64,000 nt of DNA, taken from positions 1,116,001 through 1,180,000 of the forward strand of contig NC_015312.1 in assembly GCF_000196675.2 (NCBI RefSeq), read 5' to 3'. Shown here piece by piece: positions 1 through 64,000 of the stretch (positions are counted from its first letter, which is position 1; the number at the start of each line of letters is the position of its first letter). The translations under genes and the position numbers were made by a program. The notes under the pieces were generated by a model. It worked only from the letters and a program-made list of their open reading frames with translations, made no database searches and was not told the DNA's origin. The stretch is from Pseudonocardia benzenivorans CB1190 (GTDB lineage Bacteria; Actinomycetota; Actinomycetes; Mycobacteriales; Pseudonocardiaceae).

Positions 1-211
1 ACATGCCGCGGTGCTGGCGGTAGCCGGAGAGGTCGACGTCGTGGTTGCCGGGCACGAGCACGCCGGGGCGGTCGGTGCGGTCGCAGAGTTCGGCGAGGTA
101 GTCGAACGGCAGGTCCCCGGCCGCGACGACGACGTCCACGCCGAGCCGCCGGACCGCGTCGGTGCGCAGACCGGCGACCTCCTCGTCGCTGACCGCAAGG
201 GCTCTGACCAT
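1..211 (-). CDS. Metallophosphoesterase family protein (C-terminus outside window)
   Basis: Only the first 70 codons are present; the gene runs off the left edge. The translation begins MVRALAVSDEEV and then shows a VVAAGDLPFDYL segment and a VPGNHDVDLSGY segment. These are the GD and GNHD metal-binding blocks of calcineurin-like phosphoesterases. The first block (normally DxH) reads SDEE, as in an actinobacterial subgroup annotated only as metallophosphoesterase. The ATG at 211 is the first start in frame. The substrate cannot be inferred. Confidence 0.75.
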   Translation of the reverse strand, partial: MVRALAVSDEEVAGLRTDAVRRLGVDVVVAAGDLPFDYLAELCDRTDRPGVLVPGNHDVDLSGYRQHRGM

Positions 212-277
212 CGATCCACAGCGTAGAGGCGGCGCGTCCGGCTTGGGCGGCGCACGCGGGTGCGTCAGGATGCGAGC

Positions 278-1072
278 GTGCCCGGAACCGAGAAGGTGGA
301 CCCGACGTCGGTCCCCCGCGCGTTCGACGAGCACGCGCGCAGCTACGACAAGCTCGTCGGGTCCAATCCCGGGTACCACGAGCACCTCCGGCTCTCCGCC
401 CGCCGGATGGGCCTCGGCCGCGGTGCCGGGCTGCGGCTGCTCGACCTGGGCTGCGGCACCGGTGCGTCGACGGCCGCGCTGCTCGACGCCGCGCCCGGGG
501 CCCAGGTCACGGCGGTCGACGCGTCGGCGGAGATGCTGGCGCAGGCCAGGCGCAAGAACTGGCCGCCGGGGGTGCGGTTCGTGCACTCGCGGCTCGAGGA
601 CCTCGACCGCGTCGGCGTCACCGGCCCGTTCGACGGCATCCTCGCCGCGTATCTCGTGCGCAACCTGCGCGACCGCGACGCCGGTCTCGCCCGGATGTAC
701 GACCTGCTCGCCCCCGGAGCACCCCTTGCGGTGCACGAGTACTCGGTGCGCGACTCGTTCCGCAGCCGGCTGAAGTGGAACCTGGTGTGCGGCATGGTGA
801 TCATCCCGCTGGGCACGCTGCGCACCGGCTCCTCGGACCTCTACCGCTACCTGCGCCGCAGCGTGCTGGCGTTCGACGGGGTCGAGACGTTCACCGGGCG
901 CATGTCGGCCGCGGGCTTCGAGGACATCCGGGTGCAGACGATGGACGGCTGGCAGACCCACGTCGTGCACACGTTCCTGGGCCGTCGACCCGGACCGCCC
1001 GCAGACGACCCGCTGCTCGACCCCGAGGTCGCGGAGATCGAGACCCCGCCGGAGGGCGTGCCCGCGGTCTAG
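278..1072 (+). CDS. Class I SAM-dependent methyltransferase
   Basis: A 264-aa cytoplasmic methyltransferase. Motif I is LLDLGCGTGASTAAL near residue 60, followed by the acidic loop VTAVDASAEML and a downstream YLVRNLRD block, which is the layout of UbiE/CrtT-like enzymes. I chose the GTG at 278 because AGGA lies 7 nt before it; an in-frame GTG at 260 would add six residues without a clear ribosome-binding site. Its stop abuts the stop of the convergent DUF5914 gene in CTAGCTAG. A methyltransferase next to a DUF5914 Rieske protein is a pairing I associate with actinobacterial carotenoid clusters. No other carotenoid gene is present, so the substrate is open. Confidence 0.8.
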   Translation: MPGTEKVDPTSVPRAFDEHARSYDKLVGSNPGYHEHLRLSARRMGLGRGAGLRLLDLGCGTGASTAALLDAAPGAQVTAVDASAEMLAQARRKNWPPGVRFVHSRLEDLDRVGVTGPFDGILAAYLVRNLRDRDAGLARMYDLLAPGAPLAVHEYSVRDSFRSRLKWNLVCGMVIIPLGTLRTGSSDLYRYLRRSVLAFDGVETFTGRMSAAGFEDIRVQTMDGWQTHVVHTFLGRRPGPPADDPLLDPEVAEIETPPEGVPAV

Positions 1073-2065
1073 CTAGCCGCGCGTCCCGGCGCGTCCCGTC
1101 CGGACGGCGTAGCGGCGCTCGGCGTAGTCCATGTCGTCGCGCCAGAGCCTGCGCGCCGTGCGCTCCATCAGCGGACGGACGGCTCCCGCGACCCGGCGGA
1201 CGTGCCGGAACCCGGCCCGGTCGGACGTCGCGATCGTGGCCTCGATCATCGCTGTGCGGGGCAGCCCGTCGGGGCCGGGGCGCAGGGGCGTCGCGTGGGT
1301 CTCGACGACGCTGCCCGTGCCCTCGCCGTCGACGATCTCCATGGTGACGGTGCGCGGGTCGGGGCAGGTGAACGCGGCGTGCACCGGGACCCCGAGCCCT
1401 CGCGAGACCCGGAACGTCACCTCGACGAGAAAGCGGTCCTCGGTGGGCGGGCAGTCGCGCGGGGGCGCCGAGAGGACGCGCAGCGACGCGAACGAGTACG
1501 GGTGCAGCCACGCGCCGTGCCAGGGATCGAGCCGGTTGGCGACGACGTCCTGCGGCTCGCACCGTCCGACGACGGTCGCGACCGCGGCCATGCCGGCCCC
1601 CCGGGGCGGCCGCGGCCCCAGCACCGGGGCGTCGGTGGGCGGCTCGCCGTCGAGCCGCACCCAGGCCAGCACGCCGTCGTCGTACACCGGGTAGGTGCGC
1701 CAGTTGGGCCGGCCCTCCGGCGGCAGGGCCAGGCCGTGCCAGCGGCAGACGAGCGCGCCGTCGTGCACGGGGGCGTCGCACAGCGCGGCGCCGAGGTGCG
1801 GGCAGGCCCCGGGGCCGGCGTGCAGGACGCCGTCGGCGGACCGCCAGGCGACGACCTCACGGCCGGCCACGACGCGCCCGAACGCCCGGCGACCGGTGAT
1901 CTCGCGGGCGGCGGCCAGCACGAACCAGCCGCCCGCCGGCCGCTCCTGCGCGCGGCGCAGCGCGGCGTCGATCAGCGCGGGAGCGGCCTCACGCCAGGCC
2001 GGGTCCTGCTGCGACCAGGCCGGCGTGCGCAGCCTGCGCAGCGGGTTGCGCGGACGATCCGTCAC
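1073..2065 (-). CDS. Rieske [2Fe-2S] protein, DUF5914 type
   Basis: 330 aa. The Rieske ligands are visible near residues 87-108: a CPH pair followed by VCRWHG, fitting CxH-x(15-17)-CxxH. The C-terminal half fits the DUF5914 ring-hydroxylase-like domain, so an oxygenase or electron-transfer role is likely. The start is GTG (MTDRPRNPL). The gene is convergent with the methyltransferase at 278-1072, with no bases between the two stop codons. Members of this family occur near carotenoid genes (recalled, not searched). A mononuclear iron site could not be confirmed by eye, so catalysis is inferred. Confidence 0.75.
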   Translation of the reverse strand: MTDRPRNPLRRLRTPAWSQQDPAWREAAPALIDAALRRAQERPAGGWFVLAAAREITGRRAFGRVVAGREVVAWRSADGVLHAGPGACPHLGAALCDAPVHDGALVCRWHGLALPPEGRPNWRTYPVYDDGVLAWVRLDGEPPTDAPVLGPRPPRGAGMAAVATVVGRCEPQDVVANRLDPWHGAWLHPYSFASLRVLSAPPRDCPPTEDRFLVEVTFRVSRGLGVPVHAAFTCPDPRTVTMEIVDGEGTGSVVETHATPLRPGPDGLPRTAMIEATIATSDRAGFRHVRRVAGAVRPLMERTARRLWRDDMDYAERRYAVRTGRAGTRG

Positions 2066-2083
2066 CCCCGCGAGGCTAGCGCT

Positions 2084-3187
2084 CTACAGCCAGCCGTTCT
2101 TCCTGAAGTTGCGGTAGAGCCCACCGCAGATCAGCGCGATGAGCACGATGACCAGCGGATATCCGAGACGCCAGTGCAGCTCGGGCATGAAGTCGAAGTT
2201 CATGCCGTAGATGCCCGCGATCATCGTCGGCACGGAGATCAGCCCCGCGTACGCGGTGATCTTCCGCATGTCGTTGTTCTGCCGCATGCTGATCCGGGCG
2301 AGCATCGCGTCGACCAGCGTCGTCAGGATCTCGTTGAAGCCCGCGACGCGCTCGGCGACGGTCGAGAGGTGGTCGTCGACGTTGCGGAAGTACGACCGGA
2401 CCTCGTGCGGCACGAGCGACGAGTAGCCCTCCGTGAGCTTGCGCATCGGCGCCACGAGCGGCGTCACCGCCCGGCGCAGCTCCAGCACCTCGCGCTTCAT
2501 GACGTAGATCTGTTCGGCGTCCATCGTCGAACGCGGGGTGAAGACCTCGGCCTCCATCTCGTCGATGTCGTCCTCGATGGCCTCGGTGACCTCGAGGTAG
2601 CTGTCGACGACGTGGTCGGCGATCGCGTGCAGCACCGACGCGGGCCCCAGCGCCAGCTGCTCGGCGTCGGACTCCAGCTTGTGCCGCACCTCGCGCAGCC
2701 CGGAGTGCCGGCCGTGCCGGACGGTGATCACGAAGTCGCGGCCCACGAAGACCATCACCTCGCCGGTCTCGACGAGCTCGTTGGCCGTCTTCGGCTCGGC
2801 GTGGCCGACGTAGCAGACCGTCTTGAGCACCATGAACAGCGTGTCGTCGTAGCGCTCGAGCTTGGGCCGCTGGTGGGCGTTGACGGCGTCCTCGACGGCG
2901 AGCTCGTGCAGCCCGAACGTCTCGGCGATGCCGTTGATCTGCTCGTCGGACGGCTCGTGCAGGCCGATCCAGACGAATCCGTCGCCGCGCCTGCGGACCT
3001 CCTCGATGGCCGCGTCGTGCGCCCACCGGCCGGGGAGGCGTCCGCCGTCGACGTAGACCGCGCAGTCGACGACGTAGGCCGACATCGGGACCCGCAGCTT
3101 CTTCGGCAGCGTCGTGGGCGCCCGGCCGTTGAGCCGGTTGCGCGCGCTCGCGCGGATGACGGGGCGGATCGAGGACAGCGGCGGCAT
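2084..3187 (-). CDS. corA: CorA-family divalent cation transporter
   Basis: 367 aa. The long acidic cytoplasmic domain is followed by the signature IYGMNFDF near residues 326-333 and a final membrane helix (YPLVIVLIALICGGLY) with a basic tail. This is the CorA fold: a pentameric Mg2+/Co2+ channel in the inner membrane. The ATG at 3187 is preceded by GGAGGT with a 4-nt spacer, which argues against the longer in-frame extension to 3340. The gene stands alone, with 18 bp to the DUF5914 start downstream. Which metal is carried cannot be read from the sequence. Confidence 0.92.
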   Translation of the reverse strand: MPPLSSIRPVIRASARNRLNGRAPTTLPKKLRVPMSAYVVDCAVYVDGGRLPGRWAHDAAIEEVRRRGDGFVWIGLHEPSDEQINGIAETFGLHELAVEDAVNAHQRPKLERYDDTLFMVLKTVCYVGHAEPKTANELVETGEVMVFVGRDFVITVRHGRHSGLREVRHKLESDAEQLALGPASVLHAIADHVVDSYLEVTEAIEDDIDEMEAEVFTPRSTMDAEQIYVMKREVLELRRAVTPLVAPMRKLTEGYSSLVPHEVRSYFRNVDDHLSTVAERVAGFNEILTTLVDAMLARISMRQNNDMRKITAYAGLISVPTMIAGIYGMNFDFMPELHWRLGYPLVIVLIALICGGLYRNFRKNGWL

Positions 3188-3479
3188 GGGGACCTCCAGG
3201 CCTGGCAAGGCGCAGGGCCGTGTCGCGGTCGATCGTCGACCGGCGACGCCCTGTACGGGAACACGACGCGTCTCGCGTCCCTGCACGGGCCTGCGGCAGC
3301 TGCTCAGCCTGCGGCGGACCACCTCGCGGGGACGCGGCAACTACTGCAACCGGGTGCCGTCGGCACCGCGCCCACCTCCTTCTTCGCTGCTCCGTCGGTG
3401 TGACGAAGGCGGCCGGCCGAGGCCGGTCGATCCCGCTGGACCACGGGTTAGATTACCCCGTCCACCAGGTGACTCGTTG

Positions 3480-3998
3480 ATGGAGGCGAAGACGTTGCAG
3501 TTCGGTCGGTACTTCGAGGAATTCGAGGTCGGGGCTGTCTACAAGCACTGGCCGGGCAAAACAGTCACCGAGTACGACGACCACCTGTTCTGTCTCATCA
3601 CGATGAACCACCATCCGCTGCACATGGACGTGCACTACGCCGAGGAGACCACCGACTTCGGCAAGAACGTCGTCGTCGGCAACTACATCTACTCGCTGCT
3701 GCTGGGCATGTCCGTGGCCGACGTCTCGGGCAAGGCCATCGCGAATCTCGAGGTCGAGTCCCTCAAGCACACGAAGCCGACCTTCCACGGCGACACCATC
3801 TACGGCGAGACGCGGGTCCTGGACAAGACGGAGTCGAAGTCCAAGGACGACCGTGGGGTCGTCTACGTCGAGACCATCGGCTACAAGCAGGACGGCACCG
3901 TCGTCTGCACGTTCCGGCGCAAGGTGATGGTCCCCAAGCGCTCCTACGGCGACACCCGCGGCGGCGAGCAGCCCGGCCGCCCCACCCCGCAGGTCTGA
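3480..3998 (+). CDS. MaoC-family dehydratase (hot-dog fold)
   Basis: 172 aa. It starts MEAKTLQFGRYFEEFEVG and contains NHHPLHMD and VVVGNYIYSLLLG, matching single-domain MaoC hydratases with a catalytic Asp/His pair in the NxxH/D region. Such enzymes add water to enoyl-CoA or mesaconyl-type CoA esters. In other actinobacteria close relatives sit beside CoA-ester lyases; here the neighbours are CorA and a Nudix gene, so the pathway is not indicated. The ATG at 3480 was chosen because it opens the conserved domain; upstream in-frame codons lie in non-conserved sequence. Confidence 0.85.
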   Translation: MEAKTLQFGRYFEEFEVGAVYKHWPGKTVTEYDDHLFCLITMNHHPLHMDVHYAEETTDFGKNVVVGNYIYSLLLGMSVADVSGKAIANLEVESLKHTKPTFHGDTIYGETRVLDKTESKSKDDRGVVYVETIGYKQDGTVVCTFRRKVMVPKRSYGDTRGGEQPGRPTPQV

Positions 3999-4011
3999 TC
4001 GGCGTCCGATC

Positions 4012-4407
4012 TCAACGGGGCAGCACGCCCCAGGCGCCGAGTGTCTCGGTGAGCCCGTCGACGAGCGGCAGTGCCGCGTAGCCGGCGGCATCGACCCAGC
4101 GGACGTCGGCCGCGTCGTCACCGGCACGCAGCGTCCCGCCGACGACCGTGCACCGGTAGTCGGCGATGTCGAACGGGCCCCGGACCACCCGGCCGACGAG
4201 CGGGCCGGGCTCCACGACGAGCCCGGTCTCCTCGGCCAGCTCGCGGACCACCGCGTCCGCGTCGGTCTCCCCGGGCTCCACCCGGCCTCCTGGGACCGAC
4301 CACAGGCCGGCACCCGGGTCGTTGACACGTTGCACCAGGAGCAACCTGCCGTGGTCGTCGTGGACGATTGCACCCACACAGGGCACGTGTCGGCTACCCT
4401 CGGTCAT
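4012..4407 (-). CDS. Nudix hydrolase
   Basis: 131 aa. The Nudix box GGRVEPGETDADAVVRELAE continues to ETGL and fits Gx5Ex7REUxEExGU (residues about 40-63). This predicts Mg2+-dependent cleavage of a nucleoside diphosphate linked to another moiety, probably an MutT/ADP-ribose-type substrate. No substrate-specific extension is visible. The ATG at 4407 lies 8 nt after a TACCGT box read on this strand, so the mRNA may be leaderless. The gene is divergent from the small reading frames starting at 4432. Confidence 0.88.
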   Translation of the reverse strand: MTEGSRHVPCVGAIVHDDHGRLLLVQRVNDPGAGLWSVPGGRVEPGETDADAVVRELAEETGLVVEPGPLVGRVVRGPFDIADYRCTVVGGTLRAGDDAADVRWVDAAGYAALPLVDGLTETLGAWGVLPR

Positions 4408-4419
4408 CGATTGACACGG

Positions 4420-4425
4420 TACGCT
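4420..4425 (+). promoter_or_regulatory. -10 box TACGCT, leaderless-type promoter
   Basis: TACGCT lies 6 nt before the GTG at 4432, the same spacing as at other leaderless genes in this window. The reverse strand carries its own TACCGT box at 4417-4422 for the Nudix gene, so the two divergent promoters overlap. Confidence 0.5.
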
Positions 4426-4431
4426 GCCCGG

Positions 4432-4512
4432 GTGGCCGGTTCCTCGACGACCGGGGTGCCGGTAGAAACGATCAAGTCAGCGTCAACTCGTGCCGGATCG
4501 GGGTCCTGGTGA
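4432..4512 (+). CDS. Putative 26-aa leader peptide
   Basis: A GTG sits 6 nt after the TACGCT box and opens a 26-codon frame (MAGSSTTGVPVETIKSASTR, then AGSGSW). Its TGA overlaps the GTG of the next gene at 4509. That layout suggests a leaderless upstream reading frame whose translation is coupled to the 52-aa membrane peptide. No family is recognised. It is rich in Ser and Thr. It could also be untranslated leader sequence. Confidence 0.4.
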   Translation: MAGSSTTGVPVETIKSASTRAGSGSW

Positions 4513-4667
4513 ACGTCAAGAAGATCGTCGGCATTCTTGCGATCGCTCTCGTGATCTTCTTCGTCATCACGTCGCCGTCCGCGGCGGCCGGCTTCCTGTC
4601 GAACCTCGGGAGCATCCTCAACAACGCCGCGACGTCGGTCATCTCGTTCTTCCAGCAGCTGTTCTGA
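4509..4667 (+). CDS. Small membrane peptide (52 aa), unknown function
   Basis: The translation starts MNVKKIVGILAIALVIFFVI: a short basic N-terminus and one strong membrane helix, followed by a small amphipathic tail (TSVISFFQQLF). Its stop is 4 nt before the GTG of the PH-domain protein, so the two are almost certainly co-transcribed. The Shine-Dalgarno region is weak, but the start overlaps the stop of the 26-aa frame at 4432-4512, so translation is probably coupled. No function is known to me. Confidence 0.75.
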   Translation: MNVKKIVGILAIALVIFFVITSPSAAAGFLSNLGSILNNAATSVISFFQQLF

Positions 4668-4671
4668 TCCC

Positions 4672-5208
4672 GTGCTGGCACCCCGCGAGATCGACGAGTA
4701 CCTGCTCCCCACCGAGCGCAGGGTCATCCGGGTGCGTCAGCACTGGGCGGTGATGACCAAGCACATCCTGCAGACGGGGCTGTTCCTCGCCCTGATGCTG
4801 GTCATCCAGCTCAACATGCCCAAGAGCGTCATCCTCGACAACCTGACGTTCTACCTCGCGCTCGTCGCCCTGCTGCGGTTCACCGTCCTCACGATGCTGT
4901 GGTGGATCGAGCGGATCGTCATCACCGACAAGCGGGTCATGCTCGCGCAGGGGATCATCGTCCACAACGTCGGCATGATGCCGCTGGGCAAGGTCACCGA
5001 CCTGACGTTCCGGCGCACGCTCGCCGGGCGCACGCTGGGCTACGGGACGATGGTCGTCGAGTCCGCCGGCCAGATCCAGGCGCTCAACAAGATCGACTAC
5101 ATGCCGCGGCCGGAGGAGATCTACGAGGCCCTCTCCGAGCTCGTGTTCGGTGAGAAGGGCAAGACCCGCGCCACGGGCATGCTGTCGAAGCCCCGCTGGC
5201 GGCGCTGA
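4672..5208 (+). CDS. PH-domain membrane protein (YdbS/bPH2-like)
   Basis: 178 aa with a GTG start. Two membrane helices (about residues 28-45 and 54-73) are followed by a bacterial PH-like domain containing ERIVITDKRVMLAQGIIV, the usual opening strands of the DUF304/bPH2 fold. The end is basic (KPRWRR). Such proteins are inner-membrane proteins with the PH fold in the cytoplasm; their roles are mostly unknown. It follows the 52-aa membrane peptide by 4 nt, and the pair may form one complex. That last point is inference from spacing only. Confidence 0.82.
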   Translation: MLAPREIDEYLLPTERRVIRVRQHWAVMTKHILQTGLFLALMLVIQLNMPKSVILDNLTFYLALVALLRFTVLTMLWWIERIVITDKRVMLAQGIIVHNVGMMPLGKVTDLTFRRTLAGRTLGYGTMVVESAGQIQALNKIDYMPRPEEIYEALSELVFGEKGKTRATGMLSKPRWRR

Positions 5209-5247
5209 GGGTCCCGGGTGGTGGGGGCGGCGCCGCGGCACGCGGGT

Positions 5248-5253
5248 TAACGT
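5248..5253 (+). promoter_or_regulatory. -10 box TAACGT before the PHP gene
   Basis: TAACGT ends 6 nt before the GTG at 5260. This spacing implies a transcript starting at or next to the start codon. No Shine-Dalgarno sequence is visible. Confidence 0.5.
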
Positions 5254-5259
5254 CCGGTC

Positions 5260-6123
5260 GTGCCCCGCATCGACCTGCACGCCCACTCCACCGCCTCCGA
5301 CGGCACCGACACGCCCGAGGAGCTGGTCGCGACGGCGGCGGCCGCGGGCGTCGACGTCCTGGCCATCACCGACCACGACACGACCGGCGGCTGGGCGCGG
5401 GCCGTCGGCGCGCTGCCCGCCGGGATGCGGCTGGTCCGCGGTGCGGAGTTCTCGTGCGTCTCCGACGACGGGCGCGGTGGCCGGGTGGCCGTGCACCTGC
5501 TCGGCTACCTGTTCGACCCCGCACACCCGGCGGTCGCGGCCGAGCAGGAACGGCTGCGCGGTGAGCGGACGCAGCGGCTGCGTGCCATGACCGCGAAGAT
5601 GGCCGCGGCGGGCTATCCCGTCGACACCGAGCAGGTCTTCGCGCTGCTGCCCGAAGGCGCGAGTGCGGGCCGGCCGCACCTCGCGCGCGCGCTGGTCGCG
5701 GCGGGCGTCGTCGCCTCGGTCGACCAGGCGTTCGCCGAGCTGCTCTACACCGGCAGCCCGTACTACGTCCCGAAGGCCGACACGCCCGTCCGCCGGGCCG
5801 TCGAGATGATCCGGGACGCCGGTGGGGTCAGCGTCTTCGCCCATCCGCTGGCCCGCAGCCGTGGGCGGGTCGTCGAGCCGTCGGTGATCGCGGAGCTGGC
5901 GGGCGCCGGGCTGACCGGTGTCGAGGTCGACCACCGCGACCACAGCCCGCAGGACCGGGCGCTGCTGCGGGGGCTCGCGGCCGAGACCGGGCTGCTCACG
6001 ACGGGCTCCAGCGACTACCACGGCACGAACAAGACCATCCCCATCGCGGCCGAGACGACCGATCCCGAGCAGTTCGAGGCGCTGCTCGCGAAGGCCGACG
6101 GCGTCGAGCTCGTGACGGGCTGA
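5260..6123 (+). CDS. PHP-domain phosphoesterase
   Basis: 287 aa. It opens with RIDLHAHSTASDGTDTPEEL and then ITDHDTTGGW, the first two metal-binding blocks of PHP proteins. Later come FAHPLA and SSDYHGTNK near the C-terminus, completing the metal site. This arrangement matches 3',5'-nucleotide phosphatases (RNase AM/YciV-like) that act on pAp or short RNA. The GTG at 5260 is placed 6 nt after a TAACGT box and fits the conserved N-terminus. It is followed by the RecB-like nuclease gene, which has its own promoter-like box. Confidence 0.88.
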   Translation: MPRIDLHAHSTASDGTDTPEELVATAAAAGVDVLAITDHDTTGGWARAVGALPAGMRLVRGAEFSCVSDDGRGGRVAVHLLGYLFDPAHPAVAAEQERLRGERTQRLRAMTAKMAAAGYPVDTEQVFALLPEGASAGRPHLARALVAAGVVASVDQAFAELLYTGSPYYVPKADTPVRRAVEMIRDAGGVSVFAHPLARSRGRVVEPSVIAELAGAGLTGVEVDHRDHSPQDRALLRGLAAETGLLTTGSSDYHGTNKTIPIAAETTDPEQFEALLAKADGVELVTG

Positions 6124-6153
6124 GCCCGCATCCGGGTCCGCGGGCCCGGCCGC

Positions 6154-6159
6154 TACCGT
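6154..6159 (+). promoter_or_regulatory. -10 box TACCGT before the RecB-like gene
   Basis: TACCGT lies 7 nt upstream of the ATG at 6167, consistent with a leaderless transcript. It favours this ATG over the in-frame GTG at 6158, which would lie inside the box. Confidence 0.5.
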
Positions 6160-6166
6160 GGCGGCC

Positions 6167-7057
6167 ATGGGTGCGGACGCGGGCCAGCTCGGGTTCGACC
6201 TGGGCGTCGACGTCCGGCCGCTGCCGCGGGTCACCCCGGCCCGGCTGGCCACGTGGGAGACCTGCCCGCGCCGGTTCCGGATGGGCTACCTGGACCGGCC
6301 GCCGCCGGCCCGCGGCGGCGCCTGGGCCCACCACACGCTCGGCGCCGTCGTGCACCTGGCGTTGCGGGCGCTGTTCGCGCTGCCGGCCCGGGCGCGCACG
6401 CCCGCCGCCGCGGCCGACCTGCTCGACCGGAACTGGTCGTCGGAGGGGTTCCGTGACGCCGCGCAGGCAGGCCGCTACAGGCGCGCCGCGCGGGGCTGGC
6501 TCGCGAGCTACGTCGTCGACCACGAGCTGGGCGACACCGCGTCGGATCCGGCGGGCGTCGAGCGCTGGGTGTCCGAGACCGTCGGTGGCGGCGCGTCGCG
6601 GCTCGTCGTCGAGGGGCGGGTCGACCGCATCGACACCCGGGCGGGCGAGGCGGTGGTCGTCGACTACAAGACCGGGCGGCACGTGCCCACCGACGACGAC
6701 GCCCGCACGGCCCGTGCCCTCGCCCTCTACGCCGCCGCCACCGGCGCTGCCCTGCACCGGCCGTGCCGGCGCGTCGAGCTGCACCACGTGCCGACGGGCG
6801 ACGTCGCGGTCTGGGAGCACGACGCCGCGTCGATGCGCGGGCACCTCGACGCCGCGCACGCGCTCGCCGCCGAGGCCGACGCCGCCGCGCAGGCACTCGC
6901 CGACGGCGGCGACCCGGAGACGCTGTTCCCACCGCGCCCGTCGCCGTCCTGCGCGACCTGCGACGTCCGGCGGCACTGCCCCGAGGGCCGGGCCGCCGTC
7001 GCGTCACCGCAGCCCTGGGCGTTCCTGCGCGACCTGCCGGAGGAGGGCGTCGCGTGA
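6167..7057 (+). CDS. RecB/Cas4-like PD-(D/E)XK nuclease with Fe-S cysteines
   Basis: 296 aa. A cysteine in WETCPRRFRMGY near the N-terminus pairs with the C-terminal SCATCDVRRHC, giving the four cysteines of an AddB/Cas4-type [4Fe-4S] site. The nuclease core has EGRVDRIDT and VVDYKTGR (the D...D/ExK motif) near residues 148-168. No helicase motifs are present, so this is a stand-alone RecB-family exonuclease (Rv2119 type). The TGA overlaps the GTG of the next small membrane gene. The role in DNA repair is inferred from the family. Confidence 0.88.
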   Translation: MGADAGQLGFDLGVDVRPLPRVTPARLATWETCPRRFRMGYLDRPPPARGGAWAHHTLGAVVHLALRALFALPARARTPAAAADLLDRNWSSEGFRDAAQAGRYRRAARGWLASYVVDHELGDTASDPAGVERWVSETVGGGASRLVVEGRVDRIDTRAGEAVVVDYKTGRHVPTDDDARTARALALYAAATGAALHRPCRRVELHHVPTGDVAVWEHDAASMRGHLDAAHALAAEADAAAQALADGGDPETLFPPRPSPSCATCDVRRHCPEGRAAVASPQPWAFLRDLPEEGVA

Positions 7058-7347
7058 CCGGGCCCGATGTCGCGGCGTCCGGGCGCCGGCTGCGCGGGCT
7101 GTCCGGCATCCTCGCGGGCGGGCTGGTGGCGCTGTTCGTCGTGCTGCTCGTCGGCTGGGCGGTGACCACGCGCACCGGCTCGCCGGGTCCCGGGACGGGG
7201 ATGCTCGTCGGGCACGGGGTAGCGGCCGTGGTGGGCGTCGTCGCGCAGGTCACGGCCGACCGCAGGCGCGACCGGATCGGGCTCCTGGCGTCGCTGCTGG
7301 TCCTCGCCGTCGCCGTCGCGGTGCTCTGCGGCTACTGGCTCTTCTGA
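7054..7347 (+). CDS. Small integral membrane protein, unknown
   Basis: 97 aa with three predicted hydrophobic segments: about residues 17-38 (ILAGGLVALFVVLLVGW), 49-66 and 75-97 (LLASLLVLAVAVAVLCGYW). The GTG start overlaps the stop of the RecB-like nuclease (GTGA), so the two are translationally coupled. I recognise no family beyond hypothetical membrane protein. Between its stop and the next gene (convergent) lies only a short weak hairpin at about 7349-7362. Confidence 0.7.
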   Translation: MTGPDVAASGRRLRGLSGILAGGLVALFVVLLVGWAVTTRTGSPGPGTGMLVGHGVAAVVGVVAQVTADRRRDRIGLLASLLVLAVAVAVLCGYWLF

Positions 7348-7393
7348 GCCGTTCTCACGGCAGGCCCGCGACGACCGGTTCCTCCCGGCCGGA

Positions 7394-8647
7394 TCAGCGC
7401 GCCGGGGTGAGCGCGACCAGCTCGGGGCCGCGCTGTTCGAGCAGGACCGACCCGGCCACGCCCGGGACCACCGGCCCCGTCCAGCTGCCGCGGTCGACCG
7501 GGATGGTCCGGCCGACGGCGCCCGTCGCCGGGTTCACGACCTGCAGCCCCCCGCGCACCGGCACGAGGACGCTGTCGCCGTAGCGGACGGCGGGTCCGGA
7601 GGTGTCGGGCAGCGTCCAGGCCGGGGTCAGGTCGCCGCGGTCGATCGCGACCGTCGCCGAGCCCGTCCACCAGTAGATGTGCTGGTTGTCCGACGTCGTG
7701 CGGGCGACGCCGCCGGGCGGGTCGGCCGCGAGGTCGGCGTCCGGGACCGGGACCGCGAACGTCGAGACCAGATTGCCCTGTCCGTCGACGACCTCCAGCC
7801 GCGCCGGCGCGGGCCGCGCGACGGCCACCCGGTCGCCGGAGGCGGCGACGACCTGGCCGTGCGGGCCGGGCTGGGGCTGCGAGAAGACCACCGAGGGGGT
7901 GGTGGCGTCGGACCCGCCGTCGGGGGCGACGACCGTCAGCCGGTCGTCGCTCTCACCGGGACAGCGTTCGAGCACCGCCAGCCGGCCCTGCGTGACGGCG
8001 AACGACCCGAAGTCGCAGTCGGGCCGCGGCTGCCGGCCGGGCTGGTCCGGGGTGGCGACGGTTCCGTACTCGGTCGTCTTCACCAGGTCCGACCGCACGA
8101 CCTGCACGTAGTTCGCCCCGGTGATCGCGACGAGCGTGCCGGTGTCGAGCAGCCTGGTGCCCGGCAGGGCGTCGGGGTTGCTCTGTGCGCGCCGGGCGCC
8201 GGACGACGGCGCCAGCACCGTCAGCTCGCTGCACGCGGTGGCGTCGTGGTTGCGGTACAGGGCCATGACCTCGCCGAACCCGCTGCCGGCCGTGCACAGC
8301 TGCGCGGTGCGGGTGTAGCTCCAGTGCGCGGTGCCCGTGGTGGCGTCGCGGCCGGTGACGGCGCCGCCGTCGGCCGTGACGACCGCGGGCCCGACGACCA
8401 GCGGTGCCGACGTCGCGGCGCTCGGTTCCCGCCAGGCCTGCGTGAACCCGGCCGGCACCGTCGCGGCCGACGAGGGCGGCTGCGGGAACGTCCCCGGCGC
8501 CGCCGTGACCGACTCGGTCGTGGCCGCGGCGCTGGAGCGCCAGTACAGCACCCCGCCGCCGAGGACCACGACCGCCAGCACGACGGCGACGATCACGTCG
8601 GCCCGGGTCCGCCGCTCAGGACGGACCGGGCTCCGCGCGCGCAGCAC
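7394..8647 (-). CDS. Membrane-anchored beta-propeller protein (Rv3212-like)
   Basis: 417 aa with a GTG start. A basic N-terminus (RSPVRPERRTR) is followed by one membrane helix (DVIVAVVLAVVVLGGGVLYW, about residues 18-37) and a long extracytoplasmic part with repeated GxxxVVVGPAV, GGLQVVNPATG and AYLVALTPA-like blades typical of PQQ-type propellers. No enzymatic motif is visible. It follows rhlE by 3 nt in the same direction. The same pair (Rv3211-Rv3212) exists in mycobacteria, which supports a conserved operon. Function unknown; a scaffold or ligand-binding role is possible. Confidence 0.8.
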   Translation of the reverse strand: MLRARSPVRPERRTRADVIVAVVLAVVVLGGGVLYWRSSAAATTESVTAAPGTFPQPPSSAATVPAGFTQAWREPSAATSAPLVVGPAVVTADGGAVTGRDATTGTAHWSYTRTAQLCTAGSGFGEVMALYRNHDATACSELTVLAPSSGARRAQSNPDALPGTRLLDTGTLVAITGANYVQVVRSDLVKTTEYGTVATPDQPGRQPRPDCDFGSFAVTQGRLAVLERCPGESDDRLTVVAPDGGSDATTPSVVFSQPQPGPHGQVVAASGDRVAVARPAPARLEVVDGQGNLVSTFAVPVPDADLAADPPGGVARTTSDNQHIYWWTGSATVAIDRGDLTPAWTLPDTSGPAVRYGDSVLVPVRGGLQVVNPATGAVGRTIPVDRGSWTGPVVPGVAGSVLLEQRGPELVALTPAR

Positions 8648-8650
8648 CGA

Positions 8651-10516
8651 TCAGCTTGCAGCGGCGTCCGGAACGGACTCGCCGCCCGAGGCCTCCGGGG
8701 CGGAGGAACCCGTGGCGCCCGAGCGCCGGCCACCGCGGCGGCGACGGCGGCGCGGCCTGGCCGCCTCGCCCTCGGCGCCGTCCGGCCCGGACGAGGGTGC
8801 GATCCCGGTGGGCGCGCCCTCGGCCGGCTGGGCGGGCGCGGCCGCGTCGACGCTGACCCCGCCGCGGGTGCGGGTCCGGGCGCGGGAGGCCTTCCGGGGA
8901 CGCCGGGCGCCCTCGTCGCGGTTGCGCCTGCGGCCGGCACCCTGGTGGTCGCCCTCGGTGTCGACGTACTCGGCCGAGAGCCCCGCGCGGGTCCGCTTGG
9001 ACAGCGGGAGCCGGCCGGTCGCGTCGGTCGGGATGTCGAGGTCGGTGTAGAGGTGGTCGGACGTCGAGTAGGTCTCGACGGGCTCGTCGATGCCCAGGCC
9101 CAGCTCGTCGGACACGAGCTTCCACCGCGGCATCTCGTCCCAGTCGACGAGGGTGACCGCCACGCCCTCCTTGCCGGCGCGGCCCGTGCGGCCGATCCGG
9201 TGGACGTAGGTCTTCGCGTCCTCGGGGCACTGGTAGTTGATCACGTGGGTCACGTCGGTGACGTCGATGCCGCGGGCGGCGACGTCGGTGGCGACCAGCA
9301 CGTCGACCTTGCCGGAGCGGAACGCGCGCAATGCCTGCTCGCGGGCACCCTGGCCGAGGTCACCGTGCACGGCCGCGGCGGCGAACCCGCGCTCGGCGAG
9401 GTCGTCGGCGACACGCTGGACGGTGCGCTTGGTGCGGGCGAAGATCATCGTCAGGCCCCGGTCCTTGGCCTGCAGGACCCGGGTGAGCAGCTCGACCTTG
9501 TCCATCGCGTGGGCGCGGTAGACGTGCTGCTTCGTGCGCTCGTGGATGGAGCCCTGGTCGGACTCCTCGGCGCGGATGTGCGTCGGACGGTTCAGGAAGG
9601 CCCGCGACAGCGCGATGATCGGGCCCGGCATCGTGGCCGAGAACAGCATCGTCTGGCGCTCCTCGGGGAGCATGCGCAGGATGCGCTCGACGTCGGGCAG
9701 GAAGCCCAGGTCGAGCATCTCGTCGGCCTCGTCGAGGACCAGCACGCCGACGCGGCCCAGCGCGAGGTGCCGCTGCTCGGCGAGGTCGAGCAGCCGGCCC
9801 GGGGTGCCGACGACCACGTCGACACCCTTGCGCAGCGCGTTGAGCTGGGGCTCGTAGGCCCGGCCGCCGTAGATCGCCGTGACCCGGATGCCCAGGTCGC
9901 GACCCGCGTCGGTGAGGTCCTGGGCGACCTGGACGCACAGCTCGCGCGTCGGCACCACGACGAGCGCCTGCGGCACGTCCTTGGTGCGGTCGGCCGCCTC
10001 GCCCTCGGCGGTGGCGGCGGGCCGCTCGGCCGGCGGGACGATCCGCTGCAGCAGCGGGACGCCGAAGCCGAGGGTCTTGCCGGTGCCCGTACGGGCCTGG
10101 CCGATCAGGTCCTCGCCGGCCAGGGCCAGCGGCAGCGTGAGCTCCTGGATGGCGAACGTGCGCTCGATGCCGACCTCGGCGAGTGCCGAGACGATCTCGG
10201 GACGGACGCCGAGCTCGGCGAAGGTGGGGGAGTCCGCGCGGACGGGTGCGCCCGCCTGCAGCGGGTGCGCCTCTTCGGCCTGCTCGGCCCCATTCAGCTC
10301 GGGGGCGGTGCCGGGGTCGTCGTTCTCGGCGCCGTGGTTCTCGGCGCCGTGGTTCTCGGCGCCGTGGTTCTCGGTGGTGATGTCGTCGTTCGTGTCGTCG
10401 CTAGTGACGGACAGGGGGATCGCCTCTCTCCGCGCACAGGAGCCGTTCTCGGTTCGTCGACCACCGGCGTCGGGACGCTCGGGCGGGAGAACCGGACGAG
10501 GCGCTGCACGCACCAT
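8651..10516 (-). CDS. rhlE: DEAD-box ATP-dependent RNA helicase
   Basis: RecA-like core with Walker A ARTGTGKT, VLDEADEML, SAT in SATMPGP, and HRIGRTGR near the end, followed by a basic tail with [14 protein letters not shown] that probably binds RNA. It is the counterpart of Rv3211 RhlE. The start is uncertain. The first ATG is at 10516, but a CTG at 10414, preceded by GGAGAGAGG at good spacing, would give the N-terminus SVTSDDTNDDITTEN, more like family members and 587 aa long. The N-terminus carries a short NHGAE tandem repeat. A TATGAT box at 10619-10624 implies a long leader. Confidence 0.92.
   Translation of the reverse strand: MVRAAPRPVLPPERPDAGGRRTENGSCARREAIPLSVTSDDTNDDITTENHGAENHGAENHGAENDDPGTAPELNGAEQAEEAHPLQAGAPVRADSPTFAELGVRPEIVSALAEVGIERTFAIQELTLPLALAGEDLIGQARTGTGKTLGFGVPLLQRIVPPAERPAATAEGEAADRTKDVPQALVVVPTRELCVQVAQDLTDAGRDLGIRVTAIYGGRAYEPQLNALRKGVDVVVGTPGRLLDLAEQRHLALGRVGVLVLDEADEMLDLGFLPDVERILRMLPEERQTMLFSATMPGPIIALSRAFLNRPTHIRAEESDQGSIHERTKQHVYRAHAMDKVELLTRVLQAKDRGLTMIFARTKRTVQRVADDLAERGFAAAAVHGDLGQGAREQALRAFRSGKVDVLVATDVAARGIDVTDVTHVINYQCPEDAKTYVHRIGRTGRAGKEGVAVTLVDWDEMPRWKLVSDELGLGIDEPVETYSTSDHLYTDLDIPTDATGRLPLSKRTRAGLSAEYVDTEGDHQGAGRRRNRDEGARRPRKASRARTRTRGGVSVDAAAPAQPAEGAPTGIAPSSGPDGAEGEAARPRRRRRRGGRRSGATGSSAPEASGGESVPDAAAS
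10322..10366. repeat. 15-bp tandem repeat, three copies
   Basis: Three perfect 15-bp units (GTTCTCGGCGCCGTG) at 10322, 10337 and 10352 plus a partial fourth. Read on the minus strand they encode NHGAE repeats in the acidic N-terminus of RhlE. Copy number may vary between strains. Confidence 0.9.
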
Positions 10517-10529
10517 GTCGTCGATGGAT

Positions 10530-10554
10530 CGGCTCCGCTTGTGGAGCCGGCTCC
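10530..10554 (-). promoter_or_regulatory. Alternative hairpins in the rhlE leader
   Basis: GGCTCC at 10531-10536 and at 10549-10554 can each pair with GGAGCC at 10543-10548. The two helices exclude each other. They lie just upstream of the ATG at 10516, in what would be the leader if transcription starts near 10610. A regulatory effect is only a suggestion. Confidence 0.35.
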
Positions 10555-10618
10555 GCCGGGTCGGGGCGCGCGCCCGGGAAAGGTTGGAAAACGTCGTGCA
10601 GGGCGCTGCGCTGGCCTC

Positions 10619-10624
10619 ATCATA
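10619..10624 (-). promoter_or_regulatory. -10 box TATGAT, rhlE promoter candidate
   Basis: Read on the minus strand, TATGAT is the best sigma-70-like box between rhlE and the divergent gene. No good -35 box is seen. The implied 5' leader is about 95 nt to the ATG at 10516 or about 195 nt to the CTG at 10414. Confidence 0.4.
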
Positions 10625-10751
10625 CCTGCTGGAGTGCTGCCGGGGGGAAGCCGGACACGCCGAGCGCGACGTGACACTCGCCGCTGCCCGGCCCGACGGG
10701 CTCCGCGGGGAGTCGTGCGAGCTGCGGAACCCGTGCGCGCCTTGCGGACAC

Positions 10752-10757
10752 TAGGCT
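10752..10757 (+). promoter_or_regulatory. -10 box TAGGCT
   Basis: TAGGCT ends 7 nt before the ATG at 10765, so the transcript probably begins at that ATG, which opens an 11-aa frame ahead of the ferritin-like gene. Confidence 0.5.
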
Positions 10758-10764
10758 TCGGACC

Positions 10765-10800
10765 ATGGTGAGGCGCATGGCGGGCGTGGCCCATGGCTGA
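10765..10800 (+). CDS. Putative 11-aa leaderless upstream reading frame
   Basis: The ATG lies 7 nt after the TAGGCT box. The frame encodes [11 protein letters not shown] and its TGA ends 5 nt inside the ferritin-like gene, whose ATG is at 10793. If the transcript starts here, ribosomes would finish this peptide on top of the next start. Peptide function is not implied. Confidence 0.35.
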
Positions 10801-11452
10801 GACGTCCGGCGCGGTACCGGCCCAGGCGACGATCGACCTGCTCGGGGTGCTGGCCTACGGCGAGCTGTCCGCGTTCGACCGGCTGGCCGAGGACGCCCGC
10901 ACCGCGCCGACCCTCGCGGGGCGGGCCGCGCTGTCGGCGATGGCTGCGGCCGAGATGGGGCACTACAAGCTGCTCGAGGAGTACCTCGTCGGGCACGGGG
11001 TGGCCGTGGAGGAGGCGATGGCGCCGTTCGTCGCGCCGTTCGACTCCTACAACACGACGACCGCGCCCCGGACCTGGCTGGAGTCGCTGGTCAAGGCCTA
11101 CGTCGGCGACGGGCTGGCCGCCGACTTCTACCGCGAGGTCGCCGGCTGGGTCGATCCCGCGACGAGCGAGCTGGTCCGCCGGGTGCTGGCCGACACCGGG
11201 CACAGCGCCTTCGCCGAACGCGAGGTCAAGGCCGCCTGCGCGCAGAACCGGCAGGTGCGCGACCGGCTCGCGCTGTGGGGCAGGCGGCTGCTCGGGGAGG
11301 CGGTCACCCAGGCCCAGCACATCGTCGCCGAGCGCGACGAGCTGGCCGACTTCATCGTCCGCGGCTCCGGCGACCTGGCCGGGATCGCCGCGTTGATCAA
11401 GCGGGTGCAGTCCAACCACGGCAAGCGCATGGCGAACCTCGGGCTCAACTGA
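10793..11452 (+). CDS. Ferritin-like fold protein (Rv3210c-like)
   Basis: 219 aa, nearly all helical. Candidate iron ligands are E in GELSAFDR, E in [13 protein letters not shown] (an ExxH pair), and E/H in [12 protein letters not shown] and [10 protein letters not shown], which suits a diiron ferritin-like or MiaE-like bundle. The counterpart in mycobacteria is Rv3210c, next to rhlE, as here. No substrate is known. The ATG at 10793 was chosen because MAETSGAVP starts the conserved part and overlaps the end of an upstream 11-aa frame. It could be a hydroxylase or a redox sensor. Confidence 0.75.
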
Positions 11453-11613
11453 GACTCGCTGGCGGGACCCGCTACCGGGACCCGCTGTTCGCCCTGGGCG
11501 GACGTGCCGCCGCCGCCGCGGCCGCGGGGCTCGACTAGCCTGGGTCGCATCGATCCCGTGGGGCCCTTCCCACGGGAATGCGGCAACGACGACACGTGAC
11601 CTGGAGGTCTCCG

Positions 11614-11844
11614 GTGGAGGTCAAGATCGGCATCGCGGAGAGCCCGCGGGAGCTCGTGGTGTCCAGCGACCAGACCCCGGACGAGGTCGAGCAGCTGGTA
11701 CGCGACGCGCTGAAGTCCGACGACGGGCTCGTGAGCCTGACCGACGACAAGGGCAACCGATTCGTCGTGCCCGCCGCGCGCATCTCCTACATCGAGATCG
11801 CGCCGGCCGACGTGCGCAAGGTGGGTTTCGCCGTCGGCGGCTGA
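11614..11844 (+). CDS. DUF3107 protein (Rv3208A family)
   Basis: 76 aa, starting MEVKIGIAESPRELVVSSDQ and ending VRKVGFAVGG. This is the whole DUF3107 domain, a small ATP-synthase-unrelated protein conserved across actinobacteria near moeZ and the TetR regulator. The GTG at 11614 has GGAGGT upstream at the right distance. In M. tuberculosis it lies next to Rv3208 (TetR) and rhlE; here the TetR gene has been separated by about 7 kb of other genes. Function unknown. A strong hairpin follows at 11862-11892. Confidence 0.88.
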   Translation: MEVKIGIAESPRELVVSSDQTPDEVEQLVRDALKSDDGLVSLTDDKGNRFVVPAARISYIEIAPADVRKVGFAVGG

Positions 11845-11861
11845 CCCTCGGATGCCGCACC

Positions 11862-11892
11862 CGGGCCCGGCAGGCGCGTCCTGCCGGGCCCG
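11862..11892. terminator. Bidirectional hairpin terminator
   Basis: A perfect 12-bp stem (CGGGCCCGGCAG and its complement) with a 7-nt loop lies between the convergent DUF3107 and YhgE/Pip genes. There is no U-tract, as is usual in very GC-rich genomes. Confidence 0.7.
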
Positions 11893-11907
11893 CGGTGTCT
11901 CCGCAGT

Positions 11908-13848
11908 TCAGAGGGCGAGTTCGGGCTTGAGCTCCGGCAGCGACCAGCGCCGACGGCGGGCGGTGCCCAGGACCGTGAGCGCGAGTGTGACGACGAGGAA
12001 GCCGCCCAGCACCAGCAGGTCCCGGGCCAGGTGGGCGCCGGAGCCGCCGGACAGGGTCACACGCAGGCCGTCGACCAGGTACGACATCGGCAGCACCGGG
12101 TGCAGCGCACGGAACGGCGCGGGCAGCGTCTCGACGGGGTAGATCCCGCCGCACGTCGTCAGCTGCAGGACGAGCAGCACCAGGATCACCGCGCTCGCGA
12201 TCCCACCGAGCCAGACGCGCAGCATGTGGGCGACGGCGATGAACGTCGTCGTGCCGAGCGCGAGCAGGCCGAGCGTGCCGCCGAGATGCGCCGGGTCGAG
12301 CCCCATCCCGAGATCGACCACCAGGTACAGCAGCGCCGCGGCCACCAGCGCCATCGCGAGCGGCGGCAGGAACCCCGCCAGCGCGACGACGGGCGTCGGG
12401 AGCGCACTCGCCCGGGCCCGCGCCGACAGCGGCTCCAGCAGCAGGAACGCGACGATCCCGAAGACCCACATCGCGATCGCGAAGAACAGCGGTGCGATGC
12501 CGCGGCCGTAGACGACGGCGGGGTTGAGGTTCGTCGTCGTGACCGCGACCGGGGAGGCGAGCGTCGAGGCGTCGCGCCGCTTCTGGTCGTCGGAGAGCAC
12601 GGGGAGCTCCCCGATCGCGGACGACAGTCCCGTCGCGAGCTGGTCGGCGCCGGTGGCGAGCCGGTCGGTCCCGGCAGCGAGGGTGCGGGCGCCGTCGGCG
12701 GCCGAGGTGAGGCCGGTGCGGAGCTGGTCGGCGCCCGTCGCGACAGCCGCGGCGCCGTCGGCGAGTGCCTGGACGTCGGCCGCGGCCTGACGGGCCCGCG
12801 CCTGCAGCTGTGGTGCGTCGGCGGCGAGGGCCGCCGCGCCGTTCGCGACGGTCGTCGCCACGTCACGGACCTGGCCCGCCCTCGTCGCGACGTCGCCGGT
12901 CGCCGTGGCCGCGCGGCCCGCCGCGGCCTGGGCCGCCCGGAACGCGGGCTCGTCGGCGAGGCCGGGGTCGGCCGCGGCGAGCGCGGTGAGGGAGGCCTGC
13001 ACGGAGTCCGTCCCGCCCGCGACGGTCGACGCCGCGTCCGCGGCCCGGGTGGCGAGGTCCTTCGCCCGGTTCGCGGCGTCGGGGGCGCTCGTCGCGACCT
13101 CGGGGATCGCGTCGGCGACCCGGTTCGCCAGCGGCACGACGGCGTCGGCGATCCGCGCGTCGCCGTCGGCGACCTGGTGCGCGCCGGTCGCGAGCCGGTC
13201 GGCGCCCGCCTGCAGCGAGCCGAGGCCGTCGGCCAGCGCGGACGCACCGTCACGGGCCTGGCCGGCACCGTCGCGCAGGGCGTTCGCGCCGTCGGCGGCC
13301 TGGGTGATGCCCGCGCGCAGCCGGTCGAGGTTGCCGAAGACGGACTCGAAGTAGGCCGCGACCGCCGCGGCGTCGATGCGGTTCTGGAGCTCGGACTGCA
13401 CGGTCTGGGCCATCTTCCCGACGACGTAGCCGTTCGCGTCGTTGAGCACGATCGACATCGAGGCCTGCCGTGGCGTGCCCGACGCCCCGCTCGCGAGGTC
13501 GGCGCTGAAGTCCTCGGGGACATCGATCTCGAAGTAGTAGTCGCCCTCGCGGACCCCGCGGTCGGCCTCGGCGGCGTCGACGAACCGCCAGTCGAAGATC
13601 GGGTCGGCCCTGAGCTGGTCGACGAACAACCCGCCCGCGTCGACGGTGCGGCCCTCGACCACGACCGGTGCGTCGGCGTTCACGACGGCGACGGGGATGC
13701 TGTCGAGGCGGTTGTACGGGTCCCAGTTCGACCACAGGTACAGCGCGCCGTAGAGCAGCGGTACGCACACGGCGAACACGAGCGCGATGCGCTGCAGCGG
13801 GGTGCGGAACCGGGCGAGCTCGAAGGCGGCGAGGCGGAACGCGGTCAC
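11908..13848 (-). CDS. YhgE/Pip-domain ABC-2 type membrane protein
   Basis: 646 aa. One N-terminal membrane helix (IALVFAVCVPLLYGALYLW, residues 22-40) precedes a large outer domain with NWDPYNRLDSIPVAVVNAD, the YhgE/Pip hallmark. The middle is an Ala-rich heptad-like region full of DGA, GAD and LATGAD repeats, probably a long helical rod. Five C-terminal helices form an ABC-2 transport domain. It is the permease partner of the degenerate ATPase upstream. The GTG start sits in a 17-bp direct repeat that duplicates its ribosome-binding site. Relatives include MmpL-like exporters and phage-infection proteins; the cargo is unknown. Confidence 0.85.
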   Translation of the reverse strand: MTAFRLAAFELARFRTPLQRIALVFAVCVPLLYGALYLWSNWDPYNRLDSIPVAVVNADAPVVVEGRTVDAGGLFVDQLRADPIFDWRFVDAAEADRGVREGDYYFEIDVPEDFSADLASGASGTPRQASMSIVLNDANGYVVGKMAQTVQSELQNRIDAAAVAAYFESVFGNLDRLRAGITQAADGANALRDGAGQARDGASALADGLGSLQAGADRLATGAHQVADGDARIADAVVPLANRVADAIPEVATSAPDAANRAKDLATRAADAASTVAGGTDSVQASLTALAAADPGLADEPAFRAAQAAAGRAATATGDVATRAGQVRDVATTVANGAAALAADAPQLQARARQAAADVQALADGAAAVATGADQLRTGLTSAADGARTLAAGTDRLATGADQLATGLSSAIGELPVLSDDQKRRDASTLASPVAVTTTNLNPAVVYGRGIAPLFFAIAMWVFGIVAFLLLEPLSARARASALPTPVVALAGFLPPLAMALVAAALLYLVVDLGMGLDPAHLGGTLGLLALGTTTFIAVAHMLRVWLGGIASAVILVLLVLQLTTCGGIYPVETLPAPFRALHPVLPMSYLVDGLRVTLSGGSGAHLARDLLVLGGFLVVTLALTVLGTARRRRWSLPELKPELAL

Positions 13849-13878
13849 GACGTACTCCCGATCACGACGTACTCCCGG
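13845..13878. repeat. 17-bp tandem duplication of ribosome-binding site and start codon
   Basis: Two 17-bp copies (13845-13861 and 13862-13878) differ only in their last base. Read on the minus strand, each contains GGGAG, TACGTC and GTG. The first GTG (13865) opens a 6-codon frame, MIGSTS, whose TGA overlaps the GTG of the YhgE/Pip gene at 13848. The intercistronic gap to the ATPase stop at 13879 is filled exactly by the duplication. Confidence 0.9.
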
Positions 13879-14553
13879 TCAGGGCTTCTCGTGGCGGCCG
13901 CCGCCGGTGGCGACGGGGCTGCTCCGGACGAGCCCGTCCGTGCCCACGGCCAGAGTGGCGGTGGCGTACGGCAGGGGATCGTGGCTCGTCGTGACGAGGG
14001 CCGTCCCGGCGTCGGCGAGGGCCCGCAGCGCTGCGCCGACGCGCTCGAGGTCGTCGGCGCCCAGCCCGTGGTCGACGTCGTCGGCCGCGACCAGGTCCGG
14101 CTCGCCGAGCGCGGCGAGGGCGACGGCCAGCAGTACCGCCTCGACGCGGGGCAGGTCGGCCACGTGGGTGGAGCGGTCGAGCGCGAGGCCGACCAGTGCG
14201 GCGGCGTCGTCGAGGGAGCGCGGGGCGGGCCCGAGCAGCAGCCGTTCCCGTTCGTGGGCGCCGACGGTCAGCTCCGGCTCGAGCGCGACCGCGCCGCCGG
14301 TCGGGGCGAGCGCGGCACGGCGGCGCAGCCCGGGGCCGTCGGTCCGGCCGGCGACGGCGAGCTCGCCGGAGGACACCCGGGCCCGCCCGCACAGCGCGAG
14401 CAGCAGCATCGTGCGACCACTGCCGGCGGGGCCGTGCACGCTCAGCAGCCCGCCGCGCGGCAGGGACACGTCGATCCCCTCGAACACCCGCCCGTGCCGC
14501 GTCGCGAGCGTCACCCCGCGGGCGACGAGCACCGGCTGCCCCACCTCCGACAT
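13879..14553 (-). CDS. ABC transporter ATP-binding protein with degenerate motifs
   Basis: 224 aa, cytoplasmic, directly upstream of the YhgE/Pip permease. Walker A reads GPAGSGRT: the catalytic lysine is replaced by arginine. Walker B reads LVAADDVDH with D in place of the catalytic glutamate. The signature LSGGQ is not visible; LPRVEAVLLA stands in its place. The H-loop TSHD is kept. So the fold is that of an ABC ATPase but hydrolysis may be weak or absent. The gene follows DUF4873 by 61 bp in the TetR operon. A regulatory or pseudo-ATPase role is inferred. Confidence 0.85.
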   Translation of the reverse strand: MSEVGQPVLVARGVTLATRHGRVFEGIDVSLPRGGLLSVHGPAGSGRTMLLLALCGRARVSSGELAVAGRTDGPGLRRRAALAPTGGAVALEPELTVGAHERERLLLGPAPRSLDDAAALVGLALDRSTHVADLPRVEAVLLAVALAALGEPDLVAADDVDHGLGADDLERVGAALRALADAGTALVTTSHDPLPYATATLAVGTDGLVRSSPVATGGGRHEKP

Positions 14554-14614
14554 GCGCGAATCCTCCCGTGCGGGCCCCCGGCCCGCAGGGTGTCGCGCGC
14601 GTGTCGGCGCAGGC

Positions 14615-14923
14615 TCAGTCGTCCAGGTGCACGGCCGGGACGCCGAACGGCGGGGTGCCGACGCCGGAGACCCGGTAGCGGCCCCAGGCGTCGACGTCCC
14701 CGACCCGGGCCGACGACCGGCCGAGGGGCGTCGTGAGCACCGCGTCGGCGGTGCGCGAGCCGAGCGCGTCGGCGAGGTCGTCGCCGGTCAGCCGGCCGAA
14801 CCAGTGCATCCGGCCGTCGAGGGGCTCGTGGCGCGCGTCGAGCAGCGCCTGCACGGCGAGTTCCCGGCCGCGGACGGTCAGGGTCGCGGGTCCGCGGTAG
14901 CCGTCGTGATCGTGGTCGGTCAT
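14615..14923 (-). CDS. DUF4873 domain protein
   Basis: 102 aa, the complete DUF4873 domain: GYRGPATLTVRGRELAVQAL, then LDARHEPLDGRMHWFGRL and GVGTPPFGVP. This small beta-rich domain also occurs fused to flavin monooxygenases and SDR enzymes in actinobacteria, which suggests a lipid- or substrate-linked role, not demonstrated. The ATG overlaps the TetR stop (ATGA). It therefore belongs to the TetR-DUF4873-ATPase-permease operon. Confidence 0.85.
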   Translation of the reverse strand: MTDHDHDGYRGPATLTVRGRELAVQALLDARHEPLDGRMHWFGRLTGDDLADALGSRTADAVLTTPLGRSSARVGDVDAWGRYRVSGVGTPPFGVPAVHLDD

Positions 14924-15741
14924 CGGTTCGCCTCTCCGGCAGCGGGCGGATCGGGGACGGCGCGCAACGACCCTGCGCCGGGGCGGGTGCCCGGACCGGT
15001 GCGGTCGCCGTCGTCCGCACCGGTTGACTCGCTCCGGCCGGCGGAACCGTTTCCCGGGAAACGATCACCGGTGGCCCCGTCGAGGGTGCCGGAGATGCCG
15101 CCCCAGATCAGGCTCGTCAGGTAGCCGGTGACGGCGGTGCGACTCATCGTCCGGCGCTCCAGCCACCAGTCGCCCGCGCTCTGCACCATGCCGACGAGCC
15201 CGTGCGCCCACACCTCGGCGCCGCCGGAGTCGCGACCGGCGGCGCGCAGCCGTTCGCCGATGAGCGATGCGAGCATCCGGGCGATCTGCTCACGGGCGTC
15301 GTCGACGAGCTCGGTGCCCGCCTCGCGCTCGACGGGGTTGTGCACGACGAACCGCCACAGCTGCGGCTCCTCCTCGATCCCGGCGAGGAACGCGTCGACG
15401 ACGGCGGCCACCTGCTCGCGGGGCTCCAGCTCGGCCGACAGCGCCGGGACCATCCGCTGCATGAGCATCCCCACGGCGTGCTCGCCGACGGCGCGCTGCA
15501 GGTCGGCGCGGTCGGCGAAGTAGCGGTAGAGCACCGGCTTGGTGATGCCCGCGCGGGCCGCGATCTCGGCGACGGACACCCCGGCCCCGTGCGTGCGGAC
15601 GGCCTCGACCGCGGCGGTGACCATCTCGTTCCGCCGCCGGGTGCGACGCTCGTCCCGGCTCACCGGGGGTGCGTCCCGGCCGGTGTGCGGGGACGCGGCA
15701 GGGGGTGGCTCCGGGTTGACAGGAGGCTCGCGCTGCGGCAC
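14920..15741 (-). CDS. TetR/AcrR-family transcriptional regulator
   Basis: 273 aa. The HTH (VSVAEIAARAGITKPVLYRY) follows a disordered Pro-rich N-terminus with RDERRTRRRNEM. The C-terminal ligand domain is followed by a disordered tail. I chose the GTG at 15741, which directly adjoins the operator; a longer in-frame start at 15798 would put the operators inside the coding region. It is divergent from the SDR-AurF-hydrolase operon and heads its own operon with DUF4873, ATPase and YhgE/Pip. With two palindromes between the start codons it probably represses both sides. Confidence 0.88.
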   Translation of the reverse strand: MPQREPPVNPEPPPAASPHTGRDAPPVSRDERRTRRRNEMVTAAVEAVRTHGAGVSVAEIAARAGITKPVLYRYFADRADLQRAVGEHAVGMLMQRMVPALSAELEPREQVAAVVDAFLAGIEEEPQLWRFVVHNPVEREAGTELVDDAREQIARMLASLIGERLRAAGRDSGGAEVWAHGLVGMVQSAGDWWLERRTMSRTAVTGYLTSLIWGGISGTLDGATGDRFPGNGSAGRSESTGADDGDRTGPGTRPGAGSLRAVPDPPAAGEANR

Positions 15742-15772
15742 GTTACCAGTGGTAACAGTTACCGGCGGTAAC
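15742..15772. promoter_or_regulatory. Tandem TetR operators (two palindromes)
   Basis: GTTACCAGTGGTAAC at 15742-15756 and GTTACCGGCGGTAAC at 15758-15772 are two perfect inverted repeats (GTTACC-N3-GGTAAC) spaced 16 bp centre to centre. They fill the region between the divergent TetR gene and the SDR operon and are the obvious binding site for that TetR protein. Confidence 0.8.
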
Positions 15773-15791
15773 GGCAAGGGAGAGGAGCGGC

Positions 15792-16697
15792 ATGTCACGG
15801 AGCGGGTTGTTCCGCGAACGGTCCCGGCCGACGGCGGCGAGCCGCGTGCTGGTCACCGGTGCCGCGGGCGGGTTCGGTGCGCCCACCGCCGCCCGGCTGC
15901 GCGACCTCGGCGCGCACGTCATCGGCCTGGACCGCGAGGGTGGCGACGGCGTGTTGGCCTGCGACGTCACCGACGACGCGGCCGTCGACCGCGCGGTCGC
16001 CGCCGCGGTGGACCGCCTCGGCGGGCTCGACGCCGTCGTCCACTACGCCGGCATCGGCATCCCGAACGACGCGGGCGGGCCTCTCCACCCCGACGCGATG
16101 CGCGTCATCGACGTCAACCTGCTCGGCGCGTGGCGGGTCACGGCGGCGGCGCTGCCCGCCCTGCAGGCCTCCCGCGCGCGGCGCGGCGGGGCGAAGGGGC
16201 GCATCGTGTTCGTCGCCAGCGAGCTGGCCTACGTCACGCTGCCGTTCGTCTCCGCCTACAGCGTCGCGAAGCGCGGCATGACCGCCTACGCCGACGCCCT
16301 GCGCCTCGAGTACGGCACCGAGCTGCACGTCACGACCGTCTACCCGGGCTACGTGCGCACCCCGATCCACGACGCGGGCCGCGAGGTCGGGCTGGCGCTG
16401 GAGGGCCAGGTCCGCCGCGAGGAGGTCGACGACATCGTCGGCACCGTCCTGCGCGCCCTGTCCGCCCGGCGCCCGCCGCGCGACACCGCAGGAACCCTCG
16501 CCGGCCAGGTCGAGCTGTGGGCGGGCCGGCACGTCCCCGGCCTGGTGACCAGCGGTGTCGTCCGCAGGCTGCGCGCGCAGGCCGAGTCCGGCCACTACGA
16601 CTCGTCACCGCTGGCCGCGGGCCTGGTGCGCAGGCTGACCGGGCGCGAGGTCCCGGCCACCGCGCCCGCCCGCGACGGAGAGAGGAGCACCCGATGA
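15792..16697 (+). CDS. SDR-family NAD(P)-dependent oxidoreductase
   Basis: 301 aa. The nucleotide-binding motif TGAAGGFG is at residues 22-29, the acidic residue of the second strand is in GLDRE, NVNLLG-like IDVNLLGAW is near residue 117, and the catalytic YSVAK is near residue 155. This is a classical short-chain dehydrogenase. It begins 20 bp after the tandem operators with AGGAG upstream. Its TGA overlaps the next ATG (AurF-like), and the hydrolase follows the same way, so the three are one tightly coupled operon. The substrate is probably a hydrophobic alcohol or ketone (inference). Confidence 0.9.
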   Translation: MSRSGLFRERSRPTAASRVLVTGAAGGFGAPTAARLRDLGAHVIGLDREGGDGVLACDVTDDAAVDRAVAAAVDRLGGLDAVVHYAGIGIPNDAGGPLHPDAMRVIDVNLLGAWRVTAAALPALQASRARRGGAKGRIVFVASELAYVTLPFVSAYSVAKRGMTAYADALRLEYGTELHVTTVYPGYVRTPIHDAGREVGLALEGQVRREEVDDIVGTVLRALSARRPPRDTAGTLAGQVELWAGRHVPGLVTSGVVRRLRAQAESGHYDSSPLAAGLVRRLTGREVPATAPARDGERSTR

Positions 16698-17593
16698 CGA
16701 CCCCCGCCGCGCGCGTCAAGGACCGGGAGGCCACCGCCGACCGGCTGCTGCGCTCGTCGCTGGACCACTCGTACGAGCCCTCGATCGACATCGACTGGGA
16801 CGCACCCCTGGTCGACGGCGCCTGGGGCCTGCCCGAGCACCGTGTCTCGCTCTACGGGACCGAGCTGTGGGCCGGCCTGACCGAGGAGCAGCGTCGCACG
16901 CTGTCGATCCACGAGGTCGCGAGCATCGCCCGCATCGGCCTGTGGTTCGAGATCATCCTGATGCAGATGCTGCTGCGCTACGCCTACGACCGCGACCCGC
17001 GCCGCAGCCACATCCAGTACGCGCTCACCGAGATCGCCGACGAGTGCCGGCACTCGATCATGTTCGCGCGCATGACGGAGCGCTACGGTGTTCCCGACTA
17101 CGCGCCGCGGCGCGTCACCCATGAGCTCGGCCGGTTGTTCAAGACGATCGGCTACGGCCCGGCGATGTTCGCGGGCACGCTGTTCGTCGAGGAGATCCTC
17201 GACCAGCTGCAGCGCGAGGCCATGCGCGACGAGACCGTCCAGCCGCTGACCCGGGCCGTGAACACGATCCACGTGACGGAGGAGGCCCGGCACGTCCGGT
17301 ACGCCCGCGAGGAGCTGATCCGGATCATGCCCCGGGTCAACGCCGCGCAGAAACAGATCGGGAGGTACCTGTCGGCGCGGATCGCGTTCGTCGTCGCCCG
17401 CAACCTCGTCCATCCCGACGTCTACGCCTGTGTGGGCATCGACCCCGAGGTCGGGCGGAAGGCCGCGCTGGCGAACCCGCACCACCAGGAGACACTGCGC
17501 TGGTCGGCCCGCAAGCTCGTGCCGTTCCTGCGCGCGCAGGGACTCATCGGTGGCCCCTCGGAGGCGTTGTGGCGCAAGGCGCACCTCGTATGA
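16694..17593 (+). CDS. AurF-type diiron oxygenase
   Basis: 299 aa. Candidate diiron ligands occur in EVASIARIGLWFE, EIADECRHSIMF (ExxxExxH), FVEEILDQ and VTEEARHVRYA (ExxxH). This pattern fits the AurF/p-aminobenzoate N-oxygenase superfamily (DUF diiron oxygenase). Such enzymes oxygenate amines or act in lipid and metabolite pathways; the substrate here is unknown. The ATG overlaps the SDR stop and its own TGA overlaps the hydrolase ATG. Together with the SDR and hydrolase it could modify and release a lipid-like compound (inference). Confidence 0.85.
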   Translation: MTTPAARVKDREATADRLLRSSLDHSYEPSIDIDWDAPLVDGAWGLPEHRVSLYGTELWAGLTEEQRRTLSIHEVASIARIGLWFEIILMQMLLRYAYDRDPRRSHIQYALTEIADECRHSIMFARMTERYGVPDYAPRRVTHELGRLFKTIGYGPAMFAGTLFVEEILDQLQREAMRDETVQPLTRAVNTIHVTEEARHVRYAREELIRIMPRVNAAQKQIGRYLSARIAFVVARNLVHPDVYACVGIDPEVGRKAALANPHHQETLRWSARKLVPFLRAQGLIGGPSEALWRKAHLV

Positions 17594-18492
17594 CCGCGGA
17601 TGCGGACACTGTCGGTGCCGCCGACGGGACGCCCCTGCACATCGAGGAGTCCGGCCCGGCCGACGCCGACGTCACCGTCGTCATGGCCCACGGCTGGACG
17701 CTCGACTCCCGCACGTGGGAACCCGTGGCGCGCAGGCTCGACGCGCACGCCCGGGTACTGCGCTACGACCATCGCGGGCACGGCCGGTCCGCACCCGTCG
17801 ACCCCTCGACGATGACGATCGACCAGCTCGCCGACGACATGGCCGCCGTCGTCGCCGACCGTGCGCCCACGGGCCCGCTCGTGCTCGCCGGGCACTCCAT
17901 GGGCGGCATGACGATCATGGCGCTGGCCGAGCGGCACCCGTCGCTCGTCGCCGACCGCGTCGCGGGGGTGGCCCTGGTGGCCACGGCCAGCGGCGGCCTC
18001 ACCGAACGCGCCTTCGGGCTGGGACCGCAGGCGCTGGCCCGGGTGACGGCCGCCGAGCAGCGGCTGTACCGCTCGTCGCGCTGGACCCGGCGCGAGCACC
18101 TGAGTGCCGTCCCGGCCCTGCTCGCTCCGGGGATCCGGTGGCTGCTGCTGGGGTCGCACCCCGACCGGGCGGCCGTGCGGCTCACCACCCGCGTCCTCGC
18201 CGACTGCCGCCCGACGACCGTCTCGGGCTTCCGGCCGACGCTCGACGCCCACGAGCGCGACGCCGCCCTCGCCCGCTTCGCGACCGTCCCGACCACGATC
18301 CTGGCCGGGGCACTGGACCGGCTGACGCCGCTGCGGGCGGCCCGTCGGATCCACGAGGGGCTGCCGTCCGCCGAGCTGACGATCTTCCCCGGTGCGGGGC
18401 ACATGCTGCCCGTCGAGCGGGCCGCGGGGACGGCCGAGCGGATCGCGGGCCTCCTCGACGCCGCGACCCGCCGCGCACACTCGGCCGCCTGA
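17590..18492 (+). CDS. Alpha/beta hydrolase
   Basis: 300 aa. The nucleophile elbow GHSMGG is near residue 102, the oxyanion HGWT near residue 34, an acid in LAGALDRLTP near 243 and the histidine in GAGHMLPVE near 271. No signal peptide. It is the third gene of the TetR-controlled operon, with its ATG overlapping the AurF stop, so an esterase or thioesterase step on the product of the diiron oxygenase is plausible. An in-frame ATG at 17569 exists but would overlap more deeply without better support. Confidence 0.88.
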   Translation: MTADADTVGAADGTPLHIEESGPADADVTVVMAHGWTLDSRTWEPVARRLDAHARVLRYDHRGHGRSAPVDPSTMTIDQLADDMAAVVADRAPTGPLVLAGHSMGGMTIMALAERHPSLVADRVAGVALVATASGGLTERAFGLGPQALARVTAAEQRLYRSSRWTRREHLSAVPALLAPGIRWLLLGSHPDRAAVRLTTRVLADCRPTTVSGFRPTLDAHERDAALARFATVPTTILAGALDRLTPLRAARRIHEGLPSAELTIFPGAGHMLPVERAAGTAERIAGLLDAATRRAHSAA

Positions 18493-18531
18493 GCCCGCCC
18501 GTTCGGCAGTGGGGACGGGCCGAGCGGACCG

Positions 18532-19149
18532 TCAGTCGTGGATCAGCGGGAAGCCCGCCAGGCCCCGCCAGGCGAGAGCCGACATCAGGCTGATCGCCTC
18601 GTCGCGGGGAACGGTCTGCTCGGAGTCGAGCCAGTACTGCGCGGTGACCTGGCTCAGCCCGACGAGCCCGACGGCCAGCAGACGTGCCCGGTCGTCGTCG
18701 AGCCCGGCGTCCTCGGTGACCACGGCGGCGACGGCGTCGATGCACTGCGAGAGCGCCCCGTCGACCACCGCGGCGGCCTCGGGCTCGCGCCGCAGGTCGG
18801 ACTCGAAGACCAGGCGGTAGGCGCCACCCTCGCCGGCGACGAAGTCGAAGTACGCGGTGACCGCGGCGTGCACCCGCTCGCGGTTGTCGGTGGTGGTGTC
18901 GATCGCCGCGCGCACGGACCCCACGAGCTCGTCCGCGTACGTCGTCAACAGCGCCCGGTACAGCTCGAGCTTGCCGGGGAAGTGCTGGTACAGAACGGGT
19001 TTGCTGACGCCCGCGCGCTCGGCGATGTCGTCCATCGCGGCGGCGTGGTAACCCTGTGCGGCGAAGACGTCGCGCGCCGCGAGGAGCAGCTGCGCGCGCC
19101 GGGCACTGCGCGACAACCGCGCGCCGCGCTGGACCGGGGCCTCCGTCAT
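18532..19149 (-). CDS. TetR/AcrR-family regulator (Rv3208-like)
   Basis: 205 aa. The N-terminal HTH reads MDDIAERAGVSKPVLYQHFP, with a compact ligand domain following. It is the counterpart of the mycobacterial Rv3208 TetR that lies beside DUF3107 and moeZ. The palindrome CTACCGGTCGGTAG, 34 bp upstream of its start, suggests autoregulation. It is convergent with the hydrolase at 17590-18492. The ligand is unknown. Confidence 0.88.
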   Translation of the reverse strand: MTEAPVQRGARLSRSARRAQLLLAARDVFAAQGYHAAAMDDIAERAGVSKPVLYQHFPGKLELYRALLTTYADELVGSVRAAIDTTTDNRERVHAAVTAYFDFVAGEGGAYRLVFESDLRREPEAAAVVDGALSQCIDAVAAVVTEDAGLDDDRARLLAVGLVGLSQVTAQYWLDSEQTVPRDEAISLMSALAWRGLAGFPLIHD

Positions 19150-19183
19150 CGACTGCCTCTCGTCGTTCGTGGGGACCCGCAGC

Positions 19184-19197
19184 CTACCGGTCGGTAG
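19184..19197. promoter_or_regulatory. TetR operator palindrome
   Basis: CTACCGGTCGGTAG: 6-bp arms around a 2-bp centre, upstream of the TetR start at 19149. The motif resembles classical TetR operators of the ACCG-CGGT type. Confidence 0.65.
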
Positions 19198-19232
19198 CCC
19201 CGATCGGGCGACCTGACCGCGTCACATCCGGG

Positions 19233-21560
19233 TCAGACCCGGTCGGCCACGGCGCTGCGGAACCCCCGGAGCCGCAAGCTGTTCGTCACCACGAAGACCG
19301 AGCTGAACGCCATCGCCGCGCCCGCGATCATGGGGTTGAGCAGGCCGATCGCCGCGATCGGGACGGCGGCGACGTTGTAGGCGAAGGCCCAGAAGAGGTT
19401 CCCGCGGATCGTCGCGAGGGTGCGCCGGGACAGCCGCACGGCGTCGACGACGGCGAGCAGGTCGCCGCGGACGAGCGTGAGGTCGCTCGCCTCGATGGCG
19501 ACGTCGGTGCCGGTGCCCATCGCCAGCCCGAGGTCGGCGGTGGCCAGCGCCGCCGCGTCGTTGATCCCGTCGCCGACCATCGCGACCACCCGGCCCTCGC
19601 CCTGCAGCCGCTGCACGACGGCGACCTTGTCCTCGGGCAGGACGTCGGCGATCACGTCCTCGGCGTCGATCCCGACGCGCTCGCCGACCGCGCGGGCCGC
19701 GGCCCCGTTGTCCCCGGTGAGCAGCACGGGCCGCAGACCGAGCGCGCGCAGCCTGCGGACGGCCTCGGCGCTCGTCGGCTTGACCGCGTCGGCGACGGTC
19801 AGGACCGCGCGCGCCTGCCCGTCCCACGCGACGACGACGGCGGTTCCCCCGGCCCGCTCGGCGGCCTCCCTGGCCTCGACGAGCTCCGGCGGCGACGTGA
19901 TGTCGTGGTCGGCCAGCAGGGCGGGACGTCCGACGAGCACGGCGTGCGCGACGACCCGCTCCCCGGACAGCTCCGAGACCAACCCGCGCACGCCCAGCCC
20001 GGCGACGTTCTCGAACTCCGAGACGCCGGGCAGGTCGCCCGCCGCCCGGGCGGCGTCGGCCACCGCGCGGGCGATCGGGTGCTCGGAACCGTTCTCGACG
20101 GCACCGGCCAGCCGCAGCGCCTCGTCACGGTCGACACCGCGGGCCGGGTGGACGGCGGCGAGCTCCATGCGGCCCGTCGTCACGGTCCCGGTCTTGTCGA
20201 GCACGACGGTGTCGATACGGCGCGTGGACTCCAGCACCTCGGGGCCCTTGATGAGCACACCGAGCTGGGCGCCGCGGCCGGTGCCGACGAGCAGCGCCGT
20301 CGGCGTCGCGAGCCCCAGCGCGCACGGACAGGCGATGATCAGGACGGCGACGGCGGCGGTGAACGCGGCGGCGGCGCCGTCGCCCGCGCCGAGCCAGAAC
20401 CCGAGCGTCGCGACCGCGACCGCGATGACGACCGGCACGAACACCGCCGACACCCGGTCGGCCAGCCGCTGGACCGCGGCCTTGCCGCTCTGCGCGTCCT
20501 CGACGAGCTGTGCGATCCGGGCGAGCCGGGTCTCGGCACCGACGCGGGTGGCCCGCACGACGAGCCGCCCGGACGCGTTGACGCAGCCGCCGACCACGTC
20601 GGCGCCGGGCCCGACGTCGACCGGGACGGGCTCGCCGGTGAGCATCGAGACGTCGACGGCCGAGGTGCCCTCCTCGACGGTCCCGTCCGTGGCGATCTTC
20701 TCGCCCGGCCGCACGACGAAGCGGTCGCCGACGGCCAGCCGGGCGATCGGGACGCGTTCCTCGCGGCCGCCGCGCAGCACCGCCACGTCCTTGGCGCCCA
20801 ACTCCAGCAGCGCGCGCAGGGCCGCACCCGCCGCCCGCTTCGACCGGGCCTCGGCGTAGCGCCCGGCGAGCACGAAGACCGTCACGCCGGCGGCGACCTC
20901 GAGGTAGATCTGCCCCCCGCCGCTGCCGCGCTCGACCGTGATCGTGAAGGGATGCACCATCCCCGGCGTCCCCGCGGTGCCGAACACGAGCGCGTAGACC
21001 GACCAGGCGAGCGCGGCCAGCGTGCCGACGGAGACCAGCGTGTCCATCGTCGCCGCGCCGTGGCGCAGGTTGAGCCAGGCCGCCCGGTGGAACGGCCACG
21101 CGCCCCACACGACGACGGGCGCCGCCAGCGTCAGCGCGAGCCACTGCCAGTAGGTGAACTGGAACGCCGGGACCATCGACACGACGACCACCGGCACGGC
21201 CAGCACGGCGCTGACGATCAGCCGGTGTCGCAGGTCGGCGGTCGGGTCGGCCTCGCCGGCGCCGGCGGTGCCGTCGGCGGGCGCCTCCGCGGCCGGGGGC
21301 GGCGGCAGCGTGGCGGTGTAGCCGGCGGCCTCGACCGTCGCGACGAGCGTCTCGGGCGCGACCCCGTCGGGGTAGGAGACGCGCGCCTTCTCGGTGGCGT
21401 AGTTCACCGTGGCGACGACGCCGTCGAGCTTGTTGAGCTTGCGCTCGATGCGGTTGGCGCAGGAGGCGCACGTCATGCCGCCGATGGCCAGCTCGATGCT
21501 GGCCGGGGCGGCGGCGGTCCGGGGGTCGGCCTGCGCGGACTCGGGGGTGATCGTGCTCAT
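19233..21560 (-). CDS. copA: Copper-translocating P1B-type ATPase
   Basis: 775 aa. An N-terminal heavy-metal domain has GMTCASC at residues 28-34. The transport site CPC in IIACPCALG is near residue 412, DKTGT near 453, the HP motif in SEHPIARA, and GDGIND near 662. CPC plus GMTCxxC indicates Cu+ export across the inner membrane. The ATG overlaps the stop of the upstream gene (TGATG), so the two are one operon under the palindrome at 22669-22689. The linker after the metal domain is Pro/Ala-rich. Confidence 0.95.
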
Positions 21561-22540
21561 CAGCGGCTCGCCTCCGGGGTCGGGACCGAGAAGTCCGCGA
21601 CGTGCGTCGCGCCCCCCTCGACGAACTCGACGAACAGCCGGTACGCGCCCGGCGACGGGACGTCGACGGTGAACGCGGTACCGGGGCCCGCGCGGTCGGT
21701 CGGCGCCGGTGCGGTCGAGGTGATCGGCTGGACGCGCAGGTAGGCCAGGTCGCCCTGGCGCAGCACGACGAGATGGCCGAAGGCGCCGAGGTAGGGCTCG
21801 AGGTCGAGGACCGGCTTCCCGTCGCGGCTCACCGTCGCGTAGATCTGCGACTGCCTGCCCGGGACGAGGTTGCCGTCGACGCGGACCTGGAAGCCGTCGA
21901 CCGCGCTGGTACGGCTGTCGGCGAAGACGAACGGCGTGAAGTCGCCCTGCACGAACAGGTCGGTGCCCAGGACGAGCGGCGGGCCACCGGCCGGGGTGAA
22001 GTCGGCGTAGGCGCGCCAGACCCCGCCGCCGGGCAGGCGCAACGGTGCGCGCCAGACCCCGTCGGCGCCCAGCGCGGGCTGCAGGTGCTGGAAGCCGGCG
22101 GCGTCGCGGCGGATGACGACGACCTGCATCGCGCCGTGATGCGTGTCGGCGTACGCGGTGACGGGCCGGCCGTCGGCGCCGCTGATCGTGAACGCCAGCT
22201 CGGCGGGCTCGTTCAGCGCGAAGCTGGTGTCCTGCACCGAGAACGTGTACCCGGCCTGGGTGGCGGACAGACCGAGCGACTCCACCGCGGCGACCGGGTC
22301 CTGACCGGTCGGCCCGGGCCCGTCGGCGCAGGACGGTCCCGCGGGCCCGCCGTGGCGGTGCTCGGCCTCGTGGGCCGGGTCGCGGCCCGCGACCTTCGCG
22401 CAGGTGGCAGCGACGTCGGTGGCGGCGGGCGCGGGGACGGTGTCGGCGCGCGGGGTCACGGCCGAGCCGACGCCCCAGGCTCCCGCGAACAGCACGGCGA
22501 GCGCGGCGACGTACCCGCCGAGCCTGACGCCCGTCCTCAT
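21560..22540 (-). CDS. Secreted copper-operon protein, unknown
   Basis: 326 aa. A signal-anchor helix ([17 protein letters not shown], about residues 8-26) is followed by a His-rich stretch (HEAEHRHGG) and two beta-rich domains. The segment [20 protein letters not shown] matches proteins found next to copper ATPases, where the His/Met residues probably bind copper outside the membrane. The ATG at 22540 has GGAGGA upstream; a GTG at 22591 is in frame but lacks a ribosome-binding site. Translation is coupled to copA. A copper-buffering or chaperone role is inferred from context. Confidence 0.75.
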
Positions 22541-22578
22541 CGGTCCTCCTCCGGCGGCCGTCCGGGCCACCACCACAC
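22537..22578 (-). other. 13-codon WWW minigene in the copper leader
   Basis: A GTG frame encodes [13 protein letters not shown] and its TGA overlaps the ATG of the copper protein at 22540 (ATGA). Three consecutive Trp codons and the exact overlap are unusual, but there is no independent evidence that it is translated. Confidence 0.25.
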
Positions 22579-22668
22579 CGTGCAACCACACCGTGCAACG
22601 CGTCCGCCCCCGGGACGACTGCCCGGGGCCCGGGTCTCGTCGCCGTGCGGTCGCCCACCGGAGCCCGA

Positions 22669-22689
22669 CGATACCACCAGGGGGTATCG
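22669..22689. promoter_or_regulatory. CsoR-like copper operator
   Basis: CGATACC-N7-GGTATCG is a perfect 7-bp inverted repeat with a G-rich spacer (ACCAGGG). It lies 130 bp upstream of the copper operon start and 49 bp upstream of the divergent hydrolase ATG. The TACC...GGTA core matches the class of sites used by CsoR/RicR-type Cu+ repressors. No csoR gene is in the window. Confidence 0.65.
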
Positions 22690-22725
22690 CGGACGTCGGT
22701 CGTGGTGTGCCGCGGGGCGATGAGC

Positions 22726-22731
22726 GATGCT
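22726..22731 (+). promoter_or_regulatory. -10 box GATGCT before the hydrolase
   Basis: GATGCT ends 6 nt before the ATG at 22738, fitting the leaderless spacing seen elsewhere in the window. Confidence 0.4.
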
Positions 22732-22737
22732 GGGCGG

Positions 22738-23796
22738 ATGCCCGAACCCGCCGCCGGCTCCGCGTCGGACGGGGCCGTGCGCCCGCCGGTCACCCGTTCC
22801 GCCGTCCTCGCGCCCCGGCAGACGCTGCCACCGCTGGACCTCGCGCGGCGGCCCTGGCCCGGCCGCGAGATCACCGCGGGCGGGGTGACGTTGCACGTGC
22901 GGGAGACGCCGGGAGCGGCCGGGGCCCGCGCCGTCTACGTCCACGGGCTGTCGGGGTCGGCGACGAACTGGACCGACCTCGCCGGCCTGCTCGCGCCGCG
23001 GGCCCACGGCGTCGCGGTCGACCTGCCCGGCTTCGGCCTGTCGCGCCCGCTCGAGCCGCGCCGCTGGACCCCGGCGGCCAACGCGGATGCGCTCGCGGCG
23101 TTCCTGCACGGCGCCGGTGACGGGCCGGTCCACCTGCTGGGCAACTCGCTGGGCGGCGCCGTGGCGCTGCTGCTCGCGGCCCGCCACCCCGACCTCGTCC
23201 GGACGCTGACGCTCATCTCGCCCGCCGTGCCGGACCTGCGGCCGGACCCGCGGCGGATGTCCGACCCGCGGATCGTCCTGGCGCTCGTCCCCGGCCTGGG
23301 CAGACGGGCCCGGCGGGCGCTCGCCCAGGTCGGCCCCCGGGAACGGGCCGAGCAGGTCGTCGCGCTCTGCTTCGGGGACCCGTCGGTGGCTCCCGAGCAC
23401 CGGCTGGTCGAGGCCACCGAGGAGATCGTCGCGCGTGGCCGACTGGAGTGGGCGGGGGAGGCGTTCACGGGTGCGACGTTCGGCATGATCGCGGGCTGGT
23501 TCCGCCCGGGCGCGGCGTCGCTGTGGTCGGCACTGCGCGCGGTCACCGCGCCGACGCTGGTCGTGTGGGGCGATCGTGACCGGCTGGTCGCGCCCCGGCA
23601 CGCCGCGCGCACCGTCAGGTCGCTGCGCGACGGACGGCTGCTCATGCTTCCCGGGGTGGGCCACGTCGCCCAGATCGAGGCACCCGAGGCCGTGGCCTGC
23701 GCCGTCGCGGGGATGTGGGACGCGGTGGAGGCCGGGCACCGGTCACGGGATGGGAAGATGGACGCAGTCACGCGCGTTGACAACGTCGAGTCGTGA
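22738..23796 (+). CDS. Alpha/beta hydrolase
   Basis: 352 aa. Nucleophile elbow LGNSLGGAV near residue 139, acid in [12 protein letters not shown] near 280, His in GVGHVAQIE near 307; HGLSGS supplies the oxyanion region. The first 45 residues are disordered. The ATG at 22738 follows a GATGCT box by 6 nt; upstream in-frame codons run into the copper operator. It is 65 bp upstream of moeZ on the same strand and may be co-transcribed. It resembles haloalkane-dehalogenase/epoxide-hydrolase-like esterases in general layout only. Confidence 0.85.
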
Positions 23797-23861
23797 CACC
23801 GGGCGTCACGCCGCCGTGACACCGAACGCGCGAACCGCACGCGATACCGAGGAGTGCAAGC

Positions 23862-25034
23862 ATGCCGCTACCGCCGCTCGTGGAGCCGGCCGCCGAGCTG
23901 ACCAAGGAAGAGGTGGAGCGCTACAGCCGCCATCTCATCATCCCGGATGTCGGGATGGCCGGGCAGAAGCGGCTGAAGAACGCGAAGGTGCTGGTCATCG
24001 GCGCCGGCGGGCTCGGCTCGCCCGCACTGCTGTACCTGGCCGCCGCGGGTGTCGGGACGCTGGGGATCGTCGAGTTCGACGAGGTCGACGCGTCGAACCT
24101 GCAGCGCCAGATCATCCACGGCCAGTCCGACGTGGGCCGCTCCAAGGCCGAGTCCGCCCGGGACTCGATCCGCGAGGTCAACCCGCTGGTCGAGGTGCGG
24201 CTGCACCAGACGCGGCTCGAGGCGAGCAACGTCCTCGACATCTTCCGCGACTACGACCTGATCCTCGACGGCACCGACAACTTCGCGACGCGCTACCTCG
24301 TCAACGACGCGGCCGTGCTCCTCGGCAAGCCCTACGTCTGGGGTTCGATCTTCCGTTTCGAGGGCCAGGCCTCGGTGTTCTGGGAGGACGCTCCCGACGG
24401 CAAGGGCCTGAACTACCGCGACCTCTACCCGGTGCCCCCGCCCCCCGGGATGGTCCCCTCGTGCGCCGAGGGCGGCGTGCTGGGCGTGCTGTGCGCGTCG
24501 ATCGGCTCGATCATGGTCAACGAGGCCATCAAGCTGATCACCGGCATCGGTGAGCCCCTGCTCGGCCGGCTCGTCGCGTACGACGCGCTCGAGACCACCT
24601 GGCGGACCATCAAGATCCGCAAGGACCCGAACACGCCGAAGATCACCGAGCTGATCGACTACGACTCGTTCTGCGGTGTCGTCACCGACGAGGCGGCGTC
24701 GGCGGCGGCCGGTCACACCATCACCGTGACCGAGCTCAAGGAGATGATCGACGCGGGCAAGGACTTCGCGCTGATCGACGTCCGCGAGCAGAACGAGTGG
24801 GACATCGTCCGGATCCCGGGCGCGACGCTGATCCCCAAGGACCGCATCCTCTCGGGCGAGGCGCTCGCCGAGATTCCGCAGGACAAGCCGATCGTCCTGC
24901 ACTGCAAGTCGGGCGTGCGCTCGGCCGAGGCGCTCTCGGCCCTGCACAAGGCCGGCTTCGCCGACGCCGTGCACGTCGGCGGCGGGGTGCTGGCCTGGAT
25001 CAAGCAGATCGACCCCTCGCAGCCCGTCTACTGA
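23862..25034 (+). CDS. moeZ: Adenylyltransferase/sulfurtransferase MoeZ
   Basis: 390 aa. The N-terminal MoeB/ThiF domain has VLVIGAGGLGSPALLY and the catalytic GTDNFATRYLVND region; the C-terminal rhodanese domain carries the active cysteine in LHCKSGVRSAE near residue 347. It adenylates and then thiocarboxylates sulfur-carrier proteins (MoaD, CysO, ThiS-like) for molybdopterin, cysteine and other pathways. It is the counterpart of Rv3206c. A supply of thiocarboxylated MoaD is relevant to the molybdoenzyme nitrate reductase 5 kb downstream, though MoeZ is conserved without it. A strong hairpin follows. Confidence 0.96.
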   Translation: MPLPPLVEPAAELTKEEVERYSRHLIIPDVGMAGQKRLKNAKVLVIGAGGLGSPALLYLAAAGVGTLGIVEFDEVDASNLQRQIIHGQSDVGRSKAESARDSIREVNPLVEVRLHQTRLEASNVLDIFRDYDLILDGTDNFATRYLVNDAAVLLGKPYVWGSIFRFEGQASVFWEDAPDGKGLNYRDLYPVPPPPGMVPSCAEGGVLGVLCASIGSIMVNEAIKLITGIGEPLLGRLVAYDALETTWRTIKIRKDPNTPKITELIDYDSFCGVVTDEAASAAAGHTITVTELKEMIDAGKDFALIDVREQNEWDIVRIPGATLIPKDRILSGEALAEIPQDKPIVLHCKSGVRSAEALSALHKAGFADAVHVGGGVLAWIKQIDPSQPVY

Positions 25035-25066
25035 TCTCCCGCCGGTCCACATCGGATCGGGCACGC

Positions 25067-25102
25067 CGCGCCGCCGGTACCGCATCGGGTACCGGCGGCG
25101 CG
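25067..25102 (+). terminator. Strong hairpin terminator after moeZ
   Basis: A perfect 15-bp stem (CGCGCCGCCGGTACC and its complement) with a 6-nt loop begins 33 bp after the moeZ stop. No U-tract. The rest of the 270-bp gap before 25305 shows only a short direct repeat (GTTCGGCC twice near 25203-25228) and no gene. Confidence 0.8.
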
Positions 25103-25304
25103 GTCGTTCGTGCGCACGCTGCCGAATCGGGCGAACTCGCAGGTACACAGCGTCACGGCGGCCTGGTTCGTCACTCCTGTCGGAGCATCGACATCTGTCC
25201 CGTTCGGCCGGTACCGTTCGGCCACGAAGATCAAGACGGTGCTGTGCCGTCGATCTGTGCGACCGGGTGACACGTCCTCCGTCGCAGCCTGGGGGGTGTC
25301 GGTT

Positions 25305-28028
25305 GTGGACGGACTGCAGCGTTGTGGGCTGTCCGGTTGCGGAATACTGATCACGAGCGCCAATCCCGGGCGGCCCGATCGGCTCTACTGCTCGCCGACG
25401 CACCGCGCGGCCGCGCGGCAGGCCCGGCGCGAAGCGAGCCGGCAGAGCCGGGCCGCAGCGGCGCAGCCCGCGCCGCCTCCTCCCGGGCGGACGGTCGACT
25501 CGGAGATCTGGGCGGTGCTCGCCGCCGCGGGGTTGGTGCCGCCGACGGGCGCCGCGGGGTTGGTGCCGCCGACCGCCGGTGCCGGGTTGGTCGCGCCGAC
25601 CGCCGACGCCGCGTTGGTTCCGCCGACCGGCGCCGCTGAGCCGACCTCGACCCCGGCGCCGGCGCCGGACGGTGCGGCCGGAGTGCCGCCCGCCCCCGTC
25701 CGGGTCGCGCCGGTTCCGGCGAGCCGCGACGCCTGCGATGTCGTTGTCGCGTCGCCGGACGACCCCGACGCCTTGCCCCTCGACCAACGGGCCCGGCCCG
25801 TGCCCGCACCTCCTGTGCTCCGGACTGCCGCGGTCGTCGACCCTGCGCCTGGGGGTGTTGCGCCTGGGGGTGTGGCGCCTGCAGGTTCTGCGCCTGGAGG
25901 TGTGGCGCCCGGGGGCGTGGCGCCGGGTAATGCCGCGGCAGCTGTGTCTCTGCCTGGGGGCGCTGTCGCCGGCCGCCCGGCGGCGGGCGTCGCGGCGCCT
26001 GGCGATGCTCCGTCCAGCGGCGCCGCGCCTGGCAGTGCAGCGCCTCGCAGTGCCGCGCCCGGCGAGCCTGCGCCGGTCGCAGGTATCGCGTCGACGGACG
26101 GGGTTGCGGCCGCCGGACCCTCTGCCGTCGGGATCGCGGCCGCCGCACTCGTCGCGTTGGGGCTGGCCAGGATCGACCCGCCGCCCGACGCGCCCGCCCC
26201 TGGTTCGGACCCGGGCGGCGAGCTGTGGCGGCGCGAGAGGTCGGGCAGCGGGGTGCTCGACGGTCGGGCGGACGCGCCCGGGGCCGGGGCCGATGCGCCC
26301 GCGGACCCGTCCGTGCTCGGAGGAACAGCCACGTGCCCGGGGCGTGCGGCGCAGGACGACGACGCCGTTCTCCCCGGTACACCGTCCGAGGAATCGACTC
26401 CCGACAGGTCCGGTGGGGACGGGGGAGCGCCGGCCGAGTTGCCGGCTCCGGGACCGTCGCGTTCCGAGCGGTCCGACGGCGGACTGTCCGCCGTCGAAGC
26501 GTCTGGCGTCGAAGCGTCCGGCGACGAACCCGCGGACCGCGGACCAGTCGGGTCCTCGGCGCCGGAATCGCCGTCGTCCGGACCGCCTGCACCGGCGTCG
26601 ACGGCGCCCGGGAGGGCGGGGACGGTAGCCGAGGCGCCGCGTTCCCAGGCCACTCGACGGGGCGTCGTGCTGCCCCGCCCGCGGCCGGAGGGACCGGTCA
26701 CCGGCCGGCCGCGCGCCCCTCGGCCGGCGCGGACCCCATCGGCGCCGACCGGCCGCCGCCGTCGGGTGCTCGTCGCCCTCGGCGCGGTGGGCCTCCTGGT
26801 CGCGGGCTACGGACTGACCGCGTCGAGCCCCGACATCGGCGCGACCAGCCCGTCGGTACTGGCCGTCCCGCAGCTGTCGGGCGAGCGGGAGTGGGCCGAC
26901 CGGGCGCAGGTCGTGCTGGCGTCGGTCGACTCGCAGCTCGACGTGATCGCGAAGGCCGAGTCCGAGTGGTACGCCGTCCCCGCCTCGCTGCGCGCGACCC
27001 GCGCCGACGCGCTCGACCGGTTGCTCCGCCGCAAGGCCTACCTGGAGACACAGCGAACGCTGCTGCAGACCCAGCTCGCCACGTACAAGTCCTTGACCAG
27101 CGCCAACGACGATCTGCGACGCACCGAGCAGCAGCTGGCCTACATCCGGCGCGAGCTCGACATCGCGACCGACCCCGCGCGGCGCACCCCGGCGCAGGCG
27201 GCGCTGGTCGCCGCGCTGGAGGAGAACCGGCGGACGCTGGAGCGTCGGCGCGACGCCAAGCGCGCGGAGGTGCAGGGCCTGTCCGGCGACGTGGCAGGGG
27301 CCGCGACGGTCCCGCTCGTCGACGACCCCGCGCTCACCGACCGTGCAGCCGCCGAGGTGCGTCGCGTCGTAGAGGACCCGACGGCCCCGCCGCCGCACCG
27401 CACGGGCGGTGCCGACCAGCGGCCGGACGCCGTCAGCGGCCGCGGCCAGCACCGCGACGGCTCGCCCGTGCCGGAGATCGGCACCGGCGCGCCACCGGAC
27501 CCCGGCCGGGCGTCGGACGACGTCTCGGCGCTCGCCTCGTCGCGCGGGCCCGTCGAACGCGTCGTCGAGCCGGTGGCCCACGCCGAGTCGGTGCCCGCGC
27601 CGGGCCGGGCGTCGTCGGACGACCCGCCCCCGAACCGTGCGCCGTCGTTCCGTGCCGCGTCCGCCGACCAGCCGCAGGCCCCGCCGGCCGAGGTCCGGGC
27701 CGCGGAGCCGCCGCCCGCCGACGCCCCGCAGGCCGCCGCCACGCCCCCGCAGGCCGCCGAGACGGCACCGCAGGCGGCCGAGCCCGCCCCGCGCGCCGCC
27801 GAGCCGGCACCGGCGCCCCGGACGGCCGGGGCGTCCGGGTCCGCGGCACCGTCCGGGAACGCCGGGTTCGTCGACACCATGGCGCCGAGCTGGTCGTGGA
27901 TGTCACCGGGAACGGCGCAGGCCGCGAATGCCACGGCCAAGCGGGCGATCGAGCAGGGGGAGCAGGCGCCGCCCGAGACGTCGGGGTCCGCCGACGGCTC
28001 CGGGGACGACGAACAGCCGGTCGGCTGA
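25305..28028 (+). CDS. Zinc-ribbon / TM / coiled-coil protein of unknown function
   Basis: 907 aa. The N-terminus has a compact Cys/His knuckle: RCGLSGC, then YCSPTHR after about 18 residues, followed by basic RQARREASRQSR; this resembles CGNR-type zinc fingers. About 430 residues of Pro/Ala/Gly low complexity follow, with 10-aa GLVPPTGAA and 5-aa GVAPG repeats. One membrane helix (VLVALGAVGLLVAGYGL, near residue 490) leads to a predicted coiled coil (RRKAYLETQRTLLQTQLATY) and a second disordered tail. I chose the GTG at 25305 after a G-rich Shine-Dalgarno site; GTG 25296 is possible. Domain order suggests a cytoplasmic zinc knuckle with an outside coiled coil. No function known. Confidence 0.72.
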   Translation: MDGLQRCGLSGCGILITSANPGRPDRLYCSPTHRAAARQARREASRQSRAAAAQPAPPPPGRTVDSEIWAVLAAAGLVPPTGAAGLVPPTAGAGLVAPTADAALVPPTGAAEPTSTPAPAPDGAAGVPPAPVRVAPVPASRDACDVVVASPDDPDALPLDQRARPVPAPPVLRTAAVVDPAPGGVAPGGVAPAGSAPGGVAPGGVAPGNAAAAVSLPGGAVAGRPAAGVAAPGDAPSSGAAPGSAAPRSAAPGEPAPVAGIASTDGVAAAGPSAVGIAAAALVALGLARIDPPPDAPAPGSDPGGELWRRERSGSGVLDGRADAPGAGADAPADPSVLGGTATCPGRAAQDDDAVLPGTPSEESTPDRSGGDGGAPAELPAPGPSRSERSDGGLSAVEASGVEASGDEPADRGPVGSSAPESPSSGPPAPASTAPGRAGTVAEAPRSQATRRGVVLPRPRPEGPVTGRPRAPRPARTPSAPTGRRRRVLVALGAVGLLVAGYGLTASSPDIGATSPSVLAVPQLSGEREWADRAQVVLASVDSQLDVIAKAESEWYAVPASLRATRADALDRLLRRKAYLETQRTLLQTQLATYKSLTSANDDLRRTEQQLAYIRRELDIATDPARRTPAQAALVAALEENRRTLERRRDAKRAEVQGLSGDVAGAATVPLVDDPALTDRAAAEVRRVVEDPTAPPPHRTGGADQRPDAVSGRGQHRDGSPVPEIGTGAPPDPGRASDDVSALASSRGPVERVVEPVAHAESVPAPGRASSDDPPPNRAPSFRAASADQPQAPPAEVRAAEPPPADAPQAAATPPQAAETAPQAAEPAPRAAEPAPAPRTAGASGSAAPSGNAGFVDTMAPSWSWMSPGTAQAANATAKRAIEQGEQAPPETSGSADGSGDDEQPVG
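25527..25640. repeat. 30-bp imperfect tandem repeat in coding sequence
   Basis: About four imperfect copies of a 30-bp unit encode AGLVPPTGA-like decapeptides in the 907-aa protein. Likely variable between strains. Confidence 0.75.
25849..25932. repeat. 15-bp tandem repeat (GGVAP) in coding sequence
   Basis: Five to six imperfect copies of a 15-bp unit (CCTGGGGGTGTTGCG type) encode PGGVA pentapeptides in the disordered region of the 907-aa protein. Confidence 0.75.
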
Positions 28029-28085
28029 CGCCGATCGGGTCCCGGCACGCCCGCGTGGCGGCACCACCCCGGGCACCGTCGCAGG

Positions 28086-28091
28086 TAGCGT
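28086..28091 (+). promoter_or_regulatory. -10 box TAGCGT before the TIGR02569 gene
   Basis: TAGCGT ends 7 nt before the GTG at 28099, indicating a leaderless transcript separate from the upstream gene. Confidence 0.5.
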
Positions 28092-28098
28092 GCGTGCT

Positions 28099-28938
28099 GT
28101 GACCGCAGCTCACGCAGCCGCCGCTGATCCGGCGCGACCCGGAGCCGGCGAAGCCCTGCCCCAGCACGTCCGTACGGCGTTCGGTGTGGCCGACGCCCCG
28201 CCACGCCCGGTCGCGTGGGCGGGCCAGCGTGCCTGGCAGTGCGGCGACGCGCTGATCCGGCCGGTGTCGGACAACGCCGTCGCCGCCTGGTCGGCAGGGG
28301 TGCTGGAGAACCTCGAGGTCGAGGGGGTGCGGCTGGCACGGCCGCTGCGGTCGTCGGACGGGCGTTGGGTCGTGGCCGGGTGGGCGGCGTGCCGGTTCCT
28401 GCCGGGCAGCGCCGAACCGCGTTACGACGACGTCGTCGCCGCCGCGATGCGCCTGCACGCGGCGACGGCGACCGTGCTGCGCCCGCGGCTGCTCGACGAC
28501 CGCGACGACGTGCTGTCCCGCTCGGTGTCGGCGGCCTTCGGCGAGCGCAGGCTGACCCTCGACGGCGCCACGGGCGGTGACCTGTTCACCGAGCTGGGCG
28601 CGCATCGGCGACCGATCAAGCTGACGCCGCAGGTCGTGCACGGCGAGCTGTTCGGCGCGGTCCTGTTCGACGCCGACGGCAGCCCGGCCGTCCTCGATCT
28701 CGTCCCGTTCTGGCGGCCCGCGGAGTGGGCGGCGGCGGTCATCGTCGTCGACGCGCTGGCCTGGGGCGGCGCCGATGCGGGCATCCTCGAACGCTGGGCG
28801 CACCTGGCGGAGTGGCCGCAGGCGTTGCTGCGCGCCCTGCTGTACCGGCTGGCGCTGCACGCCCAGCACCCGGAGGGCAGCGTCGAGTCGCTCGCCGGCC
28901 TGGAGCGGGCCGCCGGCCTGATCAGCGCCCGGCTCTGA
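28099..28938 (+). CDS. TIGR02569 family protein (Rv3205c-like)
   Basis: 279 aa, counterpart of mycobacterial Rv3205c, which lies beside moeZ. The fold looks like an aminoglycoside-phosphotransferase/kinase-like protein: VVHGELFGAVLFDADGSPAV and VLDLVPFWRPAEW occupy the places of the HGD and D-catalytic loops, but the catalytic residues differ (HGE), so activity is doubtful. The GTG at 28099 has a TAGCGT box 7 nt upstream. A weak hairpin (CCTCACA...TGTGAGG) follows at 28942-28970. Function unknown. Confidence 0.85.
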   Translation: MTAAHAAAADPARPGAGEALPQHVRTAFGVADAPPRPVAWAGQRAWQCGDALIRPVSDNAVAAWSAGVLENLEVEGVRLARPLRSSDGRWVVAGWAACRFLPGSAEPRYDDVVAAAMRLHAATATVLRPRLLDDRDDVLSRSVSAAFGERRLTLDGATGGDLFTELGAHRRPIKLTPQVVHGELFGAVLFDADGSPAVLDLVPFWRPAEWAAAVIVVDALAWGGADAGILERWAHLAEWPQALLRALLYRLALHAQHPEGSVESLAGLERAAGLISARL

Positions 28939-28941
28939 GCC

Positions 28942-28970
28942 CCTCACACCTACCGTCCGGCCATGTGAGG
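28942..28970 (+). terminator. Weak hairpin after TIGR02569 gene
   Basis: CCTCACA and TGTGAGG can pair (7 bp) around a 15-nt loop just after the stop at 28938. This may end the upstream transcript before narK. Confidence 0.4.
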
Positions 28971-29022
28971 ACCCCGTTGCGTCGATGACACGCACGGCCA
29001 CGGCGAGGTAATCCGCGCTTCC

Positions 29023-29028
29023 TAGCGT
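29023..29028 (+). promoter_or_regulatory. -10 box TAGCGT for narK
   Basis: TAGCGT lies 38 nt upstream of the narK GTG. Unlike the leaderless genes, narK has a short leader with GGGAGG at 29055-29060. Confidence 0.4.
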
Positions 29029-29066
29029 CGCCACCGATTCGATCGGCGAGCGGCGGGAGGCCACAC

Positions 29067-30449
29067 GTGACCCTCACGGATGTCACGGACGAGCAGCGGA
29101 CGGGCCGGGCACGACTCGGCGGACGGTGGATCGAGGACTGGGAGCCGGAGGACGCGGGCTTCTGGGAGCGGACCGGCCGCGCGGTGGCGAACCGCAACCT
29201 GTGGGCGTCGATCTTCGTCGAGCACGTCGGGTTCTCGGTGTGGACCCTGTGGTCGGTGTTCGTGCTGTTCATGGGCCCGGAGTACGGCGTCGACGCGGCC
29301 GGCAAGTTCTTCCTCGGCGCGACCGCGACGCTGGTCGGTGCGGTCCTGCGGGTGCCGTACACGTTCGCGGTGGCCCGGTTCGGCGGCCGCAACTGGACGA
29401 TCGTGTCGGGCCTGCTGCTCCTGGTCCCCACGGTCGCGGCGGCGTTCGTCCTGCAGCCCGGCACGCCGTACGCGGTGTTCGTGCTGATGGCGGCGCTGGC
29501 CGGGTTCGGCGGCGGGAACTTCGCGTCGTCGATGACGAACATCAACACGTTCTTCCCGGAGGGCCGCAAGGGCACCGCGCTGGGCCTCAACGCCGGGGGC
29601 GGCAACCTGGGCGTCGCCGTCATCCAGCTGGTCGCGCTGCTGGTGATCGCGACCGCGGGCGCCGGGCACCCGAAGCTGCTGCTGGCCGTCTACATCCCGC
29701 TGATCGTGATCTGCGCGGTGTGCGCGGCGCTGTTCATGGACAACATCTCCAGCGTCCGCAACGACACCGGCGCGTTCCGGCTCGCCGTCGCCGACCGGGA
29801 CACCACGATCATGTCGTTCCTCTACATCGGCACCTTCGGCTCGTTCATCGGCTACAGCTTCGCGTTCGGGCTGGTCCTGCAGACGCAGTTCGGCCGCACC
29901 CCGCTCCAGGCGGCGGCGCTGACGTTCATCGGCCCGCTGCTGGGCTCGTTCATCCGTCCGCTGGGCGGCTGGCTGGCCGACCGCTTCGGCGGCGCCCGCG
30001 TCACGACGGTGAACTTCGTGGCGATGGCCGCCGCGACGGTCGTGTGCATCGTGGCGTCGGGCATGAAGTCGCTGCCGCTGTTCGTCGCCGGGTTCATCGC
30101 GCTCTTCGTGTTCTCCGGCGTCGGCAACGGCTCGACGTACAAGATGATCCCCGCGATCTTCCGGCGGAAGGCGTTGGCGCGCATCGCCTCCGGTGCCTCG
30201 TCGCGCGAGGAGGCCCTGCTGGCGGCGCGGCGCGTCTCGGGTGCGGCGATCGGTCTCATCTCGGCGGTCGGCGCGCTCGGCGGGCTGCTGATCAACCTGG
30301 CGTTCCGCCAGTCGTTCGCCGCGGCCAAGTCGGGCGTCCCGGCGTTCTGGGTGTTCTTCGCCTTCTACCTGGTGTGCACCGTCGTGACGGTCGCGGTCTA
30401 CCTGCGCTCGCCGGCGCGCGCTGCCGTCGGTGCGCCGGTGCCGGTGTGA
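29067..30449 (+). CDS. narK: Nitrate/nitrite transporter (MFS, NarK type)
   Basis: 460 aa, about 12 membrane helices. The nitrate signature is clear: GFGGGNFASSMTNINTFFPE followed by GRKG near residues 150-172, and GVGNGSTYKMIPAIF near 352 as the second. Conserved Arg residues of the NarK/NRT family lie in the helices (VLRVPYTFAVARFGGR). It carries nitrate in (and perhaps nitrite out) across the inner membrane. The GTG at 29067 follows GGGAGG. It opens the nitrate-assimilation block and is followed by a GlnR-type site and the reductase genes. Confidence 0.95.
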   Translation: MTLTDVTDEQRTGRARLGGRWIEDWEPEDAGFWERTGRAVANRNLWASIFVEHVGFSVWTLWSVFVLFMGPEYGVDAAGKFFLGATATLVGAVLRVPYTFAVARFGGRNWTIVSGLLLLVPTVAAAFVLQPGTPYAVFVLMAALAGFGGGNFASSMTNINTFFPEGRKGTALGLNAGGGNLGVAVIQLVALLVIATAGAGHPKLLLAVYIPLIVICAVCAALFMDNISSVRNDTGAFRLAVADRDTTIMSFLYIGTFGSFIGYSFAFGLVLQTQFGRTPLQAAALTFIGPLLGSFIRPLGGWLADRFGGARVTTVNFVAMAAATVVCIVASGMKSLPLFVAGFIALFVFSGVGNGSTYKMIPAIFRRKALARIASGASSREEALLAARRVSGAAIGLISAVGALGGLLINLAFRQSFAAAKSGVPAFWVFFAFYLVCTVVTVAVYLRSPARAAVGAPVPV

Positions 30450-30459
30450 GGTCGTCGGT

Positions 30460-30497
30460 GTCACCTGCTGGAAACGTCGTCGAACCACGTCCGGTAC
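30460..30497 (+). promoter_or_regulatory. GlnR-type box upstream of nitrate reductase
   Basis: GTCAC-N6-GAAAC at 30460-30475 matches the GlnR half-site pair GTnAC-N6-GAAAC exactly. A second, weaker pair (GAACC-N6-GGTAC, 3 of 5 each) follows in the expected 11-bp phase. The site ends 14 bp before the ATG at 30512. GlnR activates nitrate genes in actinobacteria, so nitrogen control is likely. Confidence 0.6.
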
Positions 30498-30511
30498 GTG
30501 GCCGTCCGACG

Positions 30512-32572
30512 ATGGCCCGCATGCCCGCCGACACGCACTGCCCGTACTGCGCGCTGCAGTGCGGGATGACGGTCGGCGGCGCGGGCACGGTCGCGCCGCG
30601 GGAGTTCCCCACCAACCGGGGCGGGCTGTGCCAGAAGGGCTGGACCGCCGGGTCGCTGCTGTCGCACCCCGACCGGCTGACCACGCCGCTCGTCGACGGT
30701 GTGCCCGCGTCGTGGGACTCCGCGATCGGGCACGTGGCGGACCGGATCCGGGACCTGCAGGCGGCGTACGGACCGGACTCCGTCGCGGTCTTCGGCGGCG
30801 GCGGGCTGACCAACGAGAAGGCGTACCTGCTGGGGCGCTTCGCCCGCGTCGCGCTGGGGACCTCGCAGATCGACTACAACGGCCGGTTCTGCATGTCCTC
30901 GGCCGCCGCGGCCGGTAACCGGGCGTTCGGGATCGACCGCGGGCTGCCGTTCCCGGTGACCGACCTCGACGACGCGGAGGTCGTCGTACTGGCGGGCGCG
31001 AACGTCGCCGAGACGATGCCGCCGCTGATGGGGCACCTGACCGGGGCCCGGCTGGTCGTCGTCGACCCCCGGCGGACGCCGACGGCCGAGCGCGCGGTCG
31101 CGGCGGGCGGGTTGCACCTGCAGCCGGTGCCGGGCACCGACCTGGTGCTCGCGCTGGGCCTGCTGCACGCCGCGGTCACCGAGGGGCTGGTCGACCGCGC
31201 CTTCGTCGAGCAGCGGACCAGCGGGTTCGACGACGCCTGGCGGCTCGCCGCACAGTGGTGGCCCGAACGGGCCGAGCGGGCGTGTGGGGTCGCGGCCACG
31301 GACATGCGGACGGTCGTGTCGTGGCTGGCCGGCTCCGCGCGCCGCTACGTGCTCACCGCGCGCGGGGCCGAGCAGCACGCGCACGGCGTCGACACGGTGA
31401 CGGCGTGGATCAACCTCTCGCTCGCACTGGGACTGCCCGGCACCCCGGGATCGGGCTTCGGCACGATCACCGGGCAGGGGAACGGACAGGGTGGCCGTGA
31501 GCACGGGCAGAAGGCCGACCAGCTGCCCGGCTACCGGCGCATCGACGATCCCGCCGCCCGCGCCCACGTCGCGGCGGTGTGGGGTGTCGATGCGGACTCG
31601 CTGCCCGGGCCCGGGCGCAGTGCCGTCGAGCTGATCGACGCGATCGGCACCCCCGGCGGGCCGCGTGCGCTGCTGGTGTTCGGGTCGAACCTGCGGGTGT
31701 CCGCGCCGGACGCCGCGCGCGTCGCCGCCAAGCTCGACGCGCTGGACCTCCTCGTCGTCGCGGACTTCCTGCCCGGCGAGACCGCCCGGCGGGCCGACGT
31801 CGTGCTCCCCGTCGCCCAGTGGGCCGAGGAGGAGGGCACGCTCACCAACCTCGAGGGACGGGTGCTGCGTCGCCGGCGGGCGCTCGACCCGCCGCCCGGC
31901 GTCCGCACCGACCTCGACGTCATCACCGGACTGGCCGCCGCACTGGGGTTCGGTGGCTTCCCCACGACGCCGCGCGCGGTCTTCGACGAGCTGCGCGCGG
32001 CGTCGGCGGGCGGCCCCGCCGACTACTCGGGCATCACCTGGGACCGGCTGGACGCGGGCGAGGCCCTGCACTGGCCGTGCCCGGAGCCCGGCCACCCCGG
32101 CACCCCGCGGCTGTTCCTCGACCGCTTCGCCCATCCCGACGGTCGGGCGCGGCTCGTGCCCGTCGACCACGTGCCGGCCGCGGAGCTGCCCGACGACCCG
32201 TATCCGTTGCGCGCCACCACCGGCCGGGTGCTGGTGCACTACCAGTCCGGGGCGCAGACGCGGCGGGTCGAGGAGCTCGCCGCGGTGGTGCCCGACGTGT
32301 TCGTCGAGGTCCACCCGGACACCGCCGCCCGCGCCGGGCTCGTCGACGGTGCCTGGGCACGGGTCGAGTCACGCCGCGGGCGCGTGCTCGCCCGCGTCCG
32401 GTGCGTCCTGTCGGTCCGGCCGGACACGGTGTTCCTGCCCTTCCACTTCGGCGACGGCCAGGCCGCGAACCTGCTCACCAACCCCGTGCTCGACCCGGTC
32501 AGCCGGATGCCGGAGTTCAAGGTCGCCGCGGTCCGGCTGCTCCCCGTGAGCGGCGAGGCGGTGTCGGCATGA
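30512..32572 (+). CDS. nasA: Assimilatory nitrate reductase, catalytic subunit
   Basis: 686 aa molybdopterin oxidoreductase. The N-terminal [4Fe-4S] ligands CPYCALQC and CQKGW are at residues 10-17 and 40-44, followed by the bis-MGD domains; MNPLFVEQRT-like and QNGQGGREHGQKADQLPG segments (GQGNGQGG near residue 325) fit NasA/NarB. No Tat signal is present, as expected for the cytoplasmic assimilatory enzyme. Reduces nitrate to nitrite. ATG 30512 or ATG 30521 are both possible. The TGA overlaps the ATG of the flavoprotein partner. Confidence 0.93.
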   Translation: MARMPADTHCPYCALQCGMTVGGAGTVAPREFPTNRGGLCQKGWTAGSLLSHPDRLTTPLVDGVPASWDSAIGHVADRIRDLQAAYGPDSVAVFGGGGLTNEKAYLLGRFARVALGTSQIDYNGRFCMSSAAAAGNRAFGIDRGLPFPVTDLDDAEVVVLAGANVAETMPPLMGHLTGARLVVVDPRRTPTAERAVAAGGLHLQPVPGTDLVLALGLLHAAVTEGLVDRAFVEQRTSGFDDAWRLAAQWWPERAERACGVAATDMRTVVSWLAGSARRYVLTARGAEQHAHGVDTVTAWINLSLALGLPGTPGSGFGTITGQGNGQGGREHGQKADQLPGYRRIDDPAARAHVAAVWGVDADSLPGPGRSAVELIDAIGTPGGPRALLVFGSNLRVSAPDAARVAAKLDALDLLVVADFLPGETARRADVVLPVAQWAEEEGTLTNLEGRVLRRRRALDPPPGVRTDLDVITGLAAALGFGGFPTTPRAVFDELRAASAGGPADYSGITWDRLDAGEALHWPCPEPGHPGTPRLFLDRFAHPDGRARLVPVDHVPAAELPDDPYPLRATTGRVLVHYQSGAQTRRVEELAAVVPDVFVEVHPDTAARAGLVDGAWARVESRRGRVLARVRCVLSVRPDTVFLPFHFGDGQAANLLTNPVLDPVSRMPEFKVAAVRLLPVSGEAVSA

Positions 32573-34122
32573 GGCGGATCGTGGTGGTGGGCAACGGGAT
32601 GGTCGGCGCCCGGTTCGCCGACGAGGTGCGCCGCCGCGGGGGCGCCCGGCTGACCGTCGTCGGCGCGGAGTCGCATCCCGCCTACAACCGGGTGCTGCTC
32701 TCGACGGTCCTCGCCGGCGGGGTCGCCCCGTCGGCGATCGCGTTGCAGCCCACCGGCTGGGCCGCCGACCACGGCATCGACGTGCGCTCGGGCGTCGCGG
32801 CCACGTCGATCGACCCGGTGGCACGCACGGTGACCTGCTCCGACGGCGCGCTACTGCGCTACGACGACCTCGTGCTCGCCACCGGCAGCCGGGCCTGGCT
32901 GCCGCCGGTGCCGGGCCTGCCGGGACCGGGCGTCGTACCGTTCCGCGACCTCGACGACTGCCTCGCCATCCTCGACATGGCCCGTCCCGGTGCGCGGCTG
33001 GCCGTCCTCGGCGGCGGGCTGCTCGGTCTGGAGGCCGCCCGCGGGCTCGCCGCGCGGGGCGTCGAGGTCACCGTCGTCCACCCGGCGGGGCACCTGATGG
33101 AACGTCAGCTCGACGCGGGCGCCGGCGCGGTGCTGGCCGACGTCGTCGACCGGCTCGGGGTCCGGCTGCTGGTCGGCGTCGGTGCAGTCTCCTGGGCGCC
33201 GGGTGTGGGTCTGACCTGCGACGACGGCTCGCTGCTCGCCGTGGACGGGCTGGTCGTCGCCGCCGGTGTGCGGGCGGAGACCGGGCTGGCCGCCGACGCG
33301 GGCGCACGGGTCGACCGCGGCATCGTCGTCGACGACCGGCTCGCCGCCTCGCTGCCGGACGTCCACGCCATCGGCGACTGCGCCCAGCACGACGGAGCCC
33401 CACCCGGGCTGGTCCAGCCGGGCTGGGAGCAGGCGGCGGTGCTGGCCGACCTGCTCACCGGCGCCGACCCGGCCGCGCGCTACCGCGGCACCCGGGCCGT
33501 CACCCGGCTCAAGGCCCGCGGGGTGGACCTGACCGCCGTCGGCGACGTCCACGCCGAGGACGACGACGCCACGGAGCTGTTGCGGCTCACCGACTCCCGG
33601 CGCGGCCGGTACGCGAAGCTGGCGCTGCGCGACGACCGCGTCGTCGGCGGGATCATGATCGGCTTCCCGGACGCCGCGGCGTCGGTGATCCAGCTGCACG
33701 ACACCGGGTCGCCCGCACCGTCGGACCGGCTCGCGCTGCTGCTCGGGCGGGCCCTGCCGGGCGAGGCGACGCCCACGGCCGACCCCGGGCGGCTGCCCGC
33801 GGCTGCGGTGGTGTGCCGGTGCAACACCGTCACCAAGGGGGCGCTCGTCACCGCCTGGCGCTCCGGGGCCACCGACCTCGGCGCCCTGCGCACCGCCACC
33901 CGCGCCGGCACCGGTTGCGGCAGCTGCGCCGCGACCGTCGAGGGCATCTGCGGGTGGCTGGCCGCGACGGACGCGCCCGCCGATCCGGCGCCGCCCCAGC
34001 TGCAGGAACGGCACTTTCCCGCAGCCCAGTTGCAGGAAAGTGCCGTTCCTGCAGGACGGGACGGCCCCACCACGCAGGACGACGAGCCCGCGCACGACTA
34101 CGACAGGGAGGGGGCGGCATGA
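32569..34122 (+). CDS. FAD oxidoreductase, nitrate reductase electron-transfer partner
   Basis: 517 aa. Two Rossmann motifs (VVVGNGMVGARF and VLGGGLLGLEAARG) and a BFD-type [2Fe-2S] domain near residues 414-452 (CRCNTVTKG, GTGCGSC). This is the layout of NasB/NasC-like subunits feeding NAD(P)H electrons to NasA, or of the N-terminal half of NirB. Its start overlaps nasA and its stop overlaps nirB. The last 40 residues are encoded by the 53-bp palindrome ([19 protein letters not shown]) and look unrelated to the family; they are an insertion or extension at the C-terminus. Confidence 0.9.
   Translation: MRRIVVVGNGMVGARFADEVRRRGGARLTVVGAESHPAYNRVLLSTVLAGGVAPSAIALQPTGWAADHGIDVRSGVAATSIDPVARTVTCSDGALLRYDDLVLATGSRAWLPPVPGLPGPGVVPFRDLDDCLAILDMARPGARLAVLGGGLLGLEAARGLAARGVEVTVVHPAGHLMERQLDAGAGAVLADVVDRLGVRLLVGVGAVSWAPGVGLTCDDGSLLAVDGLVVAAGVRAETGLAADAGARVDRGIVVDDRLAASLPDVHAIGDCAQHDGAPPGLVQPGWEQAAVLADLLTGADPAARYRGTRAVTRLKARGVDLTAVGDVHAEDDDATELLRLTDSRRGRYAKLALRDDRVVGGIMIGFPDAAASVIQLHDTGSPAPSDRLALLLGRALPGEATPTADPGRLPAAAVVCRCNTVTKGALVTAWRSGATDLGALRTATRAGTGCGSCAATVEGICGWLAATDAPADPAPPQLQERHFPAAQLQESAVPAGRDGPTTQDDEPAHDYDREGAA
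34000..34054. repeat. 53-bp palindromic repeat, copy A (inside a gene)
   Basis: Core 34001-34053. Arms of 20 bp (CTGCAGGAACGGCACTTTCC and its complement) flank a 15-nt centre that can also form a short GCA/TGC helix. It is the same element as copies B (38970-39022) and C (53466-53518). Here it is read through as the C-terminal coding sequence of the flavoprotein gene. Confidence 0.95.
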
Positions 34123-36656
34123 CCCGGGAGCTGGTCGTCGTCGGGCACGGGATGGTCGGGCACCGGCTGGTCTCCGCGTTGCGCGACCGCGACACCGCAG
34201 GAACCTGGCACGTCACGGTGCTGGGCGAGGAGGACCGGCCGGCCTACGACCGGGTCGCCCTTTCGTCCTATGTGGATGGACGCACCGAGGACGATCTCGC
34301 GCTGGACGACCACGACGACCCGCGCGTCGACGTCCGGCGCGGCACCCCCGTCGTCGCGATCGACCGCGAGGCCAGGCAGGTGCGCACCGGTTCCGGTGAG
34401 CTGATCGGCTACGACGCGCTGGTCCTGGCGACGGGTTCGGTGCCGTTCGTGCCCCCCGTCCCGGGCCGCGACCTGCCCGGCTGCTTCGTCTACCGCACCC
34501 TCGACGACCTCGACGCGATCACGGCCGCGGCCGAGGCGGCCATGGAGCGCCCGGGGCCCGGCAGGCGGTCGGCGGTCGTCGTCGGCGGTGGGTTGCTGGG
34601 GCTGGAGGCGGCGCGGGCGATGCGCCTGCTCGGGTTGTCGCCGCAGGTCGTCGAGATCGCGCCGCGGCTGATGCCGGTACAGGTCGACGAGGGCGGCGGG
34701 GCGCTGTTGCGCACGCTCGTCGAGCGCCAGGACATCGCGGTGCGCTGCGGGGTCTCGGTGGCGGGAATCGTCGCCGACCGGGGGCGGCTGGTCGCCCAGC
34801 TGTCGGACGGCATCGAGCTGGACGCCGACCTCGTCGTGTTCTCCGCAGGCATCCGCGCCGCGGACGGGCTGGCCCGCGCGGCCGGGCTGGGCGTCGGGGA
34901 GCGGGGCGGGGTGCTGGTCGACGACCGCTGCCGCACGGCCGACGAGCACGTCTGGGCCGTCGGCGAGTGCGCGGCGCTGGAGGGCCGCACCTACGGCCTC
35001 GTCGCGCCCGGCTACGCGATGGCCGAGGTCGTCGCCGACCGGCTGCTCGGCGGCGACGCCCGGATGAGCAGCGCCGAGCTCGACATGTCGACGCAGCTCA
35101 AGCTGCTGGGCGTGGACGTCGCCAGCTTCGGCGACGCACACGCGACGACCGAGGGCGCGCTGCCCGTCGTGATCAACGACCCGGTCGCGGGCACGTACGC
35201 CAAGCTGGTCGTCTCCGACGACGCGTCGACGCTGCTGGGCGGGGTCCTGGTGGGTGACGCGAGTCGGTACGCCGCGCTGCGCCCGCTCGTCGGGTCGGCG
35301 CTGCCCGCCGACCCGGTCGCGTTGATCGCGCCGGACGGGGTCGAGCTGGGGGCCGACGCGCTGCCCGACAGCGCCCAGGTGTGTTCGTGCAACGCGGTCA
35401 CGAAAGGTGCGCTCCGCGAGGCGATCGCCGAAGGGGCACACGACGTTCCCGCGCTGAAGGCCTGCACGCGGGCCGGGACGAGCTGCGGCTCGTGCGTCCC
35501 GTTGCTCAAGACGATCCTGGTGCAGGAGGGCGTCGAGGTCTCCACGGCGCTGTGCGAGCACTTCGCGTTCTCCCGCGCGGAGCTGTTCGAGATCGTCGCG
35601 GGCGCGGGCATCGCGACGTTCAGCGAGCTCATCGAGACCCACGGCACCGGGCGTGGCTGCGACGTGTGCAAGCCGGTCGTCGCCTCGATCCTCGCCTCGC
35701 TCGGCGGCATCAAGGGGACCGGGGGTCACATCCTGGCGGGCGAGCAGGCGTCATTGCAGGACACGAACGACCGGTTCCTCGCGAACATGCAGCGCGACGG
35801 GACCTACAGTGTCGTGCCGCGCGTGCCCGGCGGGGAGATCACGCCGGACGGCCTGATCGCGATCGGCGAGGTCGCCCGCGACTTCGGGCTGTACACCAAG
35901 ATCACCGGCGGCCAGCGGATCGACCTGTTCGGCGCCCGCGTCGAGCAGCTCCCGGCGATCTGGCGACGGCTGGTCGACGCCGGGTTCGAGTCCGGGCACG
36001 CCTACGGCAAGGCGCTGCGCACGGTGAAGTCGTGCGTCGGCAGCACGTGGTGCCGCTACGGGCAGCAGGACTCGGTGGGGCTGGCCGTCGCGCTGGAGCT
36101 GCGCTACCGCGGGCTGCGCAGCCCGCACAAGATCAAGTCCGGGGTGTCGGGGTGCGCACGCGAGTGCGCGGAGGCCCGGTCGAAGGACTTCGGCATCATC
36201 GCGACCGAGACCGGGTGGAACCTCTACGTCGGCGGCAACGGCGGCTTCACGCCCCGGCATGCCGACCTGCTGGTGTCCGATGTGGACACCGACACGCTGG
36301 TCCGGCTCGTCGACAGGTTCCTGATGTTCTACGTCCGTACCGCGGACCGGCTGCAGCGCACCGCATCCTGGATCGAGGCGATGGACGGGGGACTCGACCA
36401 CCTGCGCGCGGTGATCGTCGACGACTCCCTCGGCATCTGTGCCGACCTGGAGGCGGCGATGGCGGCACACGTCGCGTCGTACGCCGACGAGTGGGCCGGG
36501 GTGCTCGCCGACGAGGACAAGCTGGCGCGCTTCGTGTCCTTCGTCAACGCGCCGGACACGCCGGACCCGACGATCTCGTTCGTGACCGAGCGCGGCCAGC
36601 CCGTGCCGGCGCCCCGCACGCCCGTGTTGATCGGAATCCCGGAGGTGGGGTCGTGA
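34119..36656 (+). CDS. nirB: NAD(P)H nitrite reductase large subunit
   Basis: 845 aa. FAD/NAD domains (VVVGHGMVGHRL; VVVGGGLLGLEAARAM), a BFD-type [2Fe-2S] domain near residues 422-465 (CSCNAVTKG, SCGSC), then the siroheme/[4Fe-4S] domain with CVGSTWCRYG near 637 and SGCAREC near 677, completing the four cysteines. It reduces nitrite to ammonium in the cytoplasm. Start and stop overlap the neighbouring genes (ATGA, GTGA). Siroheme is supplied by the two genes after nirD. Confidence 0.96.
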   Translation: MTRELVVVGHGMVGHRLVSALRDRDTAGTWHVTVLGEEDRPAYDRVALSSYVDGRTEDDLALDDHDDPRVDVRRGTPVVAIDREARQVRTGSGELIGYDALVLATGSVPFVPPVPGRDLPGCFVYRTLDDLDAITAAAEAAMERPGPGRRSAVVVGGGLLGLEAARAMRLLGLSPQVVEIAPRLMPVQVDEGGGALLRTLVERQDIAVRCGVSVAGIVADRGRLVAQLSDGIELDADLVVFSAGIRAADGLARAAGLGVGERGGVLVDDRCRTADEHVWAVGECAALEGRTYGLVAPGYAMAEVVADRLLGGDARMSSAELDMSTQLKLLGVDVASFGDAHATTEGALPVVINDPVAGTYAKLVVSDDASTLLGGVLVGDASRYAALRPLVGSALPADPVALIAPDGVELGADALPDSAQVCSCNAVTKGALREAIAEGAHDVPALKACTRAGTSCGSCVPLLKTILVQEGVEVSTALCEHFAFSRAELFEIVAGAGIATFSELIETHGTGRGCDVCKPVVASILASLGGIKGTGGHILAGEQASLQDTNDRFLANMQRDGTYSVVPRVPGGEITPDGLIAIGEVARDFGLYTKITGGQRIDLFGARVEQLPAIWRRLVDAGFESGHAYGKALRTVKSCVGSTWCRYGQQDSVGLAVALELRYRGLRSPHKIKSGVSGCARECAEARSKDFGIIATETGWNLYVGGNGGFTPRHADLLVSDVDTDTLVRLVDRFLMFYVRTADRLQRTASWIEAMDGGLDHLRAVIVDDSLGICADLEAAMAAHVASYADEWAGVLADEDKLARFVSFVNAPDTPDPTISFVTERGQPVPAPRTPVLIGIPEVGS

Positions 36657-37036
36657 CCGCAGCCGTACTCACGGTGTGGACGGCCGTGTGCCGTGTGGAC
36701 CAGCTGGAGCCCGAGCGCGGGGTGGCCGCGCTGCTCGGCGGGCGACAGGTCGCGCTGTTCCGCACCCACGACGGGACGGTGCACGCCATCGGCAACATCG
36801 ACCCGTTCTCCGGCGCCGCGGTGCTCTCACGCGGCATCGTCGGTGACCGCGGCGGGGTCCCGACGGTGGCCTCGCCCGTCTACAAGCAGGTGTTCTCCCT
36901 GGTCGACGGCAGATGCCTGGACGACGACACGGTCCGGGTGGACGTCTACGACGTCCGTCTCCGCCACGGCACCGTGGAGGTCGCGGTCGAGGACACGGTC
37001 GACCGCCCGGGCACGGCTCCGTGGGCCGGGCGATGA
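36653..37036 (+). CDS. nirD: Nitrite reductase small subunit
   Basis: 127 aa, Rieske-like fold. GTVHAIGNIDPFSGAAVL and TVASPVYKQVFSLVDGRCL follow the Rieske pattern, but the cluster-binding Cys and His are missing, which is normal for NirD. It partners NirB. The GTG start overlaps the nirB stop and its own stop overlaps the next ATG. Confidence 0.95.
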   Translation: MTAAVLTVWTAVCRVDQLEPERGVAALLGGRQVALFRTHDGTVHAIGNIDPFSGAAVLSRGIVGDRGGVPTVASPVYKQVFSLVDGRCLDDDTVRVDVYDVRLRHGTVEVAVEDTVDRPGTAPWAGR

Positions 37037-38223
37037 TCGTGGCGGTCGCCGGACAGGGACGCGAGGCCGCGCCGGTGCCGCCGCTGGCGGGCTTCACCGT
37101 CGGGGTCACCGCGGCCCGCCGGGCCGACGAGCTCGCGACGATGCTGGAGCGCCGCGGCGCCGTCGTGCAGCACGGGCCGGCGCTGCGGATCGTCCCGCTC
37201 GCCGACGACGCGCAGCTGCTCGAGAGCACCCGCGCCCTCATCGCGCGGCCGCCCGACGTCACCGTCGCCACGACGGGGATCGGGTTCCGCGGCTGGATCG
37301 AGGCTGCCGAGGGCTGGGGCCTGGGCGACGACCTGATCACGGTGCTGGGCAAGGGAACCGTGCTCGCCCGGGGGCCCAAGGCGCGCGGGGCGATCCGGGC
37401 GTCGGGGCTGGTCGACGCGTGGTCGCCGGAGTCGGAGTCCTCCGCCGAGGTGCTCGACCACCTGCTCGCGTCCGGTGTGGACGGACAGCGGATCGCCGTA
37501 CAGCTGCACGGGGAACCGTTGCCGGACATGGTCGAGGCGCTCGCGATGGCAGGCGCCGAGGTCGTCCAGGTGCCCGTGTACCGGTGGCTGCCGCCCGCCG
37601 ACGTCGGCCCGCTCGACCGGCTGACCGACGCCGTTCTCACCGGCGGCGTCGACGTCCTGACGTTCACCAGCGCGCCCGCCGCGGCCAGCCTGCTCGCCAG
37701 GGCCGGCAAGCGCGGCCTGCGCGACGCGCTGCTCGCCGCGCTGCGCGGGCCGGTCCTCGCGATGTGCGTCGGTCCGGTGACGGCCGCGCCGCTGCAGGAC
37801 GTCGACGTCCCGACCGCCCAGCCGCACCGCTCCCGGCTCGGCGCGATGGTCCGCGAGCTGGAGGTCGTCGCGCCCGCGCGGGCACGCTGGCTGCCCGTCG
37901 CCGGGCACGTCCTGGAGCTGCGTGGGCACGCCGTGCTCGTCGACGGTGCCCTGCGTCCCGTGCCGCCGACCGGGATGGCGCTGCTGCGGGTCCTGGCCCG
38001 CCGTCCGGGGCGGGTCGTCGCGCGCGCGGAGCTGCTGCGCGCCCTGCCCGGCGGCGGCGACGACGAGCACGCCGTCGAGACCGCCGTCGCCCGGCTGCGG
38101 TCTGCGGTGGGGGAGCCGAAACTGGTGCAGACCGTCGTCAAACGGGGGTACCGGCTCGCACTCGACCCCGCCGCCGGTCCCGTCCCGCTCGGTGGCCACT
38201 GCGGCGCCGGAGGCCTGCGGTGA
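37033..38223 (+). CDS. Uroporphyrinogen-III synthase fused to a winged-helix domain
   Basis: 396 aa. Residues about 18-265 are HemD-like (FTVGVTAARRADELATMLER; FTSAPAAASLLARAG). Residues about 280-385 form an OmpR-type winged helix (GMALLRVLARRPGRVVARAE, then AVETAVARLRSAVGEPKLVQ, VKRGYRL). This is the Rv0260c arrangement, found beside nirBD in mycobacteria. It may make the siroheme precursor, act as a regulator of the nitrate genes, or both. The start overlaps the nirD stop. Confidence 0.9.
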   Translation: MIVAVAGQGREAAPVPPLAGFTVGVTAARRADELATMLERRGAVVQHGPALRIVPLADDAQLLESTRALIARPPDVTVATTGIGFRGWIEAAEGWGLGDDLITVLGKGTVLARGPKARGAIRASGLVDAWSPESESSAEVLDHLLASGVDGQRIAVQLHGEPLPDMVEALAMAGAEVVQVPVYRWLPPADVGPLDRLTDAVLTGGVDVLTFTSAPAAASLLARAGKRGLRDALLAALRGPVLAMCVGPVTAAPLQDVDVPTAQPHRSRLGAMVRELEVVAPARARWLPVAGHVLELRGHAVLVDGALRPVPPTGMALLRVLARRPGRVVARAELLRALPGGGDDEHAVETAVARLRSAVGEPKLVQTVVKRGYRLALDPAAGPVPLGGHCGAGGLR

Positions 38224-38891
38224 CCCCCCTTCTCCTCGTGGCGCACGGCAGCCGGTCCGGGGACGTGGCCGGCTCCCTCGCGTCCGCGGTGGCCGCGCGC
38301 TCCGGGCTCGACGTGCGCCTCGCCTATGCCGACGTCCGCGGTCCGACCGTCGCCGAGACCGTCGCCGACCTGCCGCACGCCGTCGTCGTGCCCGCGTTCC
38401 TCGCGGCTGGTCACCACGTCCGCCGCGACCTGCCCGCGCAGCTCGCCGCCGCCGGCGCCGGCGCGTTCCCGGTGACGCGCGCGATCGGCCCGGACCCGCT
38501 GCTGGCGTCGGCGGCGCTCGACCGGCTGCGGGAGGCGGGATGGCGCCACGGCGACGCCGTCGTGCTGGCCGCCGCGGGATCGGCCGACGCGGTCGCGCTC
38601 GGCCAGGTGCGGCAGGCCGCCCGTCAGCTGCAGGTCGCGATCGGACGCCGGGTCCGCGTCGGGTTCGCCGCCTCCGCGGCGCCGCGTGTCGACGCCCTGG
38701 TCGCGGGGCTACGGGCGGCGGGGGAGGAACGGGTCGCCGTCGCGACCTGGCTGCTGGCGCCGGGCGTGTTCGCCGACCGCGTCGCCGCCTGCGGTGCCGA
38801 CGTCGTCAGCGTTCCCCTGGGCACGCATCCCGGCGTCGTCGACGCGATCCTGGCGCGCTACGAGAGGGCCCTCGCCCAGCCGGCCGCGTAG
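38220..38891 (+). CDS. Sirohydrochlorin chelatase (CbiX/SirB-like)
   Basis: 223 aa. VAHGSRSGD at the N-terminus supplies the metal-binding His; AFLAAGHHVRRDLP near residue 65 supplies the second. Two related half-domains are visible, as in CbiX-type enzymes. It probably inserts iron into sirohydrochlorin for NirB. The GTG start overlaps the previous stop, completing the run of six overlapping genes from nasA. Downstream is palindrome copy B and a convergent gene. Confidence 0.9.
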   Translation: MTPLLLVAHGSRSGDVAGSLASAVAARSGLDVRLAYADVRGPTVAETVADLPHAVVVPAFLAAGHHVRRDLPAQLAAAGAGAFPVTRAIGPDPLLASAALDRLREAGWRHGDAVVLAAAGSADAVALGQVRQAARQLQVAIGRRVRVGFAASAAPRVDALVAGLRAAGEERVAVATWLLAPGVFADRVAACGADVVSVPLGTHPGVVDAILARYERALAQPAA

Positions 38892-38969
38892 GAGCCTGCT
38901 CACGAGTGCGGGGCGCGTGCCGTTGCCCGCGCGGGCCGCGGCGTCCCGGTCCCTGGGCCGTGGGATTTG

Positions 38970-39022
38970 TGCAGGAACGGCACTTTCCCGCAGCCCGGTT
39001 GCGGGAAAGTGCCGTTCCTGCA
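38970..39022. repeat. 53-bp palindromic repeat, copy B (between convergent genes)
   Basis: Perfect 23-bp arms (TGCAGGAACGGCACTTTCCC plus GCA, and complement) with a 7-nt centre, GCCCGGT. It lies 78 bp after the chelatase stop and 14 bp before the end of the convergent ATL gene, a position where it can terminate both transcripts. No other feature is seen in this 145-bp gap. Confidence 0.95.
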
Positions 39023-39036
39023 GTCCGCGGCAGGCC

Positions 39037-39318
39037 TCAGCGGCGGCGGTGCTCGCGGGGGAGCCGGCCGTCCACCAGCAGGACACCCTCCGCGCGCAGC
39101 CGTGCCGCCTGCTCGACGGCGATGTGCGGGGCGGGGGTGCCGTCGGCGCGGAGCACGCGGTGCCACGGGATGTCGTGGCCGTCCTCGGCGAGGATGCGCC
39201 CGACGATGCGCGGCGTGCTGAGCCCGAGCTGGGCGGCGATCTCGCCGTAGGTCGACGTCTGGCCCGGCGGGATCGCGCGGACGGCCGCGCGCACGGCTTC
39301 GACGGTCGCGTCGTCCAT
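39037..39318 (-). CDS. Alkyltransferase-like (ATL) protein
   Basis: 93 aa, the C-terminal DNA-binding domain of the MGMT family. TSTYGEIAAQLG is the HTH region with the Tyr/Arg elements, and the active-site motif reads IPWHRVL: the alkyl-accepting cysteine of PCHRV is tryptophan. Such ATL proteins bind O6-alkylguanine and hand it to nucleotide excision repair instead of reversing it. It corresponds to Rv3204, which in mycobacteria adjoins Rv3205c; here the nitrate block lies between. It is 17 bp after the LipV-like gene start region on the same strand. Confidence 0.9.
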   Translation of the reverse strand: MDDATVEAVRAAVRAIPPGQTSTYGEIAAQLGLSTPRIVGRILAEDGHDIPWHRVLRADGTPAPHIAVEQAARLRAEGVLLVDGRLPREHRRR

Positions 39319-39334
39319 CGGGCCTCCCGGAAGC

Positions 39335-40123
39335 TCAGCCGAGGATGAACTCGCGGATGTGCGCGGCCACCTCGTCGGTGCGTTCGAGGAACAGCATGTG
39401 CCCCGCCTCGATCTCCGCCACCGTCAGGTCGTTGCCGAGCGCCGCCCCGCACTGGTCGAGCCAGGCCTGTTCGACGAAGTCGCCGCGCGTCGCCGGCAAG
39501 ATCAACGTCGGCGTGCCGGCGGGTGGCACCACCGCGGGCCGCGCCAGCTCGTTCCACGCGACGACGGCGGCCGACCGCAGGTAGCGCCACTCCCAACGGC
39601 CCTCGAAGTGCGCGAGGTGCGCGGCGACCTCGGCCTCGACCAGCGCGGCGTCGACACCCTTCCAACGGTCGGCCCGGTCGGCCCGGGCCGCCTCGAGGTC
39701 GGGGAAGGACTCGTCGGTCCGGGTGTCCTCGGCGGTCTCGAGCATGTCGTCGGGGTCGAGGCCGATCGCCGGGTCGAGCAGCACGAGCCGCTCGACGCGC
39801 TCGGGCGCGGTGCGCGCGAGATGCACGGCGACCGCCCCGCCGAACGAGTGCCCGACGACCGCGACGTCCTCGATCTCCAGCCGGTCGAGCACCGCGATGG
39901 CGTCGGCGACGTGCTGCTCGATGTTCCACGGCGGGCTCCACGGCGACCGGCCGTGTCCCCGCAGGTCGACGCCGATCCAGCGGAGCTCGGGGACCGCCTC
40001 GGCCAACGGCGCCCAGCGCGCCCCGTGCCCGCTCACCCCGTGCAACGCGAGCACCGGCACCCCGACGGGGTTGCCGAAGGTGTGCACGTGCAGGCGCCGG
40101 GCGTTCTCGGACACTCCCGTCAC
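39335..40123 (-). CDS. Alpha/beta hydrolase (LipV-like)
   Basis: 262 aa. GHSFGGAV is the nucleophile elbow near residue 95, LHGVSGHG the oxyanion loop, and AGHMLFLE the catalytic His near 243. It corresponds to Rv3203 (LipV) in the conserved order ATL-LipV-AdnA. No signal peptide. Start is uncertain between GTG 40123 (MTGVSENARR) and GTG 40114 (MSENARR); the domain begins just after. It reads toward the ATL gene, probably co-transcribed with it, and is divergent from adnA. Confidence 0.88.
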   Translation of the reverse strand: MTGVSENARRLHVHTFGNPVGVPVLALHGVSGHGARWAPLAEAVPELRWIGVDLRGHGRSPWSPPWNIEQHVADAIAVLDRLEIEDVAVVGHSFGGAVAVHLARTAPERVERLVLLDPAIGLDPDDMLETAEDTRTDESFPDLEAARADRADRWKGVDAALVEAEVAAHLAHFEGRWEWRYLRSAAVVAWNELARPAVVPPAGTPTLILPATRGDFVEQAWLDQCGAALGNDLTVAEIEAGHMLFLERTDEVAAHIREFILG

Positions 40124-40203
40124 TCTGCCATCCCCGTCGGTGCCGAAATGTGGGTGGGGGCGGTGACCCGAAGATCGTCGGTGGGACGTGGTCGAATCGT
40201 CGC

Positions 40204-43200
40204 GTGGCCCGCTCCCCGTCCCCGCGTCCCGCCGCCGTGTCCCCCGGCGGCCGGGTGCCGCTGCTCGTGCGCGGGAGCGTTGCGCCGGTCGGCGTACCGG
40301 CCTGGGACGAGCGGGCGTGGCGGGTGCTGGGACACCGGTCGGGACCGCTGCGGGTCGTCGGCGGCCCCGGCACGGGGAAGACGACGGTGCTGCTCGCCGC
40401 GCTGGCCGAGCGCGTCCGGGAGGGTGTCGCGCCGGAGAACGTGCTCCTGCTCGTCGGCAGCCGCCGTGCCGCGGCCGACATGCGCGAACGCCTGACGCCG
40501 CTGCTGCACCCCCATGGCGGCGACCCCGAGTCGACGACGCGTGAGCTGCTCGTCCGCACCGTGCACTCCTACGCGTTCGGGGTGCTTCGGCTGCATGCGG
40601 CGCGCCACGGCGACCCGCCGCCGCGGCTGCTGGCGGGCGCGGAGCAGGACGTCGTGGTCCGGGAGCTGCTGGCCGGCGAGATCGAGGGCGACGCGCCCGA
40701 CTCCGGCTGGCCGGACCGGCTGCGTCCCGCGCTCGGCCTGCCCGGGTTCGCCGCCGAGCTGCGCGAGCTGCTGCTGCGTGCCGCCGAGCGCGGCCTCGGG
40801 CCCGAGGAGCTGTTCGCGCTGGGCGAGCGGCACGGCGTCGACGAGTGGCGGGCCGCGGGCCGGTTCTTCCGGGTGTACGAGCAGGTCGTGCTGCTGCGCG
40901 GCGCCGCGGGTCGGGGTGCGCCGCAGGCCACGGCCCCGGCTCTCGACTCCGCGGAGCTCGTCGCCGCCGCGCTCGACACCCTCGCCGCGGATCCCGACCT
41001 GCGCGCGGCCGAGCAGCGCCGGGTGCGGCACCTGTTCGTCGACGACGCGCAGGACCTCGATCCGCAGCAACTGGAGCTCGTCGCGACGCTGGGGTCGACG
41101 GCGTCGACAACCCTGCTCGCGGGCGACGCCGACCAGGCCGTCCTCGCGTTCCGCGGGGCCGACCCGCAGGGGTTGCGCGCCGTCGAGGCCGAGACCGTCG
41201 TGCTCGACGTCGACCATCGCAGCCGGGCGGCGGTCCGGGCCGCCACCGGGCGGCTGGCCGCGCGGCTGCCCGGTGCGGGTGCGGGCCGGGTGCGGGTGGC
41301 GGCAGGCCCCGAGGACGACGAGGGGCAGGTGCTCGTCCGGGTGTTCGGCTCGGTGGCCGCCGAGGCCGCGTGGATCGCCGACCGGCTGCGCTGCGCGCAC
41401 CTCGTCGACGGGGTGCCGTGGTCGGAGATGGCGGTGCTGTCGCGGTCGACGCGGCGGTCGCTGCCCGCGCTGCGCCGGGCACTGGTCGCGGGCGGGGTGC
41501 CGATCGTCGCCCCGCCCGACGAGCTGCCGCTGGCCCGCCAGCCCGCCGTCGTCCCGTTGCTGATGGTGCTGCGGGCGGCCACCCGGCCCGAGGAGCTCGA
41601 CGCCGACGCCGCGGCCGCGCTGCTCACCTCGCCGCTCGGGTCCGGCGACCCGATGCGGATGCGCCGCCTGCGGCGCGGTCTGCTGCGGCTGCGGGCGGCC
41701 GCGGAGCCCGACCCGCCTGCCGCCCACGCGACAGGCGGGACCGCGGCACTCGCCGACGTCGGTGCCGAGCGGGTCAGCAGCGACCCGCTGCTCGTCGAGG
41801 CCCTGCGCGCCGCCGCGGCCGGCGAGCCCGATCCCCTCGCCGCGCTCCCGCCGTCGGAGACCGCGCCGCTGCGTCGCGTCGGCGCGCTGCTGGCCACGGC
41901 GGCGGCCGCGGCCCGCGACGGGGCGAGCGTCGAGGAGGTGCTCTGGCAGGTCTGGCAGCAGACCGGGCTGGCCGATCGCTGGTCCGCGGCGAGCGGTCGT
42001 GGAGGGCCCGCCGGCGCGGCGGCCGACCGCGACCTCGACGCCGTCCTCGCCCTGTTCGACGCGGCCGCCCGCTACAGCGACCGGCTACCGGGCGCCGACG
42101 TCGCCGGGTTCACCGACTACCTGGCCGACCAGCAGCTCCCCACCGACTCCCTCGCGCCGCGGGCGCCGGGCGGCGACGCGGTCGCGCTGCTCACCGCGCA
42201 CGCCGCGCGCGGTCGGGAGTGGCGGGTCGTCGCGGTGCCGGGAGTGCAGGAGGGCAGCTGGCCCGACCTGCGGCTGCGCGGCAGCCTGCTGGGCAACGAG
42301 CGGCTCGTCGACCTGCTCGCCGGTGTCGCCGAGCCCGACGGCAGCGTCTCCCGCGTCGCGCCGCTGCTGGCCGAGGAGCGCAGGCTGTTCTACGTGGCGT
42401 GCAGCCGGGCGTCGCACACGTTGCTGGTCAGTGCCGTGCAGGGGGAGGACGAGCAGCCGTCCCGGTTCCTCGACGAGCTCGACCCGCTGCCGGCGGGGGC
42501 CGCCGAGACCCGGACCGTCCACCGGCCGGGGCGCTCGCTCGTGCTGGCCGAGCTGGTCGGCGAGCTGCGCCGGGCCGTGTGCACGCCGGGCGACGAGCCC
42601 GCCGCCGTCGCCCGTCGGGAGCGGGCCGCCGCGCAGCTCGCCCGGCTCGCCGCCGACGGCGTCCCCGGCGCCCGTCCCGACGAGTGGTACGGCCTGGCCC
42701 CGGTCTCGACGGACGCGCCGCTGCGGGTGCCGGGCGAGGTGGTGCCGGTGTCGCCGTCGGACGTCGAACGCATCGTCGCGTGCCCGCTGCGGTGGGTCCT
42801 GGAACGGCACGGGGGTGGCGACGTCGGGGCGCTCGCCGCCGTCACCGGGTCGCTCGTCCACGCGCTGGTCCAGGCGAGCGCGGCCGGGGCGCAGCCCGCC
42901 GAGCTGGAGGATGCGCTGCGCTCGGCCTGGTCGCACCTCGACGCGGGCGCCCCGTGGTTCGGCCGTCGGGAGCTGGAGCGGGTCCGCGCCATGCTCGCGG
43001 CGTTCGACGACTGGGTCCGCACGAGCCGCGACCAGGGGCTGCGGCTCGTCGCCGTCGAGCAGCCGGTCCGGCTCGACCTGCCGGTCGAGGGCGACCTGCC
43101 CCCGGACGGCTCGGCCCAGCCGGAGGTCGGGAGGTCCGGTGGGCCGTGGCTGCAATTGCGCGGGCGGGTCGACCGTCTCGAGGTCGACTCCGAGGGCCGC

Positions 43201-43575
43201 CCGGTCGTCGTCGACGTGAAGACGGGCAAGACCGCCGTCAGCGCCCGCGCGGCCGCCGAGCACCCGCAGCTGGCCGTCTACCAGCTCGCGGCCGCGCTCG
43301 GGGCGTTCGGCCGGCTGCTGGAGAAGGGCGTCACCCCCGGCGGGGCGCGGCTGGTGTACCTGGCCGACCGCAAGGCATCGGGGCAGGCCAAGGAGCCGTC
43401 GCAGCCCCCGCTCGATGCGGCCGAGCTCGCCCGTTGGCGCGGGGTCGTCGCGACGTGCGCGGAAGAGACGTCCGGATCCGCGTTCGTCGCGCGGGTGAGC
43501 GCCGACTGCGAACGCTGTCCGGTGCGGACCAGCTGCCCCGCACGCGAGGCCGGGCGGCCGGTGACGGCGCCGTGA
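40204..43575 (+). CDS. adnA: Helicase-nuclease subunit AdnA
   Basis: 1123 aa, counterpart of Rv3202c. N-terminal UvrD-like motor: Walker A GGPGTGKTT near residue 55 and motif II VDDAQDLDP (DDAQ rather than DExQ). C-terminal PD-(D/E)XK nuclease: CPLRWVLERH, RGRVDRLEV, VVDVKTGKT and the Fe-S cysteines C...CERCPVRTSC at the end. AdnA and AdnB form the mycobacterial-type helicase-nuclease that resects double-strand breaks in place of RecBCD/AddAB. Its stop overlaps the adnB start (GTGA). Confidence 0.95.
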   Translation: MARSPSPRPAAVSPGGRVPLLVRGSVAPVGVPAWDERAWRVLGHRSGPLRVVGGPGTGKTTVLLAALAERVREGVAPENVLLLVGSRRAAADMRERLTPLLHPHGGDPESTTRELLVRTVHSYAFGVLRLHAARHGDPPPRLLAGAEQDVVVRELLAGEIEGDAPDSGWPDRLRPALGLPGFAAELRELLLRAAERGLGPEELFALGERHGVDEWRAAGRFFRVYEQVVLLRGAAGRGAPQATAPALDSAELVAAALDTLAADPDLRAAEQRRVRHLFVDDAQDLDPQQLELVATLGSTASTTLLAGDADQAVLAFRGADPQGLRAVEAETVVLDVDHRSRAAVRAATGRLAARLPGAGAGRVRVAAGPEDDEGQVLVRVFGSVAAEAAWIADRLRCAHLVDGVPWSEMAVLSRSTRRSLPALRRALVAGGVPIVAPPDELPLARQPAVVPLLMVLRAATRPEELDADAAAALLTSPLGSGDPMRMRRLRRGLLRLRAAAEPDPPAAHATGGTAALADVGAERVSSDPLLVEALRAAAAGEPDPLAALPPSETAPLRRVGALLATAAAAARDGASVEEVLWQVWQQTGLADRWSAASGRGGPAGAAADRDLDAVLALFDAAARYSDRLPGADVAGFTDYLADQQLPTDSLAPRAPGGDAVALLTAHAARGREWRVVAVPGVQEGSWPDLRLRGSLLGNERLVDLLAGVAEPDGSVSRVAPLLAEERRLFYVACSRASHTLLVSAVQGEDEQPSRFLDELDPLPAGAAETRTVHRPGRSLVLAELVGELRRAVCTPGDEPAAVARRERAAAQLARLAADGVPGARPDEWYGLAPVSTDAPLRVPGEVVPVSPSDVERIVACPLRWVLERHGGGDVGALAAVTGSLVHALVQASAAGAQPAELEDALRSAWSHLDAGAPWFGRRELERVRAMLAAFDDWVRTSRDQGLRLVAVEQPVRLDLPVEGDLPPDGSAQPEVGRSGGPWLQLRGRVDRLEVDSEGRPVVVDVKTGKTAVSARAAAEHPQLAVYQLAAALGAFGRLLEKGVTPGGARLVYLADRKASGQAKEPSQPPLDAAELARWRGVVATCAEETSGSAFVARVSADCERCPVRTSCPAREAGRPVTAP

Positions 43576-46500
43576 GCCTCAGCCCCGCATCGCTCGCCGC
43601 CGCCCTGGGGCTGCCGCCGCCCACGGAGGAACAGGCCGCCGTCATCGCCGCGCCGTCGCGGCCCGCGCTCGTCGTCGCCGGAGCGGGCGCGGGCAAGACC
43701 GAGACGATGGCGGCGCGGGTCGTCTGGCTGGTGGCCACCGGCCAGGTCCTGCCCGAACAGGTCCTCGGCCTGACGTTCACCCGCAAGGCCGCCCAGCAGC
43801 TCGGCCAGCGGGTGCGGTCGCGGCTGCGCCGGCTCGCCGGGTCCCCGCTGCTCGACGAGCTCGACCCGACCGGGGTGCGGCGCGCGTCCGTGCTGGCCGG
43901 CGAGCCGACCGTCTCGACCTACCACGCCTACGCGGGCCGGCTCGTCGCCGAACACGCGCTGCGGTTGCCCGCCGAGCCCGCCGCCCGCCTGCTCACCCAG
44001 ACCGCCTCGTGGCAGCTCGCCCACCGCGTCGTCTCCACCTGGGCCGACGACCTGGAGATCGACCGGGTCCCGGCGACCGTCACCGGCTACCTGCTCGCGC
44101 TCGCGGGGGAGATCGGCGAGCACCTGGCCGATCCCGCGGCCGTCCGCAGGCTCGCGCACGAGATGGCCGACGCGCTGGAGAACGCGCCCCGCGCCAAGGG
44201 ACAGCGTGCCGAGCCGTCGCAGACCTACAAGCGGTGGATCACGGCGCAGCGGATGCGGGCGGAGCTGTTGCCGCTGGTCGAGGCGTTCGCCGCGCGCAAA
44301 CGGGCCGAGCGCACGATCGACTTCGCCGACCAGATGGCGATCGCGGCCCGCGTCGCGCACGAGCATCCCGAGGTCGGCGCCACCGAGCGGGCCACCTACC
44401 GCGCCGTCCTGCTCGACGAGTACCAGGACACCGGGCACGCCCAGCGCGTCCTGCTGCGGGCGCTGTTCGGCCGCATCCCCGGCACTCCCGCGCGCGACGA
44501 CGACCTCTCCGTCACCGCCGTCGGCGACCCGTGCCAGTCGATCTACGGCTGGCGCGGGGCGAGCGCGGGCAACCTCGCCCGGTTCCGTGGCGACTTCCCG
44601 TCGGGCGACGCCCCCGCCGACGAGTACGGCCTGCTCACGAGCTTCCGCAACCCGCCGGAGGTGCTCGCCCTGGCCAACACGGTGTCGGAGCCGCTGCGCA
44701 CGGCACCCGGCGCGGTCGCGGTGGGCGAGCTGCGCGCCGGACCCACGGCCGCGGTCGGCGACGTCCGCGCCGCGCTGCTGCCCGACGTCGACGCCGAGAT
44801 CGCCTGGATGGCCGACGCGGTGGCCGCGCAGTGGCGGTCGGCCGATGCCGAGGGACGGCCGGCACCGACATCGGCCGTGCTGGTACGCCGTCGCGCCGAC
44901 ATGGACCCGGTCGCGGCGGCCCTGCGGGCGCGCGGGCTGCCGGTCGAGGTCGTCGGGCTCGGCGGGCTGCTCGACACCCCCGAGGTCCGCGACCTCGTCA
45001 GTGCATTGCGGCTGGTCGCCGACCCGCTCGCCGGGCCCGCGGCGATGCGGCTGCTCACCGGGGCAAGGTTCCGGCTCGGTGTCGCCGACCTGGCCGCGCT
45101 GTGGGCGCGGGCCCGCGAGCTCGTACCGCCGATGCCGGGGCGCGGCCCGGGGCCGCTGGGCCCGGCCGAGCTCGCGCTCGGGGCGTTGCCGGGCGAGCAG
45201 GCGGAGCAGGCGGGCATCGTCGACGCGCTCGACGACCCCGGCCCGCCCGAGCAGTACTCCCCGGCCGGGTTCGACCGCATCCGCCGGCTCGGCCGCGACC
45301 TCATGTGGCTGCGGGCGCGGACGTCGGCCCCGCTGACCGATCTCGTCGCCGACGCCGAGCGGCTGCTGCTGCTCGACACCGAGACCGCCGCACGCCCCGG
45401 CCCGGTCGGTCGCGCGCACCTCGACGCCTTCGCCGACGTCGTCGCGGAGTTCTCCGCGGGTGCCGAGGTCGCCTCGCTCACCGCGCTGCTCGACTACCTC
45501 GAGACCGCCGAGCAGGCCGAGGACGGCCTCGCCCCGGGCGAGATCGAGGTGACACCCGACCGCGTGCAGGTGCTCACGGTGCACGCCGCCAAGGGGCTGG
45601 AGTGGGAGATCGTCGCCGTGCCGCACCTGGTCGCGCAGGTCTTCCCCGGGCGCAAGATCGGTGGCGACTGGCTCACCTCGCCCGCCGAGCTCCCCGTCCC
45701 GCTGCGCGGCGACGCCGCCGACCTCCCGGCGTTCGACCTGCCGGCGGGCGCCGACCGCAAGGAGTGCGAGGCAGCCGTCACGGCCCATCAACGGGCCCTC
45801 GACGACCGACGGCTCGTCGAGGAGCGCCGGCTGTTCTACGTCGCGCTGACCCGGGCCGAGCGCGTGCTGCTGCTCTCCGGGCACCGGTGGGGCGCGGTCG
45901 GGGACAAGCCGCGCGAGCCGTCGGAGTTCCTCGTCGAGGTGGCGCGGGCCATGCCCGCGGCAGGGGGGCGCGTCGAGATCTGGGCCGACGAGATCGGCGA
46001 GGGCGCCAGCAACCCCGTCGCCGACCGGCAGGTCACCGCGCAGTGGCCCGCGGACCCGCTGGGAGGCCGGTCGGCCGACGTGCACGCGGGCGCCGAGCTG
46101 GTGCGTTCCGCCCTGCGCGAGCTCGCACGGCGCCGGGCCGACACGCTCGCTGCTGCCGCGGCCCCCGGCGCGCAGCTCGACCTGCTCGTACTCGGTTCCG
46201 ATGCGGCGGACGTCCCGGTCCGTGACGGGCGCGGGTGGTCGGGCGGCGCGGCGGCCGGCACGGGTCCGGCCGGCAGCGCTTCCGACGATGAGGCGTCCGG
46301 CGGGATTGCGTCGGCTGCGACCGCGCCGGGCGGCGAGGTGTCGGGCGGCGCGGCGTCCGGTGCGGCCGCGTCCGGCACCGCACAGGCCGGCGCCGCACAG
46401 GCCGGCGGCGAGCAGGCCGGCGGTCGTGGTCGCGGGGGCGCGAGCGACAGTGCAACCGACCCCGGGGCACCCGACCCGGAGGCGGCAGGCCGGTCGCGGG

Positions 46501-47246
46501 CACAGCCGCAGTCCGGCTCCCGCCCGGACGCTCCCCACGCGCCCGACGCTCCCGTCCTCGATCCGGACGACCCGGAGGGCTGGGCCGCAGATGTCGACGT
46601 CCTGCTCGCGGAACGCGCCGCGGCCGCACAGCGGCCGGTCGTGGAGCTGCCCGCGCACTTCTCGGTCAGCCAGCTCGTGGAGCTCGCCGCCGACCCCGAT
46701 GCGCTGGCCGCCCGCCTGCGCCGTCCCCTCCCGCTCCCGCCCAACCCGCACGCGCGGCGCGGCACGGCGTTCCACGCCTGGCTGGAGCAGCGGTTCGGCG
46801 CGGCCGGGCTCCTCGACCTCGACGAGCTCCCCGGCGCCGCGGACGACGGCGCGGCCCCCGACGACGTGCTCGAGGAACTGCAGGACGCGTTCCTCGCCTC
46901 GGAGTGGGCCGACCGCCGTCCGGTCGAGGTCGAGGTGCCGTTCGAGACGGTGATCGCCGGGATCGCGGTCCGCGGACGGATGGACGCGGTGTTCCAGGAC
47001 CCCGACGGCGGCTGGACGGTCGTCGACTGGAAGACCGGTCCGCCGCCGGACGAGAGCCGGCTCGGAGCGCTGGCCGTGCAGCTCGCGGCCTACCGACTCG
47101 CATGGGCCGCGCTGCAAGGGGTTGATCCGTCCCGGGTGCGGGCGGCGTTCCACTACGTGCGCTCGCGCCGCACCCTGCGCCCGGCCGACCTCCTCGACGC
47201 GGACGGCCTGCGCGCCCTGCTCGACGGCGTCCCCGTCCGCGCCTGA
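43572..47246 (+). CDS. adnB: Helicase-nuclease subunit AdnB
   Basis: 1224 aa, counterpart of Rv3201c. UvrD-type motor with Walker A AGAGAGKTE near residue 43, LDEYQDT near 281, GDPCQSIYGWRGA and VLTVHAAKGLEWE. A Gly/Ala-rich, probably disordered linker (about residues 890-990) precedes the PD-(D/E)XK nuclease (FHAWLEQRFG, RGRMDAVFQD, VVDWKTG). Unlike AdnA it has no C-terminal Fe-S cysteine group. Translationally coupled to adnA. The linker is longer and more repetitive than I would expect. Confidence 0.95.
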   Translation: MSLSPASLAAALGLPPPTEEQAAVIAAPSRPALVVAGAGAGKTETMAARVVWLVATGQVLPEQVLGLTFTRKAAQQLGQRVRSRLRRLAGSPLLDELDPTGVRRASVLAGEPTVSTYHAYAGRLVAEHALRLPAEPAARLLTQTASWQLAHRVVSTWADDLEIDRVPATVTGYLLALAGEIGEHLADPAAVRRLAHEMADALENAPRAKGQRAEPSQTYKRWITAQRMRAELLPLVEAFAARKRAERTIDFADQMAIAARVAHEHPEVGATERATYRAVLLDEYQDTGHAQRVLLRALFGRIPGTPARDDDLSVTAVGDPCQSIYGWRGASAGNLARFRGDFPSGDAPADEYGLLTSFRNPPEVLALANTVSEPLRTAPGAVAVGELRAGPTAAVGDVRAALLPDVDAEIAWMADAVAAQWRSADAEGRPAPTSAVLVRRRADMDPVAAALRARGLPVEVVGLGGLLDTPEVRDLVSALRLVADPLAGPAAMRLLTGARFRLGVADLAALWARARELVPPMPGRGPGPLGPAELALGALPGEQAEQAGIVDALDDPGPPEQYSPAGFDRIRRLGRDLMWLRARTSAPLTDLVADAERLLLLDTETAARPGPVGRAHLDAFADVVAEFSAGAEVASLTALLDYLETAEQAEDGLAPGEIEVTPDRVQVLTVHAAKGLEWEIVAVPHLVAQVFPGRKIGGDWLTSPAELPVPLRGDAADLPAFDLPAGADRKECEAAVTAHQRALDDRRLVEERRLFYVALTRAERVLLLSGHRWGAVGDKPREPSEFLVEVARAMPAAGGRVEIWADEIGEGASNPVADRQVTAQWPADPLGGRSADVHAGAELVRSALRELARRRADTLAAAAAPGAQLDLLVLGSDAADVPVRDGRGWSGGAAAGTGPAGSASDDEASGGIASAATAPGGEVSGGAASGAAASGTAQAGAAQAGGEQAGGRGRGGASDSATDPGAPDPEAAGRSRAQPQSGSRPDAPHAPDAPVLDPDDPEGWAADVDVLLAERAAAAQRPVVELPAHFSVSQLVELAADPDALAARLRRPLPLPPNPHARRGTAFHAWLEQRFGAAGLLDLDELPGAADDGAAPDDVLEELQDAFLASEWADRRPVEVEVPFETVIAGIAVRGRMDAVFQDPDGGWTVVDWKTGPPPDESRLGALAVQLAAYRLAWAALQGVDPSRVRAAFHYVRSRRTLRPADLLDADGLRALLDGVPVRA

Positions 47247-47254
47247 CCGGTCGG

Positions 47255-47465
47255 GCGACGGTGAGGATACGCGCGAGGGGCGGGCCGCAACCTGGTGGTC
47301 GTGCCGCAGCGGGGCGACGATCCTGAGGTTGCGCCCGGGTCGGCGGGCGCAACCTGAGCGTCGTGGTCGCGCGTCCGCCGAGCAGTGAGGTTGCGCCCGG
47401 GTGGTCGGCCGCAACCTGGCGGTCGTGCCGCGGCGCTGGGGCGACCGTGAGGTTGCGCTCGGCAG
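47255..47465. repeat. 62-bp tandem repeat array with internal hairpins
   Basis: The block TGAGGTTGCG recurs at 47324, 47386 and 47448, with a degenerate copy at 47262, and GCAACCTG recurs at 47287, 47349 and 47411: exact 62-bp period. Within each unit AGGTTGCG and CGCAACCT are inverted repeats (11 bp in the best unit). The array fills most of the 304-bp gap between adnB and the convergent DoxX gene. The rest of the gap (47466-47550) shows no gene. Confidence 0.9.
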
Positions 47466-47550
47466 TGCGTCGGACGGCGCCTCGATGCCGCGCCGCCGGT
47501 CCCCGGCAGCCGCCGCCGGAACCGGCGCCCGCCGCCGACCCCCGCCGCGC

Positions 47551-47925
47551 TCAGGACGCCAGGTCCACGAACCGGACGACGGCCACGAAGGCGCCGGCGG
47601 CCGCCAGCACGAGCGGCGGCACGACAGCGGCGAACTCCTTGCGCCGCACGTGCACCACGACGGCGCCGAGCAGGAGCAGGGCCAGCGCTGCGCCGGCGAC
47701 GGGCGTGAGCACCGGTGCCACCCCGAGCGCCCAGGGCAGGATCAGCCCCACCGCCCCGACGACCTCCGCCGCTCCGATGAGCTTGACCGCGGTGTCGCTG
47801 AAGTCCTCGGCCCACGGCATGCCCATCGAGATCAGGTCCTTGCGGTGCCGGGCGAGCTTCGTCCCACCGGCGAAGAGCATCGCCGCGGCCAGTATCCCCT
47901 GCACGATCCACGTTGCGACGTCCAC
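47551..47925 (-). CDS. DoxX-family membrane protein
   Basis: 124 aa, four predicted helices (TWIVQGILAAAMLFAGGTKL; LIGAAEVVGAVGLILPWAL; VAGAALALLLLGAVVV; LVLAAAGAFVAVVRF). FAGGTKL and AAEVVGAVGLIL fit the DoxX family. The GTG at 47925 has GGGAGG 7 nt upstream; an in-frame start at 47964 would cut into the operator. It is divergent from the MarR gene with shared palindromes, so MarR probably represses it. DoxX proteins are often tied to thiol or oxidative stress. Confidence 0.88.
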   Translation of the reverse strand: MDVATWIVQGILAAAMLFAGGTKLARHRKDLISMGMPWAEDFSDTAVKLIGAAEVVGAVGLILPWALGVAPVLTPVAGAALALLLLGAVVVHVRRKEFAAVVPPLVLAAAGAFVAVVRFVDLAS

Positions 47926-47950
47926 GTCGCCACCTCCCGAGTCGAACCAA

Positions 47951-47997
47951 ACTTGAACACTCAAGTCACATCAGAATGTGACGCTTGAATTCTCAAG
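47951..47997. promoter_or_regulatory. Nested MarR operators
   Basis: Three palindromes: ACTTGAACACTCAAGT (47951-47966), GTCACATCAGAATGTGAC (47965-47982) and CTTGAATTCTCAAG (47984-47997). The first and third share TTGA-N4-TCAA and are 32 bp apart, three helical turns. They lie between the DoxX and MarR starts. Confidence 0.75.
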
Positions 47998-48014
47998 TCA
48001 AGTCACGACTCGGC

Positions 48015-48020
48015 TACGCT
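48015..48020 (+). promoter_or_regulatory. -10 box TACGCT before marR
   Basis: TACGCT ends 6 nt before the GTG at 48027; the MarR mRNA is probably leaderless. The nearest palindrome ends 17 bp upstream, well placed to block this promoter. Confidence 0.5.
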
Positions 48021-48026
48021 GATCCG

Positions 48027-48590
48027 GTGTCCACGTCCGCCGACGCCGCCGACCCGGGTCCGGAGCCCCGCTGGCTCGATGCCGACGAGCGGCAGAGCTG
48101 GCTCGCGTTCAGCGGGATGCTGCTGACCCTCCCGGGAGTGCTCGACGCCCAGCTCCAGCGCGAGGCCGATCTCACGCTCTTCGGCTATCTCGTCATGGCC
48201 GGGCTGTCCGACGCGCGCGACCGGACGCTGCGCATGAGCGAGCTGTCGGTCTTGACGCAGGGATCGCTGTCGCGGCTCTCGCACGCGGTCGCGAAGCTGG
48301 AGCGCAACGGCTGGGTCGTCCGCAGGCCGTGCCCGGGCAACGGTCGCGTCACCATCGCGACGCTCACCGACGCGGGTCTCGCCAAGCTGGAGGACGCGGC
48401 GCCCGGGCACGTCGAGTTCGTCCGGCGGCTCGTCCTCGACCCGGCCGGCCGCGAGGGGTTCGCCCACCTCGGGGAGCTGTCGCGGCGCATCCTGGGCGCG
48501 AGCGTCGACGCCGGCTGCCCGACGGTCCCTGCGGACGGGCTCCGGCCCGGCACCGCACCGTCCGATGCGGCCCGGAGTGCCGGCCGTTAG
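48027..48590 (+). CDS. MarR-family transcriptional regulator
   Basis: 187 aa. Winged helix: MSELSVLTQGSLSRLSHAVA, KLERNGWVVRRPCPGNGRVT; N-terminal helices for dimerisation. The GTG at 48027 sits 6 nt after a TACGCT box; an in-frame ATG/GTG at 47985 would overlap the operator. Divergent from DoxX with palindromes between. Cys in RRPCPGNG near the wing may be redox-active (speculative). The C-terminal tail is disordered. Confidence 0.9.
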   Translation: MSTSADAADPGPEPRWLDADERQSWLAFSGMLLTLPGVLDAQLQREADLTLFGYLVMAGLSDARDRTLRMSELSVLTQGSLSRLSHAVAKLERNGWVVRRPCPGNGRVTIATLTDAGLAKLEDAAPGHVEFVRRLVLDPAGREGFAHLGELSRRILGASVDAGCPTVPADGLRPGTAPSDAARSAGR

Positions 48591-48593
48591 CGT
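48588..48593 (+). promoter_or_regulatory. -10 box TAGCGT (overlaps marR stop)
   Basis: TAGCGT begins with the marR stop codon and ends 6 nt before the ATG at 48600, so the next gene has its own leaderless promoter. Confidence 0.5.
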
Positions 48594-48599
48594 GCGGGG

Positions 48600-49715
48600 A
48601 TGACCGGCAGGATCGTGCTCCTCGGCGCCACCGGGTACACCGGCGGACGCACGGCCGAGGCGATGGTCGCCCGCGGCCTGCGGCCCGTCCTCGCGGGCCG
48701 CGACCCGGACCGGATCGGTGCCCTCTCCGCCCGCCTCGGCGACCTTCCGACGGCCGTCGCCGACGTCACCGACGCCGCCTCGATCCGGGCTCTCCTGCAG
48801 CCCGGTGACGTCCTGGTGACGACGGTCGGGCCGTTCCTGCGGCTGGGCGCCGCGGCGGTCGCGGCCGCGGTCGACGCGGGGGCCGTCTACCTGGACTCGA
48901 CGGGTGAGCCGCCGTTCATTCGCGAGGTCCACGAGGTGCACGGCCCGCGTGCCGCGACGTCGGGCGCCGCGCTGCTCACCGCGTTCGGCAACGACTACGT
49001 GCCCGGCGTGCTCGCGGGCGCGCTCGCGCTGCGCGACGCCGGACCCGGCGCCCGGCGGGTCGACGTCGGCTACTTCCTGACCGGCGCCGGCCGCGGCCGG
49101 GCGTTCTCGCGCGGGACGGTCGACTCCGTCGTCGGCATCATGAACCGGCCGACCTACGCCTTCCGGGACGGCGGGCTGCGCGAGGAGGCGGGGGCGTCGC
49201 GGATGCGGACGTTCCTCGTCGACGGCCGACCCCGACCCGGCGTGACGATCGGCGCCTCCGAACAGTTCGCCCTGCCGCGGCTCGCGCCCGCCCTGCGCAC
49301 CGTCGACGTCTACCTCGGCTGGTTCGGAGCCGCGAGCCCGGCGCTGCACGCCTCGCGCCGGATCACGCCGCTGCTCGGAAGGGTCCCGGTCGTCCCGGGC
49401 ATGACGACGGCGCTGCTGCAGAAGGCCGTCGCCCGGATGCCGGCCGCACCCGACGCGGCGACCCTCGAGCGGACGACGTCGCACTTCGTCGCGGAGGTCT
49501 TCGACCACACGGGGACCCTGCTGGCCCGCACGCACCTGACCTCGCCGGACGGTTACGCGATCACCGCAGGGCTGCTCGCGTGGGGTGCCGGGCGCGCCGC
49601 GGAGCGCGGTGTCGCCGGCACGGGCGCGCTGGACGCCGTCACCGCCTTCGGCCTCGACGATCTTGCCGCGGGCGCCGCGGAGGTGGGCATCGTCCCAGTT
49701 CAGCCGCGGGAGTGA
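48600..49715 (+). CDS. Saccharopine dehydrogenase-like protein (trans-acting enoyl reductase type)
   Basis: 371 aa. Rossmann motif VLLGATGYTGGRTAEAM at the N-terminus and DSTGEPPFIREVHE near residue 100, typical of saccharopine dehydrogenase C-terminal superfamily proteins such as mycobacterial trans-acting enoyl reductases. No lysine-pathway genes are nearby, so a lipid-related oxidoreductase is more likely. Own TAGCGT box; starts 9 nt after the marR stop. Confidence 0.82.
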   Translation: MTGRIVLLGATGYTGGRTAEAMVARGLRPVLAGRDPDRIGALSARLGDLPTAVADVTDAASIRALLQPGDVLVTTVGPFLRLGAAAVAAAVDAGAVYLDSTGEPPFIREVHEVHGPRAATSGAALLTAFGNDYVPGVLAGALALRDAGPGARRVDVGYFLTGAGRGRAFSRGTVDSVVGIMNRPTYAFRDGGLREEAGASRMRTFLVDGRPRPGVTIGASEQFALPRLAPALRTVDVYLGWFGAASPALHASRRITPLLGRVPVVPGMTTALLQKAVARMPAAPDAATLERTTSHFVAEVFDHTGTLLARTHLTSPDGYAITAGLLAWGAGRAAERGVAGTGALDAVTAFGLDDLAAGAAEVGIVPVQPRE

Positions 49716-49752
49716 TCGCGGAGGTCACACGCCCTGCGGCGCCGGCGCGCGC

Positions 49753-49758
49753 TACCCT
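49753..49758 (+). promoter_or_regulatory. -10 box TACCCT before the K+ channel gene
   Basis: TACCCT ends 8 nt before the ATG at 49767, again a leaderless layout. Confidence 0.45.
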
Positions 49759-49766
49759 CCGCGACG

Positions 49767-50825
49767 ATGAACGAGCGGGTGCGGCGCCGGGGAGCCGACG
49801 GTGGGGGCGTAGGCGCGCTGCGCATGCCCGATCCGACGGTCGGCCCGGTCGTGTCCCTGGTCCGCCGGCTGGCGGTCGCGCTCGGCGCGCTGTTCGCGAC
49901 GGCGCTGATCGTCTGGCTCTCCCGCGACGGCTACGTCGACAACAACGAGGACGGCAGCGGCATCTCGTTCCTCGACGCGCTGTACTACGCGACGGTCTCC
50001 CTCTCGACGACGGGCTACGGCGACATCGTCCCGGCCACGGAGATGACGCGCCTGGTCACGACGATCGTCATCACCCCGCTGCGCCTGCTGTTCCTCATCG
50101 TCCTGGTCGGTACGACGGTCGAGCTGCTCACCGAGCGGTCGCGCCAGGCGTTCCGCATCACCCGCTGGAGGTCACGCGTGCGCGACCACACCGTCGTCGT
50201 CGGCTACGGCACCAAGGGCCGTGCCGCGGTCGACACGCTGCTCGGCGACGGTGTCGATCCGTCGGAGATCGTCGTCGTCGACACCGACCGCACCCAGCTC
50301 GACGCGGCGTCCGCGCTCGGGCTGGTCACCGTGACGGGCAACGCGACGCGGTCGAGCGTGCTGCGCGTCGCCGGCGTGCAGTACGCGTCGGCCATCGTGA
50401 TCGCGACGAACCGCGACGACACCGCCGTGCTGGTGACGCTGACCGCGCGGGAGCTGGCCCCGAAGGTCACGATCGTCGCGGCGGTGCGGGAGTCGGAGAA
50501 CGTCCACCTGCTGCGTCAGTCGGGCGCGAACTCGGTCATCGTCTCGGCGGAGACGGCGGGCCGGCTGCTGGGCGTCGCGACCACCACCCCGAGTGTCGTC
50601 GAGGTGATCGAGGACCTGCTGACGCCCGACGCCGGGTTCGCGATCAGCGAGCGGCCCGTCGAGGAGTCGGAGGTCGGCGGGTCGCCGCGGCACCTGCCCG
50701 ACATCGTGCTGGGCGTCGTGCGCGGCAACGAGCTGGTCCGGGTCGACTCGGCGGCCGTCGACGCCCTCGAACGCGGCGACCGGCTCCTCTACGTGCGCAA
50801 GGCGACCCCCGCGGACGACGACTGA
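49767..50825 (+). CDS. Two-TM potassium channel with RCK domains (Rv3200c-like)
   Basis: 352 aa. TM1 about residues 31-52, selectivity filter TTGYGD near residue 82, TM2 about 95-118, then a cytoplasmic RCK/TrkA-N domain (HTVVVGYGTKGRAAVDTLL) and a TrkA-C-like end. A K+-selective channel gated by nucleotides or Ca2+-like ligands; counterpart of Rv3200c, which in mycobacteria directly precedes nudC. Here 12 kb of other genes intervene. Confidence 0.93.
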   Translation: MNERVRRRGADGGGVGALRMPDPTVGPVVSLVRRLAVALGALFATALIVWLSRDGYVDNNEDGSGISFLDALYYATVSLSTTGYGDIVPATEMTRLVTTIVITPLRLLFLIVLVGTTVELLTERSRQAFRITRWRSRVRDHTVVVGYGTKGRAAVDTLLGDGVDPSEIVVVDTDRTQLDAASALGLVTVTGNATRSSVLRVAGVQYASAIVIATNRDDTAVLVTLTARELAPKVTIVAAVRESENVHLLRQSGANSVIVSAETAGRLLGVATTTPSVVEVIEDLLTPDAGFAISERPVEESEVGGSPRHLPDIVLGVVRGNELVRVDSAAVDALERGDRLLYVRKATPADDD

Positions 50826-50847
50826 CCGTCCGGGCCGGCGTGCGGGC

Positions 50848-52038
50848 TCACGAGCCGACGAGGTCCCGGACGACGCCGAGGGCCGCACCCTGCAGGGCCG
50901 CGTCCCGGCCCAGCGCCGCGCTCAGCACCCGCACGGGCGGGCGGACCAGCACGCGCGACCGCAGCGCCGCGGCGACCCGCTCCACCAACGCGTCGCCGAG
51001 CCGCGCGTAGACCCCGCCGAGCACGACGGCGGGCACGTCGAGCAGGTTGACCGCGCCGGCCAGCGCGACGCCCAACGCCGATCCCGCGACGTCGAGCGCC
51101 GGTCCCGGACCGCGCACGAGGGAGTCCACATCGGACACGTTTGCGGCCCGCAGCAGCGCGGCCACGCCGGCGACGGTCTCCAGGCACCCCGTCCCCCCGC
51201 AGGTGCAGGACCGCCCCGCCGGGTCGACGACGACGTGCCCCAGCTCGCCCGCGCGACCACCCGCCCCGCGGAAGAGCCGGCCGTCGAGCAGGACGCCCGC
51301 GCCGACGCCCACGCCGCCGGACACGAACAGCATGTCGCGCAGGCCCCGCCCGGACCACAGCTCGGCGAGCGCGGCCAGGTCGGCCTCGTTGGCGGCGGTG
51401 ACCGGGACGTCCCGGTGCAGCGCGGCGCGCAGCAGCTCGGCGACCCCGACGTCCTGCCACCGCGGCAGGTTGGGTGCGCGCTGCAGGACACCCGCGGGTG
51501 TCACGACGCCCGGCAGCGCCACCCGCACCTCGGCGATGGTCAGCCCGGACTCGGCGACCACCTCGGCGACGAGCCCGGCGGCACGGGCGAGGCCGTGGGC
51601 CGGGTCGCGGTGACGATGGTCCGAGGGCACGCGCCGCGCCACCCGGACGGCCCCGGTGAGGTCGGCGACGCAGGCCGCGACGTCGTCGACGCCGATCTCG
51701 AGGCCCACGCCGCCGGGGCCGGACGGGTTGAGCTGCAACGGGTTCGCCGGTCGCCCGCGGCCACCGCGCGGCGCCTCGAGCTCGACGAGCATGCCGTCGG
51801 CGAGCAGGTCGTCGACGAGCGAGGAGACGGTGCCGCGGGTCAGGCCGGTGCGGGCGGCGATCGCGGCCCGGGAGGCTGCGGCGTCGGCGACCGCGCCGAG
51901 CACGAGCCCCCGGTTGTGCCGGCGCACCGTCGCGGGGCCCGCCGGTTCCGGGGCGGCCGGCCCGGCGGGGACCGGGCCGGCCGCGCCGGGTGCCGCCAGG
52001 GGCGGTCCGCCGGGGAGCGGCGTCTGGGGTCGCGTCAC
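50848..52038 (-). CDS. ROK-family transcriptional regulator (XylR type)
   Basis: 396 aa. N-terminal winged helix ([20 protein letters not shown]) after a Pro/Ala-rich start, then the ROK sugar-kinase-like domain with the zinc motif CTCGGTGC near residue 250. DNA-binding ROK proteins of this type respond to xylose. Its GTG overlaps the xylB stop, so it is the last gene of xylA-xylB-xylR and would regulate its own operon through the palindrome at 54731-54745. Confidence 0.9.
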
Positions 52039-53441
52039 GCGAGCCGCGGCGCGGTCATGTCGCGGACGGCGGCGTAGCGCTCGCGGACCGCGGGGGTCGG
52101 GTCGGCCTCGTGGACGACGGTGCCGGCGGCCTCCCATTCGGGCGGGAGGTCGGCCCCGGAGAGCACCCAGGCCGCCTGACGCGCCGCGCCGTCGGCCACG
52201 TAGTCACCCGGCGTCGGCACGACGACGGGCCTGCCGAACACCGCGGGAGCGATCCGCGCGACCGCCTCCGACCGCGCGGCACCGCCGACCAGCAACACCC
52301 GCTCGACGGGCACGCCTGCCTCGACCAGCGCGTCGAGCGCGTCCGCCAGCCCGCACAGCAGGCCCTCGACGGCGGCGCGCGCGAGATGGCCCGGCCGGCC
52401 CGTCGTCAGGGTGAGACCGTGCAGCGAGCCGGTCGCGTCGGGGCGGTTCGGGGTGCGTTCGCCCTCCAGGTACGGGACGAGGACGAGCCCGCCCGCGCCC
52501 GCCGGGGCGCCGAGCGCGAGCCGCGACAGCTCGTCGTGGTCGACGCGCAGCAGCGTCGCGGCGGCGTCGAGGACCCGGGCGGCGTTGAGCGTGCACACCA
52601 GCGGCAGGTGCTCCCCGGTCGCTGAGGCGAACCCGGCGATCACCCCCGTCGGGTCGGCGGTCGCGACCGGGCTGATCGCGCTCACGACGCCGGAGGTCCC
52701 CAGCGAGACGACGACGTCGCCGGGCCGCGCGCCCAGCCCGAGCGCGGCGGCGGCGTTGTCCCCGGCACCGGGCCCGACGGCGACGCCGGCCGGGGTGCAG
52801 CCGACCCGCTCGGCAGGCGCCGCCACGCGCGGGACGAGCACGCCGGTCCGGCCGAGCGCCCGTTCGAGCAGGTCGAAGCGGTACTCGCCGGTCGCCGCCG
52901 AGAAGTAGCCGGTGCCGGAGGCGTCGCTGCGGTCGGTTACGAGGTCGTCCAGCGAGCCGGTGCCGCGCAGCCGCCAGCTCAGCCAGTCGTGGGGGAGCGC
53001 GACGGCCTCGGTCGCGGCGGCGTGGTCCCGTTCGTGCGTCGCCAGCCACCGCAGCTTCGTGACGGTGAACGACGCGACCGGCACGCTCCCCGTCGCGTCC
53101 GCCCAGGTCTGGGCGCCGAGCTCGGCGACCAGCTCGTCGGCGGCCGCCGCGGAGCGGGTGTCGTTCCACAGCAGGGCGGGCCGGACCACCTCGCCCGCCG
53201 CGTCGAGGCACACCATCCCGTGCTGCTGGGCACCGACGGAGATCGCGGCGACGTCGTCGAGCCCGCCTGCCGCGGCGAGGGCGTCCTGCAGGGCCGACCA
53301 CCACGCTCCGGGGTCTACCGAGGTCCCGGCCGGGTGCGGCGCGACCCCGCGCCGGACGAGCTCACCGGTCGACGCGTCCCGGATCACGACGGTGCACGAC
53401 TGCGTCGACGAGTCCACCCCCGCGACGAGCACCCGCGTCAC
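52035..53441 (-). CDS. xylB: Xylulokinase
   Basis: 468 aa FGGY kinase. [15 protein letters not shown] at the N-terminus (phosphate 1), the MQQHGMV-like [10 protein letters not shown], catalytic Asp in [13 protein letters not shown] near residue 222, and [12 protein letters not shown] near 380. Phosphorylates D-xylulose in the cytoplasm. Starts at GTG 53441; the 88-bp gap to xylA holds palindrome copy C. Confidence 0.94.
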
Positions 53442-53465
53442 GCCGCGGCTCCCGGCCCGCCCCGT

Positions 53466-53518
53466 TGCAGGAACGGCACTTTCCCGCAACCCAGTTGCGG
53501 GAAAGTGCCGTTCCTGCA
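53466..53518. repeat. 53-bp palindromic repeat, copy C (between xylA and xylB)
   Basis: 24-bp perfect arms (TGCAGGAACGGCACTTTCCC plus GCAA, and complement) with a 5-nt centre CCCAG. It lies 11 bp after the xylA stop and 24 bp before the xylB start, inside one operon. It may lower xylB expression or protect the xylA mRNA end. Confidence 0.95.
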
Positions 53519-53529
53519 GAACGGGGTGC

Positions 53530-54717
53530 TCACCTGGCGCCCAGGACGTGCTCGAGCGCCAGCTGGGCGAGCTTCGCGTAGCCGTAGCCGCGTTCGGCCG
53601 CCTTGTCGGGGTCGTAGTCCTCGAAGGCGGAACGGTCGGCGAGGAGGTCCTGCACCGTCTCCCCGTCGTTGAGGGTCGGCCTCCCCAGGTCCGCGACCCC
53701 CGACACCGCGAGCGCCTCCGCCACCTCCGGGTCGGCGCGGAACGCGGCGGCGCGCTCGCGCAGCAGCAGGTAGGTGCGCATGTTCGCGGCGGCGGAGGCC
53801 CACACGCCGTCGACGTCCTCGGTGCGCAGCGGCTTGTAGTCGAAGTGCCGCGGGCCGTCGTAGACCGGACCCCCGCCAGGCGCACCGTTCTCCAGCAGGT
53901 CGACCAGCGAGAAGGCGTTGAGCAGGTCGCCGTGGCCGAAGATCAGGTCCTGGTCGTACTTGATGCCGCGCTGGCCGTTGAGGTCGAGGTGGAAGAGCTT
54001 GCCCGCCCACAGCGCCTGCGCGATGCCCGCCGAGTAGTTCAGCCCGGCCATCTGCTCGTGCCCGACCTCGGGGTTCACCCCGACGATGTCGCCGTGCTCC
54101 AGCTCGGCGATGAAGGCGAGGGCATGCCCGAGGGTGGGCAGCAGGATGTCGCCGCGGGGCTCGTTGGGCTTGGGCTCGATGGCGAACCGGATGCCGTAGC
54201 CCTGCTCCTTGACGTAGGAGGCCAGCAGGTCGATGCCCTCGCGGTAGCGGTCGAGCGCGGCGCGGATGTCCTTGCCCTGGTCGACCTCGGCGCCCTCGCG
54301 GCCGCCCCAGAACACGTAGGTCGACGCGCCGAGCTCGGCGGCGAGGTCGAGGTGGCGCAGCACCTTGCGCAGCGCGAACCGGCGGACGCCGCGGTCGTTG
54401 CTGGTGAAGGCGCCGTCCTTGAAGACAGGGTGGGTGAACAGGTTCGTCGTCATCATCGGGACGACGAGGCCGGTCTCGTCGAGCGCGCCGCGGAAGCGGG
54501 CGATGATCCGGTCGCGCTCGGCGGCGCCGGTGCCGAAGGGGACGAGGTCGTCGTCGTGGAACGTGACGCCCCATGCGCCCAGGTCGGAGAGCCGGTGCAC
54601 GCTCTCGACGGGGTCGAGTGCGGGGCGGGTGGCGTCGCCGAAGGGGTCGCGGGCGGGCCAGCCCACGGTCCACAGCCCGAAGCTGAACCTGTCCTCGCGC
54701 GTCGGCTGCGTCGCCAT
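53530..54717 (-). CDS. xylA: Xylose isomerase
   Basis: 395 aa, class I actinobacterial type. [17 protein letters not shown] at the start, [10 protein letters not shown] (catalytic His), [22 protein letters not shown] (metal ligand Glu), [11 protein letters not shown] and [15 protein letters not shown] metal sites are all present. Converts D-xylose to D-xylulose. First gene of the xyl operon with an operator 14 bp upstream of the ATG. Confidence 0.97.
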
Positions 54718-54730
54718 GATCGCCCCTTTT

Positions 54731-54745
54731 GTTCGACGTCCGAAC
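54731..54745. promoter_or_regulatory. Xylose-regulator (ROK) operator
   Basis: GTTCGACGTCCGAAC, 5-bp arms GTTCG/CGAAC, lies just upstream of xylA. ROK repressors of the XylR type bind palindromes of this kind. Confidence 0.65.
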
Positions 54746-54759
54746 TAATGTGGCAACGG

Positions 54760-54765
54760 TAGCGT
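54760..54765 (+). promoter_or_regulatory. -10 box TAGCGT before xthA
   Basis: TAGCGT ends 7 nt before the GTG at 54773. The in-frame GTG at 54764 lies inside the box, so 54773 is the better start. Confidence 0.55.
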
Positions 54766-54772
54766 GCGCCTC

Positions 54773-55633
54773 GTGCGTCTGGCTACGTGGAACGTGAACT
54801 CGGCGAAGACCCGGCTGCCGCGGCTGCTGCCCTGGCTCGACCAGCGCGCCCCCGACGTCGTGTGCCTGCAGGAGACGAAGCTCGCCGACGCCGACTGGGC
54901 CGAGACCTTCGACGACGCGATGCGCGAGCGCGGCTACGAGGTCGCGCACTACGGGCAGGGTCGCTGGAACGGTGTCGCGCTGCTCTCCCGCGTGGGCCTC
55001 GACGACGTCGAACGCGGCCTGCCCGCCGAGCCCCGCTTTCCCGACGACGACTCCGCGCCCGAGGCCCGCGCCCTGACCGCGACGTGCGGCGGCCTGCGGG
55101 TGACGTCGGTCTACGTGCCCAACGGCCGCACCCCCGACGACCCGCACTACGCCTACAAGCTGCGCTGGCTCGACGCCTTGCAGGCCATGGTCGCCGACGG
55201 CCCGACGGCGACGAGTGTCGTCGCCGGGGACATGAACATCGCGCCCACCGACGCCGACGTCTGGGACCCGTCGCTGTTCGTCGACTCCACCCACGTCACA
55301 CCGGCCGAGCGCAAGGCCCTCGAAGCGCTGACCGGGCTGGGCCTGCACGACGTCGTGCGCGACCGCTGGCCCGGCCAGCGCGTCTTCTCCTACTGGGACT
55401 ACCGCGCGGGCCGCTTCCACCAGGACAAGGGCATGCGGATCGACCTGGTCCTCGTCGGTGACGACGCCGTCGGCCGGGTGCAGGCCGCCTGGATCGACCG
55501 CCAGGCGCGCAAGGGGTCCGGGCCGAGCGACCACGCGCCGGTGATGGTCGACCTCGACGAGGCGCCCGACGGCGACATCGGCCCCGTCGTCCCGCCGCCG
55601 ACGACCCCGGCGAGGCTGCCGCACCTCGGCTGA
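54773..55633 (+). CDS. xthA: Exodeoxyribonuclease III
   Basis: 286 aa of the exonuclease III/AP endonuclease family. ATWNVNSAKTRL at the start, CLQETKL (metal-binding Glu), VAGDMNIAPTDADVWD (DxN), and GPSDHAPVMVDL (catalytic His) at the end. Acts at abasic sites and 3' ends in base-excision repair. The C-terminus is Pro-rich. Divergent from xylA. Confidence 0.93.
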   Translation: MRLATWNVNSAKTRLPRLLPWLDQRAPDVVCLQETKLADADWAETFDDAMRERGYEVAHYGQGRWNGVALLSRVGLDDVERGLPAEPRFPDDDSAPEARALTATCGGLRVTSVYVPNGRTPDDPHYAYKLRWLDALQAMVADGPTATSVVAGDMNIAPTDADVWDPSLFVDSTHVTPAERKALEALTGLGLHDVVRDRWPGQRVFSYWDYRAGRFHQDKGMRIDLVLVGDDAVGRVQAAWIDRQARKGSGPSDHAPVMVDLDEAPDGDIGPVVPPPTTPARLPHLG

Positions 55634-55683
55634 CCGGAGCAGACACCCGGCCGGATCGGCAGGCACGCTTCCCGGCCGCGGTC

Positions 55684-55711
55684 GGTCCGGGGTCCGGGGT
55701 CCGGGGTCCGG
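55684..55711. repeat. 7-bp microsatellite, four copies
   Basis: Four perfect copies of GGTCCGG in tandem between xthA and the lipoprotein gene. No gene is seen in the 237-bp gap (55634-55870) beyond this and short GATTCGGG repeats near 55768-55790. Confidence 0.9.
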
Positions 55712-55870
55712 AGGCCGCCGTCGGGGCGCCGGCCCGGCGGCCGCGCGGCGCAACTCGTCCCCGATCGGGCTGATTCGGGCCGATTCGGGGGGTCCCGCCG
55801 TGCGGGGGCGTTACGCCGGATGGAGTATTGGCGCGACCGACGATCCGCCGACCCGACATGGAGCCATCCC

Positions 55871-56602
55871 ATGAGCCACCGACCCGGCCGCATCGCCGCC
55901 GGAACCCTCGTCGCCGGTCTCGCCCTCGCGGGCGCCGCGGCCTGTTCGTCGGGCAGCAGCGACGCGCCCGCCCCCGGCGCGACCCCGCCGCCCGCCGCCT
56001 CGGCGCAGCCGGGTGCCGGCGGCCAGGCGACCGACGCCCAGCGTGCCGCGTTCGGTCAGGCCCACCAGGGCGCGCTCGCGCTCGTCGCCCTGGGTGGTCT
56101 CGGGACCGACCAGGGCGTCGGTGACCAGGTCAAGGGCCTCGCCCCCGACGTGACGGCGCAGGGCCAGGCCCTCGACAAGGCGATCCGCGACCAGGCCACG
56201 GCCCAGGGCGTCGCGCTGACCGACGCGCTGACCGCCCAGCAGCAGCAGGTGATCGACGACCTGCAGGCCCGCAGCGGGCAGCCGTTCGACCAGGCCTGGT
56301 TGCGCGCCGCGCTCGACATGGAGCAGCAGGCCCGCGACGCCGCGAACGCGATCCTGAACGACCCCGGTGCCTCCGCGGAGGCCAAGCAGGCCGCGCAGGA
56401 CGCGCTCACCAAGCTCGACGCGCTCCACGCGAAGCTGACCGCGGCCTCGGGCACGGCGGGTTCGAGCACCCCCGGCTCGGTCAACGCGGGCACCGGCGGC
56501 CAGGCCGCCGAGGGTGCCGACGCCGCCCTCCCGATCGCGCTCATCGGCGGCGGTGCGGTGCTGCTCGCCGGTGCGGGCCTCTGGCGTCGCCGCCACGCCT
56601 GA
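55871..56602 (+). CDS. Lipoprotein with DUF4142-like bundle and C-terminal TM
   Basis: 243 aa. A lipoprotein signal peptide ends in the lipobox LAGAAAC (Cys near residue 26). The middle is a helical Gln/Ala-rich domain (DQGVGDQVKGLAPDVTAQGQ; QQVIDDLQARSGQPFDQAWL) similar to DUF4142. The end is a Gly/Ser-rich spacer, one hydrophobic helix (ALPIALIGGGAVLLAGAGLW) and RRRH. So it would be anchored at both ends, or processed at one. The stop overlaps the sortase ATG (TGATG), which suggests the two work together. No LPxTG motif, but LPIA lies just before the helix. Confidence 0.8.
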   Translation: MSHRPGRIAAGTLVAGLALAGAAACSSGSSDAPAPGATPPPAASAQPGAGGQATDAQRAAFGQAHQGALALVALGGLGTDQGVGDQVKGLAPDVTAQGQALDKAIRDQATAQGVALTDALTAQQQQVIDDLQARSGQPFDQAWLRAALDMEQQARDAANAILNDPGASAEAKQAAQDALTKLDALHAKLTAASGTAGSSTPGSVNAGTGGQAAEGADAALPIALIGGGAVLLAGAGLWRRRHA

Positions 56603-57261
56603 TGACGGCTCCCGCCGCCGGGCTCGACAGCCCTGGCGACGACACGGCGAGAAGCGGCCACGCGCGCGGCGGAGTCCGGCGGTGGCGCGTCCTGGCCGGG
56701 GTGCTCGGTGCGGTCTGCGTGCTCGCCGGCGTCCTGTTGCTGGTCGCCCGCCCGGCGCACGACGTCGGAACGGTTCCGGTGGCCGCGCCCGTTGCGGGGG
56801 TACCGGTCGCGCCCGGCGTCGTCCCGGCCACGGTCACGATCCGCGGCGTCGACACCCCGGCGGTTCCGGTGTCGACCGCCCCCGACGGGTCGCTGACCCT
56901 GCCCGAGCACCCCACGACCGTCGGCTGGTGGTCGCCGGGCGCGCTGCCGGGTTCGGCGACGGGCTCGGTCGTACTGGCGGGCCACGTCGACTCCCGGGTC
57001 GCCGGCCTCGGAGCCTTCGCGGTGCTGCGTGACCTGCGCGTCGGTGAACGGGTCACCGTGCGGGGCGCCGACGGCCGCGACGTCGGCTACGAGGTCGTGG
57101 CCCGGCGCGAGTACCGCAAGGCCGAGCTCCCGCCCGGGACCTTCGCCCGCGACGGCGCCCCACGGTTGGTGCTGATCACCTGCGGCGGCCGCTTCGACCC
57201 GGTCGCGCGCAGCTACGACGACAACGTCGTGGTGTTCGCGACCCCGGCACAGACCTCGTGA
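56602..57261 (+). CDS. Class F sortase
   Basis: 219 aa. An N-terminal membrane helix (VLAGVLGAVCVLAGVLLLVA, residues 30-49) anchors an outer sortase domain. The catalytic His is in VLAGHVDS near residue 127, Cys in LITCGGRF near 192, and Arg in the RFDPVARSYDDN stretch. It transpeptidates surface proteins; the upstream lipoprotein is the obvious candidate partner although it lacks a canonical signal. The stop lies inside the 22-bp tandem repeat. Confidence 0.9.
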   Translation: MTAPAAGLDSPGDDTARSGHARGGVRRWRVLAGVLGAVCVLAGVLLLVARPAHDVGTVPVAAPVAGVPVAPGVVPATVTIRGVDTPAVPVSTAPDGSLTLPEHPTTVGWWSPGALPGSATGSVVLAGHVDSRVAGLGAFAVLRDLRVGERVTVRGADGRDVGYEVVARREYRKAELPPGTFARDGAPRLVLITCGGRFDPVARSYDDNVVVFATPAQTS

Positions 57262-57312
57262 GTGGCAGGCGCAGACCTCGTGAGTGGCAGGCACAGGCCT
57301 CGTGAGTGGCAA
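57251..57312. repeat. 22-bp tandem repeat, three copies
   Basis: GTGAGTGGC recurs at 57258, 57280 and 57302, a 22-bp period (unit GACCTCGTGAGTGGCAGG plus 4 bases). The first unit contains the sortase stop codon; the last runs into the palindrome at 57301-57342. Confidence 0.9.
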
Positions 57313-57342
57313 TCGTCGCCATGGCGACCATTGCCACTCACG
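57301..57342. repeat. 42-bp palindrome
   Basis: 21-bp arms (CGTGAGTGGCAAT, one mismatch, GTCGCCA and complement) with no loop, centred between 57321 and 57322. It lies 36 bp before the proA start and could be a terminator, a protein-binding site or a mobile palindrome. Confidence 0.9.
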
Positions 57343-57363
57343 GGGGGCGCCCGGCGAGCCGGG

Positions 57364-57369
57364 TACGGT
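57364..57369 (+). promoter_or_regulatory. -10 box TACGGT before proA-like gene
   Basis: TACGGT ends 8 nt before the GTG at 57378, directly after the palindrome; the transcript is probably leaderless. Confidence 0.45.
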
Positions 57370-57377
57370 TCCCGACC

Positions 57378-58640
57378 GTGAGCACCAGCCCCGCCGCCGA
57401 CCAGCAGGCCCCCGAGTTCGCCGCCGTCCGCGCCGCCGCGCAGCGTGCCGCCGCGGCCGCCCCGGGGGTCCGTGCGGCGGGCGGCCCGGCGATTGACGCC
57501 GCGCTGCGCACCGCCGCCCGGCTGCTGCGCGAGCGGGCCGAGAGGGTGCTGGCCGCCAACGCCGCCGACGTCGACACGGCGCGGGCGGGCGGGATGGCCT
57601 CGGGCCTGCTCGACCGTCTCACCCTGACCCCGGAGCGTCTGGCGGACATGGCCGTCCAGCTCGAGGTCCTGGCCGACACCCCCGAGCCGCCCACCGAGCG
57701 CGAGGTGCGCACGCTGCCGGGCGGCGAGCGAGTGCTGGAGCGGCGCATCCCGGTCGGCGTCATCGGTGCGGTGTTCGAGGCCCGCCCCAATGTCACCGTC
57801 GACGTCGCCTCGCAGGTCCTCAAGGCGCGCAGCGCCGCCGTCCTGCGCACCGGCGCGGCCGCGCTCGGCAGCGCCACCACGCTCGTCGAGCAGGTGATCG
57901 CGCCGGCCCTCGACGCCAACGGGGTGCCGCCGGCGGCGGTCCAGCTGGTCCCGACGCCCGGGCACGCCGGCGCCGACGCGCTCGTCGGGCTGCCCGACCT
58001 CGTGCCGCTGGTCGTCGTGCGCGGCAGCGGCGAGGTCACCCGGCGGCTCTCGGCGCTCGGCGCCACCGCGGGGACCCGAATCCTGGCCCACGCCGACGGG
58101 GGCGGGGTGCTCTACCTCGACGCGAGCGCCGAGCCCGAGGCCGTCGCCGGGCTCATCGACGCCGGCACCGACCGGCTCGGCGTCTGCAACCGGCTCAACC
58201 TCCTGCTCATCGACCGCCCCGTCTACGACGCGCTGCTCCCGGTCGCCGAGAAGGTGCTGACGGGCAAGGGGATCGCGCTGAGCCTCCCGCCGCACGCCCA
58301 CCGGCTCGGGCACGAGTGGGCGCTCGACTCCGGCAGCGAGGCGCACGTGACCGTGCAGCCCGTCGACGGTGCCGTCGACGCCGCGCTCACCGCCTCCCGC
58401 GAGACGAGCGGCCTGGCCGCGACCGTGTGCGCGCAGGACGAGGCCGTCGCGACGGCGTTCATCGACGCCTACACCGGCACCGGCGTCTTCTGGAACACGA
58501 CGACCCGCCTGCTCGACGGCTACAAGCTGCTCGGCCTGCCGGAGACGGGGATCAACGTCGACCGCTCGCCCGGCCCCCGCGGCCCGGTCACCTATCCCGA
58601 CCTCGCGCTGCGCCAGTTCGTCGTCCTTCCGGCGAGGTAA
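57378..58640 (+). CDS. Gamma-glutamyl-phosphate reductase (ProA family)
   Basis: 420 aa. The ProA landmarks are present: PVGVIGAVFEARPNVTVD near residue 127, the catalytic cysteine in DRLGVCNRLN near 270, and ASRETSGLAATVC toward the end. Several usual blocks differ (LRTGAAALGSAT instead of the LRGGSEA region). proB is not nearby. It may be the true ProA for proline synthesis or a divergent paralogue acting on another acyl phosphate. No RBS; leaderless box upstream. Confidence 0.82.
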   Translation: MSTSPAADQQAPEFAAVRAAAQRAAAAAPGVRAAGGPAIDAALRTAARLLRERAERVLAANAADVDTARAGGMASGLLDRLTLTPERLADMAVQLEVLADTPEPPTEREVRTLPGGERVLERRIPVGVIGAVFEARPNVTVDVASQVLKARSAAVLRTGAAALGSATTLVEQVIAPALDANGVPPAAVQLVPTPGHAGADALVGLPDLVPLVVVRGSGEVTRRLSALGATAGTRILAHADGGGVLYLDASAEPEAVAGLIDAGTDRLGVCNRLNLLLIDRPVYDALLPVAEKVLTGKGIALSLPPHAHRLGHEWALDSGSEAHVTVQPVDGAVDAALTASRETSGLAATVCAQDEAVATAFIDAYTGTGVFWNTTTRLLDGYKLLGLPETGINVDRSPGPRGPVTYPDLALRQFVVLPAR

Positions 58641-58726
58641 CCCCGTCGCAGCTGTCGGCGGGGCCGCAGGATCCTGCAGAGTCTCCTGTGGACCGGGTCG
58701 TCCGCACCCGGGAGCGGAGCCGACCG

Positions 58727-59809
58727 ATGCCGAACGATCCCGCGTCCCCGCGCCGCCCGCTGCTGGGCCGCCCCCTCGTCCTGGTGCTGTCGCTGGTGCT
58801 CGCCGCGGTACTCGGGGGCGTCGTCGGCGGCGTCGTGGTGCGCGCGACGGCCGGCCCGGCGACGGCCTGCGACGCCACCGCGGTCTCCGACGCGGGGATG
58901 CCCTCGGTGGTGACGATCGTCGTGACGACCCCCGGCGGCGCCCCCGGCGGGTCGGGTTCCGGGGAGATCGTGCGCTCCGGGGGCTACGTGCTGACCAACG
59001 ACCACGTCGTGTCGGCCGGGGCGGGCGGCGGCGCGGTGCAGGTCCGCTACAGCACCGGCGCCACCTCGGCGGCGCAGATCGTCGGCCGCGACCCGCTCAC
59101 CGATCTCGCCGTGGTCCGGGCGGCGACCGACCCGGGGCTGCCGGTGATCTCGGTCGGGCGCTCGCAGGACCTGGTCGTCGGTCAGCCGGTCGTCGCGCTC
59201 GGCGCGCCCCTCGGCCTGGTCGGGACCGTGACCGCGGGCATCGTCAGCGCACTGGACCGGCAGATGCAGCTCCCCGCCGACGCCGGTGGCACGGCGCACC
59301 TCTTCAACGCCGTGCAGACCGACGCGGCCATCAACCCCGGCAACAGCGGGGGACCGCTCGTCGACTGCGACGCGCGGCTCGTCGGGATCAACACGGCGAT
59401 CGCGACGGTGCCCAACGAGGCCGGCCAGTCCGGCGGGGGCAGCGTCGGGCTCGGCTTCGCGATCGGGGTCGACGCGGCGATGCCGATCGCCGACGAGCTC
59501 ATCCGGACCGGCTCGGTCACCCACTACACCGTCGGGCTGACCCTGCGCGTGGTCTCGCCGGGCCTCGCGGACCGGCTCGGACTGCCGGCGGGCCTGGCCG
59601 TCGTCGCGGTCGCCCCGGGGAGCCCGGCCGCGCAGGCGGGCATCGCGGTGGGCGACGTCGTCACCGAGATCGCCGGCAGCCCGGCGGTCAGCGCCGACCA
59701 GCTGACCGTCGCCGAGCTCCGGGCACGGGCCGGGCAGCCCGACATCAGCCTCACCTACCGCTCGGGTGCCGCCGTCCGGACGGTCGCGCTCACGGCCGTG
59801 CGGGAGTGA
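58727..59809 (+). CDS. HtrA/DegP-like trypsin-fold serine protease with PDZ
   Basis: 360 aa. A membrane anchor (LVLVLSLVLAAVLGGVVGGVVV, residues 17-38) precedes the S1C protease: catalytic His in LTNDHVV near residue 92, Asp in DPLTDLAVV near 125, Ser in GNSGGPL near 207. A PDZ domain follows (PAGLAVVAVAPGSPAAQAGI). Acts outside the membrane on misfolded proteins. The ATG at 58727 has GGGAGCGGAG upstream. Confidence 0.93.
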   Translation: MPNDPASPRRPLLGRPLVLVLSLVLAAVLGGVVGGVVVRATAGPATACDATAVSDAGMPSVVTIVVTTPGGAPGGSGSGEIVRSGGYVLTNDHVVSAGAGGGAVQVRYSTGATSAAQIVGRDPLTDLAVVRAATDPGLPVISVGRSQDLVVGQPVVALGAPLGLVGTVTAGIVSALDRQMQLPADAGGTAHLFNAVQTDAAINPGNSGGPLVDCDARLVGINTAIATVPNEAGQSGGGSVGLGFAIGVDAAMPIADELIRTGSVTHYTVGLTLRVVSPGLADRLGLPAGLAVVAVAPGSPAAQAGIAVGDVVTEIAGSPAVSADQLTVAELRARAGQPDISLTYRSGAAVRTVALTAVRE

Positions 59810-59832
59810 CGGCACGGTGCCGGTGCGAGGGT

Positions 59833-59838
59833 TAGTGT
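59833..59838 (+). promoter_or_regulatory. -10 box TAGTGT before the M16 pair
   Basis: TAGTGT ends 7 nt before the GTG at 59846, giving a leaderless transcript for the peptidase operon. Confidence 0.5.
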
Positions 59839-59845
59839 CACCCTC

Positions 59846-61138
59846 GTGTCGATCGAACTCCACCGCGCGACGCTCCCCAACGGGTTGCGTGTGCTGCTCG
59901 TCCCCGATCCCGCGACGCCCGTCGTCGGGGTCGCCGTTCACGTCGACGTCGGCTTCCGGTCCGAGCCCGAGGGGCGGACGGGGTTCGCGCACCTGTTCGA
60001 GCACCTGATGTTCCAGGGCAGCGAGAGCCTCGAGAAGCTCGCGCACTTCCGGCACGTCCAGGGCTCGGGCGGGGTGTTCAACGGCTCGACCCACCAGGAC
60101 TACACCGACTACTTCGAGGTCCTGCCCGCCGCGGCGCTGGAGCGTGCGCTGTTCCTCGAGGCCGACCGGCTGCGCGCGCCCAAGCTCACCGAGGAGAACC
60201 TGCGCAACCAGGTCGACGTCGTGAAGGAGGAGATCCGGCTCAACGTCCTGAACCGGCCGTACGGCGGGTTCCCCTGGATCCTGCTGCCGCCGGTCCTGTA
60301 CGACACCTTCCCCAACGCGCACAACGGCTACGGCGACTTCTCCGAGCTGGAGCAGGCGAGCCTCGACGACGCCGCGGCGTTCTTCGACACCTACTACGCG
60401 CCGGGCAACGCACAGCTGACGGTGGCCGGGCCGATCGACGTCGACACCACGCTCGCCCGGGTCGACGCGCACTTCGGCGACATCCCGGCCCGCCCGACGC
60501 CCGAGCGGCCGAGCTTCGCCGAGCCCGCTCCCGGGGCCGAGCGCCGGCAGTCGGTGCTCGACGCGCACGCCCCGCTGCCCGCGCTCGCGATGGGGTTCCG
60601 GCTGCCCGACCCGGGCGCCGACCTCGACGGCTACCTCGCGCACGTGCTGCTCGCGTCCGTGCTGGGCGACGGCGAGGCCGCCCGGCTGCAGCGTCGTCTC
60701 GTGCACGCCGACGGCCTGGTCACCGACGTCTCGGCGAGCGCGGGCCTGATGGGCTCCCTCGACGCCCGCGACCCCGACACGTTCACCGTCACCGCGGTGC
60801 ACCCGGCCGCCGTCGAGCCCGACCGGGTGATCGGCGCCGTCGACGAGGAGCTGGAGAAGCTGGCCGCGTCGCCGCCGAGCGCCGACGAGCTGGCCCGGCA
60901 GGTGGCCCGCTGGTCGGCCGCGCTGCACCAGGAGAACGACCGCGTGATGTACCGGATGCTCGGCCTGGGCGCCCGTGAGCTGCTCTACGGCCGTGCCGAG
61001 ATCACCCTCGAGCTCACCGACCGCCTCGCGGCGCTGACCCCGGCCCAGGTGGCGGCCGCGGCCGGCGCACTGCGGTCCGGCGGGCGCGGTGTGCTGCTCG
61101 TCGAACCCGGTTCCCAGGGCCAGGAGGAGGACGCGTGA
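59846..61138 (+). CDS. M16 zinc peptidase, catalytic subunit
   Basis: 430 aa. The inverted zinc motif HLFEH is at residues 49-53, with the third ligand Glu in VKEEIRLNV near 128. This is the catalytic half of an insulinase-like (mitochondrial-processing-peptidase-type) heterodimer; the partner is encoded immediately downstream with overlapping GTGA. Cytoplasmic; substrate unknown. Confidence 0.93.
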   Translation: MSIELHRATLPNGLRVLLVPDPATPVVGVAVHVDVGFRSEPEGRTGFAHLFEHLMFQGSESLEKLAHFRHVQGSGGVFNGSTHQDYTDYFEVLPAAALERALFLEADRLRAPKLTEENLRNQVDVVKEEIRLNVLNRPYGGFPWILLPPVLYDTFPNAHNGYGDFSELEQASLDDAAAFFDTYYAPGNAQLTVAGPIDVDTTLARVDAHFGDIPARPTPERPSFAEPAPGAERRQSVLDAHAPLPALAMGFRLPDPGADLDGYLAHVLLASVLGDGEAARLQRRLVHADGLVTDVSASAGLMGSLDARDPDTFTVTAVHPAAVEPDRVIGAVDEELEKLAASPPSADELARQVARWSAALHQENDRVMYRMLGLGARELLYGRAEITLELTDRLAALTPAQVAAAAGALRSGGRGVLLVEPGSQGQEEDA

Positions 61139-62508
61139 CCGCCGTGACGACGCACCGCACCGCCGAGGAGATCGGCCGCACGGCCACGGGCCCGCGGCCG
61201 CTCCCGGCGCTGGGGGAGACGCGCGAGGTCGCGCTGCCCGACGTCGTCGAGCAGACCCTGCCGTCGGGGCTGCGGGTGCTGGCCGCGCGCCGGCCCGGAG
61301 TACCGATGGTCGAGCTGCGGCTGCGCGTCCCGTTCGCGGGTTCGGACGCCGACCACCCGGCCGTCGCCGAGTTGCTGTCCTCGACGCTGCTGACCGGCAC
61401 CGCTGACCGCGACCGCGTGGAGATCGACGACGAGCTCGCCGCCGTCGGCGCGGACCTCGGCGTGAGCGTCGACCCCGAGCGGCTGTCGATCGGCGGCTCC
61501 GGGCTGTCCGACGGGCTGCCGCGGGTCCTCGCCGTGCTGGCCGACGTGCTCACCGCCGCGACGCACCCCGACGCCGAGGTGGCCCGCGAACGTGAACGGC
61601 TCGCCGAGCGCATCGCCGTCGCCCGCGCCCAACCGCGCACGATCGCCCGCGAGGCGCTGCAGCGCAGGCGGTTCGGCGATCACCCGATCACGCGGGAGAT
61701 GCCCCGGGCCGAGGAGGTCGCCGCCGTCACCGCCGAACAGGTCCGCGCGCTGCAGGCCGCCGCACTCGTCCCGGGCGGGTCGATCCTGACGCTGGTCGGC
61801 GACATCGACCCGCAGGCCGCGATCGCGCACGTCGGCGACGCGCTCGCCGGCTGGACGGCCGGGCACGACGCCCGTGAGCTCGATCCACCGCCGCTGCCCG
61901 ATCCGGGCGACCTGCTGCTGGTCCACCGGCCGGGTTCGGTGCAGTCGCAGCTGCGGCTCTCCGGCCGCGCGCTGCGCCGTGACGACGACGGCTACGCGGC
62001 GCTGCAGCTGGCCAACCTCGTCTTCGGCGGCTACTTCTCCTCGCGCTGGATGGAGAACATCCGCGAGGACAAGGGGTACACCTACGGCGCGCACTCCGGC
62101 ACGGAGTTCGTGCCGGGCGGCGCGCTGCTGGGCGTCGAGACCGACGTCGCGAGCGACGTCACCGCCGCGGCGCTGCTGGAGACCCGCTACGAGCTCGGCC
62201 GGATGACGGCGGTGCCGCCGTCGGCCGACGAGGTGGAAGCGGCCCGCGCCTACGCCATCGGGTCGTTGCTGATCTCGCTCGACAGCCAGGGCGGGCTCGC
62301 GGGGATGCTCACCTCGCTGGCCGCCGACGGCCTCGACGTCGACTGGCTGCGCGCGCACCCGGGGCGGCTGACGGCCGTCACCACGGAGCAGGTCGCCGCG
62401 GCGGCGCTCGAGTTCTTCGCGCCCAGCACGTTCACCGGCGTCGTCGTGGGCGACGCCGAGGTGATCGGGGCCGGGGTCCGCGCGCTCGGCGGGATCGAGG
62501 GCCCGTGA
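61135..62508 (+). CDS. M16 peptidase, non-catalytic subunit
   Basis: 457 aa. Same fold, but the HxxEH position reads HPAVAELLSS, so no zinc. The R/Y pair of the partner subunit is kept in YFSSRWMENIREDKGYTYGA near residue 300, where it shapes the substrate site. Start overlaps the catalytic subunit; the stop overlaps nudC (GTGA), making a three-gene operon. Confidence 0.92.
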   Translation: MTAVTTHRTAEEIGRTATGPRPLPALGETREVALPDVVEQTLPSGLRVLAARRPGVPMVELRLRVPFAGSDADHPAVAELLSSTLLTGTADRDRVEIDDELAAVGADLGVSVDPERLSIGGSGLSDGLPRVLAVLADVLTAATHPDAEVARERERLAERIAVARAQPRTIAREALQRRRFGDHPITREMPRAEEVAAVTAEQVRALQAAALVPGGSILTLVGDIDPQAAIAHVGDALAGWTAGHDARELDPPPLPDPGDLLLVHRPGSVQSQLRLSGRALRRDDDGYAALQLANLVFGGYFSSRWMENIREDKGYTYGAHSGTEFVPGGALLGVETDVASDVTAAALLETRYELGRMTAVPPSADEVEAARAYAIGSLLISLDSQGGLAGMLTSLAADGLDVDWLRAHPGRLTAVTTEQVAAAALEFFAPSTFTGVVVGDAEVIGAGVRALGGIEGP

Positions 62509-63503
62509 CCGGCTTCGCACTGCACACCCCGCCGCTGCTGTCCCGGGCCGCGGCGCTGCGCGACGAGCCGCTGCGCACCGACGCGGCCCGCCAGCTCGCC
62601 GGCTGGCCGACCGCGCGGCTGGTCGTCGTCGACGACAAGGGGCGCACCCCCGTCAGCTGGGACTCGGCCCCGGAGGCCGCCTTCCGCGAGGGTGACGCCG
62701 CCGCCTGGGACGCCGCGTCCGGCTCGGGCGTGCGGCTGCGCACCCGTCCGACGACGGGCGACGCGCCGCCCCCGGGGGCGGTGCTGCTCGGCGAGGCCGA
62801 GGGCGTCGCCTACTGGGCCGTGCGCGGGATGCCCGACCTCGTCGCGGGCGACGACCCGGCCGAGTGGGCCGACCTGCGTGCCGTCGGCGCGGAGCTCGAC
62901 GCGCTGGGCGCGGGCCTGATGACGACGGCCGTCGCGTCGCTCAACTGGCACGAGACCGCCCGGTTCTGCTCCCGGGACGGCTCGCCGACGCACGCGCACA
63001 ACGGCGGCTGGGTCCGCCGCTGCGAGGCGAACGACCACGAGGAGTACCCGCGGACCGATCCGGCCGTCATCTGCCTCGTGCACGACGGCGCGGACAAGGT
63101 CCTGCTGGCCCGCCAGCCCGTGTGGCCGCCCGGCCGCTACTCGGTGCTCGCCGGGTTCGTCGAGGCGGGGGAGTCGCTGGAGGCGTGCGTCGCCCGCGAG
63201 ATCGGCGAGGAGGTCGGCGTCGAGGTCACCGACATCGGCTACCTGGGCAGCCAGGCCTGGCCGTTCCCGCGGTCGCTGATGGTCGGCTTCCAGGCCGTCG
63301 CGGACCCGGCACAGCCGCTGTTCCCGGCCGACGGCGAGATCGAGGACGCCGTCTGGATCACCCGCGAGGAGCTGCGCGCGGGCCTGGCCCGCGGCGACTG
63401 GGCGGGCGATCCCACGGCCGTGAGCGGGAGCAAGGTCGTCCTGCTGCCGGGCCGGGTCTCGATCGCCCGGTCGATGTTGGAGTCGTGGGCGGCGCTGGAC
63501 TGA
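62505..63503 (+). CDS. nudC: NAD(+) diphosphatase (NudC)
   Basis: 332 aa. Nudix box GFVEAGESLEACVAREIGEE then VGV near residues 218-240, followed by SQAWPFPRSLM, the NADH-pyrophosphatase signature (Ala for Pro). The zinc ribbon has FCSRDG and RRCEAND: two of the four expected cysteines are replaced. Cleaves NADH/NAD+ and can remove NAD caps from RNA. Counterpart of Rv3199c. GTG overlaps the M16 stop. A bidirectional hairpin follows. Confidence 0.95.
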   Translation: MTGFALHTPPLLSRAAALRDEPLRTDAARQLAGWPTARLVVVDDKGRTPVSWDSAPEAAFREGDAAAWDAASGSGVRLRTRPTTGDAPPPGAVLLGEAEGVAYWAVRGMPDLVAGDDPAEWADLRAVGAELDALGAGLMTTAVASLNWHETARFCSRDGSPTHAHNGGWVRRCEANDHEEYPRTDPAVICLVHDGADKVLLARQPVWPPGRYSVLAGFVEAGESLEACVAREIGEEVGVEVTDIGYLGSQAWPFPRSLMVGFQAVADPAQPLFPADGEIEDAVWITREELRAGLARGDWAGDPTAVSGSKVVLLPGRVSIARSMLESWAALD

Positions 63504-63533
63504 CTGTGAGGGTGGTCAAGCCGGACCGACGTG

Positions 63534-63566
63534 GACCGGCCCGGCGCCGCAGGCGCCGGGCCGGTC
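63534..63566. terminator. Bidirectional terminator between nudC and mycoredoxin
   Basis: A perfect 15-bp stem (GACCGGCCCGGCGCC and complement) with a 3-nt loop, 31 bp after nudC and 10 bp before the end of the convergent mycoredoxin gene. Confidence 0.8.
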
Positions 63567-63575
63567 ACGGGACGA

Positions 63576-63824
63576 TCAGGCGGCCTCGGCCTCCAGCTTG
63601 GCCTTGACCTGCGCGAACGAGGGGTTCGTCGCGGTCGTCTCGTCGGGGAACAGGACCGTCGGCACGGTCTGGTTCCCGCCGTTGACGCCCTCGACGAAGC
63701 GCGCCGCGTCGGCGTTGCGCTCGATGTCGATCTCCCTGTACTCGATGCCCGCCTCGTCGAGCTGGAGCTTGAGGCGGCGGCAGTAGCCGCACCACGTGGT
63801 CGAGTACACAGTCAACTGGGCCAT
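63576..63824 (-). CDS. mrx1: Mycoredoxin (glutaredoxin-like)
   Basis: 82 aa. TVYSTTWCGYCRRLK gives the CxxC active site (WCGYC, residues 11-15); NQTVPTVLFPD is the cis-Pro loop and ATNPS the mycothiol-contact region. Reduces mycothiol mixed disulfides in the cytoplasm; counterpart of Rv3198A. Starts at ATG 63824. It is divergent from uvrD2. Confidence 0.94.
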   Translation of the reverse strand: MAQLTVYSTTWCGYCRRLKLQLDEAGIEYREIDIERNADAARFVEGVNGGNQTVPTVLFPDETTATNPSFAQVKAKLEAEAA

Positions 63825-63945
63825 GTCCTGGTCAACGGCCTGGCGCGGACATTGCTTCCGCCGCATGTGTGTGCCGCATCTCACCCGTGCCCGCACCGGG
63901 CCGCCGCCCACGCGGGAGGTCTCCGGAAGCGTCGGGGAGGCCTGC

Positions 63946-63951
63946 GAGGAT
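63946..63951 (+). promoter_or_regulatory. -10 box GAGGAT before uvrD2
   Basis: GAGGAT ends 6 nt before the GTG at 63958. The 133-bp gap to the mycoredoxin start holds the two divergent promoters and no gene. Confidence 0.4.
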
Positions 63952-63957
63952 GGGGCC

Positions 63958-64000
63958 GTGACCGCCGATCCGCTGCACGATCTCGACGAGGAGCAGCTCG
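63958..64000 (+). CDS. uvrD2: ATP-dependent DNA helicase UvrD2 (N-terminus only)
   Basis: Only 14 codons are inside the window: MTADPLHDLDEEQL. The LDEEQ segment fits the start of UvrD2-type helicases (ahead of the Q motif), and position next to mycoredoxin and nudC matches Rv3198c. Identification rests mainly on gene order. Confidence 0.7.
   Translation, partial: MTADPLHDLDEEQL

Follow-up and report, generated by a model that had tools for sequence, protein, structure and literature searches.

The three 53-bp palindromes in the window (the whole stretch of 64,000 nucleotides analysed here, C1:1116001–1180000 of a 7.44-Mb Pseudonocardia genome in six contigs) are members of a dispersed hairpin population. 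This population probably belongs to a dedicated partner protein with an AbiEi-type N-terminus and a DUF559/MTES_1575-like, nuclease-like C-terminus, and the 53-bp palindromes would be non-autonomous members of it. The partner gene is often enclosed by a matched pair of palindromes, and the sequence of this pair follows the protein lineage.

The sequence at all three positions matched the near-perfect 53-bp palindromes of the original prediction. Copy 1 (34001..34053) is read through within the 3′-terminal part of a Pyr_redox/Fer2_BFD ORF (32569–34122), copy 2 (38970..39022) has convergent CbiX-like and DNA_binding_1 alkyltransferase-like genes on either side, and copy 3 (53466..53518) is flanked by xylose isomerase-like and FGGY kinase genes; none of the three is assigned a strand. 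These gene neighbourhoods agree with the unlike settings described before (inside a gene, between convergent genes and inside an operon). The arms are long, as claimed, but the repeat search placed them at 24, 26 and 25 nt, slightly above the earlier values of 20, 23 and 24 bp. The suggestion of a processed RNA hairpin found no support, as none of the Rfam matches within 33000–54500 attained a gathering score, the hairpin matches there all falling below it.

The arm of this palindrome family, which we designate family A, matched six times in the window and not at all in shuffled sequence. Across the whole genome, allowing up to three mismatches, it gave 34 forward and 32 reverse matches (66 in all) against one match for the reversed-pattern control. 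No longer element with family-A ends was seen in this genome, where 30 of the 36 arm places form pairs at a spacing of 33 nt and, among the six single arms, five have a weaker partner at that distance; the sixth is located at C1:423660. Thirty-six copies were taken from 32 stretches and the window by a fixed-spacing scan. A covariance model (R1) built on 47 diverse family-A copies returned 102 two-strand matches, corresponding to approximately 51 elements, so the expectation of many copies genome-wide rather than merely three was borne out. The family-A stem covaries, with a score of 0.36 versus 0.11 for shuffled alignments (0 of 500 shuffles as high) and changes on both sides in 15 of 25 stem pairs. 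Because the core of the copies from named genomes was fixed by the search pattern, its invariance there is no proof. Insertion into older terminator stems gained no support from flank complementarity around the 53 bp, which shows no pair-specific excess in the copies of this genome. The flanks of these copies are C-rich from −5 to −9 and G-rich from +5 to +8, a symmetric, target-like preference. The window itself lies inside a cluster of eight family-A copies within 170 kb (C1:1013140–1183304), far denser than the genome average.

A fourth palindrome of the window, absent from the original prediction, represents a second family, family B. This element (57298..57345, no strand assigned) has the core GTGAGTGGC-N22-GCCACTCAC at 57302–57341 and is preceded on the plus strand by two direct repeats of the family-B half site (57258..57266 and 57280..57288) with a 22-bp period; the TGA of the first repeat is the stop codon of the ORF at 56602–57261. 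Family B has 52 matches in this genome and up to 178 elsewhere, and occurs in 22 of 62 genomes, with none for the reversed control. A third family, defined by the palindrome of partner locus L335, gave 91 arm matches in 208 kb, six of them within L335 (reversed control 0), a count that covers the TRM90224 loci, 20 of 28 of which were examined. Dispersal is therefore seen for three palindrome lineages, namely families A and B and the L335 family.

Related genomes also carry family A. A scan of named genomes returned at least 106 stretches, and those listed comprised 101 from Pseudonocardia, three from Amycolatopsis and two from Rhodococcus. Model R1 matched in 57 of the 62 genomes of the genus, with counts that saturate at the maximum of 94 candidates scored per genome. 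A pattern fixing just the outer eight bases matched in 61 of these 62 genomes (range 0–208 per genome), although part of its matches are chance or ordinary hairpins; the highest counts were 208 and 114 copies, against 0–1 per strand for the reversed control. A length of 45 nt (53 bp in total) prevails among the matches listed, despite widely differing stems. Several deviations from this unit were observed. In the genome with 208 copies (G020, loci L235–L274), the string TCATGCG stands beside the core in 21 of 40 copies and in many the shared sequence extends further, as an asymmetric flank to the left and right; the unit copied there therefore seems to exceed 53 bp. G001 and G003 contain palindromes of 48–50 nt (CGAACGGCCTGGTC...) with the family-A outer end and a different length. 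Tandem family-A copies (L022, L169, L180, L182, L184, L193 and L195) are spaced at 75–77 or 86–87 bp, classes about one helical turn apart, with spacings of 66, 94, 106, 110 and more also present. Viral contigs gave no match by pattern or with the A6 alignment, and a phage collection searched for L311 gave no match. Among plasmids, L316 and L289 matched a Rhodococcus ruber record only and L319 had no match. The family-A and family-B core strings led to no related paper in the open-access literature, family B being judged by title.

In the relative G058, an ORF lies between family-A copies at a site where this genome has a single family-A palindrome. A homolog of this ORF was present in two of 221 loci searched (its own and one other), in both cases between family-A palindromes. 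Partner-gene homologs were identified in 50 of the 62 genus genomes with one A-type query, so distant partner genes may be missed. We looked at 70 partner-gene loci, of which 30 came from the genus search directly and 40 more from its other matches. By a fixed rule, 41 of the 64 loci with full flanks had palindromes on both sides, versus 4 of 133 control genes, and a matched pair was present at 36 of 64 versus 0 of 133 (Fisher p = 3e-22). This rule undercounts L295 and L296, where a stronger unrelated palindrome masked the family-A pair, and a matched pair is also present at two of the six edge loci outside the 64 (L290 and L318). Under the strict rule 28 of the 64 loci are without one; eight of these are distant relatives, including L320 of this genome, which may represent a different class and serve as an inner control. 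Another distant relative, L327, does carry a palindrome pair. A Rhodococcus ruber homolog annotated as "hypothetical protein" is enclosed by a matched pair of its own.

The long flanking palindromes are alike at both sides of a gene and differ in sequence by protein lineage. Their similarity is 0.87 within a locus and 0.47 between loci, and protein identity correlates with palindrome similarity (Mantel r = 0.79, 0 of 2,000 permutations, 38 loci, leaving out five whose best-scoring pair failed to match). The partner gene of this genome, L319 (C1:2795720–2796613, outside the window), is flanked by family-B palindromes. No A-type partner gene was found in this genome, the matches being L319 and the unflanked distant relative L320. 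Since the search gave just these two, the family-A copies look orphaned here; family B has its gene. The earlier statement that no transposase is near fits the window; the partner gene is located elsewhere and belongs to another protein family.

The partner gene is low-copy and its neighbours on both sides are kept within lineages, as in the L316 group (eight genomes) and at the family-B loci of G000 (this genome), G032 and G058; it is vertically inherited within these lineages. Thirteen of the 70 loci have no neighbour in common with another locus. In 28 of 31 syntenic comparisons, the upstream palindrome was closer to its downstream partner in the same species than orthologous palindromes were between two species, indicating that the flanking pair is rewritten together in place. 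These comparisons include L289/L293, and the family-A pair of L295 and L296 was entered by hand. Copy number tracks the gene very cleanly for family B, with 52–178 copies in the seven genomes that have a B-type gene (G015 being scored as a carrier from a search match alone) and at most 45 in the remaining 55. For family A the relation is less clean, with a median of 33 copies in 15 genomes with an A-type gene versus 9 in the 47 without, a comparison that is mildly circular because the A-type class is defined by the flanking palindrome itself. G020 has the most family-A copies (208, many of them alike), yet no A-type gene was found there, which is the main observation against spreading of the palindromes by the protein; late gene loss or an assembly gap is our guess. 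G012 has 49 family-A copies and no homolog at E ≤ 1e-5, and G037 contains both family-A and family-B copies with no partner-gene homolog found.

Orthologous sites were compared in relatives, three of which are 84–86% identical to this genome in the region. At the copy-1 site, G037 has the same subfamily, G058 has a different subfamily with a second element in tandem, and just half an arm is left in G032. The copy-2 site holds a decayed copy in G037 and a half-lost copy in G032. The copy-3 site, family A here, is occupied by family B in G032, G058, G023 and G010 (GTGAGTGGC-N22-GCCACTCAC or near). Overall, of 37 relative loci compared, 13 were orthologs of loci retrieved from this genome and were occupied, several of them by a different subfamily. 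No clean empty site was obtained, half-lost copies being found instead, and the search for empty sites of the G020 copies placed all homology outside the intergenic gaps. The palindrome–gene–palindrome arrangement at L193 of G058 corresponds to a single palindrome at L014 and L171 (G000 and G037), a pattern resembling a solo terminal repeat after gene loss.

The position of the copies relative to genes bears on an alternative that we consider unlikely, namely that they are selected bidirectional transcription terminators or 3′-end mRNA hairpins that spread only occasionally. With gene calls from a simple custom gene caller, the family-A copies of this genome (n = 35) comprised 16 convergent, 15 co-directional and 2 divergent placements and 2 within an ORF; those from named genomes (n = 81, after exclusion of 27 of 108 that were close to locus ends or duplicates) comprised 39 convergent, 30 co-directional, 5 divergent, 6 inside and 1 at an edge. 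The tandem copy L022:2940 was excluded from these counts. Convergent sites are over-represented both here (16 of 33 intergenic copies versus 12% of the window's intergenic bases, p = 4e-7; p = 2e-5 against the window's share of gene pairs) and in the named genomes (39 of 74 versus a 24% background, p = 1e-7), and divergent placement is rare (2 of 33 and 5 of 74). The named-genome copies lie a median of 34.5 bases from a stop codon. In G020 (n = 40) there were 11 convergent, 20 co-directional, 2 divergent, 6 inside and 1 unclassed copies, in both orientations. The family-B copies of this genome (n = 21; 9 convergent, 10 co-directional, 2 inside) adjoin or overlap stop codons, and the occupation of the copy-3 site by family A here and by family B in relatives also speaks for termination. 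However, termination leaves unexplained why dozens of loci have a common sequence, why families are lineage-specific and why a matched pair surrounds one gene family; moreover, G032 has lost half of each of copies 1 and 2, which are hence not essential.

The partner protein is approximately 320 residues long. Each of the nine scanned family proteins matched PADLOC AbiEi models in its N-terminal part (best E per protein 1.8e-12 to 1.9e-5), and the Pfam AbiEi_4 match was weak. In the C-terminal part, MTES_1575 and DUF559, which we take to be of the PD-(D/E)XK type, matched weakly in a few proteins, below Pfam cut-offs in the flanked lineages, and more clearly in distant relatives. A profile comparison (hhalign) of the family with AbiEi+DUF559 relatives, which are mostly unflanked, aligned 276 columns with a probability of 99.8%. 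The likeness of the family to the DUF559/MTES_1575/Vsr-like nucleases consists of this profile match and an invariant S, E, D, H motif, whereas the flanked lineages differ from them in having drifted below the Pfam cut-offs and in the palindromes on either side. Structure prediction for one fragment of the nuclease part, made with no alignment, gave a mean pLDDT of 51, too low for the model to be of use, and a PDB sequence search with A5 yielded three chance-level matches (E 0.37 or worse). Transposase models did not match the gene between palindromes in relatives.

The AbiE type IV toxin–antitoxin system offers a close precedent for the DNA site. According to the part of the work cited here, AbiEi recognises a pair of 23-bp inverted repeats with 3 bp between them and autoregulates through them (PMC3985639); the resulting 23-3-23 bp site is close to the 25-3-25 family-A palindrome. 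The partner protein shares the AbiEi-type N-terminal domain and differs by its C-terminal nuclease-like domain and by palindromes that both flank the gene and are dispersed; at L319, the locus scanned, the two neighbours match no Pfam family and hence no AbiEii. These similarities in the N-terminal domain and in repeat size are what favours an operator role, in which the palindromes would be regulon or nucleoid-type sites of an AbiEi-like regulator with a dead nuclease domain, their spread being otherwise caused; the upstream palindrome of the partner gene could indeed be an operator alone. As an account of the whole population we consider this doubtful, slightly more so than termination, because the sites lie behind genes and not at promoters, as the divergent counts demonstrate, and because S, E, D and H are conserved without exception among the aligned family proteins (25 of 25), of which 23 are flanked by palindromes at either end.

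Symmetric sequence change at orthologous sites might in principle arise by mutation alone. Across nine orthologous pairs (198 base pairs), which were hand-picked and one of which crosses subfamilies, we counted 8 symmetric pair changes versus approximately 1 expected by chance; 6 of the 8 were transversions. Template switching during replication can yield such symmetric changes, according to the sections of two reports cited here (PMC8794818; PMC8604942), and old insertions without present function could be kept palindromic in this way. Purely mutational maintenance is nevertheless very improbable, since it offers no account of the dispersal, the near-constant size or the partner gene, and the same nine pairs also contain 13 one-sided changes. 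Template switching may instead act together with a partner protein.

REP elements are common bacterial repeats, and their spread has reportedly been linked to a single enzyme family, the Y1 RAYTs. The original prediction of a REP/MITE-type element stood with regard to a dispersed, REP-like population of many copies; the Y1 REP transposase that it proposed to look for is lacking, and no consistent target duplication was found. Five of the 62 genus genomes have PF01797; this genome and the copy-rich G020, G060 and G058 do not. The check for flanking target duplications gave no consistent direct repeat in 40 G020 copies, where element ends are uncertain. In the portions of the REP-RAYT literature cited here, RAYTs are described as vertically inherited single-copy genes, often palindrome-flanked and each with its own palindrome family, and the survey lists only subclass 1.1 (IS200-type) members in Actinobacteridae (PMC6006769, PMC8049555). 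The present system resembles REP/REPIN-RAYT (TnpAREP) in its many dispersed, mostly extragenic palindromes and in a vertically inherited, flanked gene with gene-specific families; a cognate flanked gene is likewise present, though for an unrelated protein and, in this genome, for family B alone. It differs in that the partner is an AbiEi + DUF559/MTES_1575-like protein and not a Y1 HUH transposase, that the GTAG/GTGG/CGTC foot tetranucleotide occurs at just 9 of 70 ends, and that the palindromes are nearly perfect (25-3-25). With MITEs the palindromes share short length, repetition and inverted repeats; they differ in that no longer relative with the same ends was seen, and no target duplication was found for them. 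A classic REP/RAYT system or an IS-derived MITE, which would account for dispersed, mostly extragenic palindromes of near-constant size, is therefore the least probable reading and, for RAYT, already contradicted.

We consider it likely that the palindromes and the AbiEi + DUF559/MTES_1575-like protein work as REP-RAYT systems do, with an unrelated enzyme. The protein would spread or homogenise its palindromes as follows. The N-terminal AbiEi-type domain would bind the palindrome, probably with one subunit per arm as proposed for AbiEi, and the C-terminal nuclease-like domain would cut or nick there. Repair could then copy from another palindrome, by homing-like conversion or by transposition, leading to both spread and homogenisation. 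Copying during repair would make both arms alike and could replace one family by another at the same site, and template switching may help arm symmetry.

Among the titles and starts of abstracts listed from the open-access literature, none reported a palindrome family that has an AbiEi/DUF559 protein as its partner. We put at about even the chances that this is a second, independently evolved REP-like class, in which an AbiEi + Vsr/DUF559-type protein keeps, spreads and rewrites its own sites by cutting and copying in Pseudonocardia and Rhodococcus, which fall within a group without RAYTs in the part of the survey cited above. If true, the same architecture in a second enzyme family would mean that populations of palindromes that have a tame partner gene arose more than once, and it would account for the different yet equally palindromic sequences at orthologous sites. 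The system would also provide many natural protein–palindrome pairs for studying the joint evolution of a DNA-binding protein and all of its sites, and a candidate function for a group of "hypothetical" AbiEi/DUF559-like proteins.
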